Virus record (IMG/VR): IMGVR_UViG_3300037809_000520
Location: 1 to 64,000 of that record
From: a virus
Reading direction: 5' to 3' (one strand)
DNA length: 64,000 bases
In this document: piece by piece, positions 1 through 64,000 of the stretch
Layout: each line of letters starts with the position of its first letter
Numbering within the stretch: the stretch's first letter is position 1
The notes under the pieces: model-generated
The model's input: only the letters and a program-made list of their open reading frames with translations
The model's database searches: none
What the model was told of the DNA's origin: nothing
Made by a program: the position numbers and the translations under genes

Positions 1-1803
1 CATTTTTTCCATATGTACCTGGGTCAAAATAAGCATAAGTATTAGTAAATACAGTATTTAACGACCCACCAAATTCTCTTCCTTTTGTTGTTGTAATAAA
101 GGTTGTTGTGCCTAGCCCAGTTTGGTTGATGTTATCAGCCCCTCCTGACCCTGCATTAAATGCTAAACTTGCCGATAGATAAACAACATCTCCTTGACTT
201 GGTACAGTTCCTACAGTTCTAACAACACCCCCACTAGAATATATAAAATTAGAAGTTTGAACAGTACCCCCATTTGTACTTCCATTTCTAGTTCCACCTG
301 TTGGGTTAGAGGGGGTTACTAAAGAATCTGTTTCTGTGATTGAAGCAAATGTAGGTTGTGCTGAAAATAAAGGATTGAAATATCCTGTAAGATGAGATCC
401 TTCTTTAAAATTTGATGTTAATAATAAAGGAGCTCCTGAAAGTGATCTTGAGGTTGCTGATAAAGATGAACTTTGTCTAGTATTAAAACCTACTGTTTGA
501 GAAAAATCACTAGTTTGTACATCCGACCAAAATATTTCAGTATCTTGATCATAAAAAGTAGTATAATTAGAAGAACCTGATTGTACTCCTATTGATGAAG
601 ATAATCTATACCAACCTGTAGCTTCTTTTGTTGTGAAGGAAATACCCCCATTATATAAATTATTTTGAAAAATCGTAGCAAATTTACCATCTTGATATTT
701 TATATCTAATCCTCCTACTGTAGGTATTGCCCCAATAGTTTGACCTGATGTTGTATTAAAAGGTGGTGGGGTTTTTACTAAAGTATATTGTTGTTCATCT
801 ACTACTGTTTGGGTTTTTGCAGAGTTATCAGCAAAAATTCTTCTTAAAGAACCTGATGTTGTGAATGAAGAACTTACTAATCCTAAATTGAATAATTGGA
901 AAGAAGGATCATAAGATGATGAGGGGCATGTGGTCGAACCAGCTGCAACTGATGTATATTTTATATTATAGCTTGAATTATTATAAATTGGAGTAATTCC
1001 TTGAAATACACTTTGTCCTGCTATAGCCCATCCTTTTCCTTGCAAATATAATAAAATAGGGTCGGTTGTAGAATTGGGTACATAACCCGTAACTCCACCT
1101 GTTCCTGTTGAAGCAATTGTTTCAGAAGTACCAGAATAATAACGAGCATTAGGTGAAGTATCTGGTGATGATGCACTTAATTGTGTTGCTATAAATCTTA
1201 AAATTTCAGCTGTGTCTGTGTTTTGATCATAATTATTAAATACCGATCCTTCTAAATCTGTCTGCCATGCTTTTGATGTTGGGTAACCTACATTATCCGT
1301 ATAATGCCATATAGATTGGCTAAACATCATTCCATATTTTGCTACGCTACCCCCTGTACCATCATTATTTGGGTTTTGTGTAACGCCTATAGTAGTATAA
1401 TCAGACTCTTGATAAGTACTAGCTGTTACTTGTAATGAAGAAGTTGCATAATATATATCTGAAGCTCCTAATAATTGAAATATTCCTGTTCCACTACCAC
1501 CACCACCTTCAATAGTAATATCAACTTGATTACCCCCAGCATTTGTAATACTAGCTATACCACTTCCTAAGAAATTTAAAGTTTGAACACCATTATCTAT
1601 TAAAGTACTTCCACTTTCAATTGTAACTCCTGTGAATCCAGGAACATTTGTTAAGTCTATACTATGTGTTACACTACTACTTGCAAAGAAAAACTGTAGA
1701 TCAGTACCAGACAGAGAACTAGAGTAGTAGAGTGACTGAAAATTGCCATCTACTTCTGCAAACGTTAACTCGGAACCTTTGTTCTGTCTTAATATTATAC
1801 CCA
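1..1803 (-). CDS. Virion fibre-like protein, 3' part missing at window edge
   Basis: An open frame of 601 codons runs from the ATG at 1801-1803 off the left edge, so the C-terminus is not visible. The protein is rich in Ser, Thr, Gly and Asn with few charged residues, as in beta-structured phage fibres and baseplate proteins. Near its start it has LTFAEVDGNFQSLYY, resembling the short E-x-D-x-N-F motif often seen at the N-terminus of phage tail or fibre proteins. It follows the neck genes and has its own promoter-like box at 1816-1824. It could be a fibre, a tail-spike or a baseplate component; no enzymatic domain is seen in the visible part. Confidence 0.6.
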
Positions 1804-1815
1804 TTTAATTTTATT

Positions 1816-1824
1816 TATAAATAT
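1816..1824 (-). promoter_or_regulatory. Putative late promoter box (ATATTTATA)
   Basis: The coding strand reads ATATTTATA, ending 12 bases before the start codon of the fibre-like gene at 1803. It belongs to the recurrent intergenic motif of this window. Confidence 0.45.
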
Positions 1825-1841
1825 CACAAAAAACATTATTA

Positions 1842-2798
1842 TTATTCAGAGTCTGGAAATTCTGCAAAGGAATTATCAGTTTGAATGCTAAGACGAGAAT
1901 TATCTAATTTGACTCGTTGGTTTAATTCTTCTATACTTTGTATTGTTTCCATATTAAATATAATTTGTGTGGGTGTATTAAATTTTTTTATTGCGTTTAA
2001 TTGTTTTTGAACTGTATCAGGAACTAAATATCCATATAATTTTAATGAAAAAGTTGCTTTAACTGACCTTTCTCCTTTTTGTTCTACTTGTACGGGGGTT
2101 GCAAAACTATCTATTCGGGCTCTAAATTGGTATCTTTCAGGATTACCCCAATAAGAATCAGATGCATAGTTTATAGCTTCAACAATTTTATTTAATTGCT
2201 CTATATAATAAGTAGCAATAATAAAATCATAAGTAATATTAACATAATCTGGTACTACTACTGCATAATTAACTTTATCTGGTGCTTTATTATTTAATAT
2301 ATCAAAATTATCATAAGCATTACTAACACTATATTGTTTCTGAAATATACTTACATTATGAGGATTATTAGCATCTAATTTATTAGCTATATTTCTTATT
2401 TTTTCTATATTATTGCGTTTGAATGTAATTAAAGGTAACATAATTTTACCTTTTTTATCCCTATAATAACCATCTTTTTGTACTTGCTTCCACCTTTCAG
2501 GGGAACCATATATAAAAGGGACTTGTTGAACCGTACCATTTTGTATTACTGTAGGTTTAATTACTTCCTCCATATAGTAAGCAATAGCTTCATCTATATC
2601 CTTAATACCTAATGAAAAAGGTTTTGTAGTATCGTCTCTAAAAGATACTTGATTACCTCTATTAGGTATATCAGCATTGTTAGGATTACCTGTACTAGAA
2701 AAACCAGGAGAACCCTTTGGTGGGTTATAAGGATCAATTTGAGAATTTAATATTTCCCTTTGAGTTTTTGGGATTGGTATTTTTCCTTGTTTAGCCAT
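1842..2798 (-). CDS. gp15: gp15-like tail completion / sheath stabiliser protein
   Basis: A 318-residue protein. The central part contains VPFIYGSPERWKQVQKDGYY followed by a basic stretch and PLITFKRN, the arrangement seen in T4-like gp15 proteins that cap the tail and hold the sheath at the head-proximal end. The C-terminal half has alternating beta and helical segments (YVNITYDF, then an EQLNKIVEAINY helix). It overlaps the preceding gp14-like gene by 8 bases and sits in the expected gp13-gp14-gp15 order. That order supports the call more than the sequence match, which I judged by eye. Confidence 0.6.
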   Translation of the reverse strand: MAKQGKIPIPKTQREILNSQIDPYNPPKGSPGFSSTGNPNNADIPNRGNQVSFRDDTTKPFSLGIKDIDEAIAYYMEEVIKPTVIQNGTVQQVPFIYGSPERWKQVQKDGYYRDKKGKIMLPLITFKRNNIEKIRNIANKLDANNPHNVSIFQKQYSVSNAYDNFDILNNKAPDKVNYAVVVPDYVNITYDFIIATYYIEQLNKIVEAINYASDSYWGNPERYQFRARIDSFATPVQVEQKGERSVKATFSLKLYGYLVPDTVQKQLNAIKKFNTPTQIIFNMETIQSIEELNQRVKLDNSRLSIQTDNSFAEFPDSE

Positions 2799-3387
2799 TT
2801 AATGAGGGGTTTGAATTATTTCCAGTATACAATCTTTCTTGTGTAATACCAACCTTATCAGCTGGTACATAATGTGTTTCTACAATAACTGAGATTGAAG
2901 AACCAAAGTCTTCTAAGCCTGGATTTTGTAGTTGAGGTGAATTTGGATAATCTGGATTTTTACCCATAAAATATTGATTAGCATTTACATTATCTACTTC
3001 ATAGTATCCTTCATTATATAAAATTATATCTCCAACTTCAGGAACTAAATCAGCTCCATATTGATAATTTGTAGGGGCAAAATCTAAATTAAACTCTTCC
3101 ATCTTACCTAATAAATCATCTCTTAAAAACTTAAATGTAGCACCCCATGTAAAATCTGTACCTAAGTCTGTTTCTGGGAATTCTTCATTTGCTCTTTCAA
3201 TAAGACAATTTAATAAAACAGGACCCATATAGAATTTTTCCTCAGCTGCTTCTCCATAAATATTTACTTTAGTTTCTTCTAATTTAAATTTATAAAAAGA
3301 ACACTGTTGGGTAATGACATCCGCCATTAGCTCTCTATTTAGGTGTCTAAATAAACTTATATCTCTTGCTCCTCCAAATAGTGCCAT
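2791..3387 (-). CDS. gp14: gp14-like neck protein
   Basis: A 198-residue protein starting MALFGGARDISLFRHLNREL, a form typical of T4-like gp14 neck proteins, which join the DNA-filled head to the tail. The middle has GDIILYNEGYYEVDNV, a small beta barrel segment also typical of this family. It starts 1 base after the gp13-like stop codon and overlaps the gp15-like gene by 8 bases, so the three are probably translated from one message. No signal peptide or membrane segment is present. Confidence 0.65.
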   Translation of the reverse strand: MALFGGARDISLFRHLNRELMADVITQQCSFYKFKLEETKVNIYGEAAEEKFYMGPVLLNCLIERANEEFPETDLGTDFTWGATFKFLRDDLLGKMEEFNLDFAPTNYQYGADLVPEVGDIILYNEGYYEVDNVNANQYFMGKNPDYPNSPQLQNPGLEDFGSSISVIVETHYVPADKVGITQERLYTGNNSNPSLNG

Positions 3388-3388
3388 A

Positions 3389-4549
3389 TTATCCTATATA
3401 AATTGGAAAAGGAACCTTGCCAAGTTCTTTTTCAATAAAATCACTTTCGGCTGCTCTTCTTTCTAATAATTTTTCTCTTGATGTTTCTCCTAAATAAGCT
3501 CTTAATCTATCAATTAGTCTTTCTTTTTCCCCGGTAGCTGCTGTAATTAAATCATTTGCGTTTAATGTAACATTATCTCCTGGGATTGGTACTACTTGAT
3601 ATTTACCTCTAACATATCCTAACATTTCTTTACATACCGCTAAGGCATACTCAAATATCCAACTTCTACCAACTGAATTAATATCATCATAATTTGGATT
3701 AGTATAAGGGACATCATAAATATTAGAAATAGTACTACTTCCTCCTACTACAAATGAAGCACTTGAACGTTCTGAATTTAGAATATATTCAAAATACATT
3801 TTATCCGGGGTTCCATCAGGAATTGGGAATAATCTTAAATTATTATTATGTATCTCAAAAGAGTAATTAGCTCTTCTAATCATATCATTAAATTCTATTT
3901 GTTGGATAATTTGCATATCAAAATTTATAGGCATTAACATATAATTAACACCTGCAGGAGAAAATTGACCCCATCCAAAGGTATCCATCATTTCTGTCAT
4001 ACCACCCCCACCTTGATAAGGATCAAAAGCTCTCATGGATGCAGGAGGTGCTTCATAAAAAACTCTCATGATTTCTATATCATGGTTTTTATAGTGAGGT
4101 ATGTTAGCTTGAGCCCATTCTTCTAGATTATAATCTTGAACGCTTTTAGTTAAGTTAATTTCACCTGTGTGCCAGTCTACATTTCCGCCTGTACCAGCTT
4201 CAACCCCATATTGTTCTGACATTTGAATTATTCTTCCTAAATTAGGAACAATAATTGTATCTTCAATATCCATAGTAGCAGCATCTGCTCCTTCTAATGT
4301 TAGATAATTATCTCTAATTTTAAATCCATATAATTCATTAGCATATATTGTTACTGCTTCTTCAAAAGCAGCATAAAAATTTAAATCTTGAAGTTCAACA
4401 TCCACAATAGGATATCCTAATCTTCGGGCCGCAAAAGTTGCAAACTTATCTGCATCTATTTGAAATTCAGGATCATTGTCATAAAACCCAAAAGGTGTAT
4501 CTCCTGGTTGGAATGAACTTGATCCGGGCCATATTGGTATATTTGCCAT
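3389..4549 (-). CDS. gp13: gp13-like neck protein
   Basis: A 386-residue protein, longer than T4 gp13 (about 309). An early segment with paired aromatic and acidic residues (LNFYAAFEEAVTIYANELYG, residues about 57-76) resembles the helical start of the gp13 family. A Gly- and Met-rich loop (about 178-190) follows. Position directly before the gp14-like gene supports a head-tail connector role. Assignment to gp13 rests largely on gene order; another connector family is possible. Confidence 0.55.
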   Translation of the reverse strand: MANIPIWPGSSSFQPGDTPFGFYDNDPEFQIDADKFATFAARRLGYPIVDVELQDLNFYAAFEEAVTIYANELYGFKIRDNYLTLEGADAATMDIEDTIIVPNLGRIIQMSEQYGVEAGTGGNVDWHTGEINLTKSVQDYNLEEWAQANIPHYKNHDIEIMRVFYEAPPASMRAFDPYQGGGGMTEMMDTFGWGQFSPAGVNYMLMPINFDMQIIQQIEFNDMIRRANYSFEIHNNNLRLFPIPDGTPDKMYFEYILNSERSSASFVVGGSSTISNIYDVPYTNPNYDDINSVGRSWIFEYALAVCKEMLGYVRGKYQVVPIPGDNVTLNANDLITAATGEKERLIDRLRAYLGETSREKLLERRAAESDFIEKELGKVPFPIYIG

Positions 4550-4560
4550 AGTTTTTTTAT

Positions 4561-5877
4561 TTACGCGTTATCTGAGTTAACAACTACATATTCTACATCC
4601 ATTCTTTCTGTCTCAGCATATACAGAAACAAATTCTATATCTTGATCAAAAAATCCATTGAATGTACTTCCTGTAACTTGAGGACTTGAAAACATTAGAG
4701 ATGATGTAGGTAATACATCCATAGTCCAATAACTTCTTGATCCATTTTCTGTAAAATCATTTAATGTTAAAGTAAATATTGCATCATTAGTAGTATTACC
4801 AATTTCAGCTTTATTTACTGTTACAGTTTCTCCAACTTGATAACCTGTACCCCCAGCTGCTATTTTTGCTTGGAATATGTCTGTAGTTATATTACTACTG
4901 GTTAAAATTGCTAAAGCTGCTTGACCTGAATTTTCAACGTCATTAGCTACAAGAGTACAAGTGTAATCAGAACTTACATTTCCAAATCCTACATTTGTTA
5001 ATTGATCTTTTGATATTGTAATTAATTGAGTTTCCAGATATCCTGTTCCTATATTTACTGGGGTTACTGTAGAAACTACTCCTCCAACTGATACTACATT
5101 AACTGTACCACCTTGACCTGTAGTTGTATAAACTGCTATTTCTCTTGTTATATCATTCGTAACATTAGGAGTTAAACCATTATTAGTAAAAGCTTGACCT
5201 GTTACTAATTGTCCTGTTCCTAAATCTCCACCTGCAATTGTAAAAGAATCATCTACTACATATCCTCTTCCTGGGTCTAATACCATTACAGTTGCTAATG
5301 TTGGTTGTGAAGGGTCAGCTCCTGTAACTACAGCCTGAGCTGTTGCTCCTGTACCACTACCTCCTACTAAATTAACATTATAAGTTCCTGTGGCACAATC
5401 TGTAGGGGCTGAATTTATTGTTAAACTTTGACTCATTATTAAAGATGATGAAACCACAACATCTAATGTCATTCCACTACCACTAACACTTGATGTAGTT
5501 GGTACAGCTGGGTATAAACCAATTACTCCACCTGATCCACCACTTGTATATGATGAGGTTAAATCCGTACCTATAATACCTATCCCATCAGGGGCTTTAG
5601 AAGATGTAAATGAGACAGCCAATGAAGAAGTAGTATCTAAATTAGTAATTCTAGCATATTTCATACTACTTGAAGGAAAAGTACCGGCAGATGGGTTTAA
5701 ACCATTGACGTTAAACAAATCAATAGAGGTTGATGCTGGTATTGTAACAATTCTTCTATCTACATTAGTAATATTACCTAATGTGAAAAAAGTTTCATTT
5801 GTAGTTTTAATACCTTTAACTACGTGTTCCTCCTTTATTTTTATTTGAAATGCTGATGGAGTTAAAATTGATGCCAT
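4561..5877 (-). CDS. Beta-repeat virion structural protein
   Basis: A 438-residue protein with Ser, Thr and Gly in excess and almost no Cys. It contains loosely repeated units of the type G-x-G-Y followed by a short beta strand (for example DPGRGYVVDDSFTI, NIGTGYLETQLITI and GGTGYQVGETVTV), spaced about 65-70 residues apart. Such repeats are common in marine phage structural proteins. It lies between phoH and the neck genes and has its own promoter-like box at 5890-5898. It may be a head decoration or fibre; I do not recognise a named family. Confidence 0.6.
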   Translation of the reverse strand: MASILTPSAFQIKIKEEHVVKGIKTTNETFFTLGNITNVDRRIVTIPASTSIDLFNVNGLNPSAGTFPSSSMKYARITNLDTTSSLAVSFTSSKAPDGIGIIGTDLTSSYTSGGSGGVIGLYPAVPTTSSVSGSGMTLDVVVSSSLIMSQSLTINSAPTDCATGTYNVNLVGGSGTGATAQAVVTGADPSQPTLATVMVLDPGRGYVVDDSFTIAGGDLGTGQLVTGQAFTNNGLTPNVTNDITREIAVYTTTGQGGTVNVVSVGGVVSTVTPVNIGTGYLETQLITISKDQLTNVGFGNVSSDYTCTLVANDVENSGQAALAILTSSNITTDIFQAKIAAGGTGYQVGETVTVNKAEIGNTTNDAIFTLTLNDFTENGSRSYWTMDVLPTSSLMFSSPQVTGSTFNGFFDQDIEFVSVYAETERMDVEYVVVNSDNA

Positions 5878-5889
5878 AATTATTTTTGT

Positions 5890-5898
5890 TATAAATAT
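5890..5898 (-). promoter_or_regulatory. Putative late promoter box (ATATTTATA)
   Basis: The motif lies 12 bases upstream of the start at 5877, between that gene and the terminator at 5901-5928, so it would restart transcription after termination downstream of phoH. Confidence 0.5.
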
Positions 5899-5900
5899 AT

Positions 5901-5928
5901 AAAAAAAGAGGCTTAATTGCTAAGCCCC
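5901..5928 (-). terminator. Intrinsic terminator after phoH
   Basis: On the minus strand an 8-base-pair stem GGGGCTTA / TAAGCCTC (one G-U pair) encloses GCAAT and is followed by seven T residues. It begins about 16 bases after the phoH stop codon. Confidence 0.85.
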
Positions 5929-5944
5929 TTTTAAATGGTTAGAA

Positions 5945-6679
5945 TTATCGCCTAGCTTTTCCGCTAGTGCCTGAGGAGCCTTTGATAATTCCCCTGCTTT
6001 CAGCTTCTTCATAAATTTCAATCAAATTATCCACAATTGGATCTCTATGATTTTGCATTAAGGTAATAGAACACATATTTTTTACTTTACGTGCTGCTGA
6101 GTATAAAAATCTAAATCCTGATTCTCTTTTTGATTTTAAATCTACTTGATGGTCATCTCCACAAATAATCATTTTTGATCTTAAGCCTATTCTAGTTGAA
6201 ATCATCTCCATTTGTTCATGTGTAACATTTTGAGCTTCATCTACAATAATACAAGAATCTAAAAATGTTCTTCCTCTCATAAATGCTAGGGGAACAATTT
6301 CTATTTTACCACCTTCAATTAATTTTTCTACTTTTACCTTATCATATAAAGCATACATATTTTGGTAAATAGGTTGAATCCAAGGATCCATTTTTTCCCG
6401 CAAATCACCAGGTAAGAATCCAATTTCTTCTTTTGATACTGTAGGTCTTGTAATTATAATTTTTGAGTAGTGTCTTCGTATGAGACCATCTAATGCAACT
6501 TGACAAGCTAAAAGTGTTTTTCCTGATCCTGCTCTTCCAGCTAATAAAGTTAATGTACTATCTAATATTTTTTTCTTTGCTTCTTTTTGTTCTTCGTTTA
6601 AACTTATTTTAAATTTTATGGGATTCTTCACTATTCTTTGTTTTCTGTGAACTTCGTCTGTATGGGGTTTTGAAGGCAT
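5945..6679 (-). CDS. phoH: PhoH-like ATPase
   Basis: A 244-residue P-loop NTPase. Walker A is AGRAGSGKT (residues 47-55), followed by the family-specific ITRPTVSKEEIGFLPGD segment (77-92) and Walker B IIVDEAQN (144-151). GDDHQVD (about 173-180) matches the sensor region of PhoH and superfamily 1 helicase-like ATPases. PhoH is common in marine phages; its role is uncertain, perhaps in RNA or phosphate-related metabolism. The gene overlaps the end of the phosphatidylserine decarboxylase gene by 49 bases, which points to coupled translation, and it ends at a strong terminator. Confidence 0.93.
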   Translation of the reverse strand: MPSKPHTDEVHRKQRIVKNPIKFKISLNEEQKEAKKKILDSTLTLLAGRAGSGKTLLACQVALDGLIRRHYSKIIITRPTVSKEEIGFLPGDLREKMDPWIQPIYQNMYALYDKVKVEKLIEGGKIEIVPLAFMRGRTFLDSCIIVDEAQNVTHEQMEMISTRIGLRSKMIICGDDHQVDLKSKRESGFRFLYSAARKVKNMCSITLMQNHRDPIVDNLIEIYEEAESRGIIKGSSGTSGKARR

Positions 6680-7395
6680 TTTTGAGTGTGGTTTATTTTA
6701 ATTAATTTGTCAAGACCTGCATTAACATGCATTGTGTCATCTAACATGGTCTCAAACTCATATCTAGAATCTAAAGGTAGAACTAAATCTACTTGAGAGC
6801 CCCATCTAATTAAACTGAATCTTTCGTTTTGGGCACAAAGATCCCCTTGTTGTTTAAAAGGGGCTATTACATTTACGTCCTCATCGGCAATTTGTATTAA
6901 GTGGTATGTGTAATCTAAAGAAGGAACATACACTTGGTTAGACATTCTTTCATTGTACTTTAAGTACGCCATGTTATTTGGGTTGATTACTTTATTCAGT
7001 ATATCCTTCTCTACCGCTAACATGGGTTTATTTGTTGATTCAATAGGTTCTAATCTTTTATATTTTAATATACCCCCATATGGAATTCTATTAATATGAA
7101 CATCATAAAATGACATAAATATTCCAATAACTAAAGAGGGTTTATTAAATTCACTATCACCCATTACATCTTGGATAGTATAATCGATACCTTTAATTTC
7201 TAAAACTTGCTCCCCGGGTTGGACTATTTTTTGATATAATATAGTTCCATCTGAAGGGCTATAAAAATGTTCATAATCTATAAATGTAGGCCTAATTGGG
7301 TCTCTAAAGAAGAAATTATTACTTAATTCTCCAACAGACATTTTAGATAATTCTGCTACTTCTCCATTTAACCAATCTTCTAATTTTTCAGCCAT
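6631..7395 (-). CDS. psd: Phosphatidylserine decarboxylase
   Basis: A 254-residue protein with the conserved landmarks of pyruvoyl-dependent phosphatidylserine decarboxylase, which makes phosphatidylethanolamine. SPSDG (46-50) carries the catalytic Asp; FMSFYDVHINRIPYGG (93-108) carries the conserved His100; ERFSLIRWGSQVDLVLP (191-207) holds the Gly199-Ser200 self-cleavage site, where Ser becomes the pyruvoyl group. It lacks the N-terminal membrane anchor of the E. coli enzyme and is nearer the short bacterial form in length. It abuts the amidinotransferase gene (shared base at 7395) and overlaps phoH. A host-derived auxiliary metabolic gene is likely. Confidence 0.88.
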   Translation of the reverse strand: MAEKLEDWLNGEVAELSKMSVGELSNNFFFRDPIRPTFIDYEHFYSPSDGTILYQKIVQPGEQVLEIKGIDYTIQDVMGDSEFNKPSLVIGIFMSFYDVHINRIPYGGILKYKRLEPIESTNKPMLAVEKDILNKVINPNNMAYLKYNERMSNQVYVPSLDYTYHLIQIADEDVNVIAPFKQQGDLCAQNERFSLIRWGSQVDLVLPLDSRYEFETMLDDTMHVNAGLDKLIKINHTQKCLQNPIQTKFTENKE

Positions 7396-8309
7396 TATAG
7401 GAGGGATTTAAAATGATCAACTCTATTTAAGTGCATTACCATGCAACTTAACATAGCTCCTGATTTCATATATTCTGATAGATTAAATATTACAGGTTCC
7501 ATTCCTTCATTAGAACATATTTTTTCTAATGATTCAATTTTATGCTTTTCTCCTTCATAAAATTCATCTCCTTTTTTCATTTCGGAAATATTGGAAGCAC
7601 ATAAAATCATATTTCCCAATCTAACAGAATTAGCCATTCCATAAGTTGAATCTTCAGCATCTATATCTATTATATTTGTATATTTGCTTATTTGTGCTAA
7701 TTCTTCTTTATCATATAGTTCAGTGCAAACCATAGTTGAATGTGTATTTAACGGGAATATACTACAATCTAGGTGGTACATATATTCGTCTACCATTTTA
7801 ACTTTAATAATTTTCATATCAAAATTTTCCTCCATCCAATGATATGTTTTTATGTCTGATCTAATATCATACCCACCTATATAAACATTATCCTTTAAAT
7901 ATTTAATATCTGCTTCTCCTTCCCATTTATGGGGGGATATATGAGTTTTATAACCCATCTGATTGAAAAATTTTTCACCTACAAATTCTTCACCCTGTCT
8001 TGGGGGAGAAGTATAATTAGATAATAGGATATGATTTTCATCTTTAATGTGGGGTAACTGTAAGCCTAAATTTGCAACATAAATCAAATCTTGGAAATTA
8101 CCTTCTGCTGGTAATAAATGGACTAGAGATTGGCCTGCCATAAAATTATACAGATCCATAAATTGTTTATATGCTTTTGGTTTGTTTATGGTTAATTCTT
8201 TTTCTGACATTTCTTTCATCCAAACATTATTGGGATCATTGGTTGAAAATGTATGTGGAAAATTCATTACATAACTTTGAATAGGTAACTGTGATGGTGT
8301 TTCTTTCAT
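7395..8309 (-). CDS. Amidinotransferase / dimethylargininase-type enzyme
   Basis: A 304-residue protein of the arginine deiminase superfamily (guanidino-group modifying enzymes). Visible signatures are HKWEGEADI (127-135, substrate-binding acidic residues), YHLDCSIFPL (178-187, with catalytic His179) and SGAMLSCMVMHLN (283-295, with nucleophile Cys289). This order of Glu/Asp, His, then C-terminal Cys matches amidinotransferase and DDAH-like hydrolases. Substrate cannot be told from sequence: arginine, methylarginine or another guanidino compound are all possible. It begins the block with psd and phoH, after the capsid gene terminator. Confidence 0.8.
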   Translation of the reverse strand: MKETPSQLPIQSYVMNFPHTFSTNDPNNVWMKEMSEKELTINKPKAYKQFMDLYNFMAGQSLVHLLPAEGNFQDLIYVANLGLQLPHIKDENHILLSNYTSPPRQGEEFVGEKFFNQMGYKTHISPHKWEGEADIKYLKDNVYIGGYDIRSDIKTYHWMEENFDMKIIKVKMVDEYMYHLDCSIFPLNTHSTMVCTELYDKEELAQISKYTNIIDIDAEDSTYGMANSVRLGNMILCASNISEMKKGDEFYEGEKHKIESLEKICSNEGMEPVIFNLSEYMKSGAMLSCMVMHLNRVDHFKSLL

Positions 8310-8336
8310 TTGAAAACTTTTTAATTAATATACAGG

Positions 8337-8345
8337 TATAAATAT
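8337..8345 (-). promoter_or_regulatory. Putative promoter box (GTATATTTATA)
   Basis: The plus strand reads TATAAATATAC here; the coding-strand box ends 27 bases before the start codon at 8309 and lies directly after the capsid gene terminator. Confidence 0.45.
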
Positions 8346-8375
8346 ACTAACTACTAACTAAGTATACACTAGTAG

Positions 8376-8403
8376 AAAAAAAAAGCCCCGCTAATGCGGG
8401 GCT
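8376..8403 (-). terminator. Intrinsic terminator after the major capsid gene
   Basis: The minus strand forms a perfect 8-base-pair stem AGCCCCGC / GCGGGGCT with an ATTA loop, followed by a run of about nine T residues. It ends the scaffold-capsid transcript. Confidence 0.93.
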
Positions 8404-8427
8404 CTTAATTTATTTAAAATCTATTGA

Positions 8428-10071
8428 TTAAAGAGTGTTTAATCCTTCAACATAAATTTTACCATAAAATTCCGGGCGTACCACTTTCTTAGCATAACGA
8501 GTAAGTAAACCTTTTCTTGGAGTGAAGGTTGCTGGATCGTATACTAAAGGAGTCATGATTAACGGAATGTATGGAGCAAATACAGCACCAGCTTCTAAGA
8601 ACTGACCACCTCTGAATCCCATTAAAATGGTATTTTCAGTCATGTATGGGTTCTTATAAACAGTGTATCTTGAATTGATAGTACCTGCTTTTTGTACACC
8701 AAATGCGTAGCTCATTTTAGCTGCATCACCATCAGAAGTACTAGCAAATCCTGGAATAGATTCGATAATAGTAGCTACTGTTGGAGAACATACCATGAAA
8801 TTAGCTCCACCTCTAAGAGTTTTCTGGTGAATTATATTACTTAACTTCTGAACTTTAGTTCCTAAAGTTTGGAACCATTGTCCTTGTGAGTTATAGAAAC
8901 CTAAATCTGCATCTACAACACCTGTTGAAGCTAATGATAGGTTGTTCTGTGCACTCCAGTACTCAGTACCAGCAGCAGCAGATTCGATCAACATATCAAG
9001 AATTTCTAAATCAATTTCTAATGAGATATACTCACTCATAATTGAAGTTAATTCAGCTTCAGCATCCAAAGAATGGTAAGCGTTAAGATCTTGAGCGAAC
9101 TCAGGAGTCCAAACAGCTTTCAATTTACGAGTCTTAGCAACAATTGCTTCTGACTGCATTTGAATGTTGATTTCAGGAATAGTGATTGGATCATTATTAC
9201 CATTTAAGTTAGTGTTACCTTCTTCAAAATCACCTCTTTGAGCGTCATTTGTTTGCATTAAGTACTCAACTTTTAAACCAGTACCAGCTTCAATAACTGA
9301 TGAACTAACATAAAATTCAATGTTTTCACCATTGATTTTAGTAAATTGTGGGTATTGAGTTGTTACTGCTGGAAATGTTGTCGTTGCCGAACCTGATAAA
9401 TAGAAACCTCTAACGGCTCTTTCATCAAAGTTAGGTAATGAAGAAGTTGGAATTGCTAAACATACAATCTGATCAGTAGCACCGGCAACATAAGATTGAG
9501 ATACTGAAGAATCAGCATTTAAATCTGTGTACCAATCAACAGAACTAGAAGCTACTGTATAAGCAGCAGATTGAGTGTTGTTAATTGAATATCCAAATCT
9601 ACCAGCACCATAAAGACCACCTGTAGCACCGTTACCAAATGGAGTATTTCCATCAGTAGCACCATATAGTGAATCACCTGCTGTGAATGGTTGTTTAGTA
9701 GTTCCGTATTGGAAATCTAAATAAAATACTAGACCAGAAGGTAGATTCATTGGTTGAACCGAAACGAATTCTTTCGCTGCGATTTGACCAAATACCTTTC
9801 TTACTAGTGGTAAAGCTACACCCGCCCATTGTGCTCCTGTTCCAGGAGTAAATGTACCTGCTCCAGGAAGTGGACCACCGGTATTGCTTTCTTCCATAAC
9901 TAATTGCTTAGCTTGGTTTTCAAGGATCATAGACATATTGTTTTTCTCAGTTTCGTTACCGATACCTTCTAACAAGCCTGTCTTGTTCCATTTGTTGGCT
10001 AATCTTGCAGCATCACTTTGTAATGACTTGTAAGGATTAGCGCTTTCTAAAAGAGAATTTAATTGACTCAT
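8428..10071 (-). CDS. gp23: Major capsid protein, gp23-like
   Basis: A 547-residue HK97-fold capsid protein of the T4 gp23 family, about the length of T4 gp23 (521). After a Glu-rich N-terminal region of about 60 residues comes QWAGVALPLVRKVFGQI and EFVSVQPMNLPSGLVFYLDF, strongly typical of gp23. The N-terminal region holds candidate prohead protease sites (ILE at 49-51, LLE at 33-35), consistent with T4, where about 65 residues are removed. Codon use looks more GC-rich than its neighbours, as expected for a highly expressed gene. It follows the scaffold gene by 43 bases and ends at a strong terminator. Confidence 0.95.
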   Translation of the reverse strand: MSQLNSLLESANPYKSLQSDAARLANKWNKTGLLEGIGNETEKNNMSMILENQAKQLVMEESNTGGPLPGAGTFTPGTGAQWAGVALPLVRKVFGQIAAKEFVSVQPMNLPSGLVFYLDFQYGTTKQPFTAGDSLYGATDGNTPFGNGATGGLYGAGRFGYSINNTQSAAYTVASSSVDWYTDLNADSSVSQSYVAGATDQIVCLAIPTSSLPNFDERAVRGFYLSGSATTTFPAVTTQYPQFTKINGENIEFYVSSSVIEAGTGLKVEYLMQTNDAQRGDFEEGNTNLNGNNDPITIPEINIQMQSEAIVAKTRKLKAVWTPEFAQDLNAYHSLDAEAELTSIMSEYISLEIDLEILDMLIESAAAGTEYWSAQNNLSLASTGVVDADLGFYNSQGQWFQTLGTKVQKLSNIIHQKTLRGGANFMVCSPTVATIIESIPGFASTSDGDAAKMSYAFGVQKAGTINSRYTVYKNPYMTENTILMGFRGGQFLEAGAVFAPYIPLIMTPLVYDPATFTPRKGLLTRYAKKVVRPEFYGKIYVEGLNTL

Positions 10072-10114
10072 TTTTTACGTTTTTAAAATTTAATAATTGT
10101 TTTAATTTACTTAA

Positions 10115-11260
10115 TTAGATTATTCCAGCTAATTTTTTAAAGCGTGCGACCATTTCATCTGATTCAACAATTGGTTGTTTTTTAGTTGTTTTTGGAGCTG
10201 ATAAGTTTGAAGCACTACCTTTTGGTCTAATGCTTTCGCTAATAGATTTATTTGTAGTTTTGGATTTAATACTACCATCGATAGTTTCAAATACAAGTTT
10301 TACTTCTTTAATTGTTTCAGCTTTATCAAAAGCACTTAATACTTTAACCTTTTGGTTTTCTGATAAATTTTTACCGCGGAACACTTTGTTTGTGTAAAGT
10401 AACTTAGCATTTAATAAATTAATTTCATTTAATTCAGATCTTAATGTAGCAACAGTTTGCATTGCTTCATCTAAATCCTTTTTTAATTCATCTTTTGCTT
10501 CGTCTATTTCTTCTTTACCTTCATCAATGTCATCTTTAGCTTCAGCTACATCCACAGAAGTTTCTTCATCATCTTCTACTTCAATTTCTCCGTCTACGTC
10601 AACATCAACATCTACATCATCTTCGAATGATTCACCGGCTTCAATTTCACCTGCATTAACCATATCTTCGATTACGTCTTCGATAAATTTCTTAAGGTCT
10701 TCTTCAGACATATCTTCAAGGTCGATGTCTTCATCTTCCTCACCATCTATGTCTTCTTTCTCATCTTTTTCACCGTCTAAGTAGCCTTCTTCTTCAGCAT
10801 CAGTACGTTCGTCCTCTTTCAAGTCCTCTTTTTCGTCCTTAATACCGTCCTTGTAGCCTTCTTCTTCAGCGTCTGTACAAGCATTTTCTTTAAGATCTTC
10901 ATCTTTTTCTAATTCTGCTAAAATTTCATCTAAGTTCATATCATCTTCCTCTTTGATTTTACGCATTTTTTCAGTTTCAGTCTCAGCCTTATTATCAGAC
11001 TTACGATCGTCACCTTCGCGCTTTTCCTTTTTGGTCATATACTCTTTCTTTTCTGAAATCTTATCATCTTTTGCTTCATCTACTTCATCATAAGCTTCAT
11101 TCACTTCTTCTTCTTTTTCCATTTCTTCTAGTTTACTAGCAAACATGGCTTGAACTTGAGGTGAGAAAGCTTCTTCTAAAGCGACTTTAGCATTTGCTAT
11201 TGCAGATTCTTTGACTGCTTTAGCATCGGCGATAGCCTCTCGTAAAAAGTTTCTATTCAT
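10115..11260 (-). CDS. gp22: Prohead core scaffolding protein, gp22-like
   Basis: A 381-residue, very acidic, largely helical protein. The N-terminus (MNRNFLREAIADAKAVKESA) and the FSPQVQAMFASKLEEM segment match scaffolds of T4-like marine phages. Residues about 125-190 hold a duplicated unit, TDAEEEGY followed by DG-x-KDEKED, then Asp/Glu-Val repeats (VDVDVDVD). The C-terminal part is a coiled-coil and a basic tail ending ARFKKLAGII. It lies directly upstream of the capsid gene and downstream of the protease, the standard T4 order 21-22-23. The scaffold is expected to be digested by gp21 during head maturation. Confidence 0.82.
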   Translation of the reverse strand: MNRNFLREAIADAKAVKESAIANAKVALEEAFSPQVQAMFASKLEEMEKEEEVNEAYDEVDEAKDDKISEKKEYMTKKEKREGDDRKSDNKAETETEKMRKIKEEDDMNLDEILAELEKDEDLKENACTDAEEEGYKDGIKDEKEDLKEDERTDAEEEGYLDGEKDEKEDIDGEEDEDIDLEDMSEEDLKKFIEDVIEDMVNAGEIEAGESFEDDVDVDVDVDGEIEVEDDEETSVDVAEAKDDIDEGKEEIDEAKDELKKDLDEAMQTVATLRSELNEINLLNAKLLYTNKVFRGKNLSENQKVKVLSAFDKAETIKEVKLVFETIDGSIKSKTTNKSISESIRPKGSASNLSAPKTTKKQPIVESDEMVARFKKLAGII

Positions 11261-11286
11261 TTTTCCTAAATTTTTTGTTGGGAAAC

Positions 11287-11306
11287 TACGTTTATTAAGA
11301 AACGTA
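11287..11306 (-). other. Hairpin in the scaffold gene 5' leader
   Basis: TACGTTT and AAACGTA form a perfect 7-base-pair stem with a 6-base loop, 27 bases before the scaffold start codon. A possible mRNA-stabilising leader structure. Confidence 0.4.
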
Positions 11307-11333
11307 ATGGGGGGTTATAATAAAAATTATTGA

Positions 11334-11352
11334 TGCCATATAAGAAATGGCA
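11334..11352 (-). other. Second hairpin in the scaffold gene 5' leader
   Basis: TGCCAT and ATGGCA form a perfect 6-base-pair stem with a 7-base loop between the terminator at 11392 and the scaffold gene. No run of T residues follows, so it is unlikely to be a terminator. Confidence 0.35.
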
Positions 11353-11391
11353 TATTATCAATTATACGTATATGAGGAGGTATAGAAATCG

Positions 11392-11420
11392 AAAAGGCGC
11401 ATCAAAAAATTGAATACGCC
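11392..11420 (-). terminator. Intrinsic terminator after the prohead protease gene
   Basis: On the minus strand GGCGTATTCAA pairs with TTGATGCGCC (one bulged T, one G-U pair), followed by four T residues. It lies 31 bases after the protease stop codon. Confidence 0.65.
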
Positions 11421-11450
11421 TCTTCTAGGAACCAGGGTTAAACTGTTAAA

Positions 11451-12053
11451 TTATATTATTGGACATTGTCCATGTGAGCATAATATCTCACTTAATATAC
11501 TATTTACATTCTTATATTTGTCTTGTGCTTTAAATTCTTTGCTTTCTCTTACTAAATGCATAAATGAATCTGGGTTGGAAGGAGTTGAAACAAAATCCCA
11601 ACACAATAATTCAAAATCATCTTGAACTTCCATCAATTCACCTTTTTGTTCTAATGAACCCATTCCTCTTGATGATACCCCAACAGTAATACCATTTTCA
11701 ACTAATGCTTTAAGTATATTTCCATTTGGTGTTGGTAGAATTTCAATTTTACCCATTACATTATCACCATCCCACCACATATCAGAAACATTATGTGATA
11801 CATTTTGAAGATTTATTACTGATGATTCTGGGTGGTCTAATTCCCCCATAGCTCTGTGTTCATCAACTAATACTCTATATTTGTCAATTTCTCTATCCCA
11901 TAATTCTTTAGAATAGTATCTACCATTTCCATTTTTTACTTCAGCAGTAGCTAGTACTCCCTCAACTAAAGGTAAACCCCTTTTCGAACGAGATTCATTT
12001 AGAGTTACTCCCTTAGGTTTAAATACGTGTGTTTCTATTAATAATTGACTCAT
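11451..12053 (-). CDS. gp21: Prohead core protease, gp21-like
   Basis: A 200-residue serine protease of the T4 gp21 family. NGRYYSKELWDREI (43-56), GELDHPESS (70-78, with His74) and VGVSSRGMGSL (124-134, with Ser127 or Ser128) match the family's conserved blocks and supply His and Ser of the active site. DFELLCWDFVSTPSNPDSF (about 145-163) is the typical C-terminal block. It cleaves scaffold, capsid and internal head proteins at (L/I)-x-E sites. Its own N-terminus has LNE (18-20), a likely self-processing site. Placed just upstream of the scaffold gene. Confidence 0.92.
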   Translation of the reverse strand: MSQLLIETHVFKPKGVTLNESRSKRGLPLVEGVLATAEVKNGNGRYYSKELWDREIDKYRVLVDEHRAMGELDHPESSVINLQNVSHNVSDMWWDGDNVMGKIEILPTPNGNILKALVENGITVGVSSRGMGSLEQKGELMEVQDDFELLCWDFVSTPSNPDSFMHLVRESKEFKAQDKYKNVNSILSEILCSHGQCPII

Positions 12054-12061
12054 AATATGTT

Positions 12062-13231
12062 TTATGCAGTTCTAAATTTTGATAATCCTGAATATGATTC
12101 TTTGTTATCATTACTGTTTTCATTTGAATTTTCGTTACTACCATTATTACTGTTGGCATTACTTTCTTCATTTCTAGGAGCCCAATCAGCATCTTGACCA
12201 TTTTGTCTTTTCCATGCTTCAGGATCCATTTCAGTAACCACTTTTTTGTATGATTTACCACACATTTTTTCATACATTTTTTCCATGCCCGCTTTTTTCT
12301 TTTCAAGAAGTTTTACTTCACGTTGCATTTCTTTCATTTTTTTCTTATCTACTAATTCAGATAAATTATCATCTTCAGTAACCATAGAAATTCTATCGTT
12401 TTTACTTTCAATAATTTCATCTAAAGCTTCGATTTGTAATTCTAAAGTAGCAATTTTTCCATTAGTTTCAATTTCCGCTAATTTGCTATCTGTCGTTTCT
12501 TTTTTTACTTTTTTCTTCTTGATTTTTGCCTTTGGTTTTTCTCCTAAAGGACTATTTTCTAATAAATCTACTAATGATATCATTTTATTTTCTTTTAATT
12601 CTAAATAACCAGTACCTACTTCACCTTCTGGGAAGTCTTTTTTTGTGGCTTCACCATATCCACCCCCAACACCGGGGTCTTTAACCATTTTACCTTTACC
12701 TAAAGCCGGCGCTTCTTCAGTGTATCCTATTCCTTTGATTCCAAATTGTGCTTCCTCAACATAATATAAAGGATTTTTATCCATATTCTTAATGACTAAA
12801 TCAATTAATTCTTGTTTAGTTTTATCTTTGTTAGCTTCATCTGTAAGTTCTGTAAAATACCCTTGACGAAACTGTTCACCAGCTACATTATTAAGCATTT
12901 TATCATCTTTATAATCATATCCTCTGTCAGGTGCCTGTAAATCAGTTACTCCTTTTGTAACCTTTTTTTCAATGGCTTTAGCCTCTTCTTCAGAGATTAA
13001 ATTCATGTTATCATCAAATAATTTAAACCAGTCTGGTTTTTTAGTATTTCCTGTTCCTACATAAAGGTTTTCAGCTATAATACTTCTACCAATTAGAGCA
13101 GATGATGCTTCCTTAAATCCAGCAGCGTTGCGTACTAAATTAGGATATTTTGATTTAACTTCTTTAAGGAAAATATGTTTACTACCTTTTCCTTTTTTAA
13201 TTTGATTGTATTGTTCTTGTAATGTTTTCAT
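12062..13231 (-). CDS. Conserved head-region protein, unknown function
   Basis: A 389-residue protein, Lys- and Glu-rich. The first 230 residues contain several Gly-rich turns (PGVGGGYGEA, EVGTGYLELKENK), then a long charged coiled coil (about 235-335, with KAKIKKKKVKKE at its start), and an Asn/Ser-rich tail. I do not recognise a family. Its place between the portal-associated genes and the protease suggests a prohead core or vertex component. IIAEN and LLEN are candidate cleavage sites for the prohead protease. Confidence 0.6.
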   Translation of the reverse strand: MKTLQEQYNQIKKGKGSKHIFLKEVKSKYPNLVRNAAGFKEASSALIGRSIIAENLYVGTGNTKKPDWFKLFDDNMNLISEEEAKAIEKKVTKGVTDLQAPDRGYDYKDDKMLNNVAGEQFRQGYFTELTDEANKDKTKQELIDLVIKNMDKNPLYYVEEAQFGIKGIGYTEEAPALGKGKMVKDPGVGGGYGEATKKDFPEGEVGTGYLELKENKMISLVDLLENSPLGEKPKAKIKKKKVKKETTDSKLAEIETNGKIATLELQIEALDEIIESKNDRISMVTEDDNLSELVDKKKMKEMQREVKLLEKKKAGMEKMYEKMCGKSYKKVVTEMDPEAWKRQNGQDADWAPRNEESNANSNNGSNENSNENSNDNKESYSGLSKFRTA

Positions 13232-14419
13232 TTATTCTCCTTTTAATAAGTCTTTAATATCTTTTATATAGTCTAAAATTAGATCTGTTGGTTTTATAAC
13301 TGAAAATGAAGTTGGGTTTTCTGTGTAATAATCTCCTGTTTCATTTTTAGCATTGCTTAACATCTTATAAATATCATTAAGTTGTTGTTCAATTACATCA
13401 AAGGCAGCTATTCTTTCTTGCTGGAATGATTTTACATCGTCAGCTTCAAATAACTGTTTAACTTCTAATCCTGATCCTTTTATTTTTTTAGGTACTAAAC
13501 TATATTTAAATTGTTTTATATATGCATTATCTTTAACTCCATCTTTACTTGCCTTAGGACCAGGTCCTAAGGTTGCACCTACTCCTTCTTTAACCCCATT
13601 TATAAAATCATCTGATACTGCAAATAATCGTGCTTTACCATTTTCTAAATCTGTTACTTCAATATCTTCTATATTATACTTTAATTCTAAATCTTTAGCT
13701 ATATTATTTAATTTATCTACAGCGGCCGCAGCACTTTTTCTTCTAATTTGACCTGTCATTGTTTCTTTACCCAATGCAATTGATGAACCACCTGCTCCTA
13801 TACTATAATCAATATAAACATTTAAAAAATTAGGGTGGTTTTTATCCCTTACAAATCTAGGTTCTGATATTCTAACTTGGGAATCTTCGTCTATTTTTTC
13901 CTTTTTTTTCTTTTTAAAAGCATAGGGAGTTGCGTATTGCATCCCTGTACCTCCTGTAAATGTAGCTGATCCAGCTCCACCCCCAGTTGTAGACATCTCA
14001 TCTATTTCTTCTTCTGTAAGTTGTCCTTTTAATTGAGAGTAAAATGCTGGGTATTCTTTTCTTAAATGGGTTCTAAATTTATTAAATGTTACTCTTTGAT
14101 CATCATAAATATCTCTTAATACTTCATCATCTCTTACAGACTCTCCTTTAACTAAATCGTTAGCTGCGTCTCTTGATGATTTTAATTGTTTTATTAATTC
14201 TGAAAATGATGGTAATCTTATAATTTTATGAGATGTACCCCCACCTTCAGATTTATGGGTTGGGTCTGTTTTAAAGTAAGTATCTAAGTCATTGCTTAAA
14301 AAATCTCTATCATCCCAAGGGCCATATTTTTTTTCAATCCAATCTAGTAATTTTGGATCAATATCTTTCTTTTTGACTTCTTTTATTAAGCCCATTATTT
14401 TTTCTACAATTTTATCCAT
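13232..14419 (-). CDS. Conserved head-region protein, unknown function
   Basis: A 395-residue protein. The N-terminal third is helical and charged. Near residue 140 there is EEEIDEMSTTGGGAGSATF followed by a Gly/Thr-rich stretch and KKKKKEK, a pattern like the processed linkers of T4-like head proteins. The remainder is mixed alpha/beta, with a C-terminal helix LIKDIKDLLKGE-like end. The gene starts 8 bases inside the end of the upstream gene and abuts the downstream gene. Probably a component of the prohead; no enzyme motif seen. Confidence 0.55.
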   Translation of the reverse strand: MDKIVEKIMGLIKEVKKKDIDPKLLDWIEKKYGPWDDRDFLSNDLDTYFKTDPTHKSEGGGTSHKIIRLPSFSELIKQLKSSRDAANDLVKGESVRDDEVLRDIYDDQRVTFNKFRTHLRKEYPAFYSQLKGQLTEEEIDEMSTTGGGAGSATFTGGTGMQYATPYAFKKKKKEKIDEDSQVRISEPRFVRDKNHPNFLNVYIDYSIGAGGSSIALGKETMTGQIRRKSAAAAVDKLNNIAKDLELKYNIEDIEVTDLENGKARLFAVSDDFINGVKEGVGATLGPGPKASKDGVKDNAYIKQFKYSLVPKKIKGSGLEVKQLFEADDVKSFQQERIAAFDVIEQQLNDIYKMLSNAKNETGDYYTENPTSFSVIKPTDLILDYIKDIKDLLKGE

Positions 14420-15272
14420 TTGATTTTGTTAATTCTTCTAATAATGAATGGTATTGTAACAAATCAACTAAATGATCGCTTTTTATGTGGGATTTTTTAT
14501 CTAATTCTTTTATTAAAGATGAAACTTCTTGAAGTTTTATTTTAATAACTTTACTTTCGGTTTTAGAAATTTCTTTTAAAATAGATTCTTTAATAAAAAG
14601 AACCTCTTTATTATAAAAGGATTTTAATGAAGGGGTATTATCTACAGACTCAATAAATTCTTTAAGAATGTGTTTTTGTCTTAAATTTAATGAAGAATAT
14701 TTATCGTTAAATTTTTCTAATAATACATAATATGTTAGTGTACGAATATCTTTATCTTGAGATTTAAATTCTTCAATTACATTTTCTTTAACATTATTTC
14801 TATTAATATCTTTTGATGTTAAATGTTCTAATAATGTAACTTTATTATCTATAATTTGATTTGGATCAATTAATTTCTCAGTATTGTATGTCTCTAATAA
14901 AGTATATAAAGAAGCTTGTGCTTTATAATCATTTAATTTTGTTTTAAATAAGCCCTCAACATTATAATGAATTTTAAGTTCTTTAATAAGATTATATTTT
15001 TCTTTTCTTATTCGAGTTCTGTTAAGTCTTTTAGATGATTCTAATACCGCATCTAATATAGTACTAGCTTTAGTAGCATCTAAATTTTTTGATTTAAATA
15101 AAGTTTCATATAGTTTATATTCTTTACCTAACTCTGTATTAACAAAGTGGGATTTTAGAATTTTAATAGCTGGTGAATCTTTTCCTGACAAGGTGTCTGA
15201 GGTGATTTTTCTTACTATCACTTCAAATAAAATACCAGTATTCCTGAATTTTGAATGTTTTATATACATCAA
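14412..15272 (-). CDS. Conserved helical head-region protein
   Basis: A 286-residue protein, almost all helix, very Lys- and Leu-rich. It begins MMYIKHSKFRNTGILFEVIV; the second Met may be the true start. No catalytic motif is visible. It lies directly after the portal gene in transcription order and overlaps the next gene by 8 bases. It may act in head assembly, perhaps as a portal-associated core protein, but the function is unknown. A promoter-like box lies 12 bases upstream. Confidence 0.55.
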   Translation of the reverse strand: MMYIKHSKFRNTGILFEVIVRKITSDTLSGKDSPAIKILKSHFVNTELGKEYKLYETLFKSKNLDATKASTILDAVLESSKRLNRTRIRKEKYNLIKELKIHYNVEGLFKTKLNDYKAQASLYTLLETYNTEKLIDPNQIIDNKVTLLEHLTSKDINRNNVKENVIEEFKSQDKDIRTLTYYVLLEKFNDKYSSLNLRQKHILKEFIESVDNTPSLKSFYNKEVLFIKESILKEISKTESKVIKIKLQEVSSLIKELDKKSHIKSDHLVDLLQYHSLLEELTKSNG

Positions 15273-15284
15273 TACTTATTTTTT

Positions 15285-15293
15285 TATAAATAT
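15285..15293 (-). promoter_or_regulatory. Putative late promoter box (GTATATTTATA)
   Basis: The motif sits between the portal stop codon and the start at 15272, ending 12 bases before the start. Confidence 0.5.
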
Positions 15294-15300
15294 ACTAAAA

Positions 15301-17205
15301 TTATTGTTCCTTAATATTTGACTCGTCAAGAAGCGAACTTTTTGCGGATTTTTTTTCAAATACTAATTTTTTACCTGCAGGTATAGATTTTAACATTGAT
15401 TGGTGCTTATGATAATGAGTGTTATTTTCTAAAGCCATAGAATTTTTACTACTATCATTATAATCTTTTTTCATACCTTTAGCACCTAATCTATCTTTTC
15501 CAAAATTATCATCTTGGGTATTTCTTTTAGATGCTTTTTCTTTTGGTCTACCTAATACTGTTTTATCATCTGTAGCATACTCATCTGGTTTTGGAACATC
15601 CCCGGGATTAGTATACATTCTTCCTTTACCATATAATGAAGCTAAATCATGAGGAGTACCATATGATTGTCCTGTTTCAACAGGATCATTACCTTCTGCT
15701 TCAATTTGATCTATTCTAAACTTACGTTTAGCATCTTCTCTAATTAAATCCCTAAAATCATCATATTCATCCTCACTTAGATGGAATAAATGATCATATA
15801 TAAAGTCAGAAGGGAATAAATTAGTTTCAGTCATTTGAGCGGCTAAATCCATTTTTTCCTTCATTAATGCTACTCTTTCTTGATCATAAATGATTGAAGG
15901 TGTAGTTAATGATAATTCAAAATTAGCTAATTGTTCGTCTCTATAACCTTGAGTATAAAGGTGAACTAATGCAATTTTATATAATTCTGATACTACTATT
16001 CTTTGAATGCGTTCAATAGTACGTGCAAATCTAATATCTTGAGCTGCTAAAGTAGCTTTACCATCAGTATTTTCATCATAACCCATAAATGCTTTAGGTA
16101 CTTTAAGTGCTGCAAATAGTTTATCTCTTAAATATTCAACATCCGCAATACCATCCCATTGCAAACCATTTGCACTTTCAATTTTAGTACTTGCATCATT
16201 ACCCCTTACTGGGATGTAATAATCCTCAAGTAAGTTTTGCATATTATATCTTAAATTATACTCACCTGTTTTTTCATCAACATGGGGTGTACGTTTAAGT
16301 TTACTTAATGTTTTTTCCATAAATGCATCTACCTCATTTGGGGGGATAGAACCTACATTCATATAAAAGATACGTTTTTCAGGAGCACGAACAATTCTAT
16401 GAATTAACATAGCATCCTCCATTAACACATATTGTTTAAATAATTTTCTTGCGGGTTCAATATAACTTCTACCATAAGGTAAGAAATTCATATCAGTTAA
16501 TAAACGCAAATGGGCCATTTCATAATTATCAAATATAATTGAACCCGGACGATCTTGAGTTTGGCCTGGGACACTATAATACCCTGTATCCGACGCTGAA
16601 ATGCCTTCAGGATCGAAACGGAATCTAATATCTTTTGGATTATCTTTACTACCATGACCCATCTCACCTTCTAATCTTTCAATGTGAAATGCTGTATAGG
16701 GAATAACATTATAAACACCATATTTTTCTGCAATTTCTAATTTTAAGAAAAAATCACCATACTTAGCTAAGTTTCTAACCCAGGGCCAAAGATTAAATTC
16801 AATGTTTAAAACATCATAAAATAAATTATATAGTATTTTTTGGATATCATCATCTGATGATTTGATTGCTAATACTTCACCCATATCATTTTTAAGGGTT
16901 GATTCATCAGCTATGATATCTAAAGCAGATGCTATAATTGCATCTGTATCCATAGCATCATATTCTGAGTATAGCATTGGTCTTAAATACTGATAGTTGA
17001 ATCCAGCTTGTTGACCATATAGTGAGGTTGTGGAATTTGTGTAAATTTTATTAAACCTATCAACTAAAGAATTGGTTTCAATTTCTCCAGATTGTTGGAT
17101 TTTATTAACATCAAAAACTTTAAGTTGACTACCTCCCACATTACGGATTATTACATCCGTTGAAAATAATCTTCTTAACCTTGAAAATAAACTTTTATCT
17201 GCCAT
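15301..17205 (-). CDS. gp20: Portal protein, gp20-like
   Basis: A 634-residue portal of the T4 gp20 family (T4 is 524). The N-terminal part has YLRPMLYSEYDAMDTDAIIA, followed by ALDIIADEST, the highly conserved start of the portal clip/wing region. LWPWVRNLAKYGDFFLKLEI and the GDAS-x-K-IES region (NGLQWDGIADVEYLRDKLF) are also family hallmarks. The C-terminal 120 residues are charged and Gly-rich, likely disordered, longer than in T4. The portal ring is the DNA entry channel and nucleates head assembly. A promoter box overlaps the stop codon of the terminase gene just upstream. Confidence 0.95.
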   Translation of the reverse strand: MADKSLFSRLRRLFSTDVIIRNVGGSQLKVFDVNKIQQSGEIETNSLVDRFNKIYTNSTTSLYGQQAGFNYQYLRPMLYSEYDAMDTDAIIASALDIIADESTLKNDMGEVLAIKSSDDDIQKILYNLFYDVLNIEFNLWPWVRNLAKYGDFFLKLEIAEKYGVYNVIPYTAFHIERLEGEMGHGSKDNPKDIRFRFDPEGISASDTGYYSVPGQTQDRPGSIIFDNYEMAHLRLLTDMNFLPYGRSYIEPARKLFKQYVLMEDAMLIHRIVRAPEKRIFYMNVGSIPPNEVDAFMEKTLSKLKRTPHVDEKTGEYNLRYNMQNLLEDYYIPVRGNDASTKIESANGLQWDGIADVEYLRDKLFAALKVPKAFMGYDENTDGKATLAAQDIRFARTIERIQRIVVSELYKIALVHLYTQGYRDEQLANFELSLTTPSIIYDQERVALMKEKMDLAAQMTETNLFPSDFIYDHLFHLSEDEYDDFRDLIREDAKRKFRIDQIEAEGNDPVETGQSYGTPHDLASLYGKGRMYTNPGDVPKPDEYATDDKTVLGRPKEKASKRNTQDDNFGKDRLGAKGMKKDYNDSSKNSMALENNTHYHKHQSMLKSIPAGKKLVFEKKSAKSSLLDESNIKEQ

Positions 17206-17216
17206 TTTTATTTATT

Positions 17217-17225
17217 TATAAATAT
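17217..17225 (-). promoter_or_regulatory. Putative late promoter box (ATATTTATA)
   Basis: Located 11 bases upstream of the portal start and touching the terminase stop codon at 17225. Confidence 0.5.
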
Positions 17226-18799
17226 TATAATAACCATTTTATGTCATGGGATTTCCCATCAATCTTCATTTCATATGGATTCTGTATAGAATTTATAGCA
17301 GAATGGCCACCAGTGTATGTTGTTTTGTTAGATTTTACACTACCTAATGTTGCTCTTGTCATATCTAGACTTTGTTGTTGAAATTTCAATGATGTGTCTC
17401 GTAGAAACATACCAATTCCAAATGACATAACCAAGTCATCGTTATAACCTGTTTGAGCTTCTGGTCTTCCATTTTTCCAAATGAATACTTTCATTTCTTC
17501 TATTAGGCGTTTTGAACGAATTGATACAGATTTATCACCCACAAATTCCCTAAATTTATTTATACAAAGAGGTCTTGTTCTCATTGACATAGTAAAACCA
17601 GGAACCATTTCTGAATTGCCTTCAAATACTCTTAAATATGATTCAGCTGTAAGTTGATCTGATTTTGGTGATTGATATAAATTTTTATATCCTCTTTCTA
17701 CAATTGCATCTAAAGTAGCCCAACCAATATTAGCATTTTCAACTACTAACATTGCATTATTATACTCTGTAGCCAATCCAGTTAAAAAATATCCAAACTC
17801 TTTAGGGGGCATTTGTCCTTTGTATTCAGCTACTTGTGTATTTGTTGCTATATCCATTACATGGCAGGCTGAATAATCTTTACCATCACCTCTAGCTACA
17901 TCTGCTACTACCATATATTCTCTAGAATAGTCTGCAGATTCCCAAATCCATAAATTTTGATCCACACCTCTTCTTTCCATTGGGTCTTTAATAGTTGTTT
18001 CATTTAAAAATTCAATCCACTCACCATAAAATACAATATCCCCTGATGTACTAAAATCACAATCACACTCTTGGGCTGCTAATCTAGGATCACCTAACAA
18101 ATCATCCTGTGCATCTCTCCATTCTTGGTTTCTTTCTGGGTGGACCCACCATGGGAGTTTTATGGGTAAAAATTGATTTTCTTTTGATTCAGCATTAACC
18201 CAAGTTTTATGAAACCAATTTCCAGTACCATAAGGTGTACTTAATACAATAGCACCACCACCCGTTGCTAGTGTTTGTTGAGCTGATGCCCAAATTTCTC
18301 CAATATTATCAATAAAGGCAGCCTCATCAATTAATAGTAAAGATACTGCTTCTGATCTACCAGCATCACTACTTGCTGAAGTTGCCTTAATTATTGATCC
18401 ATTACTAAGTCGAAGAGATAATTTATTATTTTCTTCTGCTTTAATAGATAACCATGAAGGTAAATTATCATACATAAATTTTACCTTAGTAACCATATTA
18501 CGTGCTGTTTCTTGTTTAGTCGCAATACATAATACATTTTTATCTTTATGAAACAACATTAACCATAAAGAATAACCTGCAGATAAAGTTGATATACCTA
18601 ATTGTCTTGATTTTAAAATAATTGAATAAGGATTATCTCTAACTAAATATAAAGCTTTTTCTTGGAATGGGTATAAATTAAATTGAATTCTTCCTCTTTG
18701 GGGGTGTTGAATAAAACAGTATTTTTTCATAAAATGAGCTGGGTCTTGGGCGCATCTTAAATATTCTTGTCTTATTATTTTTTTTAAATCCTCAGCCAT
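17225..18799 (-). CDS. gp17: Terminase large subunit, gp17-like
   Basis: A 524-residue DNA packaging motor. The ATPase half has the Walker A variant KSRQLGIST (63-71), an adenine-binding motif NLYPFQEKAL (41-50) and Walker B LLLIDEAAF (about 154-162). The nuclease half has VVADVARGDGKDYSACHV (about 297-314, first catalytic Asp), NANIGWATLDAIV and YNDDLVMSFGIGMF near the C-terminus (last catalytic Asp). Length and order fit T4 gp17. It cuts concatemeric DNA and drives it into the head. Immediately followed by the portal gene. No small terminase subunit is recognisable in the window. Confidence 0.95.
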   Translation of the reverse strand: MAEDLKKIIRQEYLRCAQDPAHFMKKYCFIQHPQRGRIQFNLYPFQEKALYLVRDNPYSIILKSRQLGISTLSAGYSLWLMLFHKDKNVLCIATKQETARNMVTKVKFMYDNLPSWLSIKAEENNKLSLRLSNGSIIKATSASSDAGRSEAVSLLLIDEAAFIDNIGEIWASAQQTLATGGGAIVLSTPYGTGNWFHKTWVNAESKENQFLPIKLPWWVHPERNQEWRDAQDDLLGDPRLAAQECDCDFSTSGDIVFYGEWIEFLNETTIKDPMERRGVDQNLWIWESADYSREYMVVADVARGDGKDYSACHVMDIATNTQVAEYKGQMPPKEFGYFLTGLATEYNNAMLVVENANIGWATLDAIVERGYKNLYQSPKSDQLTAESYLRVFEGNSEMVPGFTMSMRTRPLCINKFREFVGDKSVSIRSKRLIEEMKVFIWKNGRPEAQTGYNDDLVMSFGIGMFLRDTSLKFQQQSLDMTRATLGSVKSNKTTYTGGHSAINSIQNPYEMKIDGKSHDIKWLL

Positions 18800-19396
18800 T
18801 TATTTTTTCCCTATTTTCCAATACACCTTTCCGGAGATTATAGGTTTAAAATCTTGATTAACACCTAAACCTAAACCATATATTTGTTTCTTTTTATCTT
18901 TATATAAAATTTCTCCACCTAAGTAATTAATTTGATCAGATCTACCAGCTACTCCTACTCCCCAATAAAATTCTCTATTATTAAGATATATTTCTTGGGT
19001 TAATGTTGTTGTTGGTAATAATATATCTGATTTTACTTGTCTTGAAAATATTTTGTTTTGGGTTATTGTATCTGTTATAGTTACAACTCCTAAAGAATCT
19101 AATACTATTTCATCTATGTAAACATTTTTAGCATAATAATCTTTTAATACCTCTAATGTATCTATTGGGGTTTTTATTATAATAGTATCATTTTCATATA
19201 TAGTTACAATTTTTTCAATCCATTTAGGAACATATTCTATCTTATTAATAGTAATGGTATCCCATTTAGTTTCAATCTTTGTTATAATTGTAGGTTCACT
19301 AATAGTGGGATTAGAAGAACAGCTCCTTTGTAATAAAAGGAGTACAACTAAAACTACAATGAGTAGAAATTGAATATTTTTAAAGAAGACCTTCAA
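18800..19396 (-). CDS. Membrane-anchored protein, unknown function
   Basis: A 198-residue protein with one strong N-terminal hydrophobic segment (FLLIVVLVVLLLLQRSC, about residues 11-27), preceded by Lys. The Cys followed by Ser-Ser-Asn gives a weak lipobox-like ending, but Gln-Arg before it is unusual. The rest is Thr/Ile/Val-rich and predicted beta, then an aromatic region with GVGVAGRSDQINYLGGEILY that resembles the strands of a small beta-barrel. It overlaps the preceding gene by 17 bases and abuts the terminase gene. A lysis role (spanin-like) is possible but not shown. Confidence 0.55.
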   Translation of the reverse strand: MKVFFKNIQFLLIVVLVVLLLLQRSCSSNPTISEPTIITKIETKWDTITINKIEYVPKWIEKIVTIYENDTIIIKTPIDTLEVLKDYYAKNVYIDEIVLDSLGVVTITDTITQNKIFSRQVKSDILLPTTTLTQEIYLNNREFYWGVGVAGRSDQINYLGGEILYKDKKKQIYGLGLGVNQDFKPIISGKVYWKIGKK

Positions 19397-19745
19397 GCTC
19401 TTTTTTAATTTTTGTTAATTCTCTTAAGCGATCTGTAAGTTTTTGTTTTTCAGAGCCCTCAGCATTTTTCCACTTTTTAACTACTCGCTTCATTTCAGCT
19501 GCTGTTTGTTGAAGTTTTGATGCTAATTTAGATATTGAATCTCCTTTTTTAGCTCCCTTTATGGCTTTTTTATCCATTTCATCCTCATCATCATCTTCTT
19601 CTTTCATTAGATCTTGAGTTTTTTCTAATTCATTGTTAAAATCAGCTTGAGCATCAGCTTTAGCATTAATCTCATCTGCTGATTCTGCTTCTAATAATTC
19701 AAGAATTTCTTCTTTAATGGAGGATTTTAATTCTGATTTTTTCAT
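19380..19745 (-). CDS. Acidic helical protein with capsid-targeting-like N-terminus
   Basis: A 121-residue protein starting MKKSELKSSIKEEILELLEA, the second tag type of this genome, with prohead protease-like sites ILE (14-16) and LLE (17-19) before Ala. The same opening is present in proteins at 33796 and inside the one at 26295. The rest is acidic coiled coil (KEEDDDEDEMDKKAIKG) with a Lys-rich C-terminus. I infer a protein packaged in the head. A promoter-like box lies just upstream at 19760-19768. Confidence 0.6.
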   Translation of the reverse strand: MKKSELKSSIKEEILELLEAESADEINAKADAQADFNNELEKTQDLMKEEDDDEDEMDKKAIKGAKKGDSISKLASKLQQTAAEMKRVVKKWKNAEGSEKQKLTDRLRELTKIKKELEGLL

Positions 19746-19759
19746 TTAGAGTATTTTGT

Positions 19760-19768
19760 TATAAATAT
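19760..19768 (-). promoter_or_regulatory. Putative late promoter box (GATATTTATA)
   Basis: Ends 14 bases before the start at 19745; its last base coincides with the terminal base of the kinase gene ending at 19768. Confidence 0.45.
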
Positions 19769-20298
19769 CACGAAAAAATTGATTGTTTAACTAATTTTGT
19801 ACGTTCTTCTGTTGATCCCTTAATCTCAATTAAATTTTTAATTTTATGTCTATATCTAATAATTAATAATTGGATAGATTCATCAATTTTTTTTCTATAA
19901 TCTGCATCTGTTTCTCGTACACCATTATTTTCAATTTCTACTCCTTCAGGAGAAACATAAAATATATAATCATATTCATCTAACATATTACTTGCAAATG
20001 AACAAAAATCATCTGCTTCCCCATAATACATTGAAGTTGATTGTTTAGCAAAAGCCATTACATCTATAATTGTTCTATCTGTTATAATATTATCTTGCAT
20101 TAATTCACTAGCTCTTTCAGCTAAAAATACAGCTTGACCCTTTACGGTTGAGTCTGTATTTAAAGGAATACTCATTTCCATTAAATATTTTGAACGTTCA
20201 GTTCTAAATTTATATAATTGAAATTCTGGTAATTTAGCTAAAGCGTTAACTAAAGTTGTTTTACCTACTGACATTGTACCACAAAAACCTATTTTCAT
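19768..20298 (-). CDS. NadR-like / AAA-type P-loop kinase
   Basis: A 176-residue P-loop protein. Walker A is GTMSVGKTTL (7-16). The following helix, an acidic substrate region and IITDRTIIDVMAFA (about 96-109) match the ATP-binding kinase domain found in NadR and related deoxynucleoside or ribosylnicotinamide kinases. ETDADYRKKIDESIQ (about 140-154) is the lid-like helix. The substrate is not certain: nicotinamide riboside, a nucleoside, or a polynucleotide end are possible. It lies 1 base downstream of a cupin gene, in a tight four-gene cluster. Confidence 0.7.
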   Translation of the reverse strand: MKIGFCGTMSVGKTTLVNALAKLPEFQLYKFRTERSKYLMEMSIPLNTDSTVKGQAVFLAERASELMQDNIITDRTIIDVMAFAKQSTSMYYGEADDFCSFASNMLDEYDYIFYVSPEGVEIENNGVRETDADYRKKIDESIQLLIIRYRHKIKNLIEIKGSTEERTKLVKQSIFS

Positions 20299-20299
20299 A

Positions 20300-20707
20300 T
20301 TAAAACGGTAAATTTAAAGGATCTAATTGGGAAGATCCCATTCCCACTCTATAACTATCACTGTCGAAATGTTGTGTTGATACCTCAAATATACAACTTC
20401 CTTCTTCAAGAGCCAACATTTGGTGGGGTTGACCAGGCATTAAATGGATGCAATCCCCTTCTGTTACTTCAACTGTTCTTTGTTCAGCATTTTCAGTATC
20501 AATATATTTGTATAAGAATTTTCCTTTAGAAATATACCATGCTTCATCTTTTAGGAGATGATAATGCATTGAAAATGATTTATCTTTTTTAAATACTAAA
20601 AGTTTTCCACAGTATTTTTCATTATTAATAATCCACAATTCATGACCCCATGCTTTTTCATGAATTTCTCCTTTGTAAGGCATTGCCTCTAATGTATGAT
20701 CCCTCAT
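20300..20707 (-). CDS. Cupin-fold protein
   Basis: A 135-residue single-domain cupin. Metal-binding residues are visible in the expected spacing: His48 and His50 in SMHYHLLKDEAW, Glu55, and His95 in LMPGQPHQML. The opening KAWGHELWI resembles the start of the mannose-6-phosphate isomerase / sugar-nucleotide cupin families. Reaction unknown; it could be a sugar isomerase, a small-molecule oxygenase, or a binding protein. Neighbours are a kinase and a small unknown gene, all separated by 1 base, so probably co-translated. Confidence 0.75.
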   Translation of the reverse strand: MRDHTLEAMPYKGEIHEKAWGHELWIINNEKYCGKLLVFKKDKSFSMHYHLLKDEAWYISKGKFLYKYIDTENAEQRTVEVTEGDCIHLMPGQPHQMLALEEGSCIFEVSTQHFDSDSYRVGMGSSQLDPLNLPF

Positions 20708-20708
20708 A

Positions 20709-20981
20709 TTAATGTCTTGATGTTCCTTTACCAGCTGTTGTTTTATACCAAGGTAATCCCTCTCGCTCTTTCATTATATATTTAAAATCTTCTTCAGAAT
20801 ATTCAATACCACTTAAAAAATATCCTTTTTTAAATTCTGAATTTTTGGAAATTGGAACTATTGCTGGTGAATCATATCTGTGATGTTTAAAATGTTCCTC
20901 ACCTTCCATTTTAATTAAATAATGTCTTGCACCTTTGTATTTAATTACTTTTTCTTCATAATATTTTTCTTTCTTTTTCAT
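20709..20981 (-). CDS. Small conserved protein, unknown function
   Basis: A 90-residue protein, very Lys-rich at the N-terminus. The middle (HHRYDSPAIVPI, then KGYFLSGIEYSEEDFKYIM) resembles the short repeat-like units of the form H-R-x-D-x-P-A-I ... W/Y-x-x-G found in small bacterial and phage proteins of unknown role. It lies 5 bases after the FAD oxidoreductase stop and 1 base before the cupin gene. No Cys, no membrane segment. Confidence 0.6.
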   Translation of the reverse strand: MKKKEKYYEEKVIKYKGARHYLIKMEGEEHFKHHRYDSPAIVPISKNSEFKKGYFLSGIEYSEEDFKYIMKEREGLPWYKTTAGKGTSRH

Positions 20982-20986
20982 AATTT

Positions 20987-22330
20987 TTATTTTAATAATT
21001 GTTCTCCTACTAATGTTCCTTGTGCCCCCGATACTGTAATACCTCTGGCACTTAAAGCGTCACCCACAAAATGTACATTCGGATATTTTGTTAAACTTAA
21101 ATCATTATAATTAACTAGGGGTTCTGGTGATAGATATTTTACTTCTGGGATGTAAATTCCCCAATCATCTTTAAGTGTTGGAAATACTTTTTTCATATCC
21201 TCAATGAAATCTTCTATATAATCATAATAACCTTTAAATGATTTTTTAACTATATCTAAAGATTTAGTGGGCATAGCATCAACTAAATCACCTTCACTTG
21301 TCATTCCTCTTTCACGTGATGGGCTATAATATAAACCCGAATTAGCTTTACGAGCATATCTACCAATACCTTTACTACAATCCATCCATTGTGAATTTAC
21401 TAATTTAACTAATTCTCTAGACCAATCAAATGGTTTATCAATGCCTTGAATTTCCATTAAAATCCCAAAATTAGTCATATTATTTCTATGTTCTTCTCCT
21501 TTTTTAGCATGTCCATTGTAGCTAACATCTCCATACGTTTGCTCAACGGCAACATATGCTGCATTGTTGTTTGTACAGAAAGAACGTAGTGATACTCCTT
21601 TGTCTTCGAATTTACGATATAACTTAAAATCATAACTTACATCAATTAGTTTTTGGAAGTGGTTTTGTGGTGCTTCAAATCGAACACCTATTTGTACTGG
21701 CTTTGGTTCTGTAGGAAGATCATATTTTTCAGCTAATTTCTTACCGAAGTCAATTCCTGATTTGCCAACACCAAATATAAGTTTATCATATGATAAGGTG
21801 AAATTATCTACTTCACTAGCATTGGTTACCACTATTTGTGAATCAAATTTAATATCGGTTACTTTTTCTTCCCATCTAAATTCTACACCACCATCTACTA
21901 AATAATTATACCAATTTTTACCTATTTCATGTAAGTAATCTGTACCTACGTGCCATACAGGGAATAAGCGTAAGCCAAAATAGGGTTTAATAAAATCTGG
22001 TTCTGCTTGGGGGTCTGAGCATTGTACTTCCTCAGGCTTGGGATGGAATCTTTTAAAATTATTAATTACTTGATCAAATAATTCCATTGCTTTTTCATCT
22101 CCTGTGTATTTTGATAATTGACCACCAATGGATGTATGGTAAGTTAATTTACCATCAGACCAACCACCTGCTCCTAAGAAACCAGTCATTACTTCTTCAG
22201 GTTTTCTATCATATGGGTTTTTACCCATATCAATAATAGTGATATTACCTTTAAAGTTGTTATCTACAAGTTTTGTAGCGGCATTTACTCCTGCTACACC
22301 TGCTCCTACAATTACTACATTTTTACTCAT
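20987..22330 (-). CDS. FAD-dependent oxidoreductase (dehydrogenase-like)
   Basis: A 447-residue flavoprotein. The N-terminal Rossmann motif is VVIVGAGVAGVNAATKL (5-21) with the G-x-G-x-x-G dinucleotide signature, followed by an acidic residue at the end of the second strand (ITIIDMG). Near residues 50-65 GFLGAGGWSDGKL is characteristic of the NAD(FAD)-utilising dehydrogenase group. The C-terminus has NVHFVGDALSARGITVSGAQ, the usual second FAD-binding block (G-D). Cytoplasmic; substrate unknown. It starts the metabolic cluster and has a promoter-like box CGTATATTAA upstream. Confidence 0.85.
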   Translation of the reverse strand: MSKNVVIVGAGVAGVNAATKLVDNNFKGNITIIDMGKNPYDRKPEEVMTGFLGAGGWSDGKLTYHTSIGGQLSKYTGDEKAMELFDQVINNFKRFHPKPEEVQCSDPQAEPDFIKPYFGLRLFPVWHVGTDYLHEIGKNWYNYLVDGGVEFRWEEKVTDIKFDSQIVVTNASEVDNFTLSYDKLIFGVGKSGIDFGKKLAEKYDLPTEPKPVQIGVRFEAPQNHFQKLIDVSYDFKLYRKFEDKGVSLRSFCTNNNAAYVAVEQTYGDVSYNGHAKKGEEHRNNMTNFGILMEIQGIDKPFDWSRELVKLVNSQWMDCSKGIGRYARKANSGLYYSPSRERGMTSEGDLVDAMPTKSLDIVKKSFKGYYDYIEDFIEDMKKVFPTLKDDWGIYIPEVKYLSPEPLVNYNDLSLTKYPNVHFVGDALSARGITVSGAQGTLVGEQLLK

Positions 22331-22352
22331 TTAGACTTAATTTTATTTGTCA

Positions 22353-22362
22353 TTAATATACG
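22353..22362 (-). promoter_or_regulatory. Putative promoter box, second class (CGTATATTAA)
   Basis: Lies 22 bases before the FAD oxidoreductase start, right after the terminator at 22363-22394. Confidence 0.4.
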
Positions 22363-22394
22363 AAAAAAAAATGTGACCTCCAAATGAAGGCCAC
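22363..22394 (-). terminator. Intrinsic terminator after the gene at 22456
   Basis: On the minus strand GTGGCCTTC pairs with GGAGGTCAC (two G-U pairs, loop ATTT) and is followed after one A by nine T residues. The pairs are intact only on the minus strand, which fixes its direction. A second stem (GCTCG / CGAGC at 22422-22440) lies between it and the gene. Confidence 0.85.
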
Positions 22395-22455
22395 AGATCT
22401 TAAAATTTATTTTATATAATCGCTCGGCTATGAATCGAGCTGTAAGTTTATAATA

Positions 22456-23190
22456 TTATGGTTGTTTTGTTGCAAATGCTAATTCCCCATTTAGTAGGAT
22501 ACCATGACCACATGCTAACCAACACCCAGCTGCAAGTTCATCTGATGTTGAAGTAGTAGGTAATCCAAAATGGTTAAGACCCATTCGTCCTATTGTATCC
22601 CTCATTTTTAGACTAAATTCCCCTAATGTTCCTACTGCCACATCCCAATGTATTCTTCTTCCATTTTGTCCTGCTGCTACTAAATTAGATTTTGAAACTG
22701 TATAAAAATTATAATAGTCTGCGTTTTGTTTAGGTCTTCCGGGTTTTTTGGAAGCTGCTGCTAAATTAAATTGTGACCCTACATCACCAAAATTATTAGC
22801 CCAATCAGTTGAATCAAAATCTCCTCCACTAAGAGCATAGGCCTGGGGGTCAACTGCTCCTAACCATATACACTGGGATGAAGATGGGAAAGTGACTGGC
22901 CCACCCCCTGTGTCTCCTCCAACATCCATAGCAAATCCCAAATTTTGGGTGTTTGATGTTCCTCCAACATTTACAGGCATTGAACCACATAACTCACCAT
23001 CTATATCCACACTTCCCCCTATAGAAGAATTACTTGCATAATTGGGGGTGTCTATTACAAAATTATGCTGTGAGTCTACATAATAGAGATCATCTTCATT
23101 ATTATAGGAACCAAATAATCCTATACCTGTACCTACTTCTGGTGTTTTCCCAAGTGCTACCAATCCACTAAACATCATATAATTTGCCAT
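22456..23190 (-). CDS. Probable virion protein, unknown
   Basis: A 244-residue protein, Gly-, Asn- and Ser-rich with few Lys, unlike the acidic proteins on its upstream side. It starts MANYMMFSGLVALGKTPEVG without a signal peptide. NADYYNFYTVSKSNL and GRRIHWDVAVGTLGEF are amphipathic strands; the C-terminus has GCWLACGHGILLNGELAF with two Cys. The composition suggests a beta-structured capsid decoration or fibre-associated protein. It has its own promoter-like box and terminator, so it is probably an independently transcribed late gene with high expression. Confidence 0.55.
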   Translation of the reverse strand: MANYMMFSGLVALGKTPEVGTGIGLFGSYNNEDDLYYVDSQHNFVIDTPNYASNSSIGGSVDIDGELCGSMPVNVGGTSNTQNLGFAMDVGGDTGGGPVTFPSSSQCIWLGAVDPQAYALSGGDFDSTDWANNFGDVGSQFNLAAASKKPGRPKQNADYYNFYTVSKSNLVAAGQNGRRIHWDVAVGTLGEFSLKMRDTIGRMGLNHFGLPTTSTSDELAAGCWLACGHGILLNGELAFATKQP

Positions 23191-23204
23191 GTTTATTTTT
23201 TATT

Positions 23205-23213
23205 TATAATTAT
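23205..23213 (-). promoter_or_regulatory. Putative late promoter box, variant (ATAATTATA)
   Basis: A one- or two-base variant of the recurring box, ending 14 bases before the start at 23190. Confidence 0.35.
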
Positions 23214-23216
23214 ACA

Positions 23217-24089
23217 TTAATAATCCCATTCTTCATCATCTTCTTCATCATCATAACCATAATCATCATCATCATCATAATCTTCTTCATCTTCATACTC
23301 AGCATCATAATTAAACATATCCTCATCTGATTCAGTATAATTTCCATCTTTACTATCTATATAATCTAATATTTTTTCTAAAGCAAATTCAGTTAATCGT
23401 TCATATATTTTTTCTTCATCTCCTGAAGATGACATAATTTTACTAAAAATACTTTTTAATGTCGATTGTATTTCTGAAGGAATATCTGTTGAATTAATTA
23501 AAAATGAATGAGCAGGACCTGCTGTTTCAGTACCATATCCTTTATAATAGAAATCTCCATCATTATAATAACGATAAATAATTTTATTTATAGCTCTTAA
23601 TAATTCACCTTCAATTGTATCAGCATTACCTTGTCCAGGTACTAATTTTTCAAAGTAATCATTACTTCTTTTTTCTAATTCACCTCCAACCCATTCTTTA
23701 ATCTTTTTCTTTTTTGATATTGCTGTGTCTTTACACATCTCATCAAATTCAGGTCCGTCTTGAGAGCATGCCCATTTTCTTTGTTTTTCAGAGAAAACTT
23801 CTTTTAGTTTTTGATTTTCATTTAACTTAAACTGTTGTGTAAGTTTTTCCCAAGAATAGTTTTTATCAACCCACCCTTGTAATTTTTCTTCATCCCAATC
23901 TTTCTTAAATTTATTAGCATTATTAAGATCTGTTAAGATTTTTAATTTTTTAGCAGTACGTTCGTTCCACTCTTTATTTGATAATTCCTTTTCTGCTTTT
24001 CGACTTACATCTATGGCATCCCACCTTGATTCGGTTGATTCTGTTAATCTACCTTCTGCTAAATATTTTTTTAAATCGAAATTTTTCAT
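23217..24089 (-). CDS. Putative internal head protein with capsid-targeting tag
   Basis: A 290-residue protein. I chose the ATG at 24087-24089 rather than a longer open frame because it gives the shared tag MKNFDLKKYLAEGRLTES and because the extension overlaps the upstream gene. L-A-E (10-12) before Gly is a match to the T4 prohead protease site. The body is highly charged and helical; the last 45 residues are almost entirely Asp, Glu and Tyr (DYDDDDDYGYDDEEDDEEW). EEKLQGWVDKNYSWEKL is the clearest ordered part. Function unknown; I infer packaging into the head and ejection with the DNA. Confidence 0.65.
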   Translation of the reverse strand: MKNFDLKKYLAEGRLTESTESRWDAIDVSRKAEKELSNKEWNERTAKKLKILTDLNNANKFKKDWDEEKLQGWVDKNYSWEKLTQQFKLNENQKLKEVFSEKQRKWACSQDGPEFDEMCKDTAISKKKKIKEWVGGELEKRSNDYFEKLVPGQGNADTIEGELLRAINKIIYRYYNDGDFYYKGYGTETAGPAHSFLINSTDIPSEIQSTLKSIFSKIMSSSGDEEKIYERLTEFALEKILDYIDSKDGNYTESDEDMFNYDAEYEDEEDYDDDDDYGYDDEEDDEEWDY

Positions 24090-24099
24090 TTGTTTTATT

Positions 24100-24606
24100 T
24101 TACGGTGTAGTAGAATATATATATTCGTTAAATTGAAGATTGATATACTTGTCATATGGCATCGTACCCACATTATAAGCAAATTTATCTTTACCAATAG
24201 GAGCTTCATTTTTATTAATAAACCGTTTACGTTTTGTAACAAAATCTATTAAATATTGCTCTGGGTCTTCTTGTTTTTTTAATTGAGGGTGATTAGCTAA
24301 TATTGGTTTAATTCTTTTTACTATATCTTCTACCGAATCTCTTTCGTATGCCATTTCGGCTATATCTTCTTCTTTAATTACACCTTCAGATAAATCTATA
24401 TATGATTTCAAATCATCAAGTAAATCTTTATCTGTAGAGTTTTCATAGGCATCAGGTTCAAAATTTCCATCGAGTTCATCTATATAATCTTCAATATATT
24501 CATCCTCTATGCCTTTTTCTTTTCCTAATTTCCTAACTCTTGAAGCAATTTCATCTGCAGTTACACCTTCTGTAAGGAATTGTCTAAATCTGTATAGTTC
24601 TTTCAT
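24100..24606 (-). CDS. Putative internal head protein with tag variant
   Basis: A 168-residue acidic protein beginning MKELYRFRQFLTEGVTADE, a divergent version of the tag with cleavage-like L-T-E (11-13) before Gly. Most of the body is acidic and helical (residues about 25-110), followed by KKQEDPEQYLIDFVTKRKRF and a non-charged tail with several Tyr. No enzymatic motif. It lies 10 bases upstream of the gene starting at 24089 and 7 bases after the previous member of the array. Confidence 0.6.
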   Translation of the reverse strand: MKELYRFRQFLTEGVTADEIASRVRKLGKEKGIEDEYIEDYIDELDGNFEPDAYENSTDKDLLDDLKSYIDLSEGVIKEEDIAEMAYERDSVEDIVKRIKPILANHPQLKKQEDPEQYLIDFVTKRKRFINKNEAPIGKDKFAYNVGTMPYDKYINLQFNEYIYSTTP

Positions 24607-24613
24607 TTTATTT

Positions 24614-24964
24614 TTATATTATATCTTGTATTTTAGTATATTGATCTGCAGTTAGAACATCAAAAGTATAATCTTCAAAATCACCACCATCATAAAGTAT
24701 AGTTGATACTGCTCCAGCAATATCATTTCTTAATTCTTTTGAATCAGCATTTAAAGCTTTAACTGCCTTAACATAATCTTTAAATGTGTTCATAGCTTCA
24801 TCGGATACTTTTCCAAATTCAGCATCAACACCACCAGCATCAATTACATCATCATTTCCTACTTTAATTTCTCCTGCTGCCCATTCTGACCAGTAGTCTC
24901 TTAAATTATCTTCTTTTAGTAGCCTACCTTCAGCTAAATATTTTTTTAAATTGAAATTTTCCAT
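24614..24964 (-). CDS. Putative internal head protein with capsid-targeting tag
   Basis: A 116-residue protein; the ATG at 24962-24964 was chosen over a longer frame (start 24997) because it yields the common tag MENFNLKKYLAEGRLLKED and avoids overlap with the upstream gene. The L-A-E site (10-12) is followed by an acidic, helical body of about 95 residues with DAGGVDAEFGKVSDEAM and YDGGDFEDYTFDVL. No recognisable fold. Cleavage at L-A-E would release a protein of about 104 residues. Confidence 0.62.
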   Translation of the reverse strand: MENFNLKKYLAEGRLLKEDNLRDYWSEWAAGEIKVGNDDVIDAGGVDAEFGKVSDEAMNTFKDYVKAVKALNADSKELRNDIAGAVSTILYDGGDFEDYTFDVLTADQYTKIQDII

Positions 24965-24980
24965 TTTTATTTTATTTATT

Positions 24981-25382
24981 TTATCTCCAAAATTCACTTC
25001 CTTCTACCATCCAACGTTCAAAATCTTTATCAGAATGTACAAACTCTACACCTTTTGGATTTCCTATAAAGTAATCATCAAGCATTTGTTCTGTATCAAT
25101 TTCAAATCCTAAATACTCTGACATTTTATCTTCATTAGTTTCTAAAAATTTGTCTCCATTTTCGGATGTAAAGTCTTTTTTATCTTCTTCAACGTTTGCA
25201 GGATCAGTAAAATATCCATAGTTAATATAATCTATAAATTCTTCTTCTAATTTTTTTACATCAACATCCATGTATTTGGTATAACTAAAGAAATCAAGTA
25301 ATTCTTGTCCTCTTAGCTTAGTGATGTCTTCTTTTAATAGTTTACTTTCAGCTAAATACTTTTTTAAATTGAAATTTTCCAT
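24981..25382 (-). CDS. Putative internal head protein with capsid-targeting tag
   Basis: A 133-residue protein with tag MENFNLKKYLAESKLLKED, the L-A-E site being followed by Ser. The body is acidic (DVKKLEEEFIDYINYGYF, EEDKKDFTSENGDKF) and ends with an aromatic-rich segment (DFERWMVEGSEFWR). Unrelated in sequence to its neighbours past residue 20. It starts 11 bases after the preceding gene and is followed 16 bases later by the next start. Confidence 0.62.
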   Translation of the reverse strand: MENFNLKKYLAESKLLKEDITKLRGQELLDFFSYTKYMDVDVKKLEEEFIDYINYGYFTDPANVEEDKKDFTSENGDKFLETNEDKMSEYLGFEIDTEQMLDDYFIGNPKGVEFVHSDKDFERWMVEGSEFWR

Positions 25383-25393
25383 TTACTTTTATT

Positions 25394-25762
25394 TTAAAAG
25401 TTAAGTGCTATTTTTTTAGCTGTTTCTCCTTCTTCAGGGGTTATTAATCCTTGTTTAACATGAACATCAATAGCATCTAGAACAGACTCACGATCTGCTC
25501 CTGTTCCAACATCTAAATTTGCTTGTTTTACCCACTCGTCTTCTAAAGCCATGTAATCTTCAATAGACATTGTTTTAGGAGCGGGTAAAATATTACTTTT
25601 AATCCATCCAGCATCTTCTACATCAAAGCCAAAATCATCCGGTGAGGTAAGTACATCTTTAATGTAGTCATTACCACCAAACATAATAGTGGTGTCAACC
25701 ATTATCTCTTCTTTTAATAGTTTACTTTCAGCTAAATATTTTTTTAAGTCAAATTCTTTCAT
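25394..25762 (-). CDS. Putative internal head protein with capsid-targeting tag
   Basis: A 122-residue protein with tag MKEFDLKKYLAESKLLKEE and the L-A-E site at 10-12. The body differs from other members: TTIMFGGNDYIKDVL and an EF-hand-free acidic region, then EEGETAKKIALNF at the C-terminus. It contains both helical and beta-prone stretches and no Cys. No function can be assigned. Confidence 0.62.
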   Translation of the reverse strand: MKEFDLKKYLAESKLLKEEIMVDTTIMFGGNDYIKDVLTSPDDFGFDVEDAGWIKSNILPAPKTMSIEDYMALEDEWVKQANLDVGTGADRESVLDAIDVHVKQGLITPEEGETAKKIALNF

Positions 25763-25773
25763 TGTTATATTTT

Positions 25774-26295
25774 TTATATAAAATTAGATAAACCCCATTC
25801 CCCATCTCCTTCTGAGCTAGGCATATAATATTTTATTAGGGGTTTGAATATTTTCTCCATACCCGATTTTCTAACCTTAATAATTTCATCTTCGATTCTT
25901 GTTGATCTAATACTACTTATAAGCTTTTCAAATTCGGGTGTGATTTCATCCAATTTGAAGGTGAAAATAGCGTAATTCCCCATCATATCAACACCCGGTT
26001 GTTTCCTTCTTTCGTTTATGTATTTTCCTTTAAAAAAGGAATCACCTATTGTTTTTACAAATACATCTGTGGGTGTATCTTCATCACCAACAGATCCATT
26101 AACCCTTATAGCTGTTACACCCCCTATTGGTTTCTCCTCAAACACCCTTGATATTTCCTCTTTGATTATTTTACGTAGTTCCGATTTTTTCATTTTATTT
26201 GGTTTTATAAAATCTTTATACCTTCCTGTTTTAATTAAATGTTCTTCCAATAGAGGATTTTTTGATATAAATGTTTTTAAGTCAAAATCTTTCAT
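25774..26295 (-). CDS. Tagged protein with two different N-terminal tags in tandem
   Basis: A 173-residue protein. It begins with the first tag type (MKDFDLKTFISKNPLLEEHL) and then, at residue 35, carries the second tag type (MKKSELRKIIKEEISRVFEE) that starts other genes. The gene therefore looks like a fusion of two tagged openings, or the true start could be the internal Met at 26193. The body (about 55-173) has alternating beta strands (AIRVNGSVGDEDTPTDVFVK) and basic patches, with a folded-domain look, unlike the acidic members. Function unknown. Confidence 0.6.
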   Translation of the reverse strand: MKDFDLKTFISKNPLLEEHLIKTGRYKDFIKPNKMKKSELRKIIKEEISRVFEEKPIGGVTAIRVNGSVGDEDTPTDVFVKTIGDSFFKGKYINERRKQPGVDMMGNYAIFTFKLDEITPEFEKLISSIRSTRIEDEIIKVRKSGMEKIFKPLIKYYMPSSEGDGEWGLSNFI

Positions 26296-26315
26296 TTTTA
26301 TTTTATTGGTTTATT

Positions 26316-27347
26316 TTAATTAAATCTTCTGCTTATATTAGTTGCTTCACCAGCTACTACTTTACCATTTTGTAAAAGAACAACTCCATTAGCTGAATCA
26401 CCATCAGCTTCTGAATTGTTAATAAGTCTATTTAGTTCTTCATAATACATATCCAAATTATCTTCTATGTGTTTATTAAAGACACTTTCCCAATTATCTC
26501 CAGCTGCATCTAATTCATCTGTAAGTCCAAATTTTCTTTCAAAGTGTTCGATATCCCAATAACTTTTAATAGAATCTTTTATATATTCTTCTTTACTATC
26601 ATAAACAATATAATCAGGACCTTCATCATTCCAAAATATCATGTGGTACATTCCTGGTTTAAGGTCAATCATATATTCATCACTAAATTGTTCTTCTTCA
26701 GAAGAAGCATCATGTTCAGCTCTATTTCCTATATAAAGTTCTTGATAATCATCATGGCTAAGTATTGTAGCCATATCTATATCTTCTTTTAATAGCTTAC
26801 CTTCAGCTAAACCTGATAGTTTATCTTTAGCCCATTCTTTAGCCAATTTTACGGCTTCATCTTTAGAATAAAATCCTTGTTCTACAGCATTCATTATCTC
26901 ATAATAGTCATCGCTTACAATTTCTTCAGCAGATGCATCTATAATACCCTGAAGATATACTTCAGGTTCTACTACCATAGCACCCATTGCACCTTCAAAT
27001 TCATCTTCCATTTCTGGGAAGTCTATAGCTTCATTTAATAGCTTACCTTCAGCTAAATATTTTTTTAAATCGAAATTTTCCATTTGGGTTTGTTTTATAT
27101 TATGTAATTTATCATACCATGCTTTATATTCGGGATCTCTAAGAAGATTAGCTGTAACCATATCTGACATTGCATCAAATCCACCATTATCAAAACGATC
27201 TAGTTCATACTGAGCATCATCTGGGTCTTTAACGTATTTCATGATAATATCAAGTAACGCATCCATACTTTCATCATCAAAGACTGTAGGTTCGTTTTCA
27301 AATAGCTTACCTTCAGCTAAATATTTTTTTAAATCGAAATCTTTCAT
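26316..27347 (-). CDS. Fusion of two or three tagged internal head proteins
   Basis: A 343-residue protein. It starts MKDFDLKKYLAEGKLFENE, but a second complete tag, MENFDLKKYLAEGKLLNEA, begins at residue 89 (27083), and a third partial copy, LAEGKLLKEDI, at about residue 179 (near 26812). Just before the second tag the text HNIKQTQ looks like a translated intergenic gap. Each tag would be a prohead protease site, so the product may be cut into three pieces of about 75-160 residues. Bodies are acidic and unrelated. An alternative is separate genes with internal starts. Confidence 0.62.
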   Translation of the reverse strand: MKDFDLKKYLAEGKLFENEPTVFDDESMDALLDIIMKYVKDPDDAQYELDRFDNGGFDAMSDMVTANLLRDPEYKAWYDKLHNIKQTQMENFDLKKYLAEGKLLNEAIDFPEMEDEFEGAMGAMVVEPEVYLQGIIDASAEEIVSDDYYEIMNAVEQGFYSKDEAVKLAKEWAKDKLSGLAEGKLLKEDIDMATILSHDDYQELYIGNRAEHDASSEEEQFSDEYMIDLKPGMYHMIFWNDEGPDYIVYDSKEEYIKDSIKSYWDIEHFERKFGLTDELDAAGDNWESVFNKHIEDNLDMYYEELNRLINNSEADGDSANGVVLLQNGKVVAGEATNISRRFN

Positions 27348-27424
27348 TTTATTTTATTAGTTTATTATACATATGTCAATTTATTCAAAATATTACATCC
27401 GCATTTACACATATCTTATTTTAT

Positions 27425-27433
27425 TATAAATAT
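27425..27433 (-). promoter_or_regulatory. Putative late promoter box (ATATTTATA)
   Basis: Directly after the stop codon of the gene ending at 27434 and 77 bases before the first tagged gene at 27347; it may drive the main array. Confidence 0.4.
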
Positions 27434-29017
27434 TTATAATTTTTTTGCTTTTGATATTTCTATCGTATTTTGCTCTCCACCATTACTTCTAGCTGATATT
27501 TTTAGTTGGTATTGAGATATTCTATCATCACCTACCATTATATTTACAGTCATATCAATAATTAAAGAACCATTTTTATTACCATCATATATTTTGATTT
27601 TTGTTCCTGGGGTTAATTTAGCTGTTGCTCCCGCTGGGAATTTTTCTGGTGTATCGGCAGTTGATCCATCAGTTTTTCCTATTAATTTAAAATATGTTGG
27701 GTTAACACCTGAAATAGACATACCATAAGCTGCCATTTTAACAAGTGCTGTAACTGGGTTTGTTTCTCCAGCCTTATCTTTAAACCAAGTTATTAAATAA
27801 TCTAAAGCTTTATAAGCAGCTAATTTAAATTTTTTCTGTTGTATTGTTGGTGGGTTTTCTCCTGCTTTAAAATCAATAAATTCTTGATTACCAAGTTTAC
27901 CCATTACAGTACTTTTATAAGAACCCAATGCAGTATCAAAATCATACCCATCTTGCATTTCATCTTTACTTAAGCCATATATTGGGGGAAGTGGTTTGTT
28001 ATCTCCATCTGCGGGTAGTAAATCAGGATTTAAATTTTTAAGAAACCCTTTTGCTTTACCACCTTGTGCATTTTGTTGTTTTAATGATACTGCGACAAAT
28101 TCAGCATCCGTTTCTCCCCATTGACCTTCAAATAATTCATTAAGTTTACCCCAAGGCATAGCATCTGTTTCTAATTTTTTTACATCAAACCCTGGTTTGA
28201 GTTCTACATAAATATCTCCTGGGTTCCATTTATCTTTATCTATACCTGTTGCTGCCGCACCTGCTGATCTTATCTTTTCAAAAGCTCCATCTCGGATTAA
28301 ATCATAACTACCATAATCTGCGTGTAATCTTTTTGCTGATGAAAGTGGATCATTTAATGCCGCTAAAGCAGCTAAACTTGAATTTGCATTTTCTCCCTTT
28401 AATATAGGTAATTTTTTATTAACTTCTTTTTTTGAGGTGTCATCCATACCTTTAGTATTAATTGGTAAGGAATTTAAAAGTTCATAATAATTTTCTGATG
28501 TGAATGGGTCTTTTTTTTTATTCCAATCATCTTTTAACGCATTAAAAAATAAAATTACTAATCCTTCTTTAACATTTGTATTTGTACTAAATTTACTTCC
28601 AGCACCTTTAATAACAAATATTTCTCCATCTTCTGTTTCTAAATAAAACGCACCTTTATTTGATGTTACCTTACCTGGTGGTAATGCTCCTTTTTTAACT
28701 AGATCATCAGTTAAATCTTTTCTAAGCCCTCTACCTTTTTCACTTACATCTTTTAAATAAATCCAAGTACCTTTTGGAGTACCAACACCTGTTTTCTTTG
28801 TTTGGATTGCTTCTACTTCATAACCATCTAAAGCATTTATTCTTGATTTTAAATCCAATAAATCTTCTGGTAGGCCTTCTGAATCTTCAAATTCCATAAC
28901 GACTAATTGTTCCAATAATGTTTCTAGTAATAAAACATCCTGATCATTATTCATGTCAGGATATCCTTTAGGAAATTTATATGCTATTTTATTTAAAAAT
29001 TTATCTATTACATCCAT
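27434..29017 (-). CDS. Unknown protein, possible nuclease-like fold
   Basis: A 527-residue protein without the N-terminal tag. The centre (about 265-345) has DIYVELKPGFDVKK, then LNELFEG, a D/E residue (AEFVAVSLKQQNAQGGKAKG), an arrangement of acidic residue then beta strand with Lys that recalls PD-(D/E)XK nucleases, but the match is weak. An N-terminal helical region with FEDSEGLPEDLLDLKSRI and a C-terminal beta region precede and follow. It has a second-class promoter box upstream (29040-29049). Function not known; head packaging is possible from location only. Confidence 0.55.
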   Translation of the reverse strand: MDVIDKFLNKIAYKFPKGYPDMNNDQDVLLLETLLEQLVVMEFEDSEGLPEDLLDLKSRINALDGYEVEAIQTKKTGVGTPKGTWIYLKDVSEKGRGLRKDLTDDLVKKGALPPGKVTSNKGAFYLETEDGEIFVIKGAGSKFSTNTNVKEGLVILFFNALKDDWNKKKDPFTSENYYELLNSLPINTKGMDDTSKKEVNKKLPILKGENANSSLAALAALNDPLSSAKRLHADYGSYDLIRDGAFEKIRSAGAAATGIDKDKWNPGDIYVELKPGFDVKKLETDAMPWGKLNELFEGQWGETDAEFVAVSLKQQNAQGGKAKGFLKNLNPDLLPADGDNKPLPPIYGLSKDEMQDGYDFDTALGSYKSTVMGKLGNQEFIDFKAGENPPTIQQKKFKLAAYKALDYLITWFKDKAGETNPVTALVKMAAYGMSISGVNPTYFKLIGKTDGSTADTPEKFPAGATAKLTPGTKIKIYDGNKNGSLIIDMTVNIMVGDDRISQYQLKISARSNGGEQNTIEISKAKKL

Positions 29018-29039
29018 CTAATGATAGTATTTTGATTTG

Positions 29040-29049
29040 TAAATATACG
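29040..29049 (-). promoter_or_regulatory. Putative promoter box, second class (CGTATATTTA)
   Basis: Ends 22 bases before the start at 29017; TCGTATATTTACA on the coding strand. Confidence 0.4.
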
Positions 29050-29085
29050 ACTCTTGTTTTAGGGAGCCACGTAATTTATATTATT

Positions 29086-30156
29086 CTACCAAGCTTTACA
29101 AGACCAATATCTGGCCTTAGTTTTAGGTCCTGGGGTATCACATTTATGTCTTTTTGCAAATGCAGCACGGGCTTTGGAGTCATTTATTTTTGCTCTTAAA
29201 CCACCAGATCCAAATCTAACGGTTTTAATTTTCTTGGTTTTAGGATCCTTAACGTATACTTTATATGCTTTTCCACCGGATGTATCACGCATTGGTTTTC
29301 CTATTGGTCTATTGTCTTTTTTCTTAGCTTTTTTCTTTTTAGCTTCATCTAAGCTGCCAGCTTGTAATCTAACAAACCCATTATCTTTTAACCACTTAGC
29401 TGCTTCTTTAGCATTAGAAGCTTCTCCATCAAAATCATCAGTTTGGAAATAATAACCCTCTGGTGTCTTATAAACATCTACCATACCATCAGGACCATCA
29501 AAAATTGCAATGTGGTTTGAAGAATTAAAAGTTCCTTCATTCATAGACATATTATCTATTTCATCATGAACCCATTCTTTTTCATTGTCACCTAATTGGT
29601 CATAATCCATTCCAAATTCCATATTTGCTAACTCGTCTTCAAGATCCATTTGCTCATTTAATTCAATAGGAAAATCTAATGGTACTTTTTTATTTTCAGC
29701 TAATTCAAATTTATCGAATTTATTTAAATCATTTAAAGATTTTAATTCAACTCTTTTACCATCACTACCTAATCCATAAACTGTAGCATCATATTTACCA
29801 AACCCATCTGAGCGTACTCCTTTAAGTTTTTGTTTTAATTCTGCTCCTGCTCTACGCTTACTTACTGTTGATGTTTGTTCTAATAAACCAAAATGGCCTA
29901 AATTAGTTTCTGTAAGTAAAGCTAAATCATCTTTATTAGTAAATTCTAAAATACCTCTACTATATAAAGATCTTGCTTCTGCAAATAATTTAAAATAATC
30001 ACGTGAACCAATGCTGCATAAATGCTTAATAAGCGGTTTATTATTGTCTATATGATATCTTAAATCCCTAGACAACATAGCCCTTGGAGCTTTGCTCTCA
30101 TTAAGTACTAACGCAGTACTTTTAGTCTTACACGTATTACATCCACAGTTACACAT
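29086..30156 (-). CDS. Multi-part acidic protein with conserved C-terminal basic domain
   Basis: A 356-residue protein. The N-terminus is Cys-rich (MCNCGCNTCKTKST), then VLNESK (a candidate L-N-E cleavage site at about 17-20). The middle is acidic and Met-rich; around 205-250 is IAIFDGPDGMVDVYKTPEG, a small beta domain. The C-terminal 75 residues are basic: KKIKTVRFGSGGLRAKI, RAAFAKRHKC and TKARYWSCKAW. This end recalls a domain I have seen in T4-like marine phages. Two Cys and one Trp pair suggest a metal or disulfide site. Possibly a head protein binding DNA. Confidence 0.62.
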   Translation of the reverse strand: MCNCGCNTCKTKSTALVLNESKAPRAMLSRDLRYHIDNNKPLIKHLCSIGSRDYFKLFAEARSLYSRGILEFTNKDDLALLTETNLGHFGLLEQTSTVSKRRAGAELKQKLKGVRSDGFGKYDATVYGLGSDGKRVELKSLNDLNKFDKFELAENKKVPLDFPIELNEQMDLEDELANMEFGMDYDQLGDNEKEWVHDEIDNMSMNEGTFNSSNHIAIFDGPDGMVDVYKTPEGYYFQTDDFDGEASNAKEAAKWLKDNGFVRLQAGSLDEAKKKKAKKKDNRPIGKPMRDTSGGKAYKVYVKDPKTKKIKTVRFGSGGLRAKINDSKARAAFAKRHKCDTPGPKTKARYWSCKAW

Positions 30157-30181
30157 ATTATTTCATTTTATTTTTTAACCC

Positions 30182-30634
30182 CTATGCATCTATATCAATG
30201 TTATCATCTACCTCAACATCTACATCTTCTCCACCACCTTCACTTCCACCTTCAACAGCATCAGTGTCAGCTTTTACACCATATCGTAAAATACGTGCAA
30301 TAGCTTCAGTTGCTCTTTCTTCTTCTGGTAGGTTTAATAGATAGTATTTTTTGCCTTCAACTTGAGCTATCCAACTGGTTTTTGTATAAATTAAATAAAA
30401 ATCTTGGTCATTTTTAAGATTTATTCTAAATGTTGTAGGTTTTGGGGCAACCCAATCAATTGATGATAAAAATGAATCAAATTCATGAGTTAATAAGTCA
30501 ACAATAACAGCTTTTAGCTCTGGGAATTTAGTTAATTCATCATATTCCACTGCAGCTTCTTCTGCTTGTTTCTTATTACCAACAACAGTTGGGACAAGTA
30601 ATCTTATCTTTTCCCTTAATTCTGCTGCTGTCAT
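30182..30634 (-). CDS. Unknown protein with acidic tail
   Basis: A 150-residue protein. The first 115 residues are mixed helix and strand (AELREKIRLLVPTVVGNKKQ; then FRINLKNDQDFYLIYTKTSW). The last 30 are Gly, Asp and Val, ending DVEVDDNIDIDA, the same type of tail as in the scaffold. Starts 2 bases after the stop of the 693-residue gene, so they are probably translated together. Function unknown. Confidence 0.55.
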   Translation of the reverse strand: MTAAELREKIRLLVPTVVGNKKQAEEAAVEYDELTKFPELKAVIVDLLTHEFDSFLSSIDWVAPKPTTFRINLKNDQDFYLIYTKTSWIAQVEGKKYYLLNLPEEERATEAIARILRYGVKADTDAVEGGSEGGGEDVDVEVDDNIDIDA

Positions 30635-30635
30635 A

Positions 30636-32717
30636 TTATTTTTGTTTTGCTGTTGGACCTTTACCTCCGCCTTTTGCTTTATATGATGCTACTGCACCTG
30701 CAATTGCTTTTGCTGCTTTTTCGGATTTACCTGATTTTTTACCTTTTACTGGTTTACTTTCATTCATTGAATTATTCAACATTTCATTCTGAGCTTTGTT
30801 TTGTGATTCACCTATGTTTGGATATTTACCAATTACGGGTTTTTTAGAATTCAATGATTTCTTGGCAAACTTCATCCATGTAGTATAATCCTCTTTACTA
30901 CCAAAATCGTCTGCATTTACTGATTTGAAAAACCTCGTATCAATATAAATTATTGCAAATTCTTCACCGTTACCACCATTTCCATCTACACCAATGTAAT
31001 CCGTTTCATCTTCCAATGTGTATCCAAATAATTCATCATTTTTAAGTTGAGTTGCTTTTTGAACTGCCTGTTTGAATGATGGGTAGTTTGCAACATCATC
31101 ATGTCCATGTTTTACACCGTGATATTCAACATTATAATGTGATTTTCTACTCTTTACAGGTTTACTCTCATTCATTCTACCATCTTGATCTTCATCCTTA
31201 GCATCAATTTTTTTATCCCAAAATCCTTTAGGTAAACCTTCTTTTAAATCTTTAGCTAATTTTTCTGCTATTGTACTATATTTAGATGGTTTATTTTCAT
31301 TTACTGCTGCACCTTCAAAATATTCAGCAGGACCTATTTTCATTTTACTTTTATCAGTAACACCGGTGTCAAACCAAGCTTTAATAGCATTATCAACATT
31401 TTGACCACCTAAGAAATAGCTTAGTAGACTTTCTAATCCTTTAGCTCCATCATCTACAAAATCATCAAATTGTTCTTCGGTATCAAATTCCATTTTGTCA
31501 TCTGATGTAAATAAATAAGTTGGTTTATTTTGTAAATTAGACATAGCAAAGGGCATTCCACTACCTTCGTGGTTTCCAAAATAAGATTCTTTAAGGGATA
31601 CAATATCTTTTGATGGTGTTTCTTTATATTTGAAATAAATAGCATATCTTTTTTTATTGCCATTATAGTCTTCTAAATATACTATTTTTTTAGCAAATGC
31701 TTTTCCGTTGTAGGCACGGCGCCATTTATTCATGTTCATAGTTTCGTTTATTGGTTTTTGGTTTTCTTCAAACGCCCCCGAAGCATATTCTCTTCCTACG
31801 GAAACATCACCTAATTCATTTGGGGTATATAATGACGCTTGAAATCCAGTATCGTCATCTGTACCTAATTGGCCAGTTTCTTCAGCTACTGCTTGATCAT
31901 ATGTCATTTCTTTTCTTCCTCTTAACTTATCTAATTGTTTATCAATTTTATTAAGCATATAACCATACTCATCTGCAATTGGTCCTCCTTCTGGCTCTGC
32001 TTCTTGTTCCATATCCATTAATAATTCTTCTCTTTTAGCTAACAATAAACCTATATGATAGGAATTATCTTTTGGTTTTTTAGGAGATTTTTTTGATTTA
32101 ATTTTAGATTTTTCTTTCATTGCAGCCTCAAATTCTTTTCTATCTTTAGCCATTTGTCTCATTACACGAACTCTAACATTGAAAGGATCATTTATATCTG
32201 TGTCTTCACCTAATGGCTCTGAAAATTTAGAACTAATAGGTTCGTCATTTAAAAATGGGTCATCTGCTACTATATCAATATGGTCTCTTATCATTGAATC
32301 TAAATATAAATTAGCATCATCTGTAGATAATGCTTTCATTAGGGACTGAATAATATAATCATCATCACCAATAGCATCTCTAAGTCTATCTAATTTACCC
32401 CATGCTTTTTCATCTAAAGTTTCTTTTAGATTTTTTTCAATAGCAGATCCCCTAGTTTTTTCATAATCTGATAGCTTACCATCCTTATTTAAATCGGCTT
32501 TTTTAGGATTTTTTAAAGCATCTTTAATCAACTCAGTTAGTTTAGGGTCTCTCATTTCTTTAGTTTGTTTTTTTGCCATATTAGTAGCACGCCCATACAT
32601 AACTGCCTCTGCATCTTTACCATATTTCTTAACAAGGTCACGTTTGTTACCTTTCATATTCATGATAATATCTTCCCTTTTTTTAAGTTCTGACTTAGAC
32701 AGCTTACGTTCGTTCAT
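30636..32717 (-). CDS. Large tagged-region protein with EF-hand loops
   Basis: A 693-residue protein, Lys/Asp-rich, from a start at 32715-32717. Residues 75-86 (DLNKDGKLSDYE) form a complete EF-hand calcium loop, with a second, looser one near 508-519 (DEDQDGRMNESK). Several repeats of the form NESKPVK / NENKPSK lie at junctions and may be cleavage sites for the prohead protease. Between them are acidic helical parts and compact beta regions (AFAKKIVYLEDYNGNKKR, EEFAIIYIDTRFF). The C-terminus is basic. A polyprotein of several small packaged domains is a reasonable reading. Confidence 0.6.
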   Translation of the reverse strand: MNERKLSKSELKKREDIIMNMKGNKRDLVKKYGKDAEAVMYGRATNMAKKQTKEMRDPKLTELIKDALKNPKKADLNKDGKLSDYEKTRGSAIEKNLKETLDEKAWGKLDRLRDAIGDDDYIIQSLMKALSTDDANLYLDSMIRDHIDIVADDPFLNDEPISSKFSEPLGEDTDINDPFNVRVRVMRQMAKDRKEFEAAMKEKSKIKSKKSPKKPKDNSYHIGLLLAKREELLMDMEQEAEPEGGPIADEYGYMLNKIDKQLDKLRGRKEMTYDQAVAEETGQLGTDDDTGFQASLYTPNELGDVSVGREYASGAFEENQKPINETMNMNKWRRAYNGKAFAKKIVYLEDYNGNKKRYAIYFKYKETPSKDIVSLKESYFGNHEGSGMPFAMSNLQNKPTYLFTSDDKMEFDTEEQFDDFVDDGAKGLESLLSYFLGGQNVDNAIKAWFDTGVTDKSKMKIGPAEYFEGAAVNENKPSKYSTIAEKLAKDLKEGLPKGFWDKKIDAKDEDQDGRMNESKPVKSRKSHYNVEYHGVKHGHDDVANYPSFKQAVQKATQLKNDELFGYTLEDETDYIGVDGNGGNGEEFAIIYIDTRFFKSVNADDFGSKEDYTTWMKFAKKSLNSKKPVIGKYPNIGESQNKAQNEMLNNSMNESKPVKGKKSGKSEKAAKAIAGAVASYKAKGGGKGPTAKQK

Positions 32718-32719
32718 TC

Positions 32720-32875
32720 TTACTTATGGTTTCTTTTGAAATCAGCAGAAAAGTTTTTAATCTTATTAGCAGCAGATCTACATCTACCTTTGGCAGCAGC
32801 GCTTGTTTTTTCAATTTCTGCTTCAATTAATAATACTTGTTCTTTGATTCCTTCTAATAATTCTTTTGTATCCAT
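32720..32875 (-). CDS. Small histone H1-like (Hc1-type) protein
   Basis: A 51-residue protein, shorter than the usual gene-calling limit. It begins MDTKELLEGIKEQVLLIEAE, then KTSAAAKGRCRSAANKIK and a basic end FSADFKRNHK. This layout, a short acidic helix then an Ala/Lys/Arg helix with basic tail, resembles the small Bacteroidetes Hc1-type histone-like proteins. It might coat or compact DNA in the head. It stops 2 bases upstream of the next gene start. Confidence 0.5.
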   Translation of the reverse strand: MDTKELLEGIKEQVLLIEAEIEKTSAAAKGRCRSAANKIKNFSADFKRNHK

Positions 32876-32911
32876 TTTTATAAATTTTATTGGTTAATAA
32901 CTAGTTTTTAT

Positions 32912-33796
32912 TTATTTTATCAATCCTGCTAATTTTGGAAATCTAGATAATGATTCATCTAACGCAAATCCAATTTCAGCATCTTCAGCTGGATTGTCTT
33001 TTGTTACATTAACTATACTATCAGAGTCAACTTCATCACCACCAGAACCAACGAATCTTTCAGGATCCATTCCTTGTTCTTCATTAGTAGCTACAACGTG
33101 TGCTCTAGTATAATAAGTAATTGTATTTCCTATTTGATCAAGTAACTTTTCATCACCCAGAGATTTTGCCTCTTCTTGAGCTTTAGTTAAAAGACCTAAT
33201 ATAGCTGCTACATCCGAAGACTCACCTGCTAGTTCAGAATCAACTTCAATTTCTGATTTTGAAGATTCATCATCAATATCAACTTCGTCTTCAATGTCGA
33301 TGTCAATGTCTTCATTGTCTTCAACATCTACTTCTTCAGCTTCAGTTAAATTCCACCATTCAGGTTTAGAATCACCGGATGCAAATTCATCTTCTAAATG
33401 ATCTAAAAAATCTTCTCTTGAAGAGGTTTCAAATTCATAATCATCTTTATCATCATATCTATTTGGGAAGTAATCGTCTGCCCAATCTTTAATAACATCC
33501 ATTGGTACATCCATTTTGTAGTACCTTTTCATATCACCTTTGATTTCTGGGTACATATCATCACCTTCAAAATTCAATAGTTCTTCTTTAATAACATCAT
33601 CCTTAAAATCCTTTTTAAGTTTAGCTAATTTTTCTTCGTTGTCTTTAATATCTTTTTCAAGATTTTTTATGTGGTCTCTATCATCACGAATAGCACCTTC
33701 CATACGTTTTTGTTCTTCACTGTTTCCTTTTTTAGAATCTTCAGCTTCAGATAAAAACTGACTCTTGATGATTTCTTTTAATTCCGATTTTTTCAT
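32912..33796 (-). CDS. Acidic tagged protein, putative internal head protein
   Basis: A 294-residue protein starting MKKSELKEIIKSQFLSEAE, the second tag type, with L-S-E (15-17) before Ala, much like the T4 internal-protein cleavage site. It is strongly acidic: residues about 150-200 are almost all Asp, Glu, Val and Ile (VDVEDNEDIDIDIEDEVDID). The C-terminus returns to a capsid-scaffold type ending (LSRFPKLAGLIK), identical in style to that of the gp22-like scaffold (FKKLAGII). It may be a second core protein. A promoter box lies 33 bases upstream. Confidence 0.65.
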   Translation of the reverse strand: MKKSELKEIIKSQFLSEAEDSKKGNSEEQKRMEGAIRDDRDHIKNLEKDIKDNEEKLAKLKKDFKDDVIKEELLNFEGDDMYPEIKGDMKRYYKMDVPMDVIKDWADDYFPNRYDDKDDYEFETSSREDFLDHLEDEFASGDSKPEWWNLTEAEEVDVEDNEDIDIDIEDEVDIDDESSKSEIEVDSELAGESSDVAAILGLLTKAQEEAKSLGDEKLLDQIGNTITYYTRAHVVATNEEQGMDPERFVGSGGDEVDSDSIVNVTKDNPAEDAEIGFALDESLSRFPKLAGLIK

Positions 33797-33828
33797 TATA
33801 TTTGTATTTTTCTGTTGATTAATTTTAT

Positions 33829-33837
33829 TATAAATAT
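33829..33837 (-). promoter_or_regulatory. Putative late promoter box (ATATTTATA)
   Basis: Ends 32 bases before the start at 33796, in a 98-base gap downstream of the broken gene at 33895-34538. Confidence 0.45.
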
Positions 33838-33894
33838 GTTAGGATTTTTCCTTATTGATATTTTTTGCCGGATTTAATGGCTGATTTATATGTT

Positions 33895-34121
33895 TTATCT
33901 TTCCTTTTTTCTTTTTAAGTCTTCTAAGTATTCAATTTGTTTACGAGTTAATTTATTATAATCAAATACTTCTCTATCTTCTTTTAAATCTTTAGCTGAT
34001 TTATATAGTGAAAGTAGTCTTTTAAGTTCTTTCTGTACTAACATTTCTGTTTCACTAGTTAAAGGTTCACCATTAGCTTCACCACTATCTAATATTTCTT
34101 CTGCATCTTTGATTTGTTTTT
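33895..34121 (-). pseudogene. 3' part of the tagged gene, cut off by a frameshift
   Basis: After the 5-A run at 34117-34121 (minus strand) the frame that matches the upstream part continues for about 72 codons: IKDAEEILDSGEANGEPL through to RKQIEYLEDLKRKKER, then TAA at 33895-33897. It is acidic and helical and joins smoothly to MSKAGIK if one A is added to the run. I therefore read 33895-34538 as one gene interrupted here by a one-base deletion or sequencing error. Confidence 0.6.
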
Positions 34122-34538
34122 AATACCTGCTTTACTCATCCCTTCGTTGATAGGAAAATCTTCTACATTAAATTGAAATTTTATTTTTGGGTACCATGCT
34201 CTATCTCCATCATATTCCATTTCATACCAATTAGATTCTGATTCTATATCAAATCCTTTATCTTCTACCCACTTTAATGCTTTATTCCAATCATTAGGTA
34301 AAAGTTCATCTTTAATATTAAAACTAATAGAACCATATCCCTTACCTTTTAAAGGGTCTGTATCTGGTCTATCACCACTATACATTCCTAATGAAATGCT
34401 AGGATTATAATCATTAAATTGAGAATCTAATTCTTTTCTTAATTCTATTTCTCGAGATTTATATTCTCCATATTCGTCTATTTGACTCTCCTTAAGATAG
34501 CGGTTTCTATTCCACTTAGTGATATTAAAATTATCCAT
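34089..34538 (-). CDS. 5' part of a frameshifted tagged gene
   Basis: A 149-residue open frame starting MDNFNITKWNRNRYLKESQI; L-K-E (15-17) before Ser is a candidate prohead protease site. The body has LRKELDSQFNDYNPSISLG, a Gly/Asp-rich turn and a beta region (FDIESESNWYEMEYDGDRAW). Its last 12 residues, after MSKAGIK at about 134-140, are probably out of frame; correcting one A in 34117-34121 would extend it by about 72 residues to 33895. It has a promoter box 10 bases upstream. Confidence 0.6.
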   Translation of the reverse strand: MDNFNITKWNRNRYLKESQIDEYGEYKSREIELRKELDSQFNDYNPSISLGMYSGDRPDTDPLKGKGYGSISFNIKDELLPNDWNKALKWVEDKGFDIESESNWYEMEYDGDRAWYPKIKFQFNVEDFPINEGMSKAGIKNKSKMQKKY

Positions 34539-34548
34539 TAGTTTTAGT

Positions 34549-34557
34549 TATAAATAT
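34549..34557 (-). promoter_or_regulatory. Putative late promoter box (ATATTTATA)
   Basis: Ends 10 bases before the start at 34538, the tightest spacing but one in the set. Confidence 0.5.
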
Positions 34558-34568
34558 ATAAAAATATG

Positions 34569-35144
34569 TTATCTTTTAAGACTATTTAAATGTTCAATAG
34601 TTTTATTTAAACCCTCTAATACTCTTACTTTATCAGGAGCACCTACCCAATTTTCTACATCTCCCTGTTCTGTAATAAAACCTTTATTAGATAATAATAA
34701 TTCTGCTTCTATATAAGCTTTAAACTCATTTGCAAAATTATCTATTTCTGAATTAATAATTTTAGATTCATAAGCTTCATACAATCCTGCTACTTTTAAA
34801 TGGTGTTCAAATTCAACAACACAATTAAAACATTTTTTATGGATATTATAATAAGGTTTATCTAAATCAGTATGCATTTTTGATTTACAGTTAGGGCAAA
34901 AAATAGGCATTATGTGTGCTTTTTTTGCTTTATCTAATTTAGTAATATTTTGTTTTATTCCTTCTTTAATAGTCCAAGTACGACCATCAGTTTCCCAAAC
35001 ATCACCTTCTTTATATTCCTTTTCATGTTTGGCGTAACCCACACTTTGTCCTATTTTTTCACCATGCTTACCTTGAATAAGGTTACGCATTCTATTTACG
35101 TCTTTTTCTGTAAATTGTTTATTTAATCCTTGTACCTTACTCAT
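34569..35144 (-). CDS. Zinc-ribbon protein, unknown function
   Basis: A 191-residue protein with a four-Cys zinc ribbon: FCPNCKSKM at about 92-100 and KKCFNCVVEF at about 113-122. Before it is a short basic domain (RMRNLIQGKHGEKIGQSVG), after it a helical domain of about 70 residues. The layout suggests a nucleic-acid or protein binding adaptor. It overlaps the upstream gene by 4 bases. A similar zinc-ribbon protein is known in other T4-like phages, but I cannot name the family. Confidence 0.65.
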   Translation of the reverse strand: MSKVQGLNKQFTEKDVNRMRNLIQGKHGEKIGQSVGYAKHEKEYKEGDVWETDGRTWTIKEGIKQNITKLDKAKKAHIMPIFCPNCKSKMHTDLDKPYYNIHKKCFNCVVEFEHHLKVAGLYEAYESKIINSEIDNFANEFKAYIEAELLLSNKGFITEQGDVENWVGAPDKVRVLEGLNKTIEHLNSLKR

Positions 35145-35353
35145 AAAACTAATTTATTTAATTCTTTAATAATAACTTGTATATCATCTTTTGATAAATT
35201 ACCACCACTATACCATTGTTTTATTTGGTTTGCTAATAAATTAACATCTACTTTTATAGGCAAATCATTGGGGGTAGTAATTAGTGGGTTAGTACTTCTG
35301 GACCTTAATGATCCTTCTTTATATCCTTTTGATAAAGTATTTGATTTATTCAT
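35141..35353 (-). CDS. Small protein, unknown function
   Basis: A 70-residue protein lying between the multi-enzyme gene and the zinc-ribbon gene; its start overlaps the upstream stop by 4 bases (35350-35353) and its stop overlaps the next start by 4 bases. RSRSTNPLITTPNDLPIKVD is a likely flexible linker; DDIQVIIKELNKLVL is a C-terminal helix. The double overlap argues that it is real and translated with its neighbours. Confidence 0.55.
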   Translation of the reverse strand: MNKSNTLSKGYKEGSLRSRSTNPLITTPNDLPIKVDVNLLANQIKQWYSGGNLSKDDIQVIIKELNKLVL

Positions 35354-37908
35354 AATCCTAATGCTTTAAGTTGGTTGATTGTATCCTGGGTTGATGTATG
35401 TAATATACCAATACCCCCAGCTTCAATCCATTGTTCTATATTTGATTTTCTATCATCAATTAAAATATGGTTAGGTTCAGCATAATTCTTTTTATTATAA
35501 GCTTGGGCTAATGTTAATTTAACTCCAGGCATGTTATTTCTAACCCATAATCTTTTTCCTAATCTTGAGGTTTGTGATCTTGATGGGGATGATAGTAATT
35601 CTACATCATAATCTTTAATATAATTCCAATAGTCTTTACCATCTTCCATCCAAGGCATCCCTACCCAAAATCCAACTTTACCTTTACCATCAATTAATTC
35701 CCAAAATCCATCTTCCCCAAACTTTTTTTCATATTCTCTGGGTGGTATTCCTTTAGAGTACTTTTCAAATGATTTATCAAAATCTGTTAATACACCATCC
35801 ATATCTGAATATATTTTATATTCCATAGGGGGTGAAGATACAACCTCTTCTTCAGGTATCAAAACTCCTTCAGCAATTTCTCTAGCAAATTGATTTAAAC
35901 CAAATGGATCTTTACCTAATTTGGGATCAAATCCCTGTTTTTCATCTAAACTATCAGTCCAATTTCTAAATGTCATTGTACCTTTTAAATTAGCTTCAGC
36001 TTCAATATCATTTAACTCATCATCTTCTTGAGTATTTGTTGTTGTAATATTACCTAATCTACCTTCTAGATTTTGGGTATGATGAACCATTTCATGGGAA
36101 AATGAACGTACAATATCTTTTGGATGTCTGCCTTCAGTGTATAATACAATTGTTTGAGAATTTGGATCATAATAAGCAGTTTTACCTAAAAACTCTTGAG
36201 CATTACTACGATCACCATTTATGAATTTTAAATTAGGTAAGGGTTGAATATTCATCCCCTTATCTATCATATGCTTAGTTAATTTAGCTATCTCTTTTTT
36301 AATATCTATATTTTGAGAATATGAAGCATTTTCATTTAATGGTTTTCCTCTTTTAGAATATCTTCCTTCTACTTCAAAATTATTACTTAATGTAGACAAT
36401 ACCTCTTGTGTTTTTTGGGTTTCTCTATATAATCCCCCTGTCCAGTGATCTTTAACTGTTGAAAAACCCCAAGGCCCTCCTGCTTCTTTAATTTTATTCT
36501 CAACCCACCCACTTAAATCATAATAATTAGATTTTTGTTTAATTATAACAAATGTTTCTCCTTTTTCAAGTAAATCCTGGTCTGTTAATTGATCCATAAA
36601 ATTTTTTGCTCCCTCTAAAGTTTTTGAAAATGAGATATTTTTTCCATTATAATTTGTCCAAATATATTCTCTTAAATCTGGGATTTTGGTTGCATTCTTA
36701 ATGGATAAAATTCTATATATTGTTCCAAAATCTTTATAGCCTAATTGTTTTAATTTTAAAACAAATACTCTATTAATTGAAGAACTATCATGTACTCCTC
36801 CTTTTCCTAACCAATCTTCAACATATTTATCTAAATCTATTTCTTCATTTAAGTTTTCTTTTAAAACTGTTCCTTCAGGAAGTTCTAATGAATCAAAAAA
36901 ATCTTGAGCTATTTTTAATAGTTTTTCTTTTATTTCTGGTTTTAAATTAAGATCATCCCAAACATCTTTTACTAATGTATCTTGTATATCAAAACTATCG
37001 ATTACATCTTTTTCAATATTTTCTTGAAGAGCGATTACAGGGGTAGATGTTTTAAAATCTTTTTTACGCATTACTGTTTTTGCATACATTTCAATATCAT
37101 CATCAGTAACATTTATAGCAAATGGTATGTTTATGTTATTATTAAAATCCTTAACAACAGCATCAAAATCATCATCTATTTTAGATAGTGGTTTACCATG
37201 TTTTTTATGTAAACGTTTAAACATCCCTATAAGTTCAGCTACTGTAATTGGTTTTTTATTTCTTTTATCATTTAATCTATCTAAAAAATGCCTAGTAAAT
37301 TCAATATCAATACCCAATTTATTAAATAATCCATCAGCATATTTTTCAATTGAGTCTAATTGGGGTTTAGTAATTTCTTCTTTAATAATTGGTCTTAGAA
37401 TATTAAATACATCTTCTTTTTCTTTATCATCTAATTCATCTGGTAGGAATGGTGCTAATTCATCGGATGATACTTTGGCTGCTTTTCTAGCATTGGTACC
37501 ACTCATACCTTTATCTTGAGTAATTTGTACTTTTACTTTCATATTAGGGTAAGCTGATTCTATATTTTTAGTTCTATTTTCAATATCTTCTAAATCATCA
37601 TCTCTTCCTTCTCTTCCTCCTATAATAAAATAAACCTCATCTTCAGGATTATTTTTCCCTAAACGAATAATATCACCAATTGGTGATTCAGCAGGCTCAA
37701 TCTTAACTTTCATGGGTAAATATTTTTTAAATATATCCCAAATTAAAATAGCTTCAGCTTGACTTACCCCATTTCTTTCCTTACTTCCAACATAGATAAT
37801 AAATTCATCTATTTCAGGGAGAGATTTTAATGCTTTTTTTACTACCTCTAAATGACCTTTAGTAGGTGGTTTAAAACCACCTCCGTATGCTGCTATTACT
37901 TTACTCAT
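35350..37908 (-). CDS. Multi-enzyme protein: nucleotidyltransferase, ART-like, zinc peptidase-like, HAD phosphatase
   Basis: An 852-residue protein with several domains. (1) Residues 1-145: nucleotidyltransferase of the NMN adenylyltransferase / cytidylyltransferase type, with GGFKPPTKGHLEVVKKAL (T/H-x-G-H motif ending at His19) and the second motif GMSGTNARKAA (134-144). (2) About 385-510: IYRILSIK (Arg399), NISFSKT (Ser426-Phe-Ser) and RETQKTQEVL (Glu502), the R-S-E order of an ADP-ribosyltransferase, though the Q/E-x-E element is imperfect. (3) FSHEMVHHTQ (603-612): H-E-x-x-H zinc peptidase signature, with EAEAN downstream as a third-ligand candidate. (4) About 697-852: HAD phosphatase with SDMDGVLTDF (701-710). 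N-rich, L-N-E type junctions (PLNENAS, ENLNEEI) could be protease cut sites. The gene overlaps both neighbours by 4 bases. Confidence 0.72.
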   Translation of the reverse strand: MSKVIAAYGGGFKPPTKGHLEVVKKALKSLPEIDEFIIYVGSKERNGVSQAEAILIWDIFKKYLPMKVKIEPAESPIGDIIRLGKNNPEDEVYFIIGGREGRDDDLEDIENRTKNIESAYPNMKVKVQITQDKGMSGTNARKAAKVSSDELAPFLPDELDDKEKEDVFNILRPIIKEEITKPQLDSIEKYADGLFNKLGIDIEFTRHFLDRLNDKRNKKPITVAELIGMFKRLHKKHGKPLSKIDDDFDAVVKDFNNNINIPFAINVTDDDIEMYAKTVMRKKDFKTSTPVIALQENIEKDVIDSFDIQDTLVKDVWDDLNLKPEIKEKLLKIAQDFFDSLELPEGTVLKENLNEEIDLDKYVEDWLGKGGVHDSSSINRVFVLKLKQLGYKDFGTIYRILSIKNATKIPDLREYIWTNYNGKNISFSKTLEGAKNFMDQLTDQDLLEKGETFVIIKQKSNYYDLSGWVENKIKEAGGPWGFSTVKDHWTGGLYRETQKTQEVLSTLSNNFEVEGRYSKRGKPLNENASYSQNIDIKKEIAKLTKHMIDKGMNIQPLPNLKFINGDRSNAQEFLGKTAYYDPNSQTIVLYTEGRHPKDIVRSFSHEMVHHTQNLEGRLGNITTTNTQEDDELNDIEAEANLKGTMTFRNWTDSLDEKQGFDPKLGKDPFGLNQFAREIAEGVLIPEEEVVSSPPMEYKIYSDMDGVLTDFDKSFEKYSKGIPPREYEKKFGEDGFWELIDGKGKVGFWVGMPWMEDGKDYWNYIKDYDVELLSSPSRSQTSRLGKRLWVRNNMPGVKLTLAQAYNKKNYAEPNHILIDDRKSNIEQWIEAGGIGILHTSTQDTINQLKALGL

Positions 37909-38702
37909 GAATTTAAGAATTTTTCTATTCTCATTTGTGCCTCTTCTTTAGACATAGTATATTCAATTACATCATATATAAAATCATCACTTAACATAGT
38001 TTGAATTTCTTCTTTATCTTTAGCTTTTCTTTCATCAGATCGTTTTTGTTGAGCCGGTGTTTTAGGTTTAGTTCCTGTTGGTTTAAAGGGAGTTAGATAT
38101 TTTTTAATAATTTTTTCTATATCTTCCATTCTATTATCTAATGTATTAGCTACTGCTATGAAATTATTACCAAATAAATCAGCATATTTAGGTAAATTAT
38201 CTGTTACATCTTTCCAAGTACGCATCACAATAGCAGGTGCTAAACTCCTATCTTTACCTTCTGATTTTTCATATCTATCTTGATTTTGAGTTAATGAACG
38301 TTCTAAATCAGTATAAACATAAAGCATCATTACTTTATATCCCGCTTCTTCTAATTCATTTTTTAATTTTGCTGTTTGATTATATGAAGCTCCTGTACCA
38401 TCTAAAATAAATGATTCTTTTCCTTCAATAGTAGCTTCTACATCACCCTTAAATTGTTTATTAGCAGCTGCCATTTGTTTAGCTTGCTCACTTCTTTCTT
38501 CAGGAGTAGCATTTTTTAAATCTAAAGTTACATTAGCTTTTTGCAACATTGGAACATAGATATCATCTACATTTAATATCTTTAAACCCGCTAAATCTAA
38601 ACCACGTAAAATATACCCTTTACCTGCTCCTGGAGCTCCTGCTAATATAATTGCTTTAGGTTCAGCAACTGCTTCTTTTAATAATTGAATTAATGAAATC
38701 AT
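37905..38702 (-). CDS. P-loop kinase, polynucleotide kinase/zeta-toxin-like
   Basis: A 265-residue P-loop protein. Walker A is LAGAPGAGKGYILRGL (20-35), with ILNVDDIYVP as the substrate-binding Asp region and FILDGTGASY as the next conserved segment. The arrangement fits polynucleotide-kinase or zeta-toxin-like kinases that phosphorylate a small substrate or a nucleic acid end. It starts MISLIQLLKEAVAE, where L-K-E (8-10) before Ala resembles the capsid-targeting tags. C-terminal Lys-rich region, about 205-265. It overlaps the multi-enzyme gene by 4 bases. Confidence 0.72.
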   Translation of the reverse strand: MISLIQLLKEAVAEPKAIILAGAPGAGKGYILRGLDLAGLKILNVDDIYVPMLQKANVTLDLKNATPEERSEQAKQMAAANKQFKGDVEATIEGKESFILDGTGASYNQTAKLKNELEEAGYKVMMLYVYTDLERSLTQNQDRYEKSEGKDRSLAPAIVMRTWKDVTDNLPKYADLFGNNFIAVANTLDNRMEDIEKIIKKYLTPFKPTGTKPKTPAQQKRSDERKAKDKEEIQTMLSDDFIYDVIEYTMSKEEAQMRIEKFLNS

Positions 38703-38718
38703 AAATTGGATATTTTGT

Positions 38719-38727
38719 TATAAATAT
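38719..38727 (-). promoter_or_regulatory. Putative promoter box (GATATTTATA)
   Basis: Ends 16 bases before the kinase start at 38702 and touches the stop codon of the nuclease gene. Confidence 0.45.
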
Positions 38728-39497
38728 CACAATTTTCTTTTAGCTTGCGTTCTAAATTCAGTAAATACTGGTTTGTGACGTGGGTTTTCTAGGTCAAATA
38801 ATTTTTTAACAGTATTAAATATGTCTATATTTTCTTCTTGTGAACGTTTAGATTCATACATTTCCCATCCTTTACCTTGTATTGTACCTTCTTTAGGTCC
38901 TCTTTTTGATGATTTTAACCACAATATACCATAACGATCTGGTTTTTTACCATAACATTCTTCATAACATTTACCATAAATAGCAGTTTGTAAATCATAT
39001 GTAGTTTGTAAATGGTTTGATGTTTTAAAATCAACAATCCATAATTCACCATCAATTTCACATATCATATCACAAGTACCTGCTACTTTAATTTCATCTG
39101 AAAATAAATGTACTTCTGTTTCTATTAATGTCGGGTTATAGGTTTCCCACCAATCAACAAAACGTAAAAACATTTGCCAAACATCTGGGTTGTACATAGG
39201 GGTTCCGTTTTGTAAAAAATTTAATTCTTTACCATTAAGGTAATCTTCACACATTTCATGTACTTTAGTACCTTCTTCACCTGCTTTTTTTACAATCCAA
39301 TCGGCACTATATCCTACTTTTTTTAACCAATCTTGGAAAAATTTACCTTTTGGGTAATAACTTAAAACATAAGTTATAGAAGGATAATACTTACCATTTC
39401 TTCTATAATATCTAGAATCAGGTAATGTAATTTGTTTAGCATCTTCAGAAATTTCTAAAATTCTATTATGGGATTTTTTTATTGTTTTTTTACTCAT
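38727..39497 (-). CDS. PD-(D/E)XK family exonuclease (RecB/Cas4-like)
   Basis: A 256-residue nuclease. In order it has KVHEMCEDYLNG (His80), the GTCDMIC segment (Asp143), WIVDFKTS (Asp156, Lys158) and LQTAIYGKCYEECYGKK with the Q-x-x-x-Y motif; this is the H-D-D-x-K and QxxxY core of RecB-like nucleases. Lacks Cys clusters of iron-sulfur Cas4 types. It lies 4 bases inside the primase gene end. A role in processing DNA ends or recombination during phage replication is likely. Confidence 0.83.
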   Translation of the reverse strand: MSKKTIKKSHNRILEISEDAKQITLPDSRYYRRNGKYYPSITYVLSYYPKGKFFQDWLKKVGYSADWIVKKAGEEGTKVHEMCEDYLNGKELNFLQNGTPMYNPDVWQMFLRFVDWWETYNPTLIETEVHLFSDEIKVAGTCDMICEIDGELWIVDFKTSNHLQTTYDLQTAIYGKCYEECYGKKPDRYGILWLKSSKRGPKEGTIQGKGWEMYESKRSQEENIDIFNTVKKLFDLENPRHKPVFTEFRTQAKRKL

Positions 39498-40426
39498 ACT
39501 AACGATAATTTTTTTTCCATTAAGGCGTATTCTGTTAGAGGAATGGATTTTTGAATTAAGTTGGTAAAATGAGTAAATCCCATTTCGCTAGGGTCTTTCC
39601 CTTCAAGTTCAATAAGGTGAACTTCCTTGCCTTCATTAATAAATCTTTCTGAAAATTTTAAAGATTTTTTTAATGCATCATTATCTAATGCTATGTATAT
39701 TTTTTCAACAGTTGATTTTATTATTTTTTTCATTAAATTAGACTGTATATTGTTGCCTAATAACGGTATAGCATTTCTTTTAATGGCTATGGCATCAAAT
39801 GGGCCTTCGCATAATATTAATGGTAATTTCCAATTTATAAACAATTCAAATGGGATAATATCACGTGATGTTTCAGGATTACGATATTTAATGTATGGTT
39901 CTTTTTCAAAAGATCTGCCTGTAAAATAATTTAGATTTCCTATATCATCATAAGAGGGTATAATAATCATTTTTGAATATCTTCCGGATGTGCAATATCC
40001 TATATTGTATTTTTCAATATCATCCTTTGTAATACCTCTACTTTTTAAATAATAAGCTGCTTGTCTCCCTTCAATATCTGAGGGTGTTATGTTTTTAAAG
40101 GATTTATATTCTTTAGGAAGTTTTAATAATTCAGTATTTACTACAGTTTTACGTTCCTTTTCATTTCCTATTAATTTATATAACTCTGTAAATTTTTCAG
40201 GAGAGGCTCTAACTTGTTTAAATAAAGATGAAATTCTAGTTCCTTTTTTATTACAAACCCAACAATGCCAGGGATTATATCCTTTTTTATTTTCAGAAAA
40301 ATTAATTTCTAATTTAGGTTTATGGTGATTACAATACGGACAGTTATGGGCTTGGTTGCCTCTAGCTGTCCGTTTACCTGTTCCTATAACAGAATTCACT
40401 AAACTTACTAACAGTTCATTAATCAT
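39494..40426 (-). CDS. gp61: DNA primase, gp61-like
   Basis: A 310-residue primase. The N-terminal zinc finger is HNCPYCNHHKPK with WHCWVCNKKG (Cys29, Cys32, Cys55, Cys58). The TOPRIM domain has LILCEGPFDAIAIK (203-216, with Glu207 and Asp211) and IYIALDNDA (243-251, with Asp248 and Asp250). Shorter than DnaG and without the helicase-binding C-terminus, as in T4 gp61. No replicative helicase is visible in the window. A second-class promoter box lies upstream (40433-40442). Confidence 0.88.
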   Translation of the reverse strand: MINELLVSLVNSVIGTGKRTARGNQAHNCPYCNHHKPKLEINFSENKKGYNPWHCWVCNKKGTRISSLFKQVRASPEKFTELYKLIGNEKERKTVVNTELLKLPKEYKSFKNITPSDIEGRQAAYYLKSRGITKDDIEKYNIGYCTSGRYSKMIIIPSYDDIGNLNYFTGRSFEKEPYIKYRNPETSRDIIPFELFINWKLPLILCEGPFDAIAIKRNAIPLLGNNIQSNLMKKIIKSTVEKIYIALDNDALKKSLKFSERFINEGKEVHLIELEGKDPSEMGFTHFTNLIQKSIPLTEYALMEKKLSLV

Positions 40427-40432
40427 GAGTTG

Positions 40433-40442
40433 TAATATACAA
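40433..40442 (-). promoter_or_regulatory. Putative promoter box, second class (TTGTATATTA)
   Basis: Coding-strand TTGTATATTAC; it ends 6 bases before the start codon at 40426. Confidence 0.35.
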
Positions 40443-40464
40443 AACTAAATTTGGGTATCAACGG

Positions 40465-40914
40465 TTAGTTGAAATCTTTTGTAAAAAACTTTCCTAGGAT
40501 ATTATCATTAAAAAATTCATCGGGATTTTCTAAAACTTGATAAACCATTTGATATTTAACTTCATAGTAGGTTAAAAGTTTTTTAGTTGGAGCGCATATA
40601 AGAATTTGACGTTCGAAATTTTCTTTAGGCTCCGTTTTATATAATTCTTTTAGATGTTTATTTGAACCCCAATATGATTTCCAATTTGATTCTTTAATTG
40701 CTAATTTAAATGAAGGTCTACGGCCCACAACACCAGCATATTCTGCTAATTCTTTTTTTCCTAGTTTTACTTTAGATGTATTTTGTAATATTTTTTTACC
40801 TATGTAAGATTTTTGGGAATCTATGTGTATTATTCTATATACAAAACCATAGGTTTCATCTGGGAAATCTGAAATGTTTAACATTTCTTGGTTTAAATAT
40901 GTCCAATTTATCAT
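40465..40914 (-). CDS. GIY-YIG-like nuclease, SegE-like
   Basis: A 149-residue protein with a GIY-YIG-type opening: YGFVYRIIH (22-30) and KSYIGKK (35-41), then basic residues and an aromatic-rich region KSYWGSNKH (79-87); TYYEVKYQM (115-123) supplies the likely catalytic Glu118. This layout resembles free-standing SegE-like enzymes of T4-like phages. It lies between the last baseplate gene (4-base overlap) and the primase gene. It could be a homing enzyme or a host-DNA nuclease. Confidence 0.7.
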   Translation of the reverse strand: MINWTYLNQEMLNISDFPDETYGFVYRIIHIDSQKSYIGKKILQNTSKVKLGKKELAEYAGVVGRRPSFKLAIKESNWKSYWGSNKHLKELYKTEPKENFERQILICAPTKKLLTYYEVKYQMVYQVLENPDEFFNDNILGKFFTKDFN

Positions 40915-41867
40915 ATATCAAAATTTACAACAACCGTAGTATCTGTAAATTGAGATACTGGGAGTGGGAATGATAATTTTCCTACTGCTACTAATTCTTG
41001 GGCTCCATTGTATAATCCTACGCATGTAATATAAGGTTCAAAAAATGAACCTGTTACAAAGGGATAGTAAGATTGATTTAAAGCCCCGGCTATTGATGAA
41101 GTTAAAAGGGAGGGGTTTGTTGAAAATCCAAATTCATTTTCTAATACCGTACATTTATATTGTTGTTCATAAATTGTTAGGGATGATGAAAACTCCAAAG
41201 TTGTTCCACCTAATAGCCCAACATTTGAATTTATTTCTTCACCAATAGTTTGTGTATTATTTCTAATTAAAACAATAGTACCATGAGGATAAAATATTTG
41301 ACCACATATGTCTGATCCATTTATTATATTTCCTTCTCCATCATCTGTTAGTTGTATTCCTGCTGGGAATATCGATGAAGTTGTTGAAAATCTAAAGGTT
41401 CCTGGAATTATCTTCTCTCCATATAATTTAGTGGGGATAGAGAGTGTAGTAATTCGTGACATTGGGGGGTTTTCTTCACTTCCTGTAGACCAATATCTTT
41501 GTTGAAGTAATGATGATTGAAGATAATTATCATATAGAGGAGATTCGATACTACCATTAGATCTATCATCTTCTCTATTAACCCCTGGAAGTATACTACC
41601 TGTATTTACAATATCTCCTATACTTGAAGATATATAATTTGTATAATATAATTGTTTTGCACTATTCCATATTGAGTTAACGGAAGAAGAGTATTCAAAA
41701 CCAGTCTGAATATTTAAAGATGATGTATAGTTGCAATTTATACCATCATAAATATTAATTCCAGCGTCTGATCCTGTAATGGAATTACCTGTAAAAGTAA
41801 AGCCTTTATCTGCTGTAAAAGGAGTTATTGTAACGTCCTTTGTTGTGAATTGTTTCCAAGCACTCAT
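40911..41867 (-). CDS. Tail/baseplate structural protein, paralogue B
   Basis: A 318-residue beta-rich protein, paralogous to the gene just upstream. Their shared C-terminal pattern is YIT-x-VGLYN-x-x-QELVAV-x-KLS-x-PL, followed by a strand with alternating charged and hydrophobic residues. The centre has IVLIRNNTQTIGEEIN (residues about 197-212). Ser/Thr/Asn-rich; no Cys cluster apart from CNY and DICG. A trimeric or repeating baseplate arm is possible. The start is 3 bases after the previous stop. Confidence 0.6.
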   Translation of the reverse strand: MSAWKQFTTKDVTITPFTADKGFTFTGNSITGSDAGINIYDGINCNYTSSLNIQTGFEYSSSVNSIWNSAKQLYYTNYISSSIGDIVNTGSILPGVNREDDRSNGSIESPLYDNYLQSSLLQQRYWSTGSEENPPMSRITTLSIPTKLYGEKIIPGTFRFSTTSSIFPAGIQLTDDGEGNIINGSDICGQIFYPHGTIVLIRNNTQTIGEEINSNVGLLGGTTLEFSSSLTIYEQQYKCTVLENEFGFSTNPSLLTSSIAGALNQSYYPFVTGSFFEPYITCVGLYNGAQELVAVGKLSFPLPVSQFTDTTVVVNFDI

Positions 41868-41870
41868 TCA

Positions 41871-42926
41871 TTAGAAGTCTAACTTGATCCTTACAAGTAA
41901 TTCTTTAGTAAAGTCTTTTAACAATGGTCTTGATAGTTTAGCAACCGCTACTAATTCTTGATCATTGTTATATAAACCTACTGTAGTAATATATACTTGG
42001 GGGTCATTAATAAAAGAATTGTATAATACAGCTCCATCTGAACCTGATATAAATGATGGGTTTGTTGAATAATTAAAGTTTTGACTTCTTGCTCTACAGA
42101 AAATAAAATCAGATGATAATTGTTCGTTTGAATTTAAAGTCCACCCGGGTACACTAGCTGCAGATGCCATATTTATAGCTGCAAATAATAAGTTTGGGTT
42201 ATTTGATTGGTTATTTATAGTCCTATCAGTACTTAAATTTATACCTCCATCAACAAATCTACCATCTAAAGCCTCACCACTTAATATAAGTGTAGCAATG
42301 TCTGGTAAAAACCATCCATATGAACCTGATGCTAATGACCAGCCATTTGTATTTACTGATGTATTAACAGCACCTGCTGATCCTGATACTAAATTATAAA
42401 CTCTTCCAGCTTCTGAGAATACTGCTGCTCCTCCTTGTTTACTATCATCTGTTAGATATAAAGTTTGAGTTGAACCCGATATCGCAAATGTCATAACCCC
42501 AGGTAGAAGTTCTTCTTTATATCCTGATCTTTCAATAGGGAGAGCATAAAAATAAGATGAGGATTGGTTACCAAATACAAATGAAGCTTCTTCATCTCCT
42601 AAAATTAAATTTCTATATTGGCCATAATTAGTTCTTGTTGGGGATAATATTGGAACATTTGGGTTGTATAACAAACTACCACTACCATCAGCATCACAAT
42701 AAGCTATAGCTGTTTGAACTGATCCTGTTGCTGCTGCTGTACCATATAAATTATAGTAAAATTGACCTGTTGCACTAGCTACTTGTACTGAGGATGTATA
42801 AAATGTTGTTAATGTAGGTTGGTTATTTTCCCAAACTGTACTTGTCACATTTTCATTACTTATAATTAAATCCTCAGATGAAATAGGTGAAAAGGTTGCT
42901 ATGTTGTTTTGATTTTCTTTGGGCAT
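41871..42926 (-). CDS. Tail/baseplate structural protein, paralogue A
   Basis: A 351-residue protein with VYITTVGLYNNDQELVAVAK and LSRPLLKDFTKELLV near its C-terminus, shared with the next gene. The N-terminal 60 residues are Ser/Thr-rich beta (TLTTFYTSSVQVASA). VFGNQSSSYFYALPIERSGY (about 118-137) is the most distinctive part. Position between the giant wedge protein and its paralogue suggests a baseplate or short fibre role. Starts 12 bases after the preceding stop. Confidence 0.6.
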   Translation of the reverse strand: MPKENQNNIATFSPISSEDLIISNENVTSTVWENNQPTLTTFYTSSVQVASATGQFYYNLYGTAAATGSVQTAIAYCDADGSGSLLYNPNVPILSPTRTNYGQYRNLILGDEEASFVFGNQSSSYFYALPIERSGYKEELLPGVMTFAISGSTQTLYLTDDSKQGGAAVFSEAGRVYNLVSGSAGAVNTSVNTNGWSLASGSYGWFLPDIATLILSGEALDGRFVDGGINLSTDRTINNQSNNPNLLFAAINMASAASVPGWTLNSNEQLSSDFIFCRARSQNFNYSTNPSFISGSDGAVLYNSFINDPQVYITTVGLYNNDQELVAVAKLSRPLLKDFTKELLVRIKLDF

Positions 42927-42938
42927 ATCTTTTTATAT

Positions 42939-43622
42939 TTATGTTCTAGTGATTTGTATTGGGAGTTGAACTCTTGCTCCTGAATCTCTTCCTATTATTG
43001 TTAAGGTACTATAGAGAATAGTAGCTGAATTTCCACCTTGACCATATAAAGTATTAACACCCGTTGCTGTTAATAAACAACTAGTACCAATTACAGTTCT
43101 AGATACATTAGTACCATTTGTTATTATATTTTGATTATTTAAAGCACTTGCTGCATCAGTACTAATACCTTGACCAACAACTCCTTCATTGGAAGCAAAT
43201 TGTCTTACATCACTTACAGTAAATAAATATCCTGATGATTCTACAACTGAGTTATTACCTAAATAATTAAAGGTTTGAGGGTTTATTGTTGTTGTTCCTG
43301 TTTGAGCAAGATCAACAACTGATACTCCACCACCAGTAACTACAGGCATTTTAGCTGTGTCTCTTGGTAGAGTTACTAACTTATATTTCATCATTTGAGT
43401 CTCATCAGGAAATGCTTCTAATAAAGGCATGTTTTGGATAGCTTCACCATAATAGGCGGATCCTGAGGGGTTGGTTGGATTATATAAGGTATAATCAATT
43501 TCATCATCTGATAAGGCAAATGAACTGATGTTAAAAGAACCATCTCCTCTGGCTAAAAGTTCTCTTCCTTTTGTTGTTAAGATAGCATCAACTGTTACTA
43601 CCTGATTATTTAAATATCCCAT
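42939..43622 (-). CDS. Tail/baseplate structural protein, unknown
   Basis: A 227-residue protein. The start MGYLNNQVVTVDAILTTKGR, then ELLARGDGSFNISSFALSDDE, is a compact N-terminal module with an acidic loop that looks conserved among phage baseplate-region proteins; I cannot name the family. The rest is beta strand with GIS, NTLYGQGG and a C-terminal VQLPIQITRT. It follows the giant wedge gene by 57 bases and has its own promoter box. Confidence 0.6.
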   Translation of the reverse strand: MGYLNNQVVTVDAILTTKGRELLARGDGSFNISSFALSDDEIDYTLYNPTNPSGSAYYGEAIQNMPLLEAFPDETQMMKYKLVTLPRDTAKMPVVTGGGVSVVDLAQTGTTTINPQTFNYLGNNSVVESSGYLFTVSDVRQFASNEGVVGQGISTDAASALNNQNIITNGTNVSRTVIGTSCLLTATGVNTLYGQGGNSATILYSTLTIIGRDSGARVQLPIQITRT

Positions 43623-43640
43623 TTGTTATATTATTTTAAT

Positions 43641-43649
43641 TATAAATAT
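43641..43649 (-). promoter_or_regulatory. Putative late promoter box (CGTATATTTATA)
   Basis: Ends 18 bases before the start at 43622. The site also carries the CGTATATTTA form, so it bridges the two motif classes. Confidence 0.5.
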
Positions 43650-43679
43650 ACGTTTTTTTGTTTTTTATTCCAAGTTATA

Positions 43680-46600
43680 TTACTCTATTGGATATTTTTT
43701 AGTATCATTATCTTCATCGGCTCTGAAAGCATTTTTAGCACTTAATTGATTTATTATAGTTTGTACATTTCTTTTTTGCTGAGCTGAAAAATCATTAGGG
43801 ATTAAATATCCTGATGGTGATAGGGTTTTAACTCCTTCTGAGCCTGTTGGGGCTGTTTGGTATATTACTACTCTATCATCAGCTTCAATTCTTCTTCTAA
43901 GAGTAAAATTAAAAATTTGACCTGATGGAATAGGAATATCTAAGGTTCTTGGATCTGGGTGTACCATTACTTTATCAAAAGTATGGGCAGATGCAGTCAT
44001 TCTTACAAGACTTGGTCCTCTTACCGAAACCATTGATGATTTCATAGTATCCCCATATCCATCTGGAGGGAATATAGAGTTTTCATATTCATCATTTGGA
44101 CCATTATCTGTAATAGTAAAAGTTTGAGTGTATAATCCACCCACAATAGAATTAGGTCCTACTGAGTTGTAATCTACTCTGATTTCATCTCCTACTTGAA
44201 ATAATATAGGTTGTTGGAAATCTTCAAAATTTGTAACATTATCATCACTGTTATTAGTAGTAAGTTGAAAATCTTCATAAACATAATTAGAAGGATTTGC
44301 AAAAAATGGCTCTTTAACTAATTGAATAGTATCTGCAGATCCTCCTGTATTTTTTATATTATTTGGTATTCCCGGGAGGACTACAGCTACCCCACTTATA
44401 GAAGCTGTAGAATAGATACTTCTTGAAACATATTGGTTAAAAGTATTAACCAATGCTAATCCTCTACCAGCATAACATATTGATGTTCCTAAATCTACAC
44501 TTGCACTAACCCCGAAACTTGATGACATTATTAATGATGCTCCCATCAAATATAATGAAGAATCTGTACTTCCTGTTAATAGTGAAAAAGCAGATTGGGA
44601 TTGGACCGTTGAAAATAGTACACTAGCAGTTAAATAATATGATGATGATGGTAATGTAATTGTATTAATAGCTGTCCCCGCAAGCCCATACATCCTTGAC
44701 CAACTTGAACTTACAAAACTTTGTGTAGTTGCATGGTTATTTTTTTCAATTTGGTTAGTTATTATATTTTGATATTCCATTGATCCTTGATATATCTGAC
44801 TTTCTCCTACTTTAAGTGAAGTATAATTAATAGTAGCAGAAGAACCTGATTTAGATATTTTTCCTTGGTTATAGGCTACTAATGCTTTTCTATCAACTTC
44901 AAATGTACTTCTAACTTCTGTTAAATTTTCACCACTTCCATCAACTTTAATTACAACTGGGTTTTCTGGGGCTTTTTCCCCTTGCACACTATCTAAAGGA
45001 CACTCAATAAGTTGATCAATATTAAAAGTATAACTACCCCATAATTCATTGGATTGTTTAGATGTTCTAAAATGAGCAAAATAAATAGGATGTTTTGCAA
45101 TAGTATTAACTTCTACATTTATTGAAGGCATTGAACCTGGGAGTGAATCCCCACCATAAACTGGGCTTTGAGCATAAGTATAAACTACTGGCGCACTGGA
45201 TTTATTATGAACTAATATTCCATTAGCATAATAATTATGGTTATTACTAACACTTGATAAATAGTATACAGTAGTTAATTTTATTTCGGTTGTTATCGAT
45301 GAAACTATAATATCATCCCCTTTTATATCTTGACAGATATCATTAACTTCTATTTTAGATGCTTTTACCCATCCTTTTTCTTTCACATAAAATGGGTGTT
45401 CTTCAGTAGTATTAATTATATTACCATCATTAAAAGTTATAATTATTATTGACTCGGCTTCATGAGATGATACATCACCAACAATTCCTTCTTCATTCTT
45501 ATTATCAAGTTCATTATAAGTTATAATACTTTCACCCTTTACTACATCTTCAATATTTTTAGTACTACCATTAAATAGTGATATTTGGGTTCCAGGAGTG
45601 AAGCAGAGAACAAAAGTTTGGAGAGATTGATTGGATCCCGATAATAAAGTACCAGGTACCCCCCCATTTAAATAAGCAATTTCACTTCCTGATGGTGTAT
45701 ATGAATTATAATTAGCACTTTGTAAAGTACTCCCCACATATCTTGGAAGAATTGATGATTTTTGAGTATAAAAACTATCAGGTATATCTGCTTTAATAGC
45801 TGATCCTGATATAATAGGTATTACATTTGAAGGTACACCTGATGATCCTGTTGAAGAACCTCCATCAAATTCTGCTACTTGTAAGTAAGTATTAGCTCTA
45901 CTTCCAGTAATATTATTAATTAAAGGGTTAAATGGAGAGTTATTAAATATTGTTAAATTTGGAAGTTGAGGTGATGGAGTTATATTTTGTAAACCTTGGT
46001 TTGAGGTTGGAGTAAATATAGGGGTTGATGAACCACTTAATGCTCTACTTTGTAGTTGATTATAAACCCATCCTTGTCCTACTCCTGATGTGTTTGAAAA
46101 AGAAATTTTCCCATCAATAACTGTTAAATTTTGACTAAAATAATTACCTACTAAACCATATATATCTTCTGTTGTTGGTGTGCCTGTATAATTTGGAATT
46201 TCATATGTAAATTGTTCATTAAATGCTAAAGTATCTGTATTATCTACAGGATTATTATCAGAATCATAACTAATATTATTAAATGCCGTTATTATTGGGG
46301 CATAATTACCAAAATCTCCATAAGATCCTGTCCATGTAGTTCCTACAAAAGTTGCACTACCACTTCCGGGTTTTGGGGCTGAGCCTTTAATAATCCAACC
46401 TAAAGCTTCTGAAGAAATATAATCAAAATTAGACATATATATAGGGACTGTAATTGGTCCTGTAAGAGCATCTTCATATCCTCCACCCTGTGGTATATTT
46501 TGATCTAATCTAATAACTCTAGCATTGTTTGTTGAGGGATTATTAAACCAATATTTTGTTAGTCCATATGCATTTGATCCTATATTTCCATATGCTGTAG

Positions 46601-49600
46601 CTGTGGATGCTACCTGTTTAGTAATTATATCATTTCCCCCAAAGAAGGATGAAATTAAAATATTACTATCTAAATTTCCCAATAATCCTGTTTGATCAAA
46701 ATCAACAGGACCTGTTATAGGATCAAAAAAAGTATTATTAATTGATCCTGATATATCAAATTTAAGATAAGGTCCTACATCATTAGGAACAATTTGTCCA
46801 TCTTGAATTCCAAACATACCTGATGCTGAAACTGGTGGGTGAGGAATTGCCTGTAGAGGAAGTAAATTATTATCATCATATCCTAATAAACCTGCGGGTT
46901 CATAAGATTGTGCTGCAGTATTTCCTAATACATCCATTAGAGTAGGAAGAATTAATCCTACAACCCAAAAATTATGGTTATCTAAATGAGATTGTTGAAT
47001 GAAAATAGATCCTGTTAAAGTGGAGTTTGGATTATTTGCTTCCCAATTATTAAAATCATCTTGCAATTCATCTAATTTACCGTATTCTTTTTGATTTACA
47101 ACTAAATTAAATGAAAATGAAGGATAAGTATTAATTGGAGTTCCATAAGAGTTACTCCATTGTCCTTTACTTGAGGTAATTGCTAATTTATAAGATATAT
47201 CATTTATTTCAGCTGTTGTGTAGGGATTATCTAACAGTGATTGGGTTGTAACTATTATTTCACTTCCGCTAAATTCTCCATTATAAAATTCATCCTGTGA
47301 TTTATGTATTTCATAAACACTACCAGATATAGTTTCATTTCTTACAATGTAAGATTGTGTATTAAAGGAATTCCATATACTTGATGAATATGGAATTGGG
47401 GTTGTAGGAGATCCTATAAAATCATTATTTGTGGCAGCAACTGAAGCTAAAGGTGTGAAATAAATATATGATAAATTAACAGATTTTGGGGTAGCAGGAT
47501 CTGACATTAAATCTAAACCTTTAACCCAAAATGATATGTCTTCTTCTGGCAGCATTTCATAATACGATGTGCTTGCAGGAGTGTTAATTGGAGTCAATGA
47601 AGCTGAGGATATAATATCTGTGCCTATAATACCTCTTTTTGAAGATGAAACAGCAAATTCAAACCCCTCATCATATCCTAAGAAATTAGTTGTGTTAGAA
47701 TTAAAAAATTTAAATCTTGTTTTTAAAGGTTGTTTTAATCTAATACCTTGTGTGGGTCCTGAACCAAAATTTGAATCTACTATATCTCCATAACTATTTA
47801 TTACTCCACCAGCTCTAATAAGGTTAGTGTATTGACTAGGGATATTAGTGGGTGATGTTTGTGAGTAAAACAAGAAATAAGCAGATTGAGTTACTTCAAC
47901 ATTATAAGGATCTAATACCCCACCTGTTCCTCCTCCTATAGTAGCTACATCAATACTTCCGGTAATTTCTAAATCTCTATATGAAATGGGGCTATTTATT
48001 CCTTCAGCTGTTGATTGACCCCCTACTACGGACCCCGTTTCTGGTGTGTAAGCTATTATAGTATTTGGATTAACTTTTACAGGGACGCGGCGATTGCGCT
48101 CCAACATATGTTGTTTAATTATAACACCTGTAGTTACGCTAGTACGTGCTGGAACATATGATTTAATGGCTTTAAATAATGAATTATCAAAATATTTAAT
48201 TAATCTTAAATAATCCCAAACATCACCTTCTGTATATTTTTTAAAATATTCGTTTGCAATTTGTCTTAATTTTGGATAATAAGACTCTGTTGAATCATAA
48301 GCAAATCTAGGATCTGCTAACACATCAGAAATAACACCATATCCATAAGTTGCTATTATATCATCATTAACCTCGTCTTGAGGTGAAAAACCTACTTCTA
48401 GACTTGTTATATCCTCAGTATAACTCTGACTTATTAAATAATCTTGATCTATACTTCTATATTTAGATAATACTGTACCATAATCCTCACCATCATTAAC
48501 TTGAATTTTATTTGAAATTCTATTTCTAATACCAATTGCTGGTTGATCTAAAAAGTAAGTTTCTACATTAGGTTTACTATATGTGTAGATTGATGCTGCC
48601 TCATATCCTATAAAATCATAACTTGAAGTTAAAGCACTAGTAGCAGGATCAATAAATGATTGGGTAAATATCATAGGTGCTGAGCCTGTTATTGCAGGGT
48701 GTGAAGATGATATTAATGTTGTAAAAGATTGACTTATAGATGATGTAAATTTATATTCTAGCTCATTACCCAAAGGAGCTCTAAAATTAACTATATCAAA
48801 TGAAGATTCAGACCCTGTAACATTATTACCCTCAACAGACTCTGGATTCATTACAAAATCATTAAAGGTTTCTTTTGAAATATTATTTGAATAATATCTA
48901 AATTCTTGAAAGGATCCTGAAAATATTTTAGCTCCTTCATTTAATACCTCAGACATTACATCTGAACCAGACACATATCCTCCTACATAAACTCCATCAA
49001 TATCAGATACCCCAAATCTATTCCATGATTCATTTATAGAAGGTGAACTTGCTGAAGGATCATCATATATTGTACTATTATATGTTCCCCCTCCATATCC
49101 TGAATTAAAAGCTACATTAGCTGAACTCATACTCACTGATCCTGACCACCCTAATGAATTACCATCCCAACCATCTACTTGCTTATTAGCCGCAAATAAA
49201 GTATAGGTAGTAGCATCCGCACTATCGTTAGTATGAGTATCTCTTTGTAATAATACACTCCACCAACCCCCATCAAAGAAGGGTAAGGAAATATCATTTG
49301 ATATTTGTACTCCTCCATCTGCTGTTGAAGCAGACATATAAAATCTTAATTTACCATAATTGTAATAATCACTAAAACTAGATCCTGAATATGATCCTGA
49401 TGGTTGATCTTCATAAAATAAACCAATCCCCCAATCCATTTGTTTGTCATTAGTTCCATTTGATTTTTTAACAGCTAATGATTGACTATAAAATTTACCC
49501 CCATAACTTGATGAAGGATGACCTGTAGTTTTAAATCTAAAAGCAACACCATCTGGTACTATATACTCATTGTCCGCTATTTTGTTACGTTGTAATGGCA

Positions 49601-51677
49601 TCCATGGTACTTTAACCGATGAACTTGCCATATATTGACTAGCAACTGGGGTATACGCGTAACTATAACGTTTATACCATAAGTCATAATCATCCGAGTT
49701 GTCTTTATTTTTACCCCCAAATTCATTAATTCGAAGAATTGTATTTGGAACACCCCAAATATTAATTAATTGTCTTAAACCACTAATTGTACCTTTTTTC
49801 TTAGTAAGATAAGCCATATTATGATAAAGACGTTTGTAAATTTCTTTACTTACTTTATCAATAGCATAAGGCCATCCAGGTTCATTTATCTGTTCAACAT
49901 AATTAAGCCATGAATATCCTAAATTCCAATAATTTATAATTTGACCATTATTTACAGCTATATAATCTGTAATTAATTCACTCCCTGTTGGGGGTACATA
50001 GATTCCATTATCCTCACCTGTTAAACCTATAAAATTATCTTGGTTATCATAATTATTTCCAAAAGTTTCAAATCCTAAACCTTTAATAGCTTCTGCCGCT
50101 AAATCTAAAGGTAAACCTGATTCAGGATCGTTTGTTGTATTATATCTTTCACTTAATGCTCTAGTATATAACCATACTTCATCAAATGATTGACCTACCA
50201 TATTTGAAAATTCTACATATTCATCATTATCTGAATTTTCAGTAATAAAAGTTGGTATTGTATAATATAACCAATTTTGATTATCCTCATCATATAAAGA
50301 AGCTGATAATTTATATCCACCATAATATTGAGTATTTTCAACATCACTACCCACCCATGTTAATACTTCAGTACTCCCTGTTGCTAGAAGAGTATAAGGA
50401 TATGAAGATCCTGTTTTAGGGTATGCATATGATGATGATTCATGATAAAGATAACTTTCATACCCATCAAAGTTTTTAACTAAGTTTGTTATGTTAGTCT
50501 GTAAACTTGCTAAACTTTGAGATATTTCTGTTACATTTGGGTTAGAACCAGTTGTTAATATAATAGCATTAATATCTGATTGATATGATTGTATTTGGGA
50601 TACTTTTTCATAAAAATTATTAATTCTTTGCTTTGCTGATGAGAAGTTAATAAATTCATTAAAAGTATTATATGAATAATTGGGGGTAATTGTTACTCCC
50701 GTTTTATTTAAATGATTTAAAACATTATCTAAAGATTTTGATGATGGGGTTGAAATTAAATCATCATAAGATTTTAAAGTAGTTGAATTATTAATTAAAT
50801 CTTGAAGGGGGATATTAACATTAGGGCCCTTAATGTAGTTAGCATTATCTATAAATGATGAAAAATCTTGAATAAATTCAACTTTATAAGCTATAGATTC
50901 TCCCACTTTTGTAACAACATACGATAAATCATCTACTTTATATTGTTGCGGGAGAGGATCGAATAGTTTGATTAAAACTGATGGAGTATCTCCATCACTA
51001 TCAAGTATAATATTAATAGCAACTACATAATTATTTTCAAATAATCCAATATAAAACTCATCAAAATATTCTGATGAATTTAATTTACTATTTAAATTGA
51101 TAAACCCTTGCTTTATATCTGTTGTAGGGATAGTATTAGAACTTAATCTAATTTCTGTTCTGTCCCCGGATATTTCTGATATATAATAATTTTTTTCTAT
51201 TGATGAATTTAATTCATAATTGATAAAATTATAAAACGCAAAAACTTCTCCATTATCAAATCCTCTATTATATAAATCTGTTGTTGGAGAAATTGTAATT
51301 TCATTAGTTGGTATTACATTAATTTCATCCGGACTTTCAATAAGACCCGCATCATTAGTAAATTCTGTAGATACATCTGGGTTGGATGTGTTGTTTGTTA
51401 TACTCCAATCAGTAAAATTATAATCTTGACTAATTAGTGATTTTTGAGAATCATATACATAAAATTCAATTAAACTCCCACTTTGAAAAAAGGATCCTGA
51501 TATGTTTTCATTAGGAATTATTTCAGAATTAGCAAATTCATACCCTGTACTGACTATTTCACTAGCTGGTATTGAGGTACAAGATGCACTAATATTAATA
51601 CTATTATCATCAAATAATGGTACTAATGGGTCTTCGGTGTTAGGGTTGAAATTTATGTATGTATCGTTACTTTCCAT
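43680..51677 (-). CDS. Giant baseplate wedge-type protein (gp7-like) with LamG and Hint domains
   Basis: A 2665-residue virion protein, the largest in the window, lying where gp7 is expected. N-terminal part: extended, Asn/Ser-rich. Residues about 610-655 (KRLYHNMAYLTKKKGTISGL, GVPNTILRINEFGG) are the segment I associate with phage baseplate wedge proteins. About 705-950 is a LamG/concanavalin-like beta sandwich (FRFKTTGHPSSSYGGKFY, GGWWSVLLQRD). A Hint domain occupies 2025-2158 (see separate entry). The last 500 residues are Ser/Thr-rich. It is expected to link the hub to the fibres. If Hint cleavage happens, the N- and C-parts would separate. Confidence 0.75.
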   Translation of the reverse strand: MESNDTYINFNPNTEDPLVPLFDDNSINISASCTSIPASEIVSTGYEFANSEIIPNENISGSFFQSGSLIEFYVYDSQKSLISQDYNFTDWSITNNTSNPDVSTEFTNDAGLIESPDEINVIPTNEITISPTTDLYNRGFDNGEVFAFYNFINYELNSSIEKNYYISEISGDRTEIRLSSNTIPTTDIKQGFINLNSKLNSSEYFDEFYIGLFENNYVVAINIILDSDGDTPSVLIKLFDPLPQQYKVDDLSYVVTKVGESIAYKVEFIQDFSSFIDNANYIKGPNVNIPLQDLINNSTTLKSYDDLISTPSSKSLDNVLNHLNKTGVTITPNYSYNTFNEFINFSSAKQRINNFYEKVSQIQSYQSDINAIILTTGSNPNVTEISQSLASLQTNITNLVKNFDGYESYLYHESSSYAYPKTGSSYPYTLLATGSTEVLTWVGSDVENTQYYGGYKLSASLYDEDNQNWLYYTIPTFITENSDNDEYVEFSNMVGQSFDEVWLYTRALSERYNTTNDPESGLPLDLAAEAIKGLGFETFGNNYDNQDNFIGLTGEDNGIYVPPTGSELITDYIAVNNGQIINYWNLGYSWLNYVEQINEPGWPYAIDKVSKEIYKRLYHNMAYLTKKKGTISGLRQLINIWGVPNTILRINEFGGKNKDNSDDYDLWYKRYSYAYTPVASQYMASSSVKVPWMPLQRNKIADNEYIVPDGVAFRFKTTGHPSSSYGGKFYSQSLAVKKSNGTNDKQMDWGIGLFYEDQPSGSYSGSSFSDYYNYGKLRFYMSASTADGGVQISNDISLPFFDGGWWSVLLQRDTHTNDSADATTYTLFAANKQVDGWDGNSLGWSGSVSMSSANVAFNSGYGGGTYNSTIYDDPSASSPSINESWNRFGVSDIDGVYVGGYVSGSDVMSEVLNEGAKIFSGSFQEFRYYSNNISKETFNDFVMNPESVEGNNVTGSESSFDIVNFRAPLGNELEYKFTSSISQSFTTLISSSHPAITGSAPMIFTQSFIDPATSALTSSYDFIGYEAASIYTYSKPNVETYFLDQPAIGIRNRISNKIQVNDGEDYGTVLSKYRSIDQDYLISQSYTEDITSLEVGFSPQDEVNDDIIATYGYGVISDVLADPRFAYDSTESYYPKLRQIANEYFKKYTEGDVWDYLRLIKYFDNSLFKAIKSYVPARTSVTTGVIIKQHMLERNRRVPVKVNPNTIIAYTPETGSVVGGQSTAEGINSPISYRDLEITGSIDVATIGGGTGGVLDPYNVEVTQSAYFLFYSQTSPTNIPSQYTNLIRAGGVINSYGDIVDSNFGSGPTQGIRLKQPLKTRFKFFNSNTTNFLGYDEGFEFAVSSSKRGIIGTDIISSASLTPINTPASTSYYEMLPEEDISFWVKGLDLMSDPATPKSVNLSYIYFTPLASVAATNNDFIGSPTTPIPYSSSIWNSFNTQSYIVRNETISGSVYEIHKSQDEFYNGEFSGSEIIVTTQSLLDNPYTTAEINDISYKLAITSSKGQWSNSYGTPINTYPSFSFNLVVNQKEYGKLDELQDDFNNWEANNPNSTLTGSIFIQQSHLDNHNFWVVGLILPTLMDVLGNTAAQSYEPAGLLGYDDNNLLPLQAIPHPPVSASGMFGIQDGQIVPNDVGPYLKFDISGSINNTFFDPITGPVDFDQTGLLGNLDSNILISSFFGGNDIITKQVASTATAYGNIGSNAYGLTKYWFNNPSTNNARVIRLDQNIPQGGGYEDALTGPITVPIYMSNFDYISSEALGWIIKGSAPKPGSGSATFVGTTWTGSYGDFGNYAPIITAFNNISYDSDNNPVDNTDTLAFNEQFTYEIPNYTGTPTTEDIYGLVGNYFSQNLTVIDGKISFSNTSGVGQGWVYNQLQSRALSGSSTPIFTPTSNQGLQNITPSPQLPNLTIFNNSPFNPLINNITGSRANTYLQVAEFDGGSSTGSSGVPSNVIPIISGSAIKADIPDSFYTQKSSILPRYVGSTLQSANYNSYTPSGSEIAYLNGGVPGTLLSGSNQSLQTFVLCFTPGTQISLFNGSTKNIEDVVKGESIITYNELDNKNEEGIVGDVSSHEAESIIIITFNDGNIINTTEEHPFYVKEKGWVKASKIEVNDICQDIKGDDIIVSSITTEIKLTTVYYLSSVSNNHNYYANGILVHNKSSAPVVYTYAQSPVYGGDSLPGSMPSINVEVNTIAKHPIYFAHFRTSKQSNELWGSYTFNIDQLIECPLDSVQGEKAPENPVVIKVDGSGENLTEVRSTFEVDRKALVAYNQGKISKSGSSATINYTSLKVGESQIYQGSMEYQNIITNQIEKNNHATTQSFVSSSWSRMYGLAGTAINTITLPSSSYYLTASVLFSTVQSQSAFSLLTGSTDSSLYLMGASLIMSSSFGVSASVDLGTSICYAGRGLALVNTFNQYVSRSIYSTASISGVAVVLPGIPNNIKNTGGSADTIQLVKEPFFANPSNYVYEDFQLTTNNSDDNVTNFEDFQQPILFQVGDEIRVDYNSVGPNSIVGGLYTQTFTITDNGPNDEYENSIFPPDGYGDTMKSSMVSVRGPSLVRMTASAHTFDKVMVHPDPRTLDIPIPSGQIFNFTLRRRIEADDRVVIYQTAPTGSEGVKTLSPSGYLIPNDFSAQQKRNVQTIINQLSAKNAFRADEDNDTKKYPIE
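45204..45605 (-). other. Hint (intein-like) domain inside the giant wedge protein
   Basis: Residues 2025-2158 of the giant protein. It begins CFTPGTQISLFNGSTKNIED (nucleophile Cys2025), has the block B motif NTTEEHPFYV (T-x-x-H), KGWVKASKIEVNDIC, and ends NHNYYANGILVHN (His-Asn at the C-terminus). At about 134 residues there is no room for a homing endonuclease. The residue after Asn is Lys rather than Cys, Ser or Thr, as in bacterial-intein-like (BIL) type domains rather than standard inteins, so cleavage may dominate over splicing. Confidence 0.85.
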
Positions 51678-51688
51678 TAACTATTATA

Positions 51689-52054
51689 TTACTGATTATC
51701 TGCAAAATCCTGAATTACTTGAGCAATTTCTTGTCTTACTTCTAAATTTTCTGTCCTTAACTCTGCTATTTCTGATAATAATGCTTCTATTTCTTCTTTT
51801 TGAGGGGTGTAATCAATAAAATCCCCACTAGTTTGGACTAAATATTGGTGGGAATTAATATCACCTTCTTTTGGAATTTCATAAAAAAACTTTTGATATA
51901 ATATCCAAAAATCTTCTTGGGTTGCCAAATTAACATCAAAAAAAGAAGGATCATCAACAGTATTTAATTGAGTAAAACTCGTATCTACTGTGTTGTTAAA
52001 AGCATTTTTATCAAATACTTGTCTTTTTAAGTTTACTTGTTTTGAATTGCTCAT
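51689..52054 (-). CDS. Small baseplate-region protein
   Basis: A 121-residue protein. N-terminal half has a basic start (SNSKQVNLKRQVFDKN) and an aromatic region (EDFWILYQKFFYEIP); the C-terminal 40 residues are a coiled coil (EEIEALLSEIAELRTENLEV). It overlaps the preceding gene by 4 bases and ends 12 bases before the giant wedge gene start. Possibly an assembly partner or chaperone for the wedge. Family not recognised. Confidence 0.58.
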   Translation of the reverse strand: MSNSKQVNLKRQVFDKNAFNNTVDTSFTQLNTVDDPSFFDVNLATQEDFWILYQKFFYEIPKEGDINSHQYLVQTSGDFIDYTPQKEEIEALLSEIAELRTENLEVRQEIAQVIQDFADNQ

Positions 52055-53193
52055 CCTTTAGCTATTTTAAACATAATATTTTCATCAAAAACTTTTACTT
52101 GTCCCCCAATTGATGTTTTAACTAAAATTGTATAATATCTTTCAGGTTCTAAACCATTACAATATAAATCAAAATAACTTGAAGTTGCGTCTGAGCTAAT
52201 TCTTGTATATTCAGTATCAAATTCAATTACAAATTCATTAGTTTCAGTATCTTTTATAGCATATAATGATTGGCTTTCTGGTAGAAAGTAATTAGTTGTA
52301 TAAAGAGAAGCTGTTAAGAATGCTCTATCTGGGTATTTTGGCATAGCCGCAAATCTTAATCTAGGAATACTTTCTGAATAATATGTACCTTGATTATTAT
52401 AAATAGAAATAAAACTTTCTACTTGGGGTAATATGGTATTTGTAGAAGATCCAGTACTAAAAGTATAATCATTAAATCTAAATTCTAATTGTGGGGGGTA
52501 TATTGTATTAGTATCAATTGAGAAGAATCTGAAGATTGTATTATTAGCTTTAGTATTAACAAATTCACTCCCTGATGGTTGTTTAACTAAAAATCCTTCA
52601 TTAGCAAACCCTTGAGCGTTATCTAATGAATAACTATACCAAGTTTCAACTGTGTTTGTTACATCAACTAAAACATCTTTAGTATCAGAATATGTAAAAA
52701 TTTGTGATTGAGATATAGGATCTAATGTTAGATTTGAACCTGTATACCAATTACCTCCCCCTGGGAGAGTTGATTGGAAAGAAGCTGTTGTATAAGCATT
52801 AAATCCTGATGCAGGCCATACTGTAGATCCTGAGTAATCTAACCAATCCCAACTTGACCCATTTGTTACTATAGGTGAATCATTATATCTTCCAGTTCCC
52901 ATACCCCAATTTCCACTTATTGGATAAAATTCTAATTCTTGGTCTAAATTTAATCCTGTTACAACAGCATTAAAGTTTTTTAAATATGCTTTATACTCTC
53001 CATTTGTTATTCTATCAGTATACATTTCAGAAATCTGACTTGTAGAAAATTTAATTAAATATCTACTAACTTGAGCTGTTGCGTTCGATTGATATGTTGA
53101 TGCTTCAATAATTTGATCTAACCCAGTATTTTTACTAGGAAATTCAGTGTATAATGTAGTATCTTTTTCTGGGAATATTTTATATACAGCCAT
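52051..53193 (-). CDS. Tail structural protein with DNRLRE-like beta domain
   Basis: A 380-residue protein. MAVYKIFPEKDTTLYTEFPS with NTGLDQIIEAS and VSRYLIKFS forms the typical opening of the DNRLRE-type beta-sandwich, found in carbohydrate-binding and phage structural proteins. The middle has YTTASFQSTLPGGGNWYTG and TYSDTKDVLVDVTNTVETWY, also typical of that fold. The C-terminal half is a separate beta region with PERYYTILVKTS. It is between the gp6-side genes and the wedge genes. Receptor or fibre-attachment role possible. Confidence 0.62.
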   Translation of the reverse strand: MAVYKIFPEKDTTLYTEFPSKNTGLDQIIEASTYQSNATAQVSRYLIKFSTSQISEMYTDRITNGEYKAYLKNFNAVVTGLNLDQELEFYPISGNWGMGTGRYNDSPIVTNGSSWDWLDYSGSTVWPASGFNAYTTASFQSTLPGGGNWYTGSNLTLDPISQSQIFTYSDTKDVLVDVTNTVETWYSYSLDNAQGFANEGFLVKQPSGSEFVNTKANNTIFRFFSIDTNTIYPPQLEFRFNDYTFSTGSSTNTILPQVESFISIYNNQGTYYSESIPRLRFAAMPKYPDRAFLTASLYTTNYFLPESQSLYAIKDTETNEFVIEFDTEYTRISSDATSSYFDLYCNGLEPERYYTILVKTSIGGQVKVFDENIMFKIAKG

Positions 53194-53199
53194 ATCTTT

Positions 53200-53769
53200 T
53201 TATATTAATTTATTTTTAGCTTCATCTCTAAGAGTAACCATTCTCTCCATATAAGTAGATTGGGGGGTATAAGCATTTAATTGTTGTATTATTTCTTGAT
53301 TTTCTCTATTTTTTAAAGGTTCACCTCCTGGTGTTGGTGTTAGAGGATTTGTAGATGCATTTTGTAAAGTATACATTCCATCGGATCCTACTGTACCTTT
53401 TCTATTAACAGCATTTGTTCTATTTGGTCCTCCTTCTGTTCCTTGTTTTACTCCTGCTTCTGAAGATTCTACATCTAAAGCCGTTACTTTAAGAGCAGGA
53501 GACTCACTATCAGCTGGTGTTGCACCATTTTTATATAAAATAGAATTTTGAGATGTTATAGAATCTTGTAAATATGGATTTTCTTTTGAATAAGTTTGCT
53601 CAAAACCACTACCAGCCACCATACCATCTACTACAACAACAGGGTCATTAATAGGACCACCTTCAGGTTCTGGGTTTTGGGTATCTAAATTAGTTTGGTT
53701 AAAACTATCAATTAAAGATTTTCTTGGACCTTTTACTATATTATCATTATGTTGTTCTAATTCAGGCAT
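53200..53769 (-). CDS. Baseplate-region protein, unknown
   Basis: A 189-residue protein, low in regular structure: Pro, Asn, Gln, Gly and Glu rich (NPEPEGGPINDPVVVVDG; GTEGGPNRTNAVNRKGTVGS). The N- and C-termini are helical (RKSLIDSFNQTN; MERMVTLRDEAKNKLI). A long disordered middle with helical ends suggests a linker or fibre-attachment element in the baseplate. Follows the gp6-like gene by 23 bases. Confidence 0.55.
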   Translation of the reverse strand: MPELEQHNDNIVKGPRKSLIDSFNQTNLDTQNPEPEGGPINDPVVVVDGMVAGSGFEQTYSKENPYLQDSITSQNSILYKNGATPADSESPALKVTALDVESSEAGVKQGTEGGPNRTNAVNRKGTVGSDGMYTLQNASTNPLTPTPGGEPLKNRENQEIIQQLNAYTPQSTYMERMVTLRDEAKNKLI

Positions 53770-53792
53770 AATTTATTCATTTTATTTTATTT

Positions 53793-55655
53793 TTATAATG
53801 GAACTACTCTACCTTTAATATCAGTATTAGGATATTTTACTTCAAATATCATAGGATCAATTGAAGGATATACTACATCATTTACAGTTGCTCCAGGAAT
53901 ATCATAAGCATAAGCACTATATCCTAAAGGTACTCCAGTTAAATTATTTACTGTTACATTTTTTACTGTTTGAACTCCTTCTACTTTATCTAAAAGAATA
54001 TATAAATTATTAAGTAAAATAGGTTGATTTATTTGCCAATTATCTATAGCAAAGAAATTAGTTAAGGATTCAATACATTTAGTAATAGTTTCATTGTTAT
54101 TATAATTAGGTAATACTATAATATCAAATATTACTTCTATATTAATAATAAAAGCATCTTTAATTTTAATAGAATCATTAATCATTCTATACTCAGCTAA
54201 ATATGTTTGTAAATTTTGTTTCATTAATGATGATGCTGTTCGCAACTGACTATTAGCATTATAAGTTAAAACATATAAGTCTAATATCGTAGGTAATTCA
54301 CCAGGTTGAAATTCATTAATTTTAACAGGAGCTGCATATGCCTTTGCTATAGTTCCTAAATTAGAAGGCATAGATAAAGCTCTTATTAAGTAATCTTCTT
54401 TTGTTACAGTACGTAGTTGGTTTTGGAAATTACCAACCGCATTTAATCTTAATTCTTCAACAGTATCCCCATCTTGCCCTCCATCAGCTGCTAATTCATT
54501 ATTTGAAGAAACTGAATTAAATATTTGGTTTGCGAGTGCTGTATCTGGGAGATTTGGGTTAACAAATTTAAAATTAGTATCATTTAATACTGTTAAAGTT
54601 CCGGCTTCAACATTAGACTTAACTCCTCCTCCAGTTAAATACCTAAAATTTAAAGTTGTATTATATGGAGCAATACCATAAGTATTTGTAAATATAAAAT
54701 TTAAAGGAGAAAAAGCAGTTGTTAATTGATCTCTTTCAAAAGGTAAACCTAAACCTACATTATCAGGATTAGGTACTATTTCTTCATCATTATTTGTTGT
54801 GGCTCCCGCCCCAAATTGGAGTTGGAGAGAGCCTGAATCTGTAAATCTTGTAACAAATCTTCTTTGAACTTGTTTTAATCTAAGTAAATATGGAGCATCT
54901 TCTTCTATATTGAATTGTGGGTCGTTGGTGTTTGTGTTTCTAATAGTATCATATACGTTTTCTTGAGCCATATTAGGCACCTCATACCAAGTATTACCAT
55001 CTATATCAACACAATCTAAAATACCTATAATATTAGTATCTTTAATATTTCTTTCATCAAACCTTTTTGAGGCATTAAATGAAAAAGAAGTTGTATTAAT
55101 TGTTGCAGATATTGCTTTTCTTGTTTTTTTAAGGAGAAAGTATGTTGGATTATCTCCTGATATTTGGTAAACAGTTGTTGTTGTAGGATTTAATGATCCT
55201 GATGAAGAGAAATCAATTACATCTTCTATTAAAAATTTCATATTACTATCTAAATTAGATGTAATTTGTGTATTCTCTGGTATGATCATAGCATAATTAT
55301 AATCAGGAATATACTCACCACCGCTAAATTTAGCAGGTACTTGTTGGTAGAAATCAATATTTACACTTGCAGCTGTTGTTACTTTTGGTTCATACCCTAA
55401 AAGATAAGCCATTTGGTATAAATTTTCTTGCTGTCGGGCTTTTTGGATAAAAGTTTCCTGTATTTGGTTGTCTAAGTAAAAGGATAATACATCCCCAACA
55501 TAGGAAGCCATTTCCATAAATAACATACCTGTAGAAGTATCAGTAAAATCATTATAGGTATTTGGGAAATATGTTTTTGAATATTGTATTAAAGAATTTC
55601 TAAATTGGTTGAAATCTTTATTAATATATCTTATGTCTCTTTTTAAATCTGCCAT
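53793..55655 (-). CDS. gp6: Baseplate wedge protein, gp6-like
   Basis: A 620-residue wedge protein of the T4 gp6 / gpJ family. The first 100 residues (IRYINKDFNQFRNSLIQYSK, then FTDTSTGMLFMEMASYVGDV) are the classic gp6 beginning, with FYLDNQIQETFIQKARQQENL and AYLLGYEPKV. The centre is beta-rich; the C-terminal part has a typical LYVLTYNAN and VEGVQTVKNVTV segment. It builds the inner ring of the baseplate. It overlaps the gp25-like gene by one base. Confidence 0.9.
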   Translation of the reverse strand: MADLKRDIRYINKDFNQFRNSLIQYSKTYFPNTYNDFTDTSTGMLFMEMASYVGDVLSFYLDNQIQETFIQKARQQENLYQMAYLLGYEPKVTTAASVNIDFYQQVPAKFSGGEYIPDYNYAMIIPENTQITSNLDSNMKFLIEDVIDFSSSGSLNPTTTTVYQISGDNPTYFLLKKTRKAISATINTTSFSFNASKRFDERNIKDTNIIGILDCVDIDGNTWYEVPNMAQENVYDTIRNTNTNDPQFNIEEDAPYLLRLKQVQRRFVTRFTDSGSLQLQFGAGATTNNDEEIVPNPDNVGLGLPFERDQLTTAFSPLNFIFTNTYGIAPYNTTLNFRYLTGGGVKSNVEAGTLTVLNDTNFKFVNPNLPDTALANQIFNSVSSNNELAADGGQDGDTVEELRLNAVGNFQNQLRTVTKEDYLIRALSMPSNLGTIAKAYAAPVKINEFQPGELPTILDLYVLTYNANSQLRTASSLMKQNLQTYLAEYRMINDSIKIKDAFIINIEVIFDIIVLPNYNNNETITKCIESLTNFFAIDNWQINQPILLNNLYILLDKVEGVQTVKNVTVNNLTGVPLGYSAYAYDIPGATVNDVVYPSIDPMIFEVKYPNTDIKGRVVPL

Positions 55656-56062
55656 TATTGTAGTAATATAGTTATATCATCAGTTATCCCAAAGTTTGCT
55701 ACAGTGTATGTTAATGTAAAATTAATTGTATTTCTATTGGGGTCATTATCAAATTTTATTTCTTTAACATCTACTTGAGGGAAAAAGATATTAATATCAT
55801 TTTGTATCCTTTCTTGTAATTCGTCTGTTGTACGATCTAATACATTTTCAAATATTAAATTTCTTAGATCAGCTCCAAATGTAGGGTTAAATACTCTTTC
55901 TCCTCTATTAGTAAGTAAGTAATTAATTAAATTTGATTTAGTTTGTTCTCTTGTTGTATAAGTAGGCACAAAAACAGCAGGCCCATTTAAGGGAAACCCA
56001 AACCCAACAGCTTTGCGGCCTATTGAGTCAATCGGGTATCTGTTTTGTATAATTCTTGCCAT
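55655..56062 (-). CDS. gp25: Baseplate wedge protein, gp25-like
   Basis: A 135-residue protein of the gpW/gp25 family. RYPIDSIGRKAVGFGFPLNG near the start, then QTKSNLINYLLTNRGERVFN and PTFGADLRNLIFEN, are strongly conserved family blocks. Length equals that of T4 gp25 (132). It is a component of the baseplate inner ring and a nucleation point for the sheath. It overlaps the gp6-like gene by one base, the usual order 25-6. Confidence 0.93.
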   Translation of the reverse strand: MARIIQNRYPIDSIGRKAVGFGFPLNGPAVFVPTYTTREQTKSNLINYLLTNRGERVFNPTFGADLRNLIFENVLDRTTDELQERIQNDINIFFPQVDVKEIKFDNDPNRNTINFTLTYTVANFGITDDITILLQ

Positions 56063-56071
56063 TTTATTTAT

Positions 56072-56419
56072 TTATTTTTTCATTAACCCTGCTATCATAC
56101 CCATATCTACTTCTCCAGCTGGTAGTGTTCCATTACTAGAATCATATCCACTTTGGGGTGAAAATGATTGAGGGACGTCAGCAGAAGTAAAAGATTTTGC
56201 GGTATCACCTAAGATGTTTGAGTATGCTGCTCTTTTTTCTTCAGCACTCATTTGAGGTTGTTGGGGTTGAATTTGTTCTATAACTGGGGCTATTGGTTGA
56301 GCTGCTATTGTTGTAACTTTAGGAGTCTTAATAGCTTCCAGTAAAATTTCCTTCAATTCTTCTTGAATTGCTTCTTTTACTGCTTCTTTTACTAGCGTTT
56401 TTAATTGTGATGACTTCAT
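56072..56419 (-). CDS. Small protein with helical N-terminal tag
   Basis: A 115-residue protein starting MKSSQLKTLVKEAVKEAIQE, an amphipathic helix related to the second tag type (MKKSELK). Sites such as LLEA (26-29) could be cut by the prohead protease. The remainder is Pro/Gln-rich and flexible (QIQPQQPQMSAEEKRAAYSN) with a Ser/Gly end and DMGMIAGLMKK. Although it lies in the baseplate block, the tag suggests it may enter the head. Promoter box 8 bases upstream. Confidence 0.55.
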   Translation of the reverse strand: MKSSQLKTLVKEAVKEAIQEELKEILLEAIKTPKVTTIAAQPIAPVIEQIQPQQPQMSAEEKRAAYSNILGDTAKSFTSADVPQSFSPQSGYDSSNGTLPAGEVDMGMIAGLMKK

Positions 56420-56427
56420 TTTTTTAT

Positions 56428-56436
56428 TATAAATAT
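56428..56436 (-). promoter_or_regulatory. Putative late promoter box (ATATTTATA)
   Basis: Ends 8 bases before the start at 56419, the shortest distance of the set. Confidence 0.5.
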
Positions 56437-56455
56437 TAAGTTAGTTAATTTTTTA

Positions 56456-57934
56456 TCAATTTATTTGGAGATATACTTCTCCTCCTTGATTATATTCGAT
56501 ATCCATTTGTTCAGTTACTTTAAAATCAAAATTATATGACCCTGTATTTGGTAAATCAAATATTTTTTCATATTTCTCTCTATTAGCAGATACTATTTGA
56601 AATGTATTATCAGGTGTACCATAATTGGTATTTACCTCCACTTTAACAAATCCCTGTTCATAACTCCCATATTGTGAGTAACCTGATTCATTATTACTAT
56701 ATATTTGATTACCCCCTGTATCTACTGTTAATTTTACAGACTGGCTAGGAATAGTAGTTATTATATTTAATGTTCTTTTTGAATCTAATAAACCTTGGGT
56801 TGCCATTAGAAGAGGTAATTCTATTCTTGGGTTTATAGTTTCACTAGACCATTGGAAAGTAACGGGCTCTGGTGGTGGATTTATACCTGTAAGGCCCGAA
56901 GTATCTCCTTCATTATTGTTATCAATATCATTATCTTCAATAAATTTATTAGACCACCATTTAACATTAAGTGAATCAATTCTAAATTTAATTTCATCTA
57001 TTAAAACTTTAACAGAGGTACTATATGAGTATCCCCCACCTTCTAAATTAAATAAGTTTATACCTTTAAAAATATTATAAAAATCAGTATTAGTATTTAC
57101 AGCTTTAATTCTTCTTTGTGGGAAGGAAAAAGTATTATCATCATTATATTCTATAGTTAATAACCAATCCAACCCAGCATAATACCCAGAATTTTTATTT
57201 TCATTTAATACTATTATATTACCATTAACATCACTAGTACCTTCATCGGTATTTGAGGAAATAAAAATAGTAGGTTGTCTTTGATATCTATAAGGATTAT
57301 TAGAATTGGGGGATAAGGAATTTAATATTAATTCTTCATTTATTACATTTAATTCACTATTTTCAAAAGTACCTGATTCAGCTGCCACATTTCCTATTTC
57401 ATTTATTAAATCATTTTTTTCGGACTGGGTCATACCTTCTGCTAATTCTTCAATACAAACATTTAATACACCATCTAATTGTTGGAGTTTTGTAATTATA
57501 GTTTGTGCAGCATCCTGTATAGTTTTACCAGCTTGTGGGACTACTTTAAGAGCACCCTTAGCTCCTTTTAATAAATCTCCTAAAGTATCTAAAGAATCTG
57601 CTAATAAAGTAATAACATTTATAGGAATACCAGCACCCGGGGGAAATGATACTGGTACTGGTATTGCTTTTATTACTTTTACTGCAGTGCTTACCGTTGT
57701 AACTATGGTATTTGTTGTTTCTGCTGTTGCTTCTACAGTATTAAAAGCTCCAACAACATTTTCAAGAGCACCTTGGATTTGATTTTTTTGCTTTACTATT
57801 TGTAGTAATTCTTTTTTAGGAGGACAACTATTCTTAAATTTATCAACCATAGCATCTATAGCAACCTCAAATTTTGTTAAATTTTTGATTACTTTAGTAA
57901 TACTTTTTATTAATAATTTAGATAAAAAAGACAT
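56456..57934 (-). CDS. Virion protein with hydrophobic helical N-terminus
   Basis: A 492-residue protein. The N-terminal 190 residues are helical with several Val/Ala-rich stretches (TTNTIVTTVSTAVKVIKAIP; GKTIQDAAQTIITKLQQLD), such as found in tape-measure-like or membrane-interacting proteins. The rest is beta-rich, ending with YNFDFKVTEQMDIEYNQGG. It starts at the single base shared with the gp5-like gene stop. Its place next to the hub gene suggests a hub or central-spike partner, but this is inferred only from location. Confidence 0.55.
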   Translation of the reverse strand: MSFLSKLLIKSITKVIKNLTKFEVAIDAMVDKFKNSCPPKKELLQIVKQKNQIQGALENVVGAFNTVEATAETTNTIVTTVSTAVKVIKAIPVPVSFPPGAGIPINVITLLADSLDTLGDLLKGAKGALKVVPQAGKTIQDAAQTIITKLQQLDGVLNVCIEELAEGMTQSEKNDLINEIGNVAAESGTFENSELNVINEELILNSLSPNSNNPYRYQRQPTIFISSNTDEGTSDVNGNIIVLNENKNSGYYAGLDWLLTIEYNDDNTFSFPQRRIKAVNTNTDFYNIFKGINLFNLEGGGYSYSTSVKVLIDEIKFRIDSLNVKWWSNKFIEDNDIDNNNEGDTSGLTGINPPPEPVTFQWSSETINPRIELPLLMATQGLLDSKRTLNIITTIPSQSVKLTVDTGGNQIYSNNESGYSQYGSYEQGFVKVEVNTNYGTPDNTFQIVSANREKYEKIFDLPNTGSYNFDFKVTEQMDIEYNQGGEVYLQIN

Positions 57935-59166
57935 TATTTAGATTTACTTACTTTTGATTTATACATTTGAATCCTATTAAGCATAGTTTGAGCTTTAACT
58001 AGAGTTTGAGTAGCGGGTGCTGGTATTGATGCATTGGGTACAAAAGGAATTGGTGTTCCTATTGGTGTTCCTAAGGCGTTACATAATGAAATTAATGATG
58101 TTAATAATGATGAAAAATCTGATAGGAATTTATCTCCTAATATTACAGGTTCAGTAGCATTTTTATCACCTAAATAAATTTCAGGGGAGGATATTATTGT
58201 TTTTGGTGTATCAATATTTACACTATTTACTGAATTTAAATTTATAGTATCAGAAGATGAAAATAATATTGAATCAGACTTTGAATTAAATAATAATCTA
58301 CCAGAATTTAAAATTATTTGCTCTTCATTAAAAAGAGGTGCTGCTATAGGAGATGAAGAGTAAGATTTATAATTTTTACTTGATAAATCAATAGGGATTT
58401 CTTGTGTAGTCGTCAAGTAAACGCTTGACTTATCATCATTTATATCTTCTACTTGAGGAATCCAAGGATCACTATCCTCTTCATGCTGGCCATTTTTTAT
58501 TATAGTAATAGCATCACCATTTTCCCCGGATTTAGACCAAGGATTTGGGATACTTGCATCTTTATTAGTTGAACCAAATCTAAATGATTGTCCCCACCTT
58601 CCTTGATATATTAAATCACCCTCATAAGGTTGAAGATTTCTAATTGATAACTTTTCCTTAAAATCTTTTCCTAAATCAATTTCAGTACCTCCATCAGTGA
58701 CCCTTCTAACAGAACCTACTGATGTTTGTTCATAATCTTGGGATTGTGCCGCTGGTGTTGATTCACCATTAATAGGATCTGGGATTGCATTGTGGTGTGT
58801 ACTATTCCAAATATTTATAGGTTGGAAATAATAAAATGTTTGTTCGTTAACATCCCCTTGGACATTACTATTTGGTAAAGCTATAACATACACTAATTCA
58901 TTTTTTACTGGTATGTTTGAATTATTAGGGAATAAAGGCCTGGCGAAATTATCAGTTGTAAATTGTGGGTTTGGGTTTGGAGAATTTAATTTATCGAAAA
59001 ATATACAACCTATTGAACTCCATTCACCAAATTTTTTAAACGCCTTATTTTCTGTTTTCTCATCAACCATAGCATGTCTAACCCTAGCTGAAAATATAGA
59101 TGAGGGTTGTTGGTTAGCAGAAGGAGTGCCTTTAAGTGAATTTAATCCCGTAGGTATTTGTGCCAT
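57934..59166 (-). CDS. gp5: Baseplate hub protein, gp5-like without lysozyme
   Basis: A 410-residue protein related to the hub/spike gp5 of T4-like phages. The N-terminal OB-like region has GEWSSIGCIFFDKLNSP and NELVYVIALPNS (89-100). QPYEGDLIYQGRWGQSFRFG (179-198) is the distinctive gp5 block. No lysozyme domain is visible between these and the C-terminal beta helix (SKSDSILFSSSDTINLNSVN), which should form the spike. Overlaps the downstream gene by one base and the upstream by one base. Confidence 0.78.
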   Translation of the reverse strand: MAQIPTGLNSLKGTPSANQQPSSIFSARVRHAMVDEKTENKAFKKFGEWSSIGCIFFDKLNSPNPNPQFTTDNFARPLFPNNSNIPVKNELVYVIALPNSNVQGDVNEQTFYYFQPINIWNSTHHNAIPDPINGESTPAAQSQDYEQTSVGSVRRVTDGGTEIDLGKDFKEKLSIRNLQPYEGDLIYQGRWGQSFRFGSTNKDASIPNPWSKSGENGDAITIIKNGQHEEDSDPWIPQVEDINDDKSSVYLTTTQEIPIDLSSKNYKSYSSSPIAAPLFNEEQIILNSGRLLFNSKSDSILFSSSDTINLNSVNSVNIDTPKTIISSPEIYLGDKNATEPVILGDKFLSDFSSLLTSLISLCNALGTPIGTPIPFVPNASIPAPATQTLVKAQTMLNRIQMYKSKVSKSK

Positions 59167-59504
59167 TATTTGTTTTCTTTAGAAATTTTTTCCATTTCAG
59201 CTAATAATTGATCTTTTTCTTCATCAGTTATACCTAACCCTCCACCAACTTCCATATTTTGGAGTGCTCTTTGGACAATAGTAGCCATTTTAATTAATGA
59301 ATCATCATTTTTAACTCCAATTTCCATATATTCTTTAATAAGGGGTACTATTAAAGTAGCATCACCTATTTCTTGAACTAAAGGTTTCAGTTCTGATATT
59401 AGAGCTACTACTTGAGCATCTCTCTTTTTTTGGTTTTGGTAGATTTCTTCTAATAAATCAGAAAATTTTTTATCTCCAAAAACGTATGAATCTAATTGTC
59501 CCAT
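59166..59504 (-). CDS. Small helical baseplate-region protein
   Basis: A 112-residue, mostly helical protein (DLLEEIYQNQKKRDAQVVAL; TDEEKDQLLAEMEKISKEN). It lies between the late sigma gene and the gp5-like gene, with a promoter box just upstream. Its stop shares a base with the gp5-like start. Possibly a small baseplate or chaperone protein. No recognisable family. Confidence 0.58.
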   Translation of the reverse strand: MGQLDSYVFGDKKFSDLLEEIYQNQKKRDAQVVALISELKPLVQEIGDATLIVPLIKEYMEIGVKNDDSLIKMATIVQRALQNMEVGGGLGITDEEKDQLLAEMEKISKENK

Positions 59505-59516
59505 AATGTTTTTGAT

Positions 59517-59525
59517 TATAAATAT
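59517..59525 (-). promoter_or_regulatory. Putative late promoter box (ATATTTATA)
   Basis: Ends 12 bases before the start at 59504, at the head of the tail block. Confidence 0.5.
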
Positions 59526-59538
59526 ATATTTTTTAAAT

Positions 59539-60351
59539 CTATTTTGGGGGGAAGTATCCTTGATCTAAATAAAACAAATACTTTTCTTTAAATATAGCAT
59601 ATAATTTATTAGCTATTTTGGTAATTTTGGGAGTTTTAACATCTACCATTTCACGAATATAAATGTATAGGGCCTTTTTATTGAAAACATCAATAGCATC
59701 TCTTTTTCTAAATAACTCTAAAATAGCATCTGCTATAGAAGCATCATTACCTTTTGGAAATAAAACGTAAATTCTATCAGTACAATACTCTACATATTGA
59801 TCTATAAATAATGATAAACGATCTTCATATTTATAATCTTTATTTTCCTTTAAATTTCTATTACTAAATTCTTCATCTTCTATTAGAACTTTAGTATCCT
59901 CTAATCTATTTTGAGATACAATAAATGATGGAGAGGAGGTATCTATCTGGGAATAATGGTTTAATTCTGATATTGGTACATTTTTTATTTTTTTACCGTA
60001 ATTTTTTTGATTATAAACTATTAACCAACGTTTAACTATAGTTCCAAAATATGAATATGCTTTAGCTCCATTCTCAGGGTTAAATAAATGTATTTTAGAT
60101 AATAAAAAAGTAATTATTTCATGTTGTAAATCTTCTAAATTCTCAACACCATCAGTATGGTAAAATTTAAAGGTATGGATAATATTTTCTGTAAGTTTAT
60201 AAAAAGCCCAATGTATGTGTTCTGCATATATATCGCTTCGCTCTTCGGGATCAGAGGAGCGATTGTATCTAACAATCGCTGCTTCTGTAATTTTTGAGAA
60301 ATATACTTTCTTTTGAGGTTGAGCTTTATGCCTCCTTATTATCTCATCCAT
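59539..60351 (-). CDS. gp55: Late-transcription sigma factor, gp55-like
   Basis: A 270-residue protein, larger than T4 gp55 (185). NLEDLQHEIITFLLSKIHLF (about 69-88) followed by NPENGAKAYSYFGTIVKRWL (89-108) is the sigma region 2-like core (the F-x-P/N-x-x-G-x-A-x-x-Y-F block). The C-terminus has another helical segment. It would direct host RNA polymerase to late promoters. A sliding-clamp system is not visible in the window. It starts the block of tail genes, and the box ATATTTATA is the obvious candidate target. Confidence 0.78.
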   Translation of the reverse strand: MDEIIRRHKAQPQKKVYFSKITEAAIVRYNRSSDPEERSDIYAEHIHWAFYKLTENIIHTFKFYHTDGVENLEDLQHEIITFLLSKIHLFNPENGAKAYSYFGTIVKRWLIVYNQKNYGKKIKNVPISELNHYSQIDTSSPSFIVSQNRLEDTKVLIEDEEFSNRNLKENKDYKYEDRLSLFIDQYVEYCTDRIYVLFPKGNDASIADAILELFRKRDAIDVFNKKALYIYIREMVDVKTPKITKIANKLYAIFKEKYLFYLDQGYFPPK

Positions 60352-60360
60352 AGGTTATTT

Positions 60361-60654
60361 TTATTCCTTTAATCGAAAATCATTAAGAATTTCTTGAATT
60401 TGTTTAATTTGCTTAAAGAAAAAACCTATTTCATCATCGGATTCAAATGATCCTTTTATGTCTATTTTTTTGATTTTTACATCTGCAACTTCTATTACTC
60501 TAGATATTTTATCTAAATAATCTAAATAACCCAATACAATATCTTCTGCTTTTTCATTTTTCTTTAAAAGATTCCAAGTTGTAAATCCTAAAATTAAAAT
60601 TATTAAACTTAAAACTGATATAATCGCTATTGCTGTTGTTGGAATTATTTCCAT
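60361..60654 (-). CDS. Small single-span membrane protein
   Basis: A 97-residue protein with an N-terminal membrane segment (TAIAIISVLSLIILILGFTT, about 7-26) and a charged helical tail (KNEKAEDIVLGYLDYLDKIS). The topology is probably outside-in with a cytoplasmic tail. It lies between the sigma factor and the HD-domain gene with gaps of 9 and 2 bases. Membrane role unknown; a lysis or host-takeover function is only a guess. Confidence 0.6.
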   Translation of the reverse strand: MEIIPTTAIAIISVLSLIILILGFTTWNLLKKNEKAEDIVLGYLDYLDKISRVIEVADVKIKKIDIKGSFESDDEIGFFFKQIKQIQEILNDFRLKE

Positions 60655-60656
60655 TT

Positions 60657-61427
60657 TTATAATTTATCAAAAATATTTTTTAAACCCTCACTCTGAATAG
60701 AACCTAGTGCTTTAGACTTAGTGGATTTGTTATTGTTAGACAATGTATAATTTTTTTTACTGGCATCCACATTATTTTTAAACTTAGGTAACCACTCGAT
60801 TTCAAATTCAATTCTAGCTGCCATTATGTCTGCTTGATGTAGGATAAAAGGTAAGGAAGTACGAGGTTTTTGCTCGGGCATCCATCCTTTTAAATACTTA
60901 TCATTTGCTGAATCATATAATCCATCATGAGTTTGGATTGCTATCATTTCATTAAATGTATACTTAATACTATTATCCTGAAGGAGAAATAATCCCCTAT
61001 CTGGAACAGCTGAGAATGCTAATTTTTTGTTAAACATATAATCTTCACCTAATTTATCTTTCCTCCATTTATCTGTTTGGGGAAGATAAGATTCATGATT
61101 AGCATCACCCATTTTACCTAAATCATGGTTAATAGCTGAGAATACTAATTCTTCGGTTGTAAATGTAGTCATATCACAACCAAACCCTTCCCAAACAGCA
61201 GACATTGATAAAGCAGCTTTAACTACTCTATTGACATGATCTACATAACCTCCAGGAAAAGCTGAATGGTATTCTTTTTTATGAGCAGCAGGCATAAGCA
61301 TAATACGCTCCGCATATGTTTCATAAAATTTAACTAATTGTTCTTTACGAGGGGAAGAAATATAAGTATCAATATTACTCATAAATTCAACCCAATTCAT
61401 TTGAATTTGATCTGCTGTTAATTTCAT
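60657..61427 (-). CDS. HD-domain phosphohydrolase
   Basis: A 256-residue metal-dependent phosphohydrolase. HSAFPGGYVDHVNRVVKAAL (about 54-73) carries His64; FSAINHDLGKMG (96-107) has the His101-Asp102 pair; AIQTHDGLY (162-170) has His166-Asp167. Acidic residues near 208-214 complete the metal site. HD proteins can cleave nucleotides or (p)ppGpp and RNA ends. In phages they may act on host nucleotides; the true substrate is not known. Lies 2 bases upstream of the membrane gene. Confidence 0.8.
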   Translation of the reverse strand: MKLTADQIQMNWVEFMSNIDTYISSPRKEQLVKFYETYAERIMLMPAAHKKEYHSAFPGGYVDHVNRVVKAALSMSAVWEGFGCDMTTFTTEELVFSAINHDLGKMGDANHESYLPQTDKWRKDKLGEDYMFNKKLAFSAVPDRGLFLLQDNSIKYTFNEMIAIQTHDGLYDSANDKYLKGWMPEQKPRTSLPFILHQADIMAARIEFEIEWLPKFKNNVDASKKNYTLSNNNKSTKSKALGSIQSEGLKNIFDKL

Positions 61428-61443
61428 AACTTTTATTTTTAGA

Positions 61444-61641
61444 TTATCCGTTTCTTAGAACTCCGGCTTCGCGTTCTATTAAAGATTCAAGTTCTTCAAT
61501 TTTATTGTAAACTTCTTTAAGTTGTTTTCTAAAAGTATCAACGTCGCTTCCACCACGAGCTACCATTAGGTCTAAAGTTTTAACTCCGGATTTGATATTC
61601 ACAAATCCTTTGTCAACTAATTCTTTGTTTCTAAATGCCAT
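61444..61641 (-). CDS. Small helical protein, unknown
   Basis: A 65-residue protein. I chose the Met at 61639-61641 (MAFRNKELVDKGFVNIKSG) over the longer frame starting at 61689, because the added residues are hydrophobic and derive from a C/G-rich leader. The body is a Lys/Glu coiled coil (FRKQLKEVYNKIEELESLI). Role unknown. Confidence 0.55.
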   Translation of the reverse strand: MAFRNKELVDKGFVNIKSGVKTLDLMVARGGSDVDTFRKQLKEVYNKIEELESLIEREAGVLRNG

Positions 61642-61794
61642 ATTTTTATAATTTATTAATGTGTATCCAATGTACAACCACCCCCCCATTCATCCAACCT
61701 ATATTCCTAAACCCCTATTTCCTTATTTTTTCCTAAATATCTCAAAACCCGTATTTCCAAGGTACCCAAAATTTTTTTAATAACCAAATTAAAA
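61642..61794 (-). promoter_or_regulatory. G/A-rich leader with two direct repeats
   Basis: No gene is seen here. On the coding strand GGAAATACGGGTTT and GGAAATAGGGGTTT occur about 40 bases apart, followed by a run of seven G. It differs from all other gaps in the window in its purine-rich coding strand. Confidence 0.3.
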
Positions 61795-62223
61795 TTAATA
61801 TTCTTTAGAAATTTCTAAAATTTTCTGAATATGTGCACATTTTTCATATTCTTCTCTTTCTGGAGATTGGAAGTGTTTTATTGCTAATTCTAATGATGTT
61901 TCTAGAAAATCATCACTGTGGGTTACTATAGCTTCTATATGATTATCATCTTCAATTTTTATTTTTTTAATATAAAACCAAGCTCTATTATAAGCAATTG
62001 CCTCCCCAGCTGCAGCTAACTCCTCAGGGTCTAATTCCATATTAGAATTTTTTAATATTCTTATAGCTTTTTTCCTAAAATTTATATGGTTAAGAATAAG
62101 TTTTTTATGCATACCTAACCAATAAGCAGGAGTTGAAGTCAAATCAGCATAAGTAGTAACATTATTACTCACATCATCTGAACCAAACAAGTTAAAAATA
62201 TTTTCAAAATCTATTTTCCCCAT
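61795..62223 (-). CDS. Small protein, unknown function
   Basis: A 142-residue protein, helical with mixed charges (MHKKLILNHINFRKKAIRIL; LEASLELAIKHF-like segments). It carries a mid-protein pattern NMELDPEELAAAGEAIAY. No motif. It starts 2 bases before the next gene's stop, so the small genes here are probably in one message. Confidence 0.55.
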   Translation of the reverse strand: MGKIDFENIFNLFGSDDVSNNVTTYADLTSTPAYWLGMHKKLILNHINFRKKAIRILKNSNMELDPEELAAAGEAIAYNRAWFYIKKIKIEDDNHIEAIVTHSDDFLETSLELAIKHFQSPEREEYEKCAHIQKILEISKEY

Positions 62224-62225
62224 AT

Positions 62226-62414
62226 TTAATATTTCACCTTTGAATCTCCTCCTTTTATTCTATAAAGAGCATACTCCCACTTTTCACAAACATTTTTATA
62301 TTTGTGTTTTGTTTGGCCTTCCATTTTTTTACATTGGGCCTCAAATTGAGATCTTAATCCTTCTTTTTCAATAATATGATACATTTCATTTAATTGATCT
62401 TCTTGGTAACTCAT
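62226..62414 (-). CDS. Small protein, unknown function
   Basis: A 62-residue protein, charged, with two Cys (AQCKKMEGQ and NVCEKWEY) and no visible domain. Such small charged proteins are common in early phage regions. The promoter-like box is 33 bases upstream. Confidence 0.5.
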   Translation of the reverse strand: MSYQEDQLNEMYHIIEKEGLRSQFEAQCKKMEGQTKHKYKNVCEKWEYALYRIKGGDSKVKY

Positions 62415-62447
62415 TTGATAGGATATTTATTGTATACTAATATATGG

Positions 62448-62456
62448 TATAAATAT
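62448..62456 (-). promoter_or_regulatory. Putative promoter box (ATATTTATA)
   Basis: Ends 33 bases before the start at 62414, at the stop codon of the gene ending at 62456. Confidence 0.35.
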
Positions 62457-62827
62457 TAGTAATCCAAATTATTTATAAATACTTTAGAAGTACCTCTTTC
62501 ATTCTTAATAATATAGAACCCATTTAAGTCTAAACTATTAATATTATTAGTTGTATGTATTAAATCACCGCGAAAATTGTATATATAATGCGTAAAATCG
62601 CGTGTATATTCGATGACATCCATAGTACCATAGCAGTTGTCGAAAACGGGATTAAATGCAATATAATTATTATTACCTATCAAATCTAAATTAATAGAAT
62701 TATTAGGACCTACAATACTTACGGTAGCTTCACAAGTTTCTTGATAAGATTGAAAAGCTGAGTTTACACAGTTAAAAGGATCACTCCAATTAGAATATGT
62801 ATTAAGTAAAATTATAGGAAGTGGCAA
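62456..62827 (-). CDS. Protein with type IX secretion sorting-domain-like end
   Basis: A 123-residue frame with a TTG start at 62825-62827; no ATG is available in frame, and an open frame continues further upstream into the tRNA area, so the start is uncertain. The last 55 residues read FTHYIYNFRGDLIHTTNN, then LDLNGFYIIKNERGTSKVFI, which follow the pattern of a type IX secretion C-terminal sorting domain (short strand, turn, L-x-x-G-x-Y-I-I-K, basic strand). Such domains are limited to Bacteroidetes. It may be host-derived. Function unknown. Confidence 0.5.
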   Translation of the reverse strand: MPLPIILLNTYSNWSDPFNCVNSAFQSYQETCEATVSIVGPNNSINLDLIGNNNYIAFNPVFDNCYGTMDVIEYTRDFTHYIYNFRGDLIHTTNNINSLDLNGFYIIKNERGTSKVFINNLDY

Positions 62828-62852
62828 CTTTTTGCCATTAATACATATAAGT

Positions 62853-62928
62853 AGGCAAGGTGAGACTTGAACTCACGTGTAACCAACTACTCTTTCTACA
62901 AGGTATAAGCTTGAGGAGATACTTGCCT
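62853..62928 (-). tRNA. tRNA-like element with non-canonical fold
   Basis: The acceptor stem AGGCAAG / CTTGCCT (7 pairs, 8 counting the flanking T-A) and T arm GTGAG-TTCAAGT-CTCAC are perfect, with the usual T-loop. The rest does not form a D arm plus anticodon arm. Instead there is CAAG-CTTATAC-CTTG, an anticodon-like hairpin with a 7-base loop (anticodon would be UAU), in the place of the D arm, and a GTAG-TTGG-TTAC hairpin just before the T arm. CCA is not encoded. It may be a degenerate or unusual tRNA; amino acid identity uncertain. Confidence 0.45.
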
Positions 62929-62931
62929 ATA

Positions 62932-63008
62932 TGGTGAACCCGGTAGGATTCGAACCTACGACCGTCGCCTTAGAAGGGCGATGCTCTGTCCAGCTGAGCT
63001 ACGAGTCC
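62932..63008 (-). tRNA. tRNA-Arg (anticodon UCU)
   Basis: A 77-base tRNA with all four arms: acceptor GGACTCG / CGGGTTC (with two G-U pairs), D arm GCTC/GAGC, anticodon stem TCGCC / GGCGA around loop CTTCTAA (anticodon UCU, reads AGA), and T arm GTAGG / CCTAC. The CCA end is encoded. AGA is the common Arg codon in an AT-rich phage. Confidence 0.95.
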
Positions 63009-63033
63009 ATAAGTCAAATAACGTTTGGAAATT

Positions 63034-63122
63034 TGGTACCGCTGGGCGGGCTCGAACCGCCACGAGCCATTCGGCTCATCAGATTTTAAGTCTGACGTGT
63101 CTACCAATTCCACCACAGCGGC
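63034..63122 (-). tRNA. tRNA-Leu (anticodon UAA)
   Basis: An 89-base class II tRNA: acceptor GCCGCTG / CAGCGGT, anticodon stem TCAGA / TCTGA with loop CTTAAAA (anticodon UAA, reads UUA), long variable arm GAGCC-GAAT-GGCTC, T arm GGCGG / CCGCC, encoded CCA. UUA is the dominant Leu codon here. Confidence 0.95.
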
Positions 63123-63135
63123 ATTAGTTTATCTT

Positions 63136-63312
63136 TTAAAGATTTTCTGGGGGTATAGAATTAATATATTGAGATTCTGCTTCTTCTTGCTCTTTATATA
63201 GTTTTTCTTTATCTTCATTTGTTAAACTATCCCACCAAGCATTATAATTAGCAGTCATTTCTTCTTGAGTAATAGGGGTACCTAATTCTTCTTGTTCTTT
63301 TGCAGTATTCAT
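63136..63312 (-). CDS. Small acidic protein, unknown function
   Basis: A 58-residue protein too short for most gene calls. ATG at 63310-63312, stop at 63136-63138. It starts MNTAKEQEELGTPITQEEMT and contains WWDSLTNEDKEKLYKEQEEA, then a short Pro-containing end. It is Glu/Lys-rich and helical and lies between the tRNA-Leu and another small gene. Confidence 0.5.
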   Translation of the reverse strand: MNTAKEQEELGTPITQEEMTANYNAWWDSLTNEDKEKLYKEQEEAESQYINSIPPENL

Positions 63313-63328
63313 AACTTTTTTTTATTTA

Positions 63329-63529
63329 TTAACAATCCCAATCATATGCCGCAATTTGCAAACAAAGTAGTGGTGAAGAAGATGGAGATGCTTTCATTTC
63401 TTTCAAGGCAGTATAAATAACCTCAATTTGCAACCCACATCGTTCTACATTATTCCATATTTCAAGAATTTGGGTCATTTCATCTTCTTTAATCTTCTCT
63501 AAGAAATCTTTTTTAAATTGTGGTAACAT
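63329..63529 (-). CDS. Small protein, unknown function
   Basis: A 66-residue protein: helical first half (FKKDFLEKIKEDEMTQILEI) and a Ser- and Cys-containing end (SPSSSPLLCLQIAAYDW). No known motif. A second-class promoter-like box (CGTATATTCA) is at 63548-63557. Confidence 0.5.
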   Translation of the reverse strand: MLPQFKKDFLEKIKEDEMTQILEIWNNVERCGLQIEVIYTALKEMKASPSSSPLLCLQIAAYDWDC

Positions 63530-63547
63530 ATCTTTATTTATTATACG

Positions 63548-63557
63548 TGAATATACG
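63548..63557 (-). promoter_or_regulatory. Putative promoter box, second class (CGTATATTCA)
   Basis: Ends 18 bases before the start at 63529. Confidence 0.35.
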
Positions 63558-63608
63558 ACTTTTATTTGGATTTACCAAATTTTAATGTTATTAAATTGTT
63601 AATTTTTT

Positions 63609-63836
63609 TTAATCAAGCTTTACGCCATTCTCAAGCATCAACTCTCTGAGATGTTCTCTACACTTCTGATAGGTTTCGTATTTGTCCTCACTATATTCTG
63701 AATCGGGCATATATTTGTATTGTGCTCTCAGCCATTGGTCCATTTCCCACAATACGGAATGCATATTTAAACCTTGAGTTGCCATATCGAACTCACGTGA
63801 ATCTTCAGGTAGATTGAATTCTAAGATTGCTTTCAT
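63609..63836 (-). CDS. Small conserved phage-type protein
   Basis: A 75-residue protein: MKAILEFNLPEDSREFDMAT, then LWEMDQWLRAQYKYMPDSEY and a helical C-terminus with RELMLENG. The opening, an acidic strand then a helix with Trp and Asp, resembles a widespread small phage protein of unknown role. A second-class box lies 24 bases upstream. Confidence 0.6.
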   Translation of the reverse strand: MKAILEFNLPEDSREFDMATQGLNMHSVLWEMDQWLRAQYKYMPDSEYSEDKYETYQKCREHLRELMLENGVKLD

Positions 63837-63860
63837 TACTTTATATTTTTTATTACATGG

Positions 63861-63870
63861 TAAATATACG
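63861..63870 (-). promoter_or_regulatory. Putative promoter box, second class (CGTATATTTA)
   Basis: Ends 24 bases before the start at 63836. Confidence 0.4.
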
Positions 63871-63896
63871 AAGGCCCCCTTGAAAAGCCAAATTTT

Positions 63897-64000
63897 TTAA
63901 TAAGTTCTTAGATGCTTTAATGTAAATTTTAAATTGCTATTTTCTTCTTTTAACTTAGCATTGTTTGCTTTCTGTTGGTCTATTTCTTTTCTCATTCCCA
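63897..64000 (-). CDS. 3' end of a coiled-coil protein, start not visible
   Basis: An open frame entering from the right edge and stopping at 63897-63899. The visible part includes MRKEIDQQKANNAKLKEE and KFTLKHLRTY, typical of a leucine-poor coiled coil. Whether the Met at 63993-63995 is the start cannot be told. Confidence 0.4.
   Translation of the reverse strand, partial: GMRKEIDQQKANNAKLKEENSNLKFTLKHLRTY

What the first reader, a model, noticed from the sequence alone, without database searches (positions are those of the whole stretch)
6631..7395. Phage-encoded phosphatidylserine decarboxylase with intact self-processing site
All signature elements are present: SPSDG, the DVH-x-N-R-x-P-x-G block, and Gly199-Ser200 at the pyruvoyl-forming site. 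Phosphatidylethanolamine synthesis genes are unusual in T4-like phages. The gene may change host membrane lipids during infection, affect lysis timing, or supply ethanolamine phospholipid for a membrane-related step.
Basis: partly seen in the sequence, partly recalled or inferred. Interest (0 to 1): 0.7.

Follow-up and report, generated by a model that had tools for sequence, protein, structure and literature searches.

The report
Phage two-enzyme arginine-amine module
A virus gene that looks like a membrane-lipid enzyme is one half of a conserved two-gene unit, shared by several phage groups and some soil bacteria, that more likely turns the amino acid arginine into a small amine such as putrescine than makes membrane lipid.

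Summary
Window 6631-7395 (minus strand, 254 aa) is a PF02666 protein (E 2.5e-22) with Asp49, His100 and Gly199-Ser200 invariant in 21 aligned relatives. The lipid interpretation is probably wrong. The protein forms a separate clade from ordinary PSDs (98/98 support) and lacks their N-terminal membrane helix. The phages carry no detectable CDP-alcohol phosphatidyltransferase-type PssA (0 of 7 records). It is almost never found without a guanidino-modifying enzyme (here 7395-8309), whose predicted fold is closest to ArgZ/AgrE arginine dihydrolase (Z 33.7; next family 26.7).

The link is strong: adjacent in 78 of 80 IMG/VR loci (the other two cut off); both present in 45 of 45 GenBank phage records with this PSD and in the same 12 of 200 Pseudonocardiaceae genomes. 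Two lineages add an agmatine-deiminase-like protein.

Best reading: a soluble pyruvoyl amino-acid decarboxylase plus dihydrolase converting arginine to putrescine (0.45). No activity was measured. The Campylobacter phage homologues are already annotated singly; my library searches found no paper describing the two as a module.

The parts
6631..7395 (-). PSD-superfamily pyruvoyl decarboxylase (254 aa); self-processing site Gly199-Ser200; Asp49 and His100 of the processing triad
   Evidence: AF2 model pLDDT 82.4
7395..8309 (-). Guanidino-group-modifying enzyme (304 aa), ArgZ/arginine-dihydrolase-like; its last base is the first base of the PSD gene (stop/start overlap, likely translational coupling)
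   Evidence: AF2 model pLDDT 88.6, best PDB match ArgZ Z 33.7; HMM match to ArgZ/AgrE E 2.6e-27
5945..6679 (-). PhoH-like ATPase, third gene of the same unit, overlaps the PSD gene by 49 bases
   Evidence: PhoH present in 71 of 71 GME loci with more than 1.5 kb downstream
8381..8406 (-). Intrinsic-terminator-like hairpin between gp23 and the GME gene (11 pairs, 7 GC, T-tract)
5904..5932 (-). Intrinsic-terminator-like hairpin after PhoH (13 pairs); with 8381-8406 it brackets GME-PSD-PhoH as one unit
8428..10071 (-). Context: gp23 major capsid protein upstream of the unit
   Evidence: PF07068 E 2e-76

Best explanation
The gene encodes a soluble, self-processing pyruvoyl decarboxylase that works with the enzyme encoded just upstream, an ArgZ-like arginine dihydrolase. 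Together they turn host arginine into putrescine during infection: arginine is hydrolysed to ornithine by the GME and ornithine is decarboxylated by the PSD-like enzyme, or arginine is decarboxylated to agmatine and the GME acts on agmatine. Shown: both genes exist with intact catalytic residues, are inherited as a pair across phages and bacteria, and the GME model has the ArgZ fold. Inferred: self-cleavage, substrates, reaction order, the product, and its use (for example neutralising packaged DNA or replenishing polyamines). Separate estimates: the two proteins act in one pathway or complex 0.9; the substrate is a soluble amino acid or its derivative rather than phosphatidylserine 0.75; the net reaction is arginine to putrescine 0.45.
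For: Pairing in phages: 78 of 80 IMG/VR loci have GME directly upstream, the other two begin at or inside the PSD gene; in the reverse search 79 of 80 GME loci have PSD directly downstream, the 80th ends 72 bp past GME. All 45 of 45 GenBank phage records with PSD also have GME, although in Campylobacter phage NCTC12673 the two lie about 42 kb apart. Pairing in bacteria: 10 of 11 genome-contig loci; in 200 Pseudonocardiaceae genomes the same 12 hold both, and 14 of 14 PSD copies have a GME next to them. GME fold: ArgZ/AgrE Z 33.4-33.7 (ranks 1-7), then AstB 26.7, DDAH about 26, amidinotransferases 22.7-24.3, agmatine deiminases about 20-21; sequence HMM hits only ArgZ/AgrE. PSD model: aligns to E. 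coli PSD (Z 10.8), to the tryptophan decarboxylase PsiD (9.8) and to an Aspergillus oryzae arginine decarboxylase (9.1, 8.9), so the superfamily contains soluble amino-acid decarboxylases. An agmatine-deiminase-family protein (PF04371) is present in Bacteroides phage SJC03 and lies between GME and PSD in L096. No N-terminal membrane helix. Published C. jejuni transcriptome (PMC6024767, passages): argBCD up 2.7-3.3 fold by 120 min after infection by NCTC 12673, a phage that carries both genes; compatible with arginine drain but not specific, as leuACD also rose.
Against: No activity is measured. NCBIfam scores for arginine dihydrolase (83.5 of 450 bits) and agmatine deiminase (32-50 of 382) are far below cut-offs. 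No spermidine synthase (PF01564) or CN_hydrolase (PF00795) in any of 7 phage records; PF04371 is absent from 6 of the 7 phage records tested. In 6 of 16 Pseudonocardiaceae GME copies the catalytic-Cys position is A, S or R while the PSD motif is intact in 14 of 14, so in those bacteria the GME cannot be a thiol dihydrolase. Bacterial neighbours are transporters and unrelated genes, not polyamine genes. PSD fold Z-scores tie with unrelated PTS IIA folds (11.9).
Confidence: 0.45

Rival explanations
1. A true phosphatidylserine decarboxylase that makes phosphatidylethanolamine from host phosphatidylserine, remodelling the host membrane (first reader's reading and the GenBank annotation of Campylobacter phage homologues).
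For: PF02666 at 80 bits; processing triad intact; E. coli PSD is the only solved protein the profile hits (E 8.6e-9).
Against: No membrane segment in 21 of 21; separate clade; clade profile scores 320-390 bits against at most 28 bits for the other PSD-type matches in the same genomes (two of these, L118 and L121, were read as ordinary PSDs); no PF01066 PssA in 7 phage records (PssA of the PLD type was not searched); fixed partner is an arginine-family enzyme.
Confidence: 0.12
2. The pair makes a different amine or guanidino compound that is attached to phage DNA or to a protein, or (in actinobacteria) exported: the GME as amidinotransferase or hydrolase, the PSD-like enzyme decarboxylating an amino-acid-derived intermediate, as in hypermodified-thymidine pathways (recalled).
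For: In SJC03 the pair sits beside dCTP deaminase/dUTPase-like and IMPDH-like genes, and in NCTC12673 the GME lies between primase-helicase gp41 and sliding clamp gp45; ABC exporter genes near the pair in 5 actinobacterial loci.
Against: In the window group the pair sits in a head-gene block between gp23 and PhoH, not with DNA metabolism; the GME fold is 9-11 Z units nearer to ArgZ than to amidinotransferases. DNA-modification genes were not searched for.
Confidence: 0.2
3. The GME acts mainly as a binding or regulatory partner of the decarboxylase (a heteromer), with its own catalysis dispensable in some lineages.
For: 6 of 16 Pseudonocardiaceae GMEs lack the catalytic Cys, and some lack the catalytic His, yet remain adjacent to an intact PSD (14 of 14).
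Against: In the phage sequences aligned (A2: 9 of 9, with Campylobacter and Bacteroides phages) Cys289, His179 and Asn80 are invariant, and GME is under strong purifying selection (dN/dS 0.02-0.18), so catalysis seems required there.
Confidence: 0.15

Closest known systems
Campylobacter Fletchervirus PSD and 'amidinotransferase' (NCTC12673 gp085 and gp044)
   Same: Homologous pair, both in the genome of a T4-like phage; already annotated
   Different: 35-39% identity, genes about 42 kb apart, PSD next to GroES; not described as a pair in the records
Phosphatidylserine / archaetidylserine decarboxylase, short form (PRK05305, TIGR00164)
   Same: Same Pfam family, same processing residues and G-S site
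   Different: The ordinary ones read here have an N-terminal membrane helix; this clade has none and scores far below the NCBIfam cut-offs
Aspergillus oryzae arginine decarboxylase (9jer, 9jf5) and PsiD tryptophan decarboxylase (8zia)
   Same: PSD-type fold acting on free amino acids; structural Z 9.1/8.9 and 9.8; A. oryzae ADC listed as pyruvoyl-dependent in PMC12283126 (passage)
   Different: 13-14% identity, longer chains, eukaryotic; no sequence-profile hit
ArgZ / AgrE arginine dihydrolase (cyanobacteria)
   Same: GME model Z 33.7, 264 residues, 2.0 A; HMM E 2.6e-27; Asn71 and the FEG, RS and YHLD motifs conserved
   Different: 21% identity; ArgZ is fused to ornithine cyclodeaminase, here the partner is a decarboxylase
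Phage SpeD-derived pyruvoyl ornithine/arginine decarboxylases (PMC9992855, passages)
   Same: Phage-encoded pyruvoyl decarboxylases proposed to raise host polyamines
   Different: Different protein fold (AdoMetDC family); PSD and arginine dihydrolase do not occur in that paper's text

Membership tests
Phosphatidylserine decarboxylase (PE-forming) | PF02666 domain above gathering score | tested here: met
   80 bits against 22
Phosphatidylserine decarboxylase (PE-forming) | Asp-His-Ser processing residues and G-S cleavage site | tested here: met
   Asp49, His100, Gly199-Ser200 invariant in 21 of 21
Phosphatidylserine decarboxylase (PE-forming) | NCBIfam equivalog cut-offs for PSD/ASD | tested here: not met
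   best 71.2 of 183 bits
Phosphatidylserine decarboxylase (PE-forming) | N-terminal membrane segment typical of the short form | tested here: not met
   max KD19 0.95 in the window protein; 0.84-1.28 in 21 of 21 clade members, 1.97-3.04 in 6 of 6 ordinary ones
Phosphatidylserine decarboxylase (PE-forming) | Decarboxylates phosphatidylserine | not testable with these tools
   needs enzyme assay
Arginine dihydrolase (ArgZ-type GME) | ArgZ fold, nearer than to other GME families | tested here: met
   Z 33.7 against 26.7 for the next family
Arginine dihydrolase (ArgZ-type GME) | Catalytic Asn71 and Cys264 (named in PDB titles 6juz and 6jv1) with the FEG / RS / YHLD motifs | tested here: met
   Asn80, Glu130-Gly131, Arg150, His179, Cys289 invariant in A2, 9 of 9; Asn80 and the motifs aligned to ArgZ/AgrE; Cys289 to Cys264 inferred from the range ends 298 to 273. 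Cys not kept in 6 of 16 Pseudonocardiaceae copies
Arginine dihydrolase (ArgZ-type GME) | NCBIfam NF052232 cut-off | tested here: not met
   83.5 of 450 bits
Arginine dihydrolase (ArgZ-type GME) | Produces ornithine from arginine | not testable with these tools
   needs enzyme assay
Fungal PSD-type arginine/tryptophan decarboxylase | Specific relatedness above other PSD-fold proteins | tested here: inconclusive
   Z 8.9-9.8 against 10.8 for E. coli PSD, within or near the tie range; no profile hit

The most novel reading that the evidence does not exclude
An undescribed, mobile two-enzyme module, conserved from actinobacteria to Campylobacter, Bacteroides and marine T4-like phages. In it a PSD-fold pyruvoyl decarboxylase and an ArgZ-like guanidino enzyme form a dedicated complex that channels arginine to putrescine (or a new amine), with the guanidino enzyme kept even where its own catalysis is lost. 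It would be a new route from arginine to polyamine, distinct from the SpeA, SpeC and SpeD-derived routes.
Probability: 0.3. Interest if true: 0.78.

Novelty: new variant of a known kind. Interest (0 to 1): 0.6.

Why it matters
Genes annotated as lipid enzymes in phages have been read as auxiliary metabolic genes for membranes or host responses; an ocean survey speculates on psd in that way (PMC11360552, passages). If this clade is an amino-acid decarboxylase, those readings need correcting for it, and a common marine and gut phage group would gain a concrete, testable way of redirecting host arginine into amines, in the window group from a unit placed among head genes. Both proteins match PHROG families of unknown function (phrog_12670 and phrog_12759), so one pair of assays would inform two families at once.

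Tried and rejected
A PSD-PhoH gene fusion seemed to exist in L046 and L073, but translation shows a stop codon between the two in both; rejected. The sizes for L018, L029, L033, L045, L046 and L073 ran through stops and were corrected before alignment.

A link to bleomycin or tallysomycin clusters was considered because the NCTC12673 record cites AF210249_12 (recalled as the bleomycin cluster) and Streptoalloteichus carries the pair; ORFs around the second S. hindustanus copy showed nothing recognisable as NRPS by their opening residues, but they were not scanned with Pfam; left open.

Neighbour genes in actinobacteria: ABC exporter in 5 loci, MatE in one, EamA in one, xanthine/uracil permease in one; no conserved polyamine gene. 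ORF picks in the GC-rich loci used a GC3 filter, so genes may be missed.

Spermidine synthase and CN_hydrolase: none in 7 phage records. Papers on ArgZ, AgrE and A. oryzae ADC are not held. Literature searches; none listed a paper on this pair.

Rows left out: A3 and A4 omit L097 (frameshifted); A4 also omits the GME of L091 (frameshifted) and the Campylobacter and Bacteroides phage GMEs, which are in A2. The IMG/VR loci are the best 80 of 189 and of 209, and many come from related metagenomes, so they are not independent. L087 is a phage contig inside a Flavobacteriales MAG, and L096 carries an endonuclease VII gene, so it may be phage too. Of 12 ordinary PSD loci tried for hydropathy, six gave no usable ORF and were dropped; the tree uses the remaining 6, and long branches meet at L096/L098. 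A first motif scan missed minus-strand copies and was replaced.

Full report
What is there. The ORF 6631-7395 lies on the minus strand and encodes 254 aa. It matches Pfam PF02666 at 80 bits. The predicted structure (pLDDT 82.4) aligns with E. coli PSD (Z 10.8, residues 10-198 to 39-252, i.e. up to just before the cleavage site of the E. coli enzyme, recalled as Gly253-Ser254). Self-processing is therefore likely, but not shown.

Surroundings. The window is a T4-like phage fragment (G000 is a virus record of 67,258 bases) with gp23 upstream at 8428-10071. On the same strand follow a guanidino-modifying enzyme (GME, 7395-8309), the PSD-like gene, and PhoH (5945-6679). The GME stop and the PSD start share a base, and PSD and PhoH overlap by 49 bases. 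Terminator-like hairpins at 8381-8406 and 5904-5932 bracket the three genes, suggesting one transcription unit.

Linkage in phages. In IMG/VR, 189 relatives of the PSD were found and 80 kept. GME is directly upstream in 78 of the 80, and the other two contigs begin at or inside the PSD gene. Searching from the GME side, 209 were found and 80 kept: 79 have PSD directly downstream, the 80th contig ends 72 bp past the GME, and PhoH follows in 71 of 71 with room. In 50,697 GenBank phage records, 45 have the PSD (39 Campylobacter, 6 Bacteroides) and 46 have the GME; every one of the 45 is among the 46 (compared by accession). In the Bacteroides phage SJC03 the two are adjacent; in Campylobacter phage NCTC12673 they are about 42 kb apart. 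Retention of both after separation argues for a shared function rather than hitch-hiking.

Linkage in bacteria. A scan of about 85,000 species genomes found 11 loci at 35-93% identity. Ten have a GME homologue in the same locus. L087 is a phage contig in a Flavobacteriales MAG, L096 is perhaps phage (there a third gene lies between the two), and the other eight are bacterial loci (Allokutzneria, two Streptoalloteichus, Streptosporangium, two Thermoleophilaceae copies, Solirubrobacterales, Eisenbacteria). L090 has none. Bacterial gene order is PSD then GME, the reverse of the phage order, so the association was made more than once or rearranged. In 200 Pseudonocardiaceae genomes, 12 hold the PSD clade (14 copies) and the same 12 hold the GME clade (16 copies); all 14 PSDs have a GME beside them. 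In 296 Actinomycetota genomes the clade is rare: two matches score above 150 bits, one of them in the centre genome itself.

Not an ordinary PSD. The profile scores full-length clade members at 320-390 bits, while the other PSD-type matches in the same genomes score at most 28 bits; pieces of the frameshifted L097 copy score 44-187, and a contig-end fragment in G007 40.7. Seven further matches at 76-91 bits in the Actinomycetota sample include four of the six ordinary PSDs used as controls. A tree of 22 clade members and 6 ordinary PSDs separates them with 98/98 support. Ordinary short PSDs have an N-terminal hydrophobic segment (maximum KD19 1.97-3.04, 6 of 6); clade members do not (0.84-1.28, 21 of 21). 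All 15 NCBIfam matches are below cut-off. A Flavobacteriales MAG that contains a relative of this phage has an ordinary PSD of its own (124.8 bits). No CDP-alcohol phosphatidyltransferase was found in 7 phage records, while the search rang in 14 of 14 control genomes; PLD-type PssA was not searched.

The partner. The GME model (pLDDT 88.6) matches ArgZ/AgrE arginine dihydrolases at Z 33.4-33.7, with AstB at 26.7, DDAH near 26, amidinotransferases 22.7-24.3 and agmatine deiminases near 20-21. A profile search of all PDB sequences hits only ArgZ/AgrE (six sequences, E 2.6e-27 to 2.6e-23). Asn80 aligns with ArgZ Asn71, and the FEG, RS and YHLD motifs are kept; Cys289 falls at Cys264 by the alignment range. 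ArgZ makes ornithine from arginine (established knowledge; PDB titles name it arginine dihydrolase). An ornithine decarboxylase next to it would give putrescine. The PSD fold is known to serve free amino acids: A. oryzae arginine decarboxylase and PsiD (PMC12283126 passage). Two lineages with the pair also carry a PF04371 agmatine-deiminase-family protein: SJC03 (350 aa) and, between GME and PSD, L096 (273 aa, with LDGGN, GHADG and a C-terminal GLMNC motif); both score far below the agmatine-deiminase equivalog cut-off. This points to arginine-derived amines, but does not decide between the ornithine and the agmatine order.

Against this reading. In 6 of 16 Pseudonocardiaceae GMEs the Cys is replaced by A, S or R, and in a seventh (L159) the His is lost, while PSD is intact in 14 of 14. 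So in part of that family the GME is retained without its usual catalysis, which suggests a complex or a regulatory role. No spermidine synthase or CN_hydrolase is found in 7 phage records. The C. jejuni transcriptome after NCTC 12673 infection shows argBCD up 2.7-3.3 fold at 120 min (PMC6024767, passages); leucine genes rise as well, so this is only compatible.

Selection. dN/dS is 0.08-0.15 for PSD and 0.02-0.18 for GME against eight phage relatives: both products matter to the phage.

Verdict. The lipid interpretation is unlikely (0.12). Pathway or complex partnership with the GME is very likely (0.9). Net arginine-to-putrescine conversion is the best specific mechanism (0.45). The Campylobacter phage genes were already annotated singly; in ten library searches I found no paper on the pair as a module.

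Noticed in passing
window 24071-27347 (minus strand; motif starts at 24071, 24946, 25364, 25744, 27065, 27329): Six copies of a leader F(D/N)LKKYLAE(S/G)(K/R)L at the start of small proteins. It resembles the T4 capsid-targeting sequence with LxE prohead-protease sites (recalled), so these may be a family of internal head proteins.
   Followed up: partly
window 43680-51677 (minus strand), residues 2026-2158: A 2665-aa tail-region protein carries a HINT/intein-like domain (PF07591 E 1.2e-10; PF14890 below cut-off).
   Followed up: partly
window 20987-22330 (minus strand): A 447-aa pyridine-nucleotide-disulphide-type FAD oxidoreductase (PF07992 E 1.4e-9) near a cupin gene at 20300-20707 and an AAA_28 gene at 19768-20298 in a phage structural region.
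   Followed up: no
L160:6639-7721 and L161:5744-6826: Two Pseudonocardiaceae genomes hold an additional GME copy without a PSD, followed in both by a 334-aa ORF; the one in L160 is a GNAT acetyltransferase, with a squalene/phytoene synthase gene nearby.
   Followed up: partly
L259 (IMGVR_UViG_3300032296_003307): The gp23-GME-PSD-PhoH order also occurs on a 268,739-bp viral contig, much larger than the 150-170 kb relatives.
   Followed up: no
L002:5776-10320 (Bacteroides phage SJC03): In SJC03 the pair lies next to dCTP deaminase/dUTPase-like and IMPDH-like genes, a nucleotide-metabolism setting unlike the head-gene setting of the window.
   Followed up: partly

Follow-up and report, generated by a model that had tools for sequence, protein, structure and literature searches.

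What does a short N-terminal peptide do for proteins that otherwise have nothing in common? The question is raised by a 64,000-nucleotide stretch of viral DNA (the window; positions 1 to 64,000 of IMG/VR record IMGVR_UViG_3300037809_000520, a 67,258-base fragment of 31% G+C), in which genes at 23.2-34.5 kb open with MxNF(D/N)LKKYLAEG-type N-termini or variants of these and continue into unrelated bodies. T-even phages inject internal proteins that are specific inhibitors of host restriction enzymes, and a handful of these are known. The injected internal proteins of T4 have only a packaging leader in common, and IPI, IPII and IPIII inhibit three different GmrSD restriction enzymes, one each (PMC12373910, PMC9391042, PMC3012670); the T4 capsid-targeting sequence is treated by Mullaney and Black 1996, cited in PMC9391042. 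A sequence-only reading of the window had proposed one large array of capsid-targeted proteins, trimmed by a gp21-like protease, packaged in the head and injected as candidate anti-defence or takeover effectors. The analyses below place this array within a larger system that has four or more tag types, and the tags are likely to target proteins to the capsid in the manner of the T4 internal-protein leaders and to be cut by the phage's own protease, a conclusion reached from sequence alone.

A T4-related phage with a gp21-type head module

The fragment is a T4-related myovirus close to Flavobacterium phage immuto. Its closest cultured relatives by terminase and capsid protein are immuto (~59% identity) and Microcystis phage Mel-JY01 (~52%), and a megablast search of 20 kb of the window against 50,697 phage records gave no match. 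The head module lies on the minus strand, as do the tagged genes described below, and encodes an S77/gp21 protease, a gp23 capsid protein, a scaffold, a portal and a terminase. The gp21-like protease claimed at 11451 held, and is a gp21-type prohead protease (11451..12053; Pfam Peptidase_S77, E 1.6e-29; PHROG head maturation protease, E 3.8e-59). The gp23-type major capsid protein (8428..10071; PHROG E 6e-72) has N-terminal sites LLE↓S and GLLE↓G (arrows mark predicted cuts) that are conserved in its homologues. The predicted prohead scaffold, at the gp22 position (10115..11260), and a predicted prohead core protein with the N-terminal site HIFLKE↓V (12062..13231) are both rich in L-x-E.

Three further observations concern this module and its relatives. 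Portal C-termini (15301-17205 in the window, and homologues) read SLLDE(S/N)(Q/K)(I/L)(R/K)E, a double L-x-E reminiscent of the tag's second half. Two records have a divided large terminase gene, interrupted by an insert within one 922-residue open frame in G003 (6297-9038; an intein candidate) and spread across two frames in G014 (15982-18729; an intron or insertion candidate). Annotated QueC/D/E/F, FolE and DpdA genes in immuto (MW353175.1, 18.6-37.0 kb) suggest 7-deazaguanine-modified DNA, and modification-dependent restriction could therefore be a target of injected proteins.

Tagged genes of the window

Six M(K/E)xF(D/N)LKKYLAE(G/S)-type tag copies occur in five genes at 23217-27347, one gene having two copies, and variant tags begin genes 24100, 25774 and 34089. 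The claim of near-identical N-termini followed by divergent bodies held: every quoted peptide was found on the minus strand, and the system is larger than claimed. Two gene starts were corrected, that of the first gene from 24242 to 24089 (51 codons of the listed open reading frame precede the tag ATG) and that of the gene at 24614 to the ATG at 24964.

The first tagged cargo (23217..24089; 290 aa) reads MKNFDLKKYLAE↓GRLTE↓STES, with a predicted mature N-terminus at Ser18. Its body family is tagged too in loci L098, L131, L133, L138 and L145; a scan for more relatives returned two copies identical to it, a distant homologue and a match confined to the tag, and its predicted structure had a mean pLDDT of 55.5, too low to interpret. 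It is followed by a 168-aa cargo (24100..24606) with a T4-form tag, MKELYRFRQFLTE↓G; a 116-aa cargo (24614..24964; MENFNLKKYLAE↓GRLLKE↓DNLR) with tagged homologues in L083 and L021; a 133-aa cargo (24981..25382; MENFNLKKYLAE↓SKLLKE↓DITK) that has no clear homologue beyond the tag; and a 122-aa cargo (25394..25762; MKEFDLKKYLAE↓SKLLKE↓EIMV). The gene at 25774..26295 encodes tandem tags, a degenerate first copy MKDFDLKTFISKNPLLEE (FDLKTFISKNPLLEE) and then an internal MKKSELK-type copy MKKSELRKIIKEEISRVFEE (MKKSELRKIIKEEI). Farther along are a cargo with the variant tag MDNFNITKWNRNRYLKE↓S (34089..34538; tagged homologues in L107, L168 and L233), a cargo or core protein that combines the N-terminal tag MKKSELKEIIKSQFLSE↓A with a scaffold-type C-terminus (32912..33796), and a zeta-toxin-like P-loop kinase with the short tag MISLIQLLKE↓A (37905..38702; Pfam Zeta_toxin, E 1.5e-17). 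The main tag is absent from genes 27434, 29086, 30182, 30636, 34569 and 35350 within this span.

The MKKSELK type, reported as a second tag at four sites, held at 19380, at 32912 and internally in 25774, and failed at 56072, which reads MKSSQLK. The protein at 19380..19745 (ILELLE↓AES) adjoins the terminase throughout the clade, a conserved arrangement; the one at 56072..56419 (EILLE↓A) is distant from the array and of lower confidence. As a separate observation, A-rich runs (AAAATAAA), mostly without an obvious Shine-Dalgarno sequence, precede the start codons of tagged genes (for example, at 24965-24995), which would fit a Bacteroidota host.

The tag is under selection and ends at a second L-x-E

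Without their tags, 173 tagged proteins from the loci fetched fall into 96 body families, 68 of them singletons. An alignment of one protein per family gives the consensus MxNFDLKKYLAEGKLxxE with almost no conservation after it, information content being 1.2-5 bits at tag positions -3 to 14 and 0.1-0.5 bits from 15 onward (logo positions 0-8 are biased by the search pattern; position 9 onward is unbiased). Conservation ends just past a second L-x-E, which lies within 13 residues of the first in 153 of 167 tags, compared with 18% of comparable deeper windows of the same proteins, and tags without the first L-x-E generally retain one nearby (FDLKKYLAKNKLNEE, FDLKKYLSNNPLLLEAE). The final mature N-terminus is therefore predicted after the second L-x-E, at about residue 18-19, and the earlier prediction of Gly13 or Ser13 held only in part.

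The tag peptide is under selection across unrelated cargo, with pS of 0.55 and pN of 0.20 between tags, compared with pS of 0.58 and pN of 0.69 at codons 20-40 past the tag's Phe. The peptide is thus preserved although its synonymous sites have diverged as far as those of unrelated sequence, which argues against simple recent copying.

Cargo bodies are depleted in the protease motif

Relative to shuffled sequences, (L/I)-x-E occurs in cargo bodies at a ratio of 0.71 (95% interval 0.60-0.82), compared with 1.00 (0.91-1.08) in 347 short acidic control genes from the same phages. Neither (L/I)-x-D nor E-x-(L/I) is depleted in these bodies; (L/I)-x-x-E is mildly depleted too, and no depletion is seen when a small residue is required after the E as well. 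The motif is enriched 1.6- to 2.2-fold in scaffold, core protein and protease (1.6-1.9 in scaffold and core) and stands at 0.89 of expectation in the portal, a protein that escapes processing in T4 (PMC5694885). A scaffold or core protein of the T4 gp22, gp67 and gp68 kind is expected to have many internal (L/I)-x-E sites and to be degraded on maturation, a criterion that the cargo, with its depleted motif, fails.

Cargo bodies are acidic, with a median net charge of -8 per 100 aa, and are nearly all of unrecognized type. A Pfam match of known function was obtained for one of 96 family representatives (the zeta-toxin-like kinase), and one more matches DUF5872; no cargo family matched known anti-restriction families in Pfam or PHROGs, and the cargo of the window itself gave nothing above threshold against either collection, only weak matches. 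One family has a GNAT-like fold as predicted by model (mean pLDDT 87.7, tag poorly ordered; Foldseek match E 4.7e-5, TM-score ~0.5).

Tags are exchangeable, and one is shared with the scaffold

The same cargo bears different tags in different phages, nearly all with L-x-E. Among homologues without the main tag, 62 of 69 have (L/I)-x-E starting at residues 7-21, compared with 9 of 66 windows taken from within these proteins and with 35% of other genes, the motif being common in acidic helical proteins. For example, the tag of the zeta-toxin-like kinase in the window is replaced by MDNFNLKKYLTEGSLLKE↓A in L258 (70% identity over 250 residues) and by MNDFDFKKYLAEGRLLKE↓A in the relative L049, and members of the GNAT-like family begin with MDNFDLKKYLAEGRLFEE, MTFDYRAYLKNNPLLEE, MGNFNITKFFRDQYLAEG or MIKLVDILLEE. 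Another cargo starts with MKELYKFRQYLAEGKLYEA in L042 and MDNFDLRKYLAEGKLYEA in L056, the T4-type form of 24100 replacing the main tag. This MKEL form, which also begins window gene 24100, resembles the T4 tag MKTYQEFIAE↓A, the N-terminus of ipIII in the T4 record. The pattern (F/Y)xx(F/Y)(I/L)xE is 5-fold enriched at N-termini, many of the matches being main-tag variants. The comparison with T4 tags that had been proposed as a check thus gave a divided answer, with T4-form tags on 24100 and its relatives and a main tag that fits only in outline; the latter match is short (hydrophobic-x-x-aromatic-(L/I)-A-E), and convergence remains possible.

A third tag, RMQxLAG(I/V)ITE, is found also at the extreme C-terminus of the scaffold. 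Copies of (L/F)xRMQxLAG(I/V) and close forms number 63 in 2,777 proteins, compared with 0.7 in shuffles. The extreme scaffold C-terminus accounts for 31; the 32 in other proteins include 21 at the N-terminus, where ITE(S/G), with its I-x-E site, usually comes next, and 6 at the very C-terminal end. The window's scaffold has the C-terminal sequence ARFKKLAGII (its motif RFKKLAGII, at 10118..10147, recurs at the termini of other proteins), and the product of gene 32912 terminates in SRFPKLAGLIK. Our hypothesis, an inference from these sequences, is that RMQxLAG-type proteins enter the prohead via the contact made by the scaffold C-terminus. A separate proposal, that the main tag is a copy of the scaffold N-terminus (LLKEAIADA resembling LKKYLAEGK), was not supported by tag-profile scoring, in which genuine scaffold N-termini ranked from the top 9% to below the median of genes.

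Some cargo is encoded as polyproteins

Gene 26316..27347 encodes a 343-aa polyprotein in which the full tag is present twice, at residues 1 and 89 (ATGs at 27347 and 27083; the second copy, 27030..27083, reads MENFDLKKYLAEGKLLNE↓A). A third, internal remnant, the LAEGKLLKE linker at residue 180 (26784..26810), has lost the targeting half and retained the double L-x-E. Similar internal linkers, again reduced to the double L-x-E, occur in L064, L124 and L145, suggesting that joined cargo is cut by the same protease. In gene 35350, IAE↓G directly precedes a nucleotidase domain, and relatives encode the nucleotidase in a separate gene, whose product has an N-terminal L-x-E of its own.

The whole 852-aa product of 35350-37908 has an NMN-adenylyltransferase-like start, a HEMVH (zinc-peptidase-like) motif and a C-terminal 5'-deoxyribonucleotidase domain, an architecture in the style of polyvalent proteins. 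Two other long proteins, encoded at 30636-32717 and 29086-30156, contain recurring (M/L/V)NESK(P/A) peptides, possibly more protease sites between units.

Distribution of the tag and co-occurrence with the protease

A degenerate DNA pattern for F(D/N)LKKYLAE matched at least 120 viral stretches (a lower bound, the scan having stopped at its limit), compared with 0 for the reversed peptide at equal degeneracy; chance is therefore excluded. Bacterial and archaeal genomes totalling 257 Gb yielded only 7 matching stretches; 5 belong to unrelated cellular genes, and the 2 that read as tags come from short MAG contigs of 5.7 and 14 kb. Single contigs have up to five or six tagged genes. The tag-bearing phages are a little-known aquatic group. 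Literature searches for the tag sequence, immuto proteomics and capsid targeting in metagenomes found nothing on the clade and no virion proteomics for any member. The same tags are borne by immuto, which is in culture with its host Flavobacterium sp. LMO8, so decisive proteomics is feasible. The predicted cuts in immuto proteins are KILKE↓NSNT (immuto26A_195), LLKE↓GSDY (_194), FLKE↓STIQ (_202), IITE↓SQFN (_188) and ILSE↓KKAD (_187).

No tag-bearing record that extends sufficiently beyond the terminase lacks the gp21 protease. Among 22 large records chosen by tag alone, 13 contain a terminase, and 11 of these encode the S77 protease; the contigs of the other 2 end ~2.6 and 3.5 kb past the terminase, and in relatives the protease lies ~5 kb past it. 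The remaining 9 records have no terminase match and, apart from G003-like exceptions, no protease either, and are read as fragments.

A model for packaging and processing

In the proposed mechanism, an N-terminal peptide (consensus MxNFDLKKYLAEGKLxKE, or one of at least three other exchangeable forms) would draw unrelated cargo into the prohead core, where the gp21-type protease would cut after L-x-E, at YLAE↓G and LLKE↓x. Trimmed cargo would stay folded within the head and would presumably be ejected into the host together with the DNA; by analogy with T4 IPI-III, some of it may then act against host defence or in takeover. The confidence expressed above covers targeting and cleavage only. 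These two steps, claimed at the outset by analogy with T4, are now supported by several sequence tests that could have failed (the protease family, the second L-x-E, motif depletion in cargo, tag exchange and co-occurrence with the protease), to which the shared tag, its sharp end and selection on the peptide are added as features established directly from the sequences. Presence in the virion, actual cleavage, ejection and function after ejection are all inferred from sequence alone: packaging in the head is strongly indicated and not shown, and injection and anti-defence activity, as first proposed, are inferences still. On analogy only, we favour by a small margin a role in defence inhibition or takeover for the cargo taken together.

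A bolder reading, in which three parts must hold jointly, is slightly more likely to fail than to stand. Its parts are a modular code of at least four exchangeable tag types; entry through RMQxLAG(I/V)ITE↓S/G, which would copy the extreme scaffold C-terminus so that cargo rides in on the scaffold's own assembly contact; and polyprotein cargo that would be separated in the head by the prohead protease.

Alternative explanations

The alternative that survives best, though unlikely, is that the tagged proteins are prohead core components, like T4 gp67, gp68 and gp22, that are degraded by the protease at maturation and never delivered. In its favour, the cargo has L-x-E sites like scaffold and core proteins, is encoded near head genes and is acidic like the scaffold. 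However, (L/I)-x-E is enriched in scaffold, core and protease but depleted in cargo bodies, which fits survival rather than digestion; the cargo includes a kinase family and a protein of GNAT-like predicted fold; and 96 unrelated families are too variable for a structural core role.

A second alternative, which we consider very unlikely, is that the tag sends proteins elsewhere (baseplate, membrane or replication centre) and that L-x-E merely marks the end of a helix. The MKSSQLK protein at 56072 does sit among tail and baseplate genes, and a short amphipathic helix could bind membrane, but the prohead and its protease are indicated instead by motif depletion in the cargo, by the double L-x-E linkers and by a tag type that recurs at the scaffold C-terminus.

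The weakest, that the shared N-termini are functionless residue of recent duplication or of recombination copying 5' ends, can draw on the DNA likeness of tags within one phage, the tandem genes and the existence of fused genes, but is all but excluded and was rejected, given a pS in tags (0.55) near that of unrelated codons (0.58) with nonsynonymous positions conserved, unrelated bodies, and the same cargo under different tags.

Comparison with known systems

Targeting to the prohead and cleavage by its protease thus remain the preferred reading, and the tag is valuable mainly as a sequence barcode by which candidate injected phage proteins can be recognized. Being diagnostic and apparently cleavable, it allows candidate injected effectors to be catalogued straight from metagenomes; in this single uncultured clade it labels 96 cargo families, almost none of which has a known domain. 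A concrete, testable idea for the targeting mechanism comes from the scaffold-type tag.

Two other systems bear on the comparison. In the giant phages SPN3US and phiKZ (PMC5694885), as predicted here, a prohead protease strips N-terminal propeptides from inner-head and ejection proteins, and two paralogues have an identical 15-residue N-terminus. Unlike in the present clade, several of those propeptides exceed 100 residues and cleavage follows A-x-E or S-x-E; the relevant sections of that paper describe no set of unrelated cargo arrayed under one tag. The 35350 protein, with its NMN-adenylyltransferase-like and nucleotidase domains, resembles the polyvalent proteins known from phages and conjugative elements (Iyer et al., PMC5512222), multidomain polypeptides for which head packaging and processing have been proposed. 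Unlike those, most cargo in the clade is small and single, each with its own tag, and a separate prohead protease would process it.

The closest parallel is T4. As in IPI, IPII and IPIII, a short N-terminal peptide ending in (L/I)-x-E stands on otherwise unrelated proteins, the phage has a gp21/S77 protease and a gp23-type head, and one tag form (MKELYRFRQFLTE↓G) is close to that of T4 ipIII. Unlike in T4, the clade's main tag is longer (~18 residues) and has two L-x-E sites; several tag types are exchangeable, one being common to the scaffold C-terminus; and some cargo is encoded as polyproteins with internal tags. The cargo is also acidic, whereas T4 internal proteins are reported to contact DNA via lysines (PMC3012670), and the sampled clade has 96 families, compared with at least 10 reported cargo families in T-even phages. 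On the sequence evidence the system works as T4 internal proteins do; membership of the T4 type is not established, because virion presence, cleavage and injection rest on inference. What is new relative to T4 is therefore a longer tag with two sites, the variety of exchangeable tags (one of them also found on the scaffold), the polyprotein cargo, the acidity of the cargo and how many families it comprises, in a kind of system that was already known.

Follow-up and report, generated by a model that had tools for sequence, protein, structure and literature searches.

A short leader-coding block in T4-like phages as a likely exchange site for unrelated small proteins

The reading that a short leader-coding block is the site where phages swap more than 100 unrelated small proteins, in a larger version of the T-even internal-protein loci, largely holds. 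The peptide that this block encodes, here called the tag, looks like a label for head-loading and trimming. Our window is a stretch of 64,000 nucleotides (positions 1 to 64,000 of IMG/VR record IMGVR_UViG_3300037809_000520), in which an island of tagged genes sits within a head-gene cluster that also codes T4-type capsid and portal. The source phages are uncultured relatives of T4 whose hosts are probably marine or freshwater Bacteroidetes. We hold it highly probable that the island is the internal-protein (ejection-protein) locus of a T4-like Bacteroidetes phage, with leader DNA doubling as recombination homology. The relevant features are as follows.

8428-10071, minus strand: major capsid protein (PHROG 138, E=6e-72)
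10115-11260, minus: presumed scaffold/core protein (gp22 position), between protease and capsid genes
11451-12053, minus: T4 gp21-like prohead protease, presumed processing enzyme (PHROG 207, E=3.8e-59)
17225-18799, minus: large terminase (TerL), syntenic anchor for tag-independent sampling
20987-22330, minus: FAD-type oxidoreductase-like gene adjoining the island, second tag-independent anchor
23217-24089, minus: tagged protein, 290 aa, C-terminus very acidic
24036-24089, minus: full tag type A of 23217-24089, MKNFDLKKYLAE-GRLTES
24100-24606, minus: 168 aa protein with type B leader
24565-24606, minus: alternative leader type B of 24100-24606, MKELYRFRQFLTEG
24614-24964, minus: tagged protein, 116 aa
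24911-24964, minus: full tag type A of 24614-24964, MENFNLKKYLAE-GRLLKE
24981-25382, minus: tagged protein, 133 aa
25329-25382, minus: full tag type A of 24981-25382, MENFNLKKYLAE-SKLLKE
25394-25762, minus: tagged protein, 122 aa
25709-25762, minus: full tag type A of 25394-25762, MKEFDLKKYLAE-SKLLKE
25774-26295, minus: 173 aa protein with diverged leader
26242-26295, minus: diverged leader of 25774-26295, MKDFDLKTFISKNPLLEE, then a MKKSELRKIIKEEI-type stretch
26316-27347, minus: three-module ORF, 343 aa
26784-26810, minus: partial tag, cleavage half only (LAEGKLLKE), at the joint of modules 2 and 3
27030-27083, minus: full internal tag at the start of module 2, MENFDLKKYLAE-GKLLNE
27294-27347, minus: full tag at the ORF start (module 1), MKDFDLKKYLAE-GKLFEN

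Six copies of the tag (consensus peptide M(K/E)xF(D/N)LKKYLAE-GKLLKE) lie at the starts of minus-strand genes or modules in 23217-27347. A window scan with the 20-mer CAGCTAAATATTTTTTTAAA, allowing up to 3 mismatches, located them at 24056, 24931, 25349, 25729, 27050 and 27314, and a repeat search grouped the tag copies into families of 32-78 nt, with a partial copy at 26776-26811 (94% identity to 27022-27057 over 36 nt). Both searches bear out the six near-identical blocks and one partial copy noticed in the first-pass annotation. The scan gave seven matches where 0.14 are expected, and none of 100 shuffles gave seven or more; the additional match, with 2 mismatches, is at an unrelated site (54194). 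In five of the six cases the full tag forms the first codons of a minus-strand ORF, and the sixth begins at an internal ATG of ORF 26316-27347. That this is a single ORF with two full tags and one partial had been missed, as had the diverged or different leaders at the starts of 25774-26295 and 24100-24606. The coding sequences between the tags had been called unrelated, and when compared with each other the window bodies indeed lack significant similarity (best E = 0.2).

Codon and 18-mer counts confirm, in tag-independent samples, the earlier claim that the DNA of the tag is conserved and not the peptide alone. Tag identity is inflated in the part of the full sample that was picked by the exact tag core; the codon test uses tag-independent loci only. 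At these loci the Leu6 codon is TTA in 41 of 41 tags and the Leu10 codon in 42 of 44, against a background of 66%; the Phe codon is TTC in 57% against 17%; and the exact tag 18-mer is found in 14 of 20 where 2.8 are expected (P values count related tags as independent). The mean over invariant Leu columns is 0.68 in TerL and 0.66 in the FAD gene, with no column reaching 0.95, and the codon bias of ordinary gene starts is insufficient to account for the tag codons. The conserved block takes in the A-rich start region, with 14.4 bits versus 6.9 in the last 20 nt; this region is all that is conserved upstream. A Bacteroidetes-type promoter, the only consensus tried, precedes none of the 150 tags of the full set. 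Tags of one contig show no excess similarity to each other (60 of 300 permutations), which leaves recent within-genome gene conversion unsupported; tag DNA is unlinked to body or contig.

Comparison with related phages, the check on which the first-pass annotation had staked cassette exchange, shows core genes that stay and bodies that are replaced. A near-identical contig (L129, TerL 99%) has the same bodies in the same order. In L135, L137 and L142 (TerL 95%, 92% and 90%) the flanking core genes keep their order, and the seven-gene island gives way to two, one and three tagged genes, respectively, among which only one window body can be recognised, with an amino acid identity of about 50%. 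The only window body common to same-place tagged genes of relatives is the C-terminal VGGELE domain of 23217-24089 (48-56% in amino acids). Relatives anchored on the FAD gene, like those anchored on TerL, keep the core genes and change the tagged content. Five contigs agree at 94-100% of the 90 nt upstream and at 89-97% of the 36-nt tag and then carry five unrelated bodies (18-38%), and 112 pairs combine homologous upstream DNA with different bodies. Among tagged pairs with body identity of 0.80-0.90, the upstream neighbour is homologous in 14% and the downstream neighbour in 6%, versus 66% and 55% for controls (neighbour loss, tagged versus control genes, family-level MWU, p = 6.6e-5 and 9e-4). 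With flanking genes kept, bodies swapped and neighbours shuffled far more than those of controls, the cassette-exchange reading is supported overall.

Exchanges in both directions have their junctions within the tag, giving a new body behind an old leader or a new leader before an old body. In leader-swap pairs the DNA identity of the bodies is high and drops to background inside the leader. Window gene 24981-25382 is among the cases in which different leaders precede one body of high DNA identity and the break falls within the tag; its body is 81% identical in amino acids to that of L255 1361-1762, whose leader is type B. Most junctions fall at short stretches common to both parents, such as GAAGGTAA or AAAGAAGA. 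Window modules also reappear in other combinations (73-95% amino acid identity). The body of 24614-24964 matches one module of a 436-aa string (L091 6197-7507) at 73%, that of 25394-25762 matches residues 82-183 of L075 361-912 at 89%, and residues 66-168 of 24100-24606 match the second module of L086 901-1488 at 90%; modules 2 and 3 of ORF 26316-27347 are found apart from each other elsewhere. Bodies are mosaic at module borders too. Of the proposal that homologous recombination at the tag swaps the bodies, the exchange and the in-tag junctions stand, and the route (homology-directed, or illegitimate followed by selection) is what we infer from sequence.

The tag also carries a protein-level signature. 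The T4 prohead protease (gp21) cleaves at (L/I)xE. Nearly all of 188 tags have a first [LI]xE site, and 165 of the 188 have a second (L/I)xE within 8 aa, versus 5% of body windows; this pairing is retained in two registers with different residues. Tagged bodies are depleted in the motif (133 versus 196 expected, z -5.0) and controls are not (203 versus 193), with [LI]...E and [LI]..E mildly depleted in bodies as well (z -3.2 and -2.2). The presumed scaffold is enriched (17 motifs versus 9.0 expected), LLE-G and ILE-N motifs occur in the N-terminal region of the major capsid protein, and the six motifs of ORF 26316-27347 are all accounted for by the pairs in its tags, two full and one partial. 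T4 ipII and ipIII start with MKTYQEFIAE-A; the tag and the T4 capsid-targeting sequence MKTYQEFIAE have only M-x-x-aromatic...[FYIL][LI]xE in common, too short for homology testing. The cultured Flavobacterium phage immuto has variants of the tag immediately upstream of its TerL gene; such variants are carried by gp076, gp077 and gp092, and its gp21-like protease is KNV73_gp070. By analogy, the tag most likely works like a T4 capsid-targeting sequence, and tagged proteins would be packaged, cleaved and injected.

One could envision an old gene duplication, without exchange, in which the bodies diverged past recognition and the tag DNA was held by selection on RNA or translation start. The extension of the conserved block into the A-rich start region speaks for such a history, and constant DNA selection would equally leave the tag unlinked to body or contig. 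However, the same body occurs behind different leaders and near-identical upstream DNA (94-100%) precedes different bodies, so divergence cannot be the sole origin; ordinary gene-start codon bias likewise leaves the tag codons unaccounted for. We regard this history as extremely improbable, and DNA-level selection on the tag could act in addition to exchange. It is also unlikely that illegitimate recombination strikes at arbitrary points and selection spares only those products whose leader still functions, which would make the tag a functional constraint and not a crossover site. Some leader swaps do join classes with little common DNA (type A and type C), and the mosaic module borders point the same way, but tag DNA is conserved beyond the needs of the peptide, as expected for a homology tract, and most junctions lie at stretches that both parents have in common. 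A RecA-like ORF, moreover, is present in all five long relatives, exceeding the curated cut-off in two; RecT is absent from these five.

Alternatively, the leader might have a role other than head targeting, for instance in docking to a common cell partner or in marking proteins for degradation, and its (L/I)xE pairs might be accidental. The near absence of annotated domains from the bodies would suit this idea, which we nonetheless consider quite improbable given the pairing in two registers with different residues, a depletion of (L/I)xE confined to tagged bodies, the enriched scaffold, the placement of the island among head genes and the resemblance of the leaders to those of T4 ipII and ipIII.

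We therefore return to a locus whose leader DNA serves both sorting and recombination. At the level of sequence we take as established the conservation of tag DNA, the unlinked bodies, the in-tag junctions, the neighbour shuffling, and the pairing and depletion of motifs. The first half of the leader (MxxFDLKKY) would direct its protein to the prohead core; the second half (LAE-GKLLKE) would offer two sites to the gp21-like prohead protease. Once in the head, the protein would lose its leader to the protease, and its body, stored with the DNA, would enter the host at infection, perhaps in an anti-defence role. Leader DNA from about -20 to +54 around the ATG would be the common homology stretch, and homology-directed recombination the probable route: crossovers within it between co-infecting phages would put a new body behind an existing leader or a new leader before an existing body. 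A fraction of the exchanges may be illegitimate events that selection retained since they left the leader functional. In the modular system for acquiring and packaging proteins that had been proposed, the packaging part leans on the T4 analogy and the protease-motif statistics.

Our partial sample of IMG/VR holds 108 body families, 19 of which have more than one leader class by pattern, including some truncated or chained ORFs. The pattern M-x-x-F-x-L-x-K-Y-L-x-E is shared by the 107 representatives, and mean column identity over the whole alignment is 5%. Strings with one tag have 2-5 modules joined solely by the cleavage half of the tag; examples are 436 aa (L091 6197-7507) and 343 aa (window 26316-27347) in length. 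At 26784-26810 the DNA of the partial tag matches that of the full tag in L075 1898-2419, beginning with the Leu codon, and its upstream sequence is unrelated. A crossover in the second half of the leader that leaves the upstream body in frame would yield such a string. We give roughly even chances to the idea that these are head-loaded polyproteins built by recombination at the cleavage half, in which one targeting signal serves 2-5 unrelated modules that the prohead protease cuts into separate injected proteins.

Searches of cultured phages gave no match, either for the DNA of 22-29 kb or for the tag peptide by tblastn; the tblastn result carries little weight, given the short query and the low-complexity filter. 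PHROG, Pfam and PADLOC returned essentially nothing for the window bodies and 107 representatives, apart from a Zeta_toxin match in one representative and isolated weak matches. In 257 Gb of bacterial genomes the tag core matched twice, both times in MAG contigs bearing this phage locus. AlphaFold2 models of 26316-27347 and 23217-24089, built from 7-8 sequences (mean pLDDT 58 and 57), are too weak for fold search; low-confidence stretches of the former coincide with its tags. With nothing in common between their bodies, the internal proteins that phages inject are difficult to find. A recognisable leader is a direct handle on candidates and lets one body be traced across phages and leader classes; almost none of the 108 families has a known domain. 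All three characterised internal proteins of T4 block type IV restriction enzymes (PMC12373910). The locus offers a natural case of a protein-sorting signal doubling as a recombination tract, and its leaders suggest ready-made signals to load foreign proteins into Bacteroidetes phage heads.

The closest known counterparts are the T-even internal-protein loci, in which unrelated small bodies likewise follow a conserved N-terminal leader and content, order and number vary between related phages. Repoila and colleagues reportedly found in 1994 that these loci vary in gene number, order and identity, and are said to have proposed that the 11-aa leader and flanking homologies mediate shuffling, the flanks being repeats of ~70 bp with an early promoter and an inverted repeat. 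Here, in contrast, the homology comprises leader-coding DNA and the A-rich start region, without a promoter-like repeat (Bacteroidetes consensus tried), and we find another leader sequence, several interchangeable leader classes, multi-module strings and, in a partial sample, 108 body families. The conserved N-terminal signal of ipI, ipII and ipIII directs capsid packaging, and at least ten internal proteins are reported in T-even phages (PMC12373910).

The T4 capsid-targeting sequence (Mullaney and Black, 1996) is, in later accounts, a short N-terminal peptide beside a cleavage site (PMC9958956, PMC9024508, PMC7411985). Our leader is similarly short, N-terminal and next to putative cleavage sites, with a gp21-like protease coded in the same genome; it differs in having 12 + 6 aa and two sites rather than one, aligns only in its hydrophobic/aromatic pattern and has a predicted function. 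In phage P1 the first 30 residues of DarB suffice as packaging signal for this protein of the injected anti-restriction system (PMC9024508). The signal of the Dar proteins is also N-terminal, but their N-termini lack a consensus and cassette exchange is not reported in PMC9024508. SPN3US ejection proteins lose propeptides to the prohead protease at AXE (PMC7411985). The xE-type motif is alike, whereas those propeptides are long (about 110-130 aa) and are not a common swapped cassette. Rhs/CDI-type toxin loci, in which a constant N-terminus is combined with a C-terminus exchanged by recombination, likewise pair a conserved delivery end with an exchanged payload, but are unrelated in sequence and delivery route. 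In short, the shuffling principle itself is already known from T-even internal-protein loci; what is new is the different phage clade, the number of body families (more than 100), the interchangeability of leader classes and the one-tag strings, in which the cleavage half of the tag is all that links 2-5 modules.

The virus record holding the window comes from an uncultured phage (67 kb); its T4-type head module, encoded on the minus strand, comprises TerL, portal, gp21-like prohead protease, presumed scaffold and major capsid protein. Because the latter is closest to that of Flavobacterium phage immuto (59% identity), the host is probably a member of the Bacteroidetes. Small-protein genes form an island upstream of TerL:

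23217-27347, minus strand: island of seven ORFs, about 4 kb upstream of TerL
24100-24606, minus strand: island ORF starting with a different leader, MKELYRFRQFLTEG
25774-26295, minus strand: island ORF starting with a different leader, MKDFDLKTFISKNPLLEE

Five of the seven ORFs open with the tag, M(K/E)xF(D/N)LKKYLAE-(G/S)(K/R)L..., and one of the five, 26316-27347, also holds a second full and a third partial copy internally. The first-pass annotation described a repeated tag block separating unrelated coding sequences. The repeat is real: the tag core matches seven times in the window (one match, at 54194, being an unrelated site) versus 0.14 expected, a count reached in 0 of 100 shuffles. 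The bodies are likewise unrelated to each other. The C-terminus of 23217-24089 (window 23217-23310) is a strongly acidic, D/E/Y-rich tail kept in all homologues, which could possibly be DNA mimicry.

An exact 20-mer scan of IMG/VR yielded at least 118 stretches, and a motif scan of these found tagged proteins, often in tandem, in at least 111 loci. Because this sample is itself chosen by tag DNA, we drew two tag-independent samples, one by TerL and one by the FAD-type gene adjoining the island. Of the FAD loci, 33 have 3 kb or more of upstream sequence, and 25 of these carry a tag match there, weak in a few cases. The anchor itself (20987-22330, FAD/NAD oxidoreductase-like) is 70-84% conserved in amino acids within the head-gene cluster of sampled relatives. 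The sampled sequences are metagenome fragments; body families were built by single linkage, so multi-domain proteins are chained together in some of them, and truncated ORFs account for some "other leader" members. In bacterial genomes the tag core had no match except two MAG contigs, both with the same phage locus. These contigs (L284, L285), one placed in a Pelagibacter MAG and one in a different bacterial MAG, are apparently viral DNA binned in error.

Comparison of related phages bears out the proposal that bodies are swapped at the tag. In a relative with 99% identical TerL the island is the same as in the window; at 95%, 92% and 90% it is replaced by two, one and three tagged genes, respectively, with flanking core genes still in order. 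In five sampled contigs (L121, L099, L110, L120, L060), identity is 94-100% across 90 nt of upstream DNA, 89-97% across the tag (36 nt) and 18-38% beyond it; in all, 112 pairs have the same upstream DNA and different bodies. Several pairs show the same body behind a different leader (e.g. window 24981-25382 and contig L255 1361-1762), and here DNA identity, high in the body, falls to background inside the leader, near the LAE-G or KE codons. Tagged bodies also lose their neighbours. At body identity 0.80-0.90, homologous upstream DNA is found in 14% of tagged pairs versus 66% of controls and homologous downstream DNA in 6% versus 55%; at 0.90 or above, upstream and downstream values are 24% and 32% versus 90% and 92% (family-level p = 6.6e-5 and 9e-4). 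Judged from these sequence comparisons, bodies are exchanged at the tag. Tags behave like a common pool, with identity of 0.900 for pairs sharing a body, 0.890 for pairs sharing a contig and 0.883 for pairs sharing neither; homogenisation inside one genome was not detected when same-contig and other pairs were compared for tag identity. A RecA-like ORF in 5 of 5 long relatives, in two of which it scores over the curated cut-off, makes homology-directed exchange plausible.

The tag is conserved at the DNA level more than its peptide requires. In the tag-independent samples (46 non-redundant tags), TTA encodes Leu6 in 41/41 cases and Leu10 in 42/44 (background 66%), GCT encodes Ala11 in 31/36 (background 51%) and the rarer TTC encodes Phe4 in 57% (background 17%). 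An identical 18-mer encodes LKKYLA in 14 of the 20 tags with that peptide, versus expectations of 2.8 (body codon usage) and 1.5 (gene-start codon usage); as tags are related and not independent, P values are indicative only. Control invariant Leu columns have mean top-codon shares of 0.68 (TerL) and 0.66 (FAD gene), none reaching 0.95. Upstream of tags, an A-rich stretch some 20 nt long is conserved above the level of other genes.

Bodies also recur as modules of longer proteins. Those of 25394-25762, 24100-24606 and 24614-24964 recur within L075 361-912 (89%), L086 901-1488 (90%) and L091 6197-7507 (73%), and modules 2 and 3 of 26316-27347 in L071 (90%) and L075 1898-2419 (95%), all sampled contigs. 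Joints in multi-module proteins retain the second tag half (LAEGKLLKE, FEEGKLLKE, LSEGKLFEE). This internal motif occurs 19 times (two apparently by chance), in 14 proteins of a non-redundant leader-bearing set of 177, versus 2.7 in shuffles; its rate in untagged proteins is ten times lower. From the Leu codon onward, the DNA of the window joint (26784-26810) is almost identical to the L075 tag and body; before that codon it is unrelated. Residues 1-46 of L075 361-912 (tag plus DFKNPILDKYL module) weakly match a PADLOC type II restriction enzyme profile (E=4e-4), which may be chance.

In T4, internal proteins bear a short capsid-targeting sequence at the N-terminus, which gp21 cuts off in the prohead (PMC9958956, PMC7411985). 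The N-terminus of ipII and ipIII is MKTYQEFIAE-A, and [LI]xE ends nearly every tag. We take (L/I)xE to be the gp21 motif. A second [LI]xE follows within 8 residues in 165 of 188 tags versus 5% of body windows, varying in residues (LLKE, LFEE, LYE, LNE) and in two registers. Avoidance of the motif in tagged bodies is expected if these proteins meet the protease, and 107 tagged bodies hold 133 versus 196 expected (z -5.0). The motif is not depleted in 76 controls (203 versus 193 expected), nor is the reversed motif depleted; (L/I)xE is enriched in the presumed scaffold (17 versus 9.0) and in 12062-13231 (12 versus 5.5). All six (L/I)xE motifs of polyprotein 26316-27347 fall within its tags. By analogy, the tag likely works as a T4-type capsid-targeting leader, removed in the prohead by the gp21-like protease. 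Anti-defence roles of the bodies would follow from analogy with T4 Ip1-3 (PMC12373910); structure models were weak.

Other leader classes accompany the tag. A zeta-toxin-like P-loop kinase at window 37905-38702 starts MISLIQLLKEA, and the same kinase in two sampled contigs (L088 228-1052, L029 3641-4195) bears the DLKKYLAE tag instead; one tagged representative matches Zeta_toxin at E=3.9e-17. It is a possible packaged enzyme. An N-terminal type that recurs on unrelated window proteins and contains several (I/L)xE motifs is another possible head-targeting leader, and short leaders resembling the T4 targeting sequence (MIKFQDILNEA, MINLLDILSEA, MRLLELLREA) precede bodies that bear the DLKKYLAE tag in other phages:

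19380-19745: MKKSEL(K/R)xxIKEEI type
32912-33796: MKKSEL(K/R)xxIKEEI type
56072-56419: MKKSEL(K/R)xxIKEEI type
25774-26295 (residues 35-54): MKKSEL(K/R)xxIKEEI type
Contig L172, 5587-5916: short T4-like leader
Contig L172, 5913-6338: short T4-like leader
Contig L126, 2261-2575: short T4-like leader

T-even phages are known to shuffle their internal-protein genes behind a conserved leader, as reportedly described by Repoila et al. in 1994 (cited in PMC12373910). The tagged island thus belongs to a kind of system already known and is clearly a variant of it, sharing the shuffling of small-protein genes behind a conserved leader. Unlike the T-even loci, the window phages belong to a different clade and use a different leader, with the crossover tract inside leader-coding DNA, several interchangeable leader classes, more than 100 body families in a partial sample, and strings of modules with one signal.
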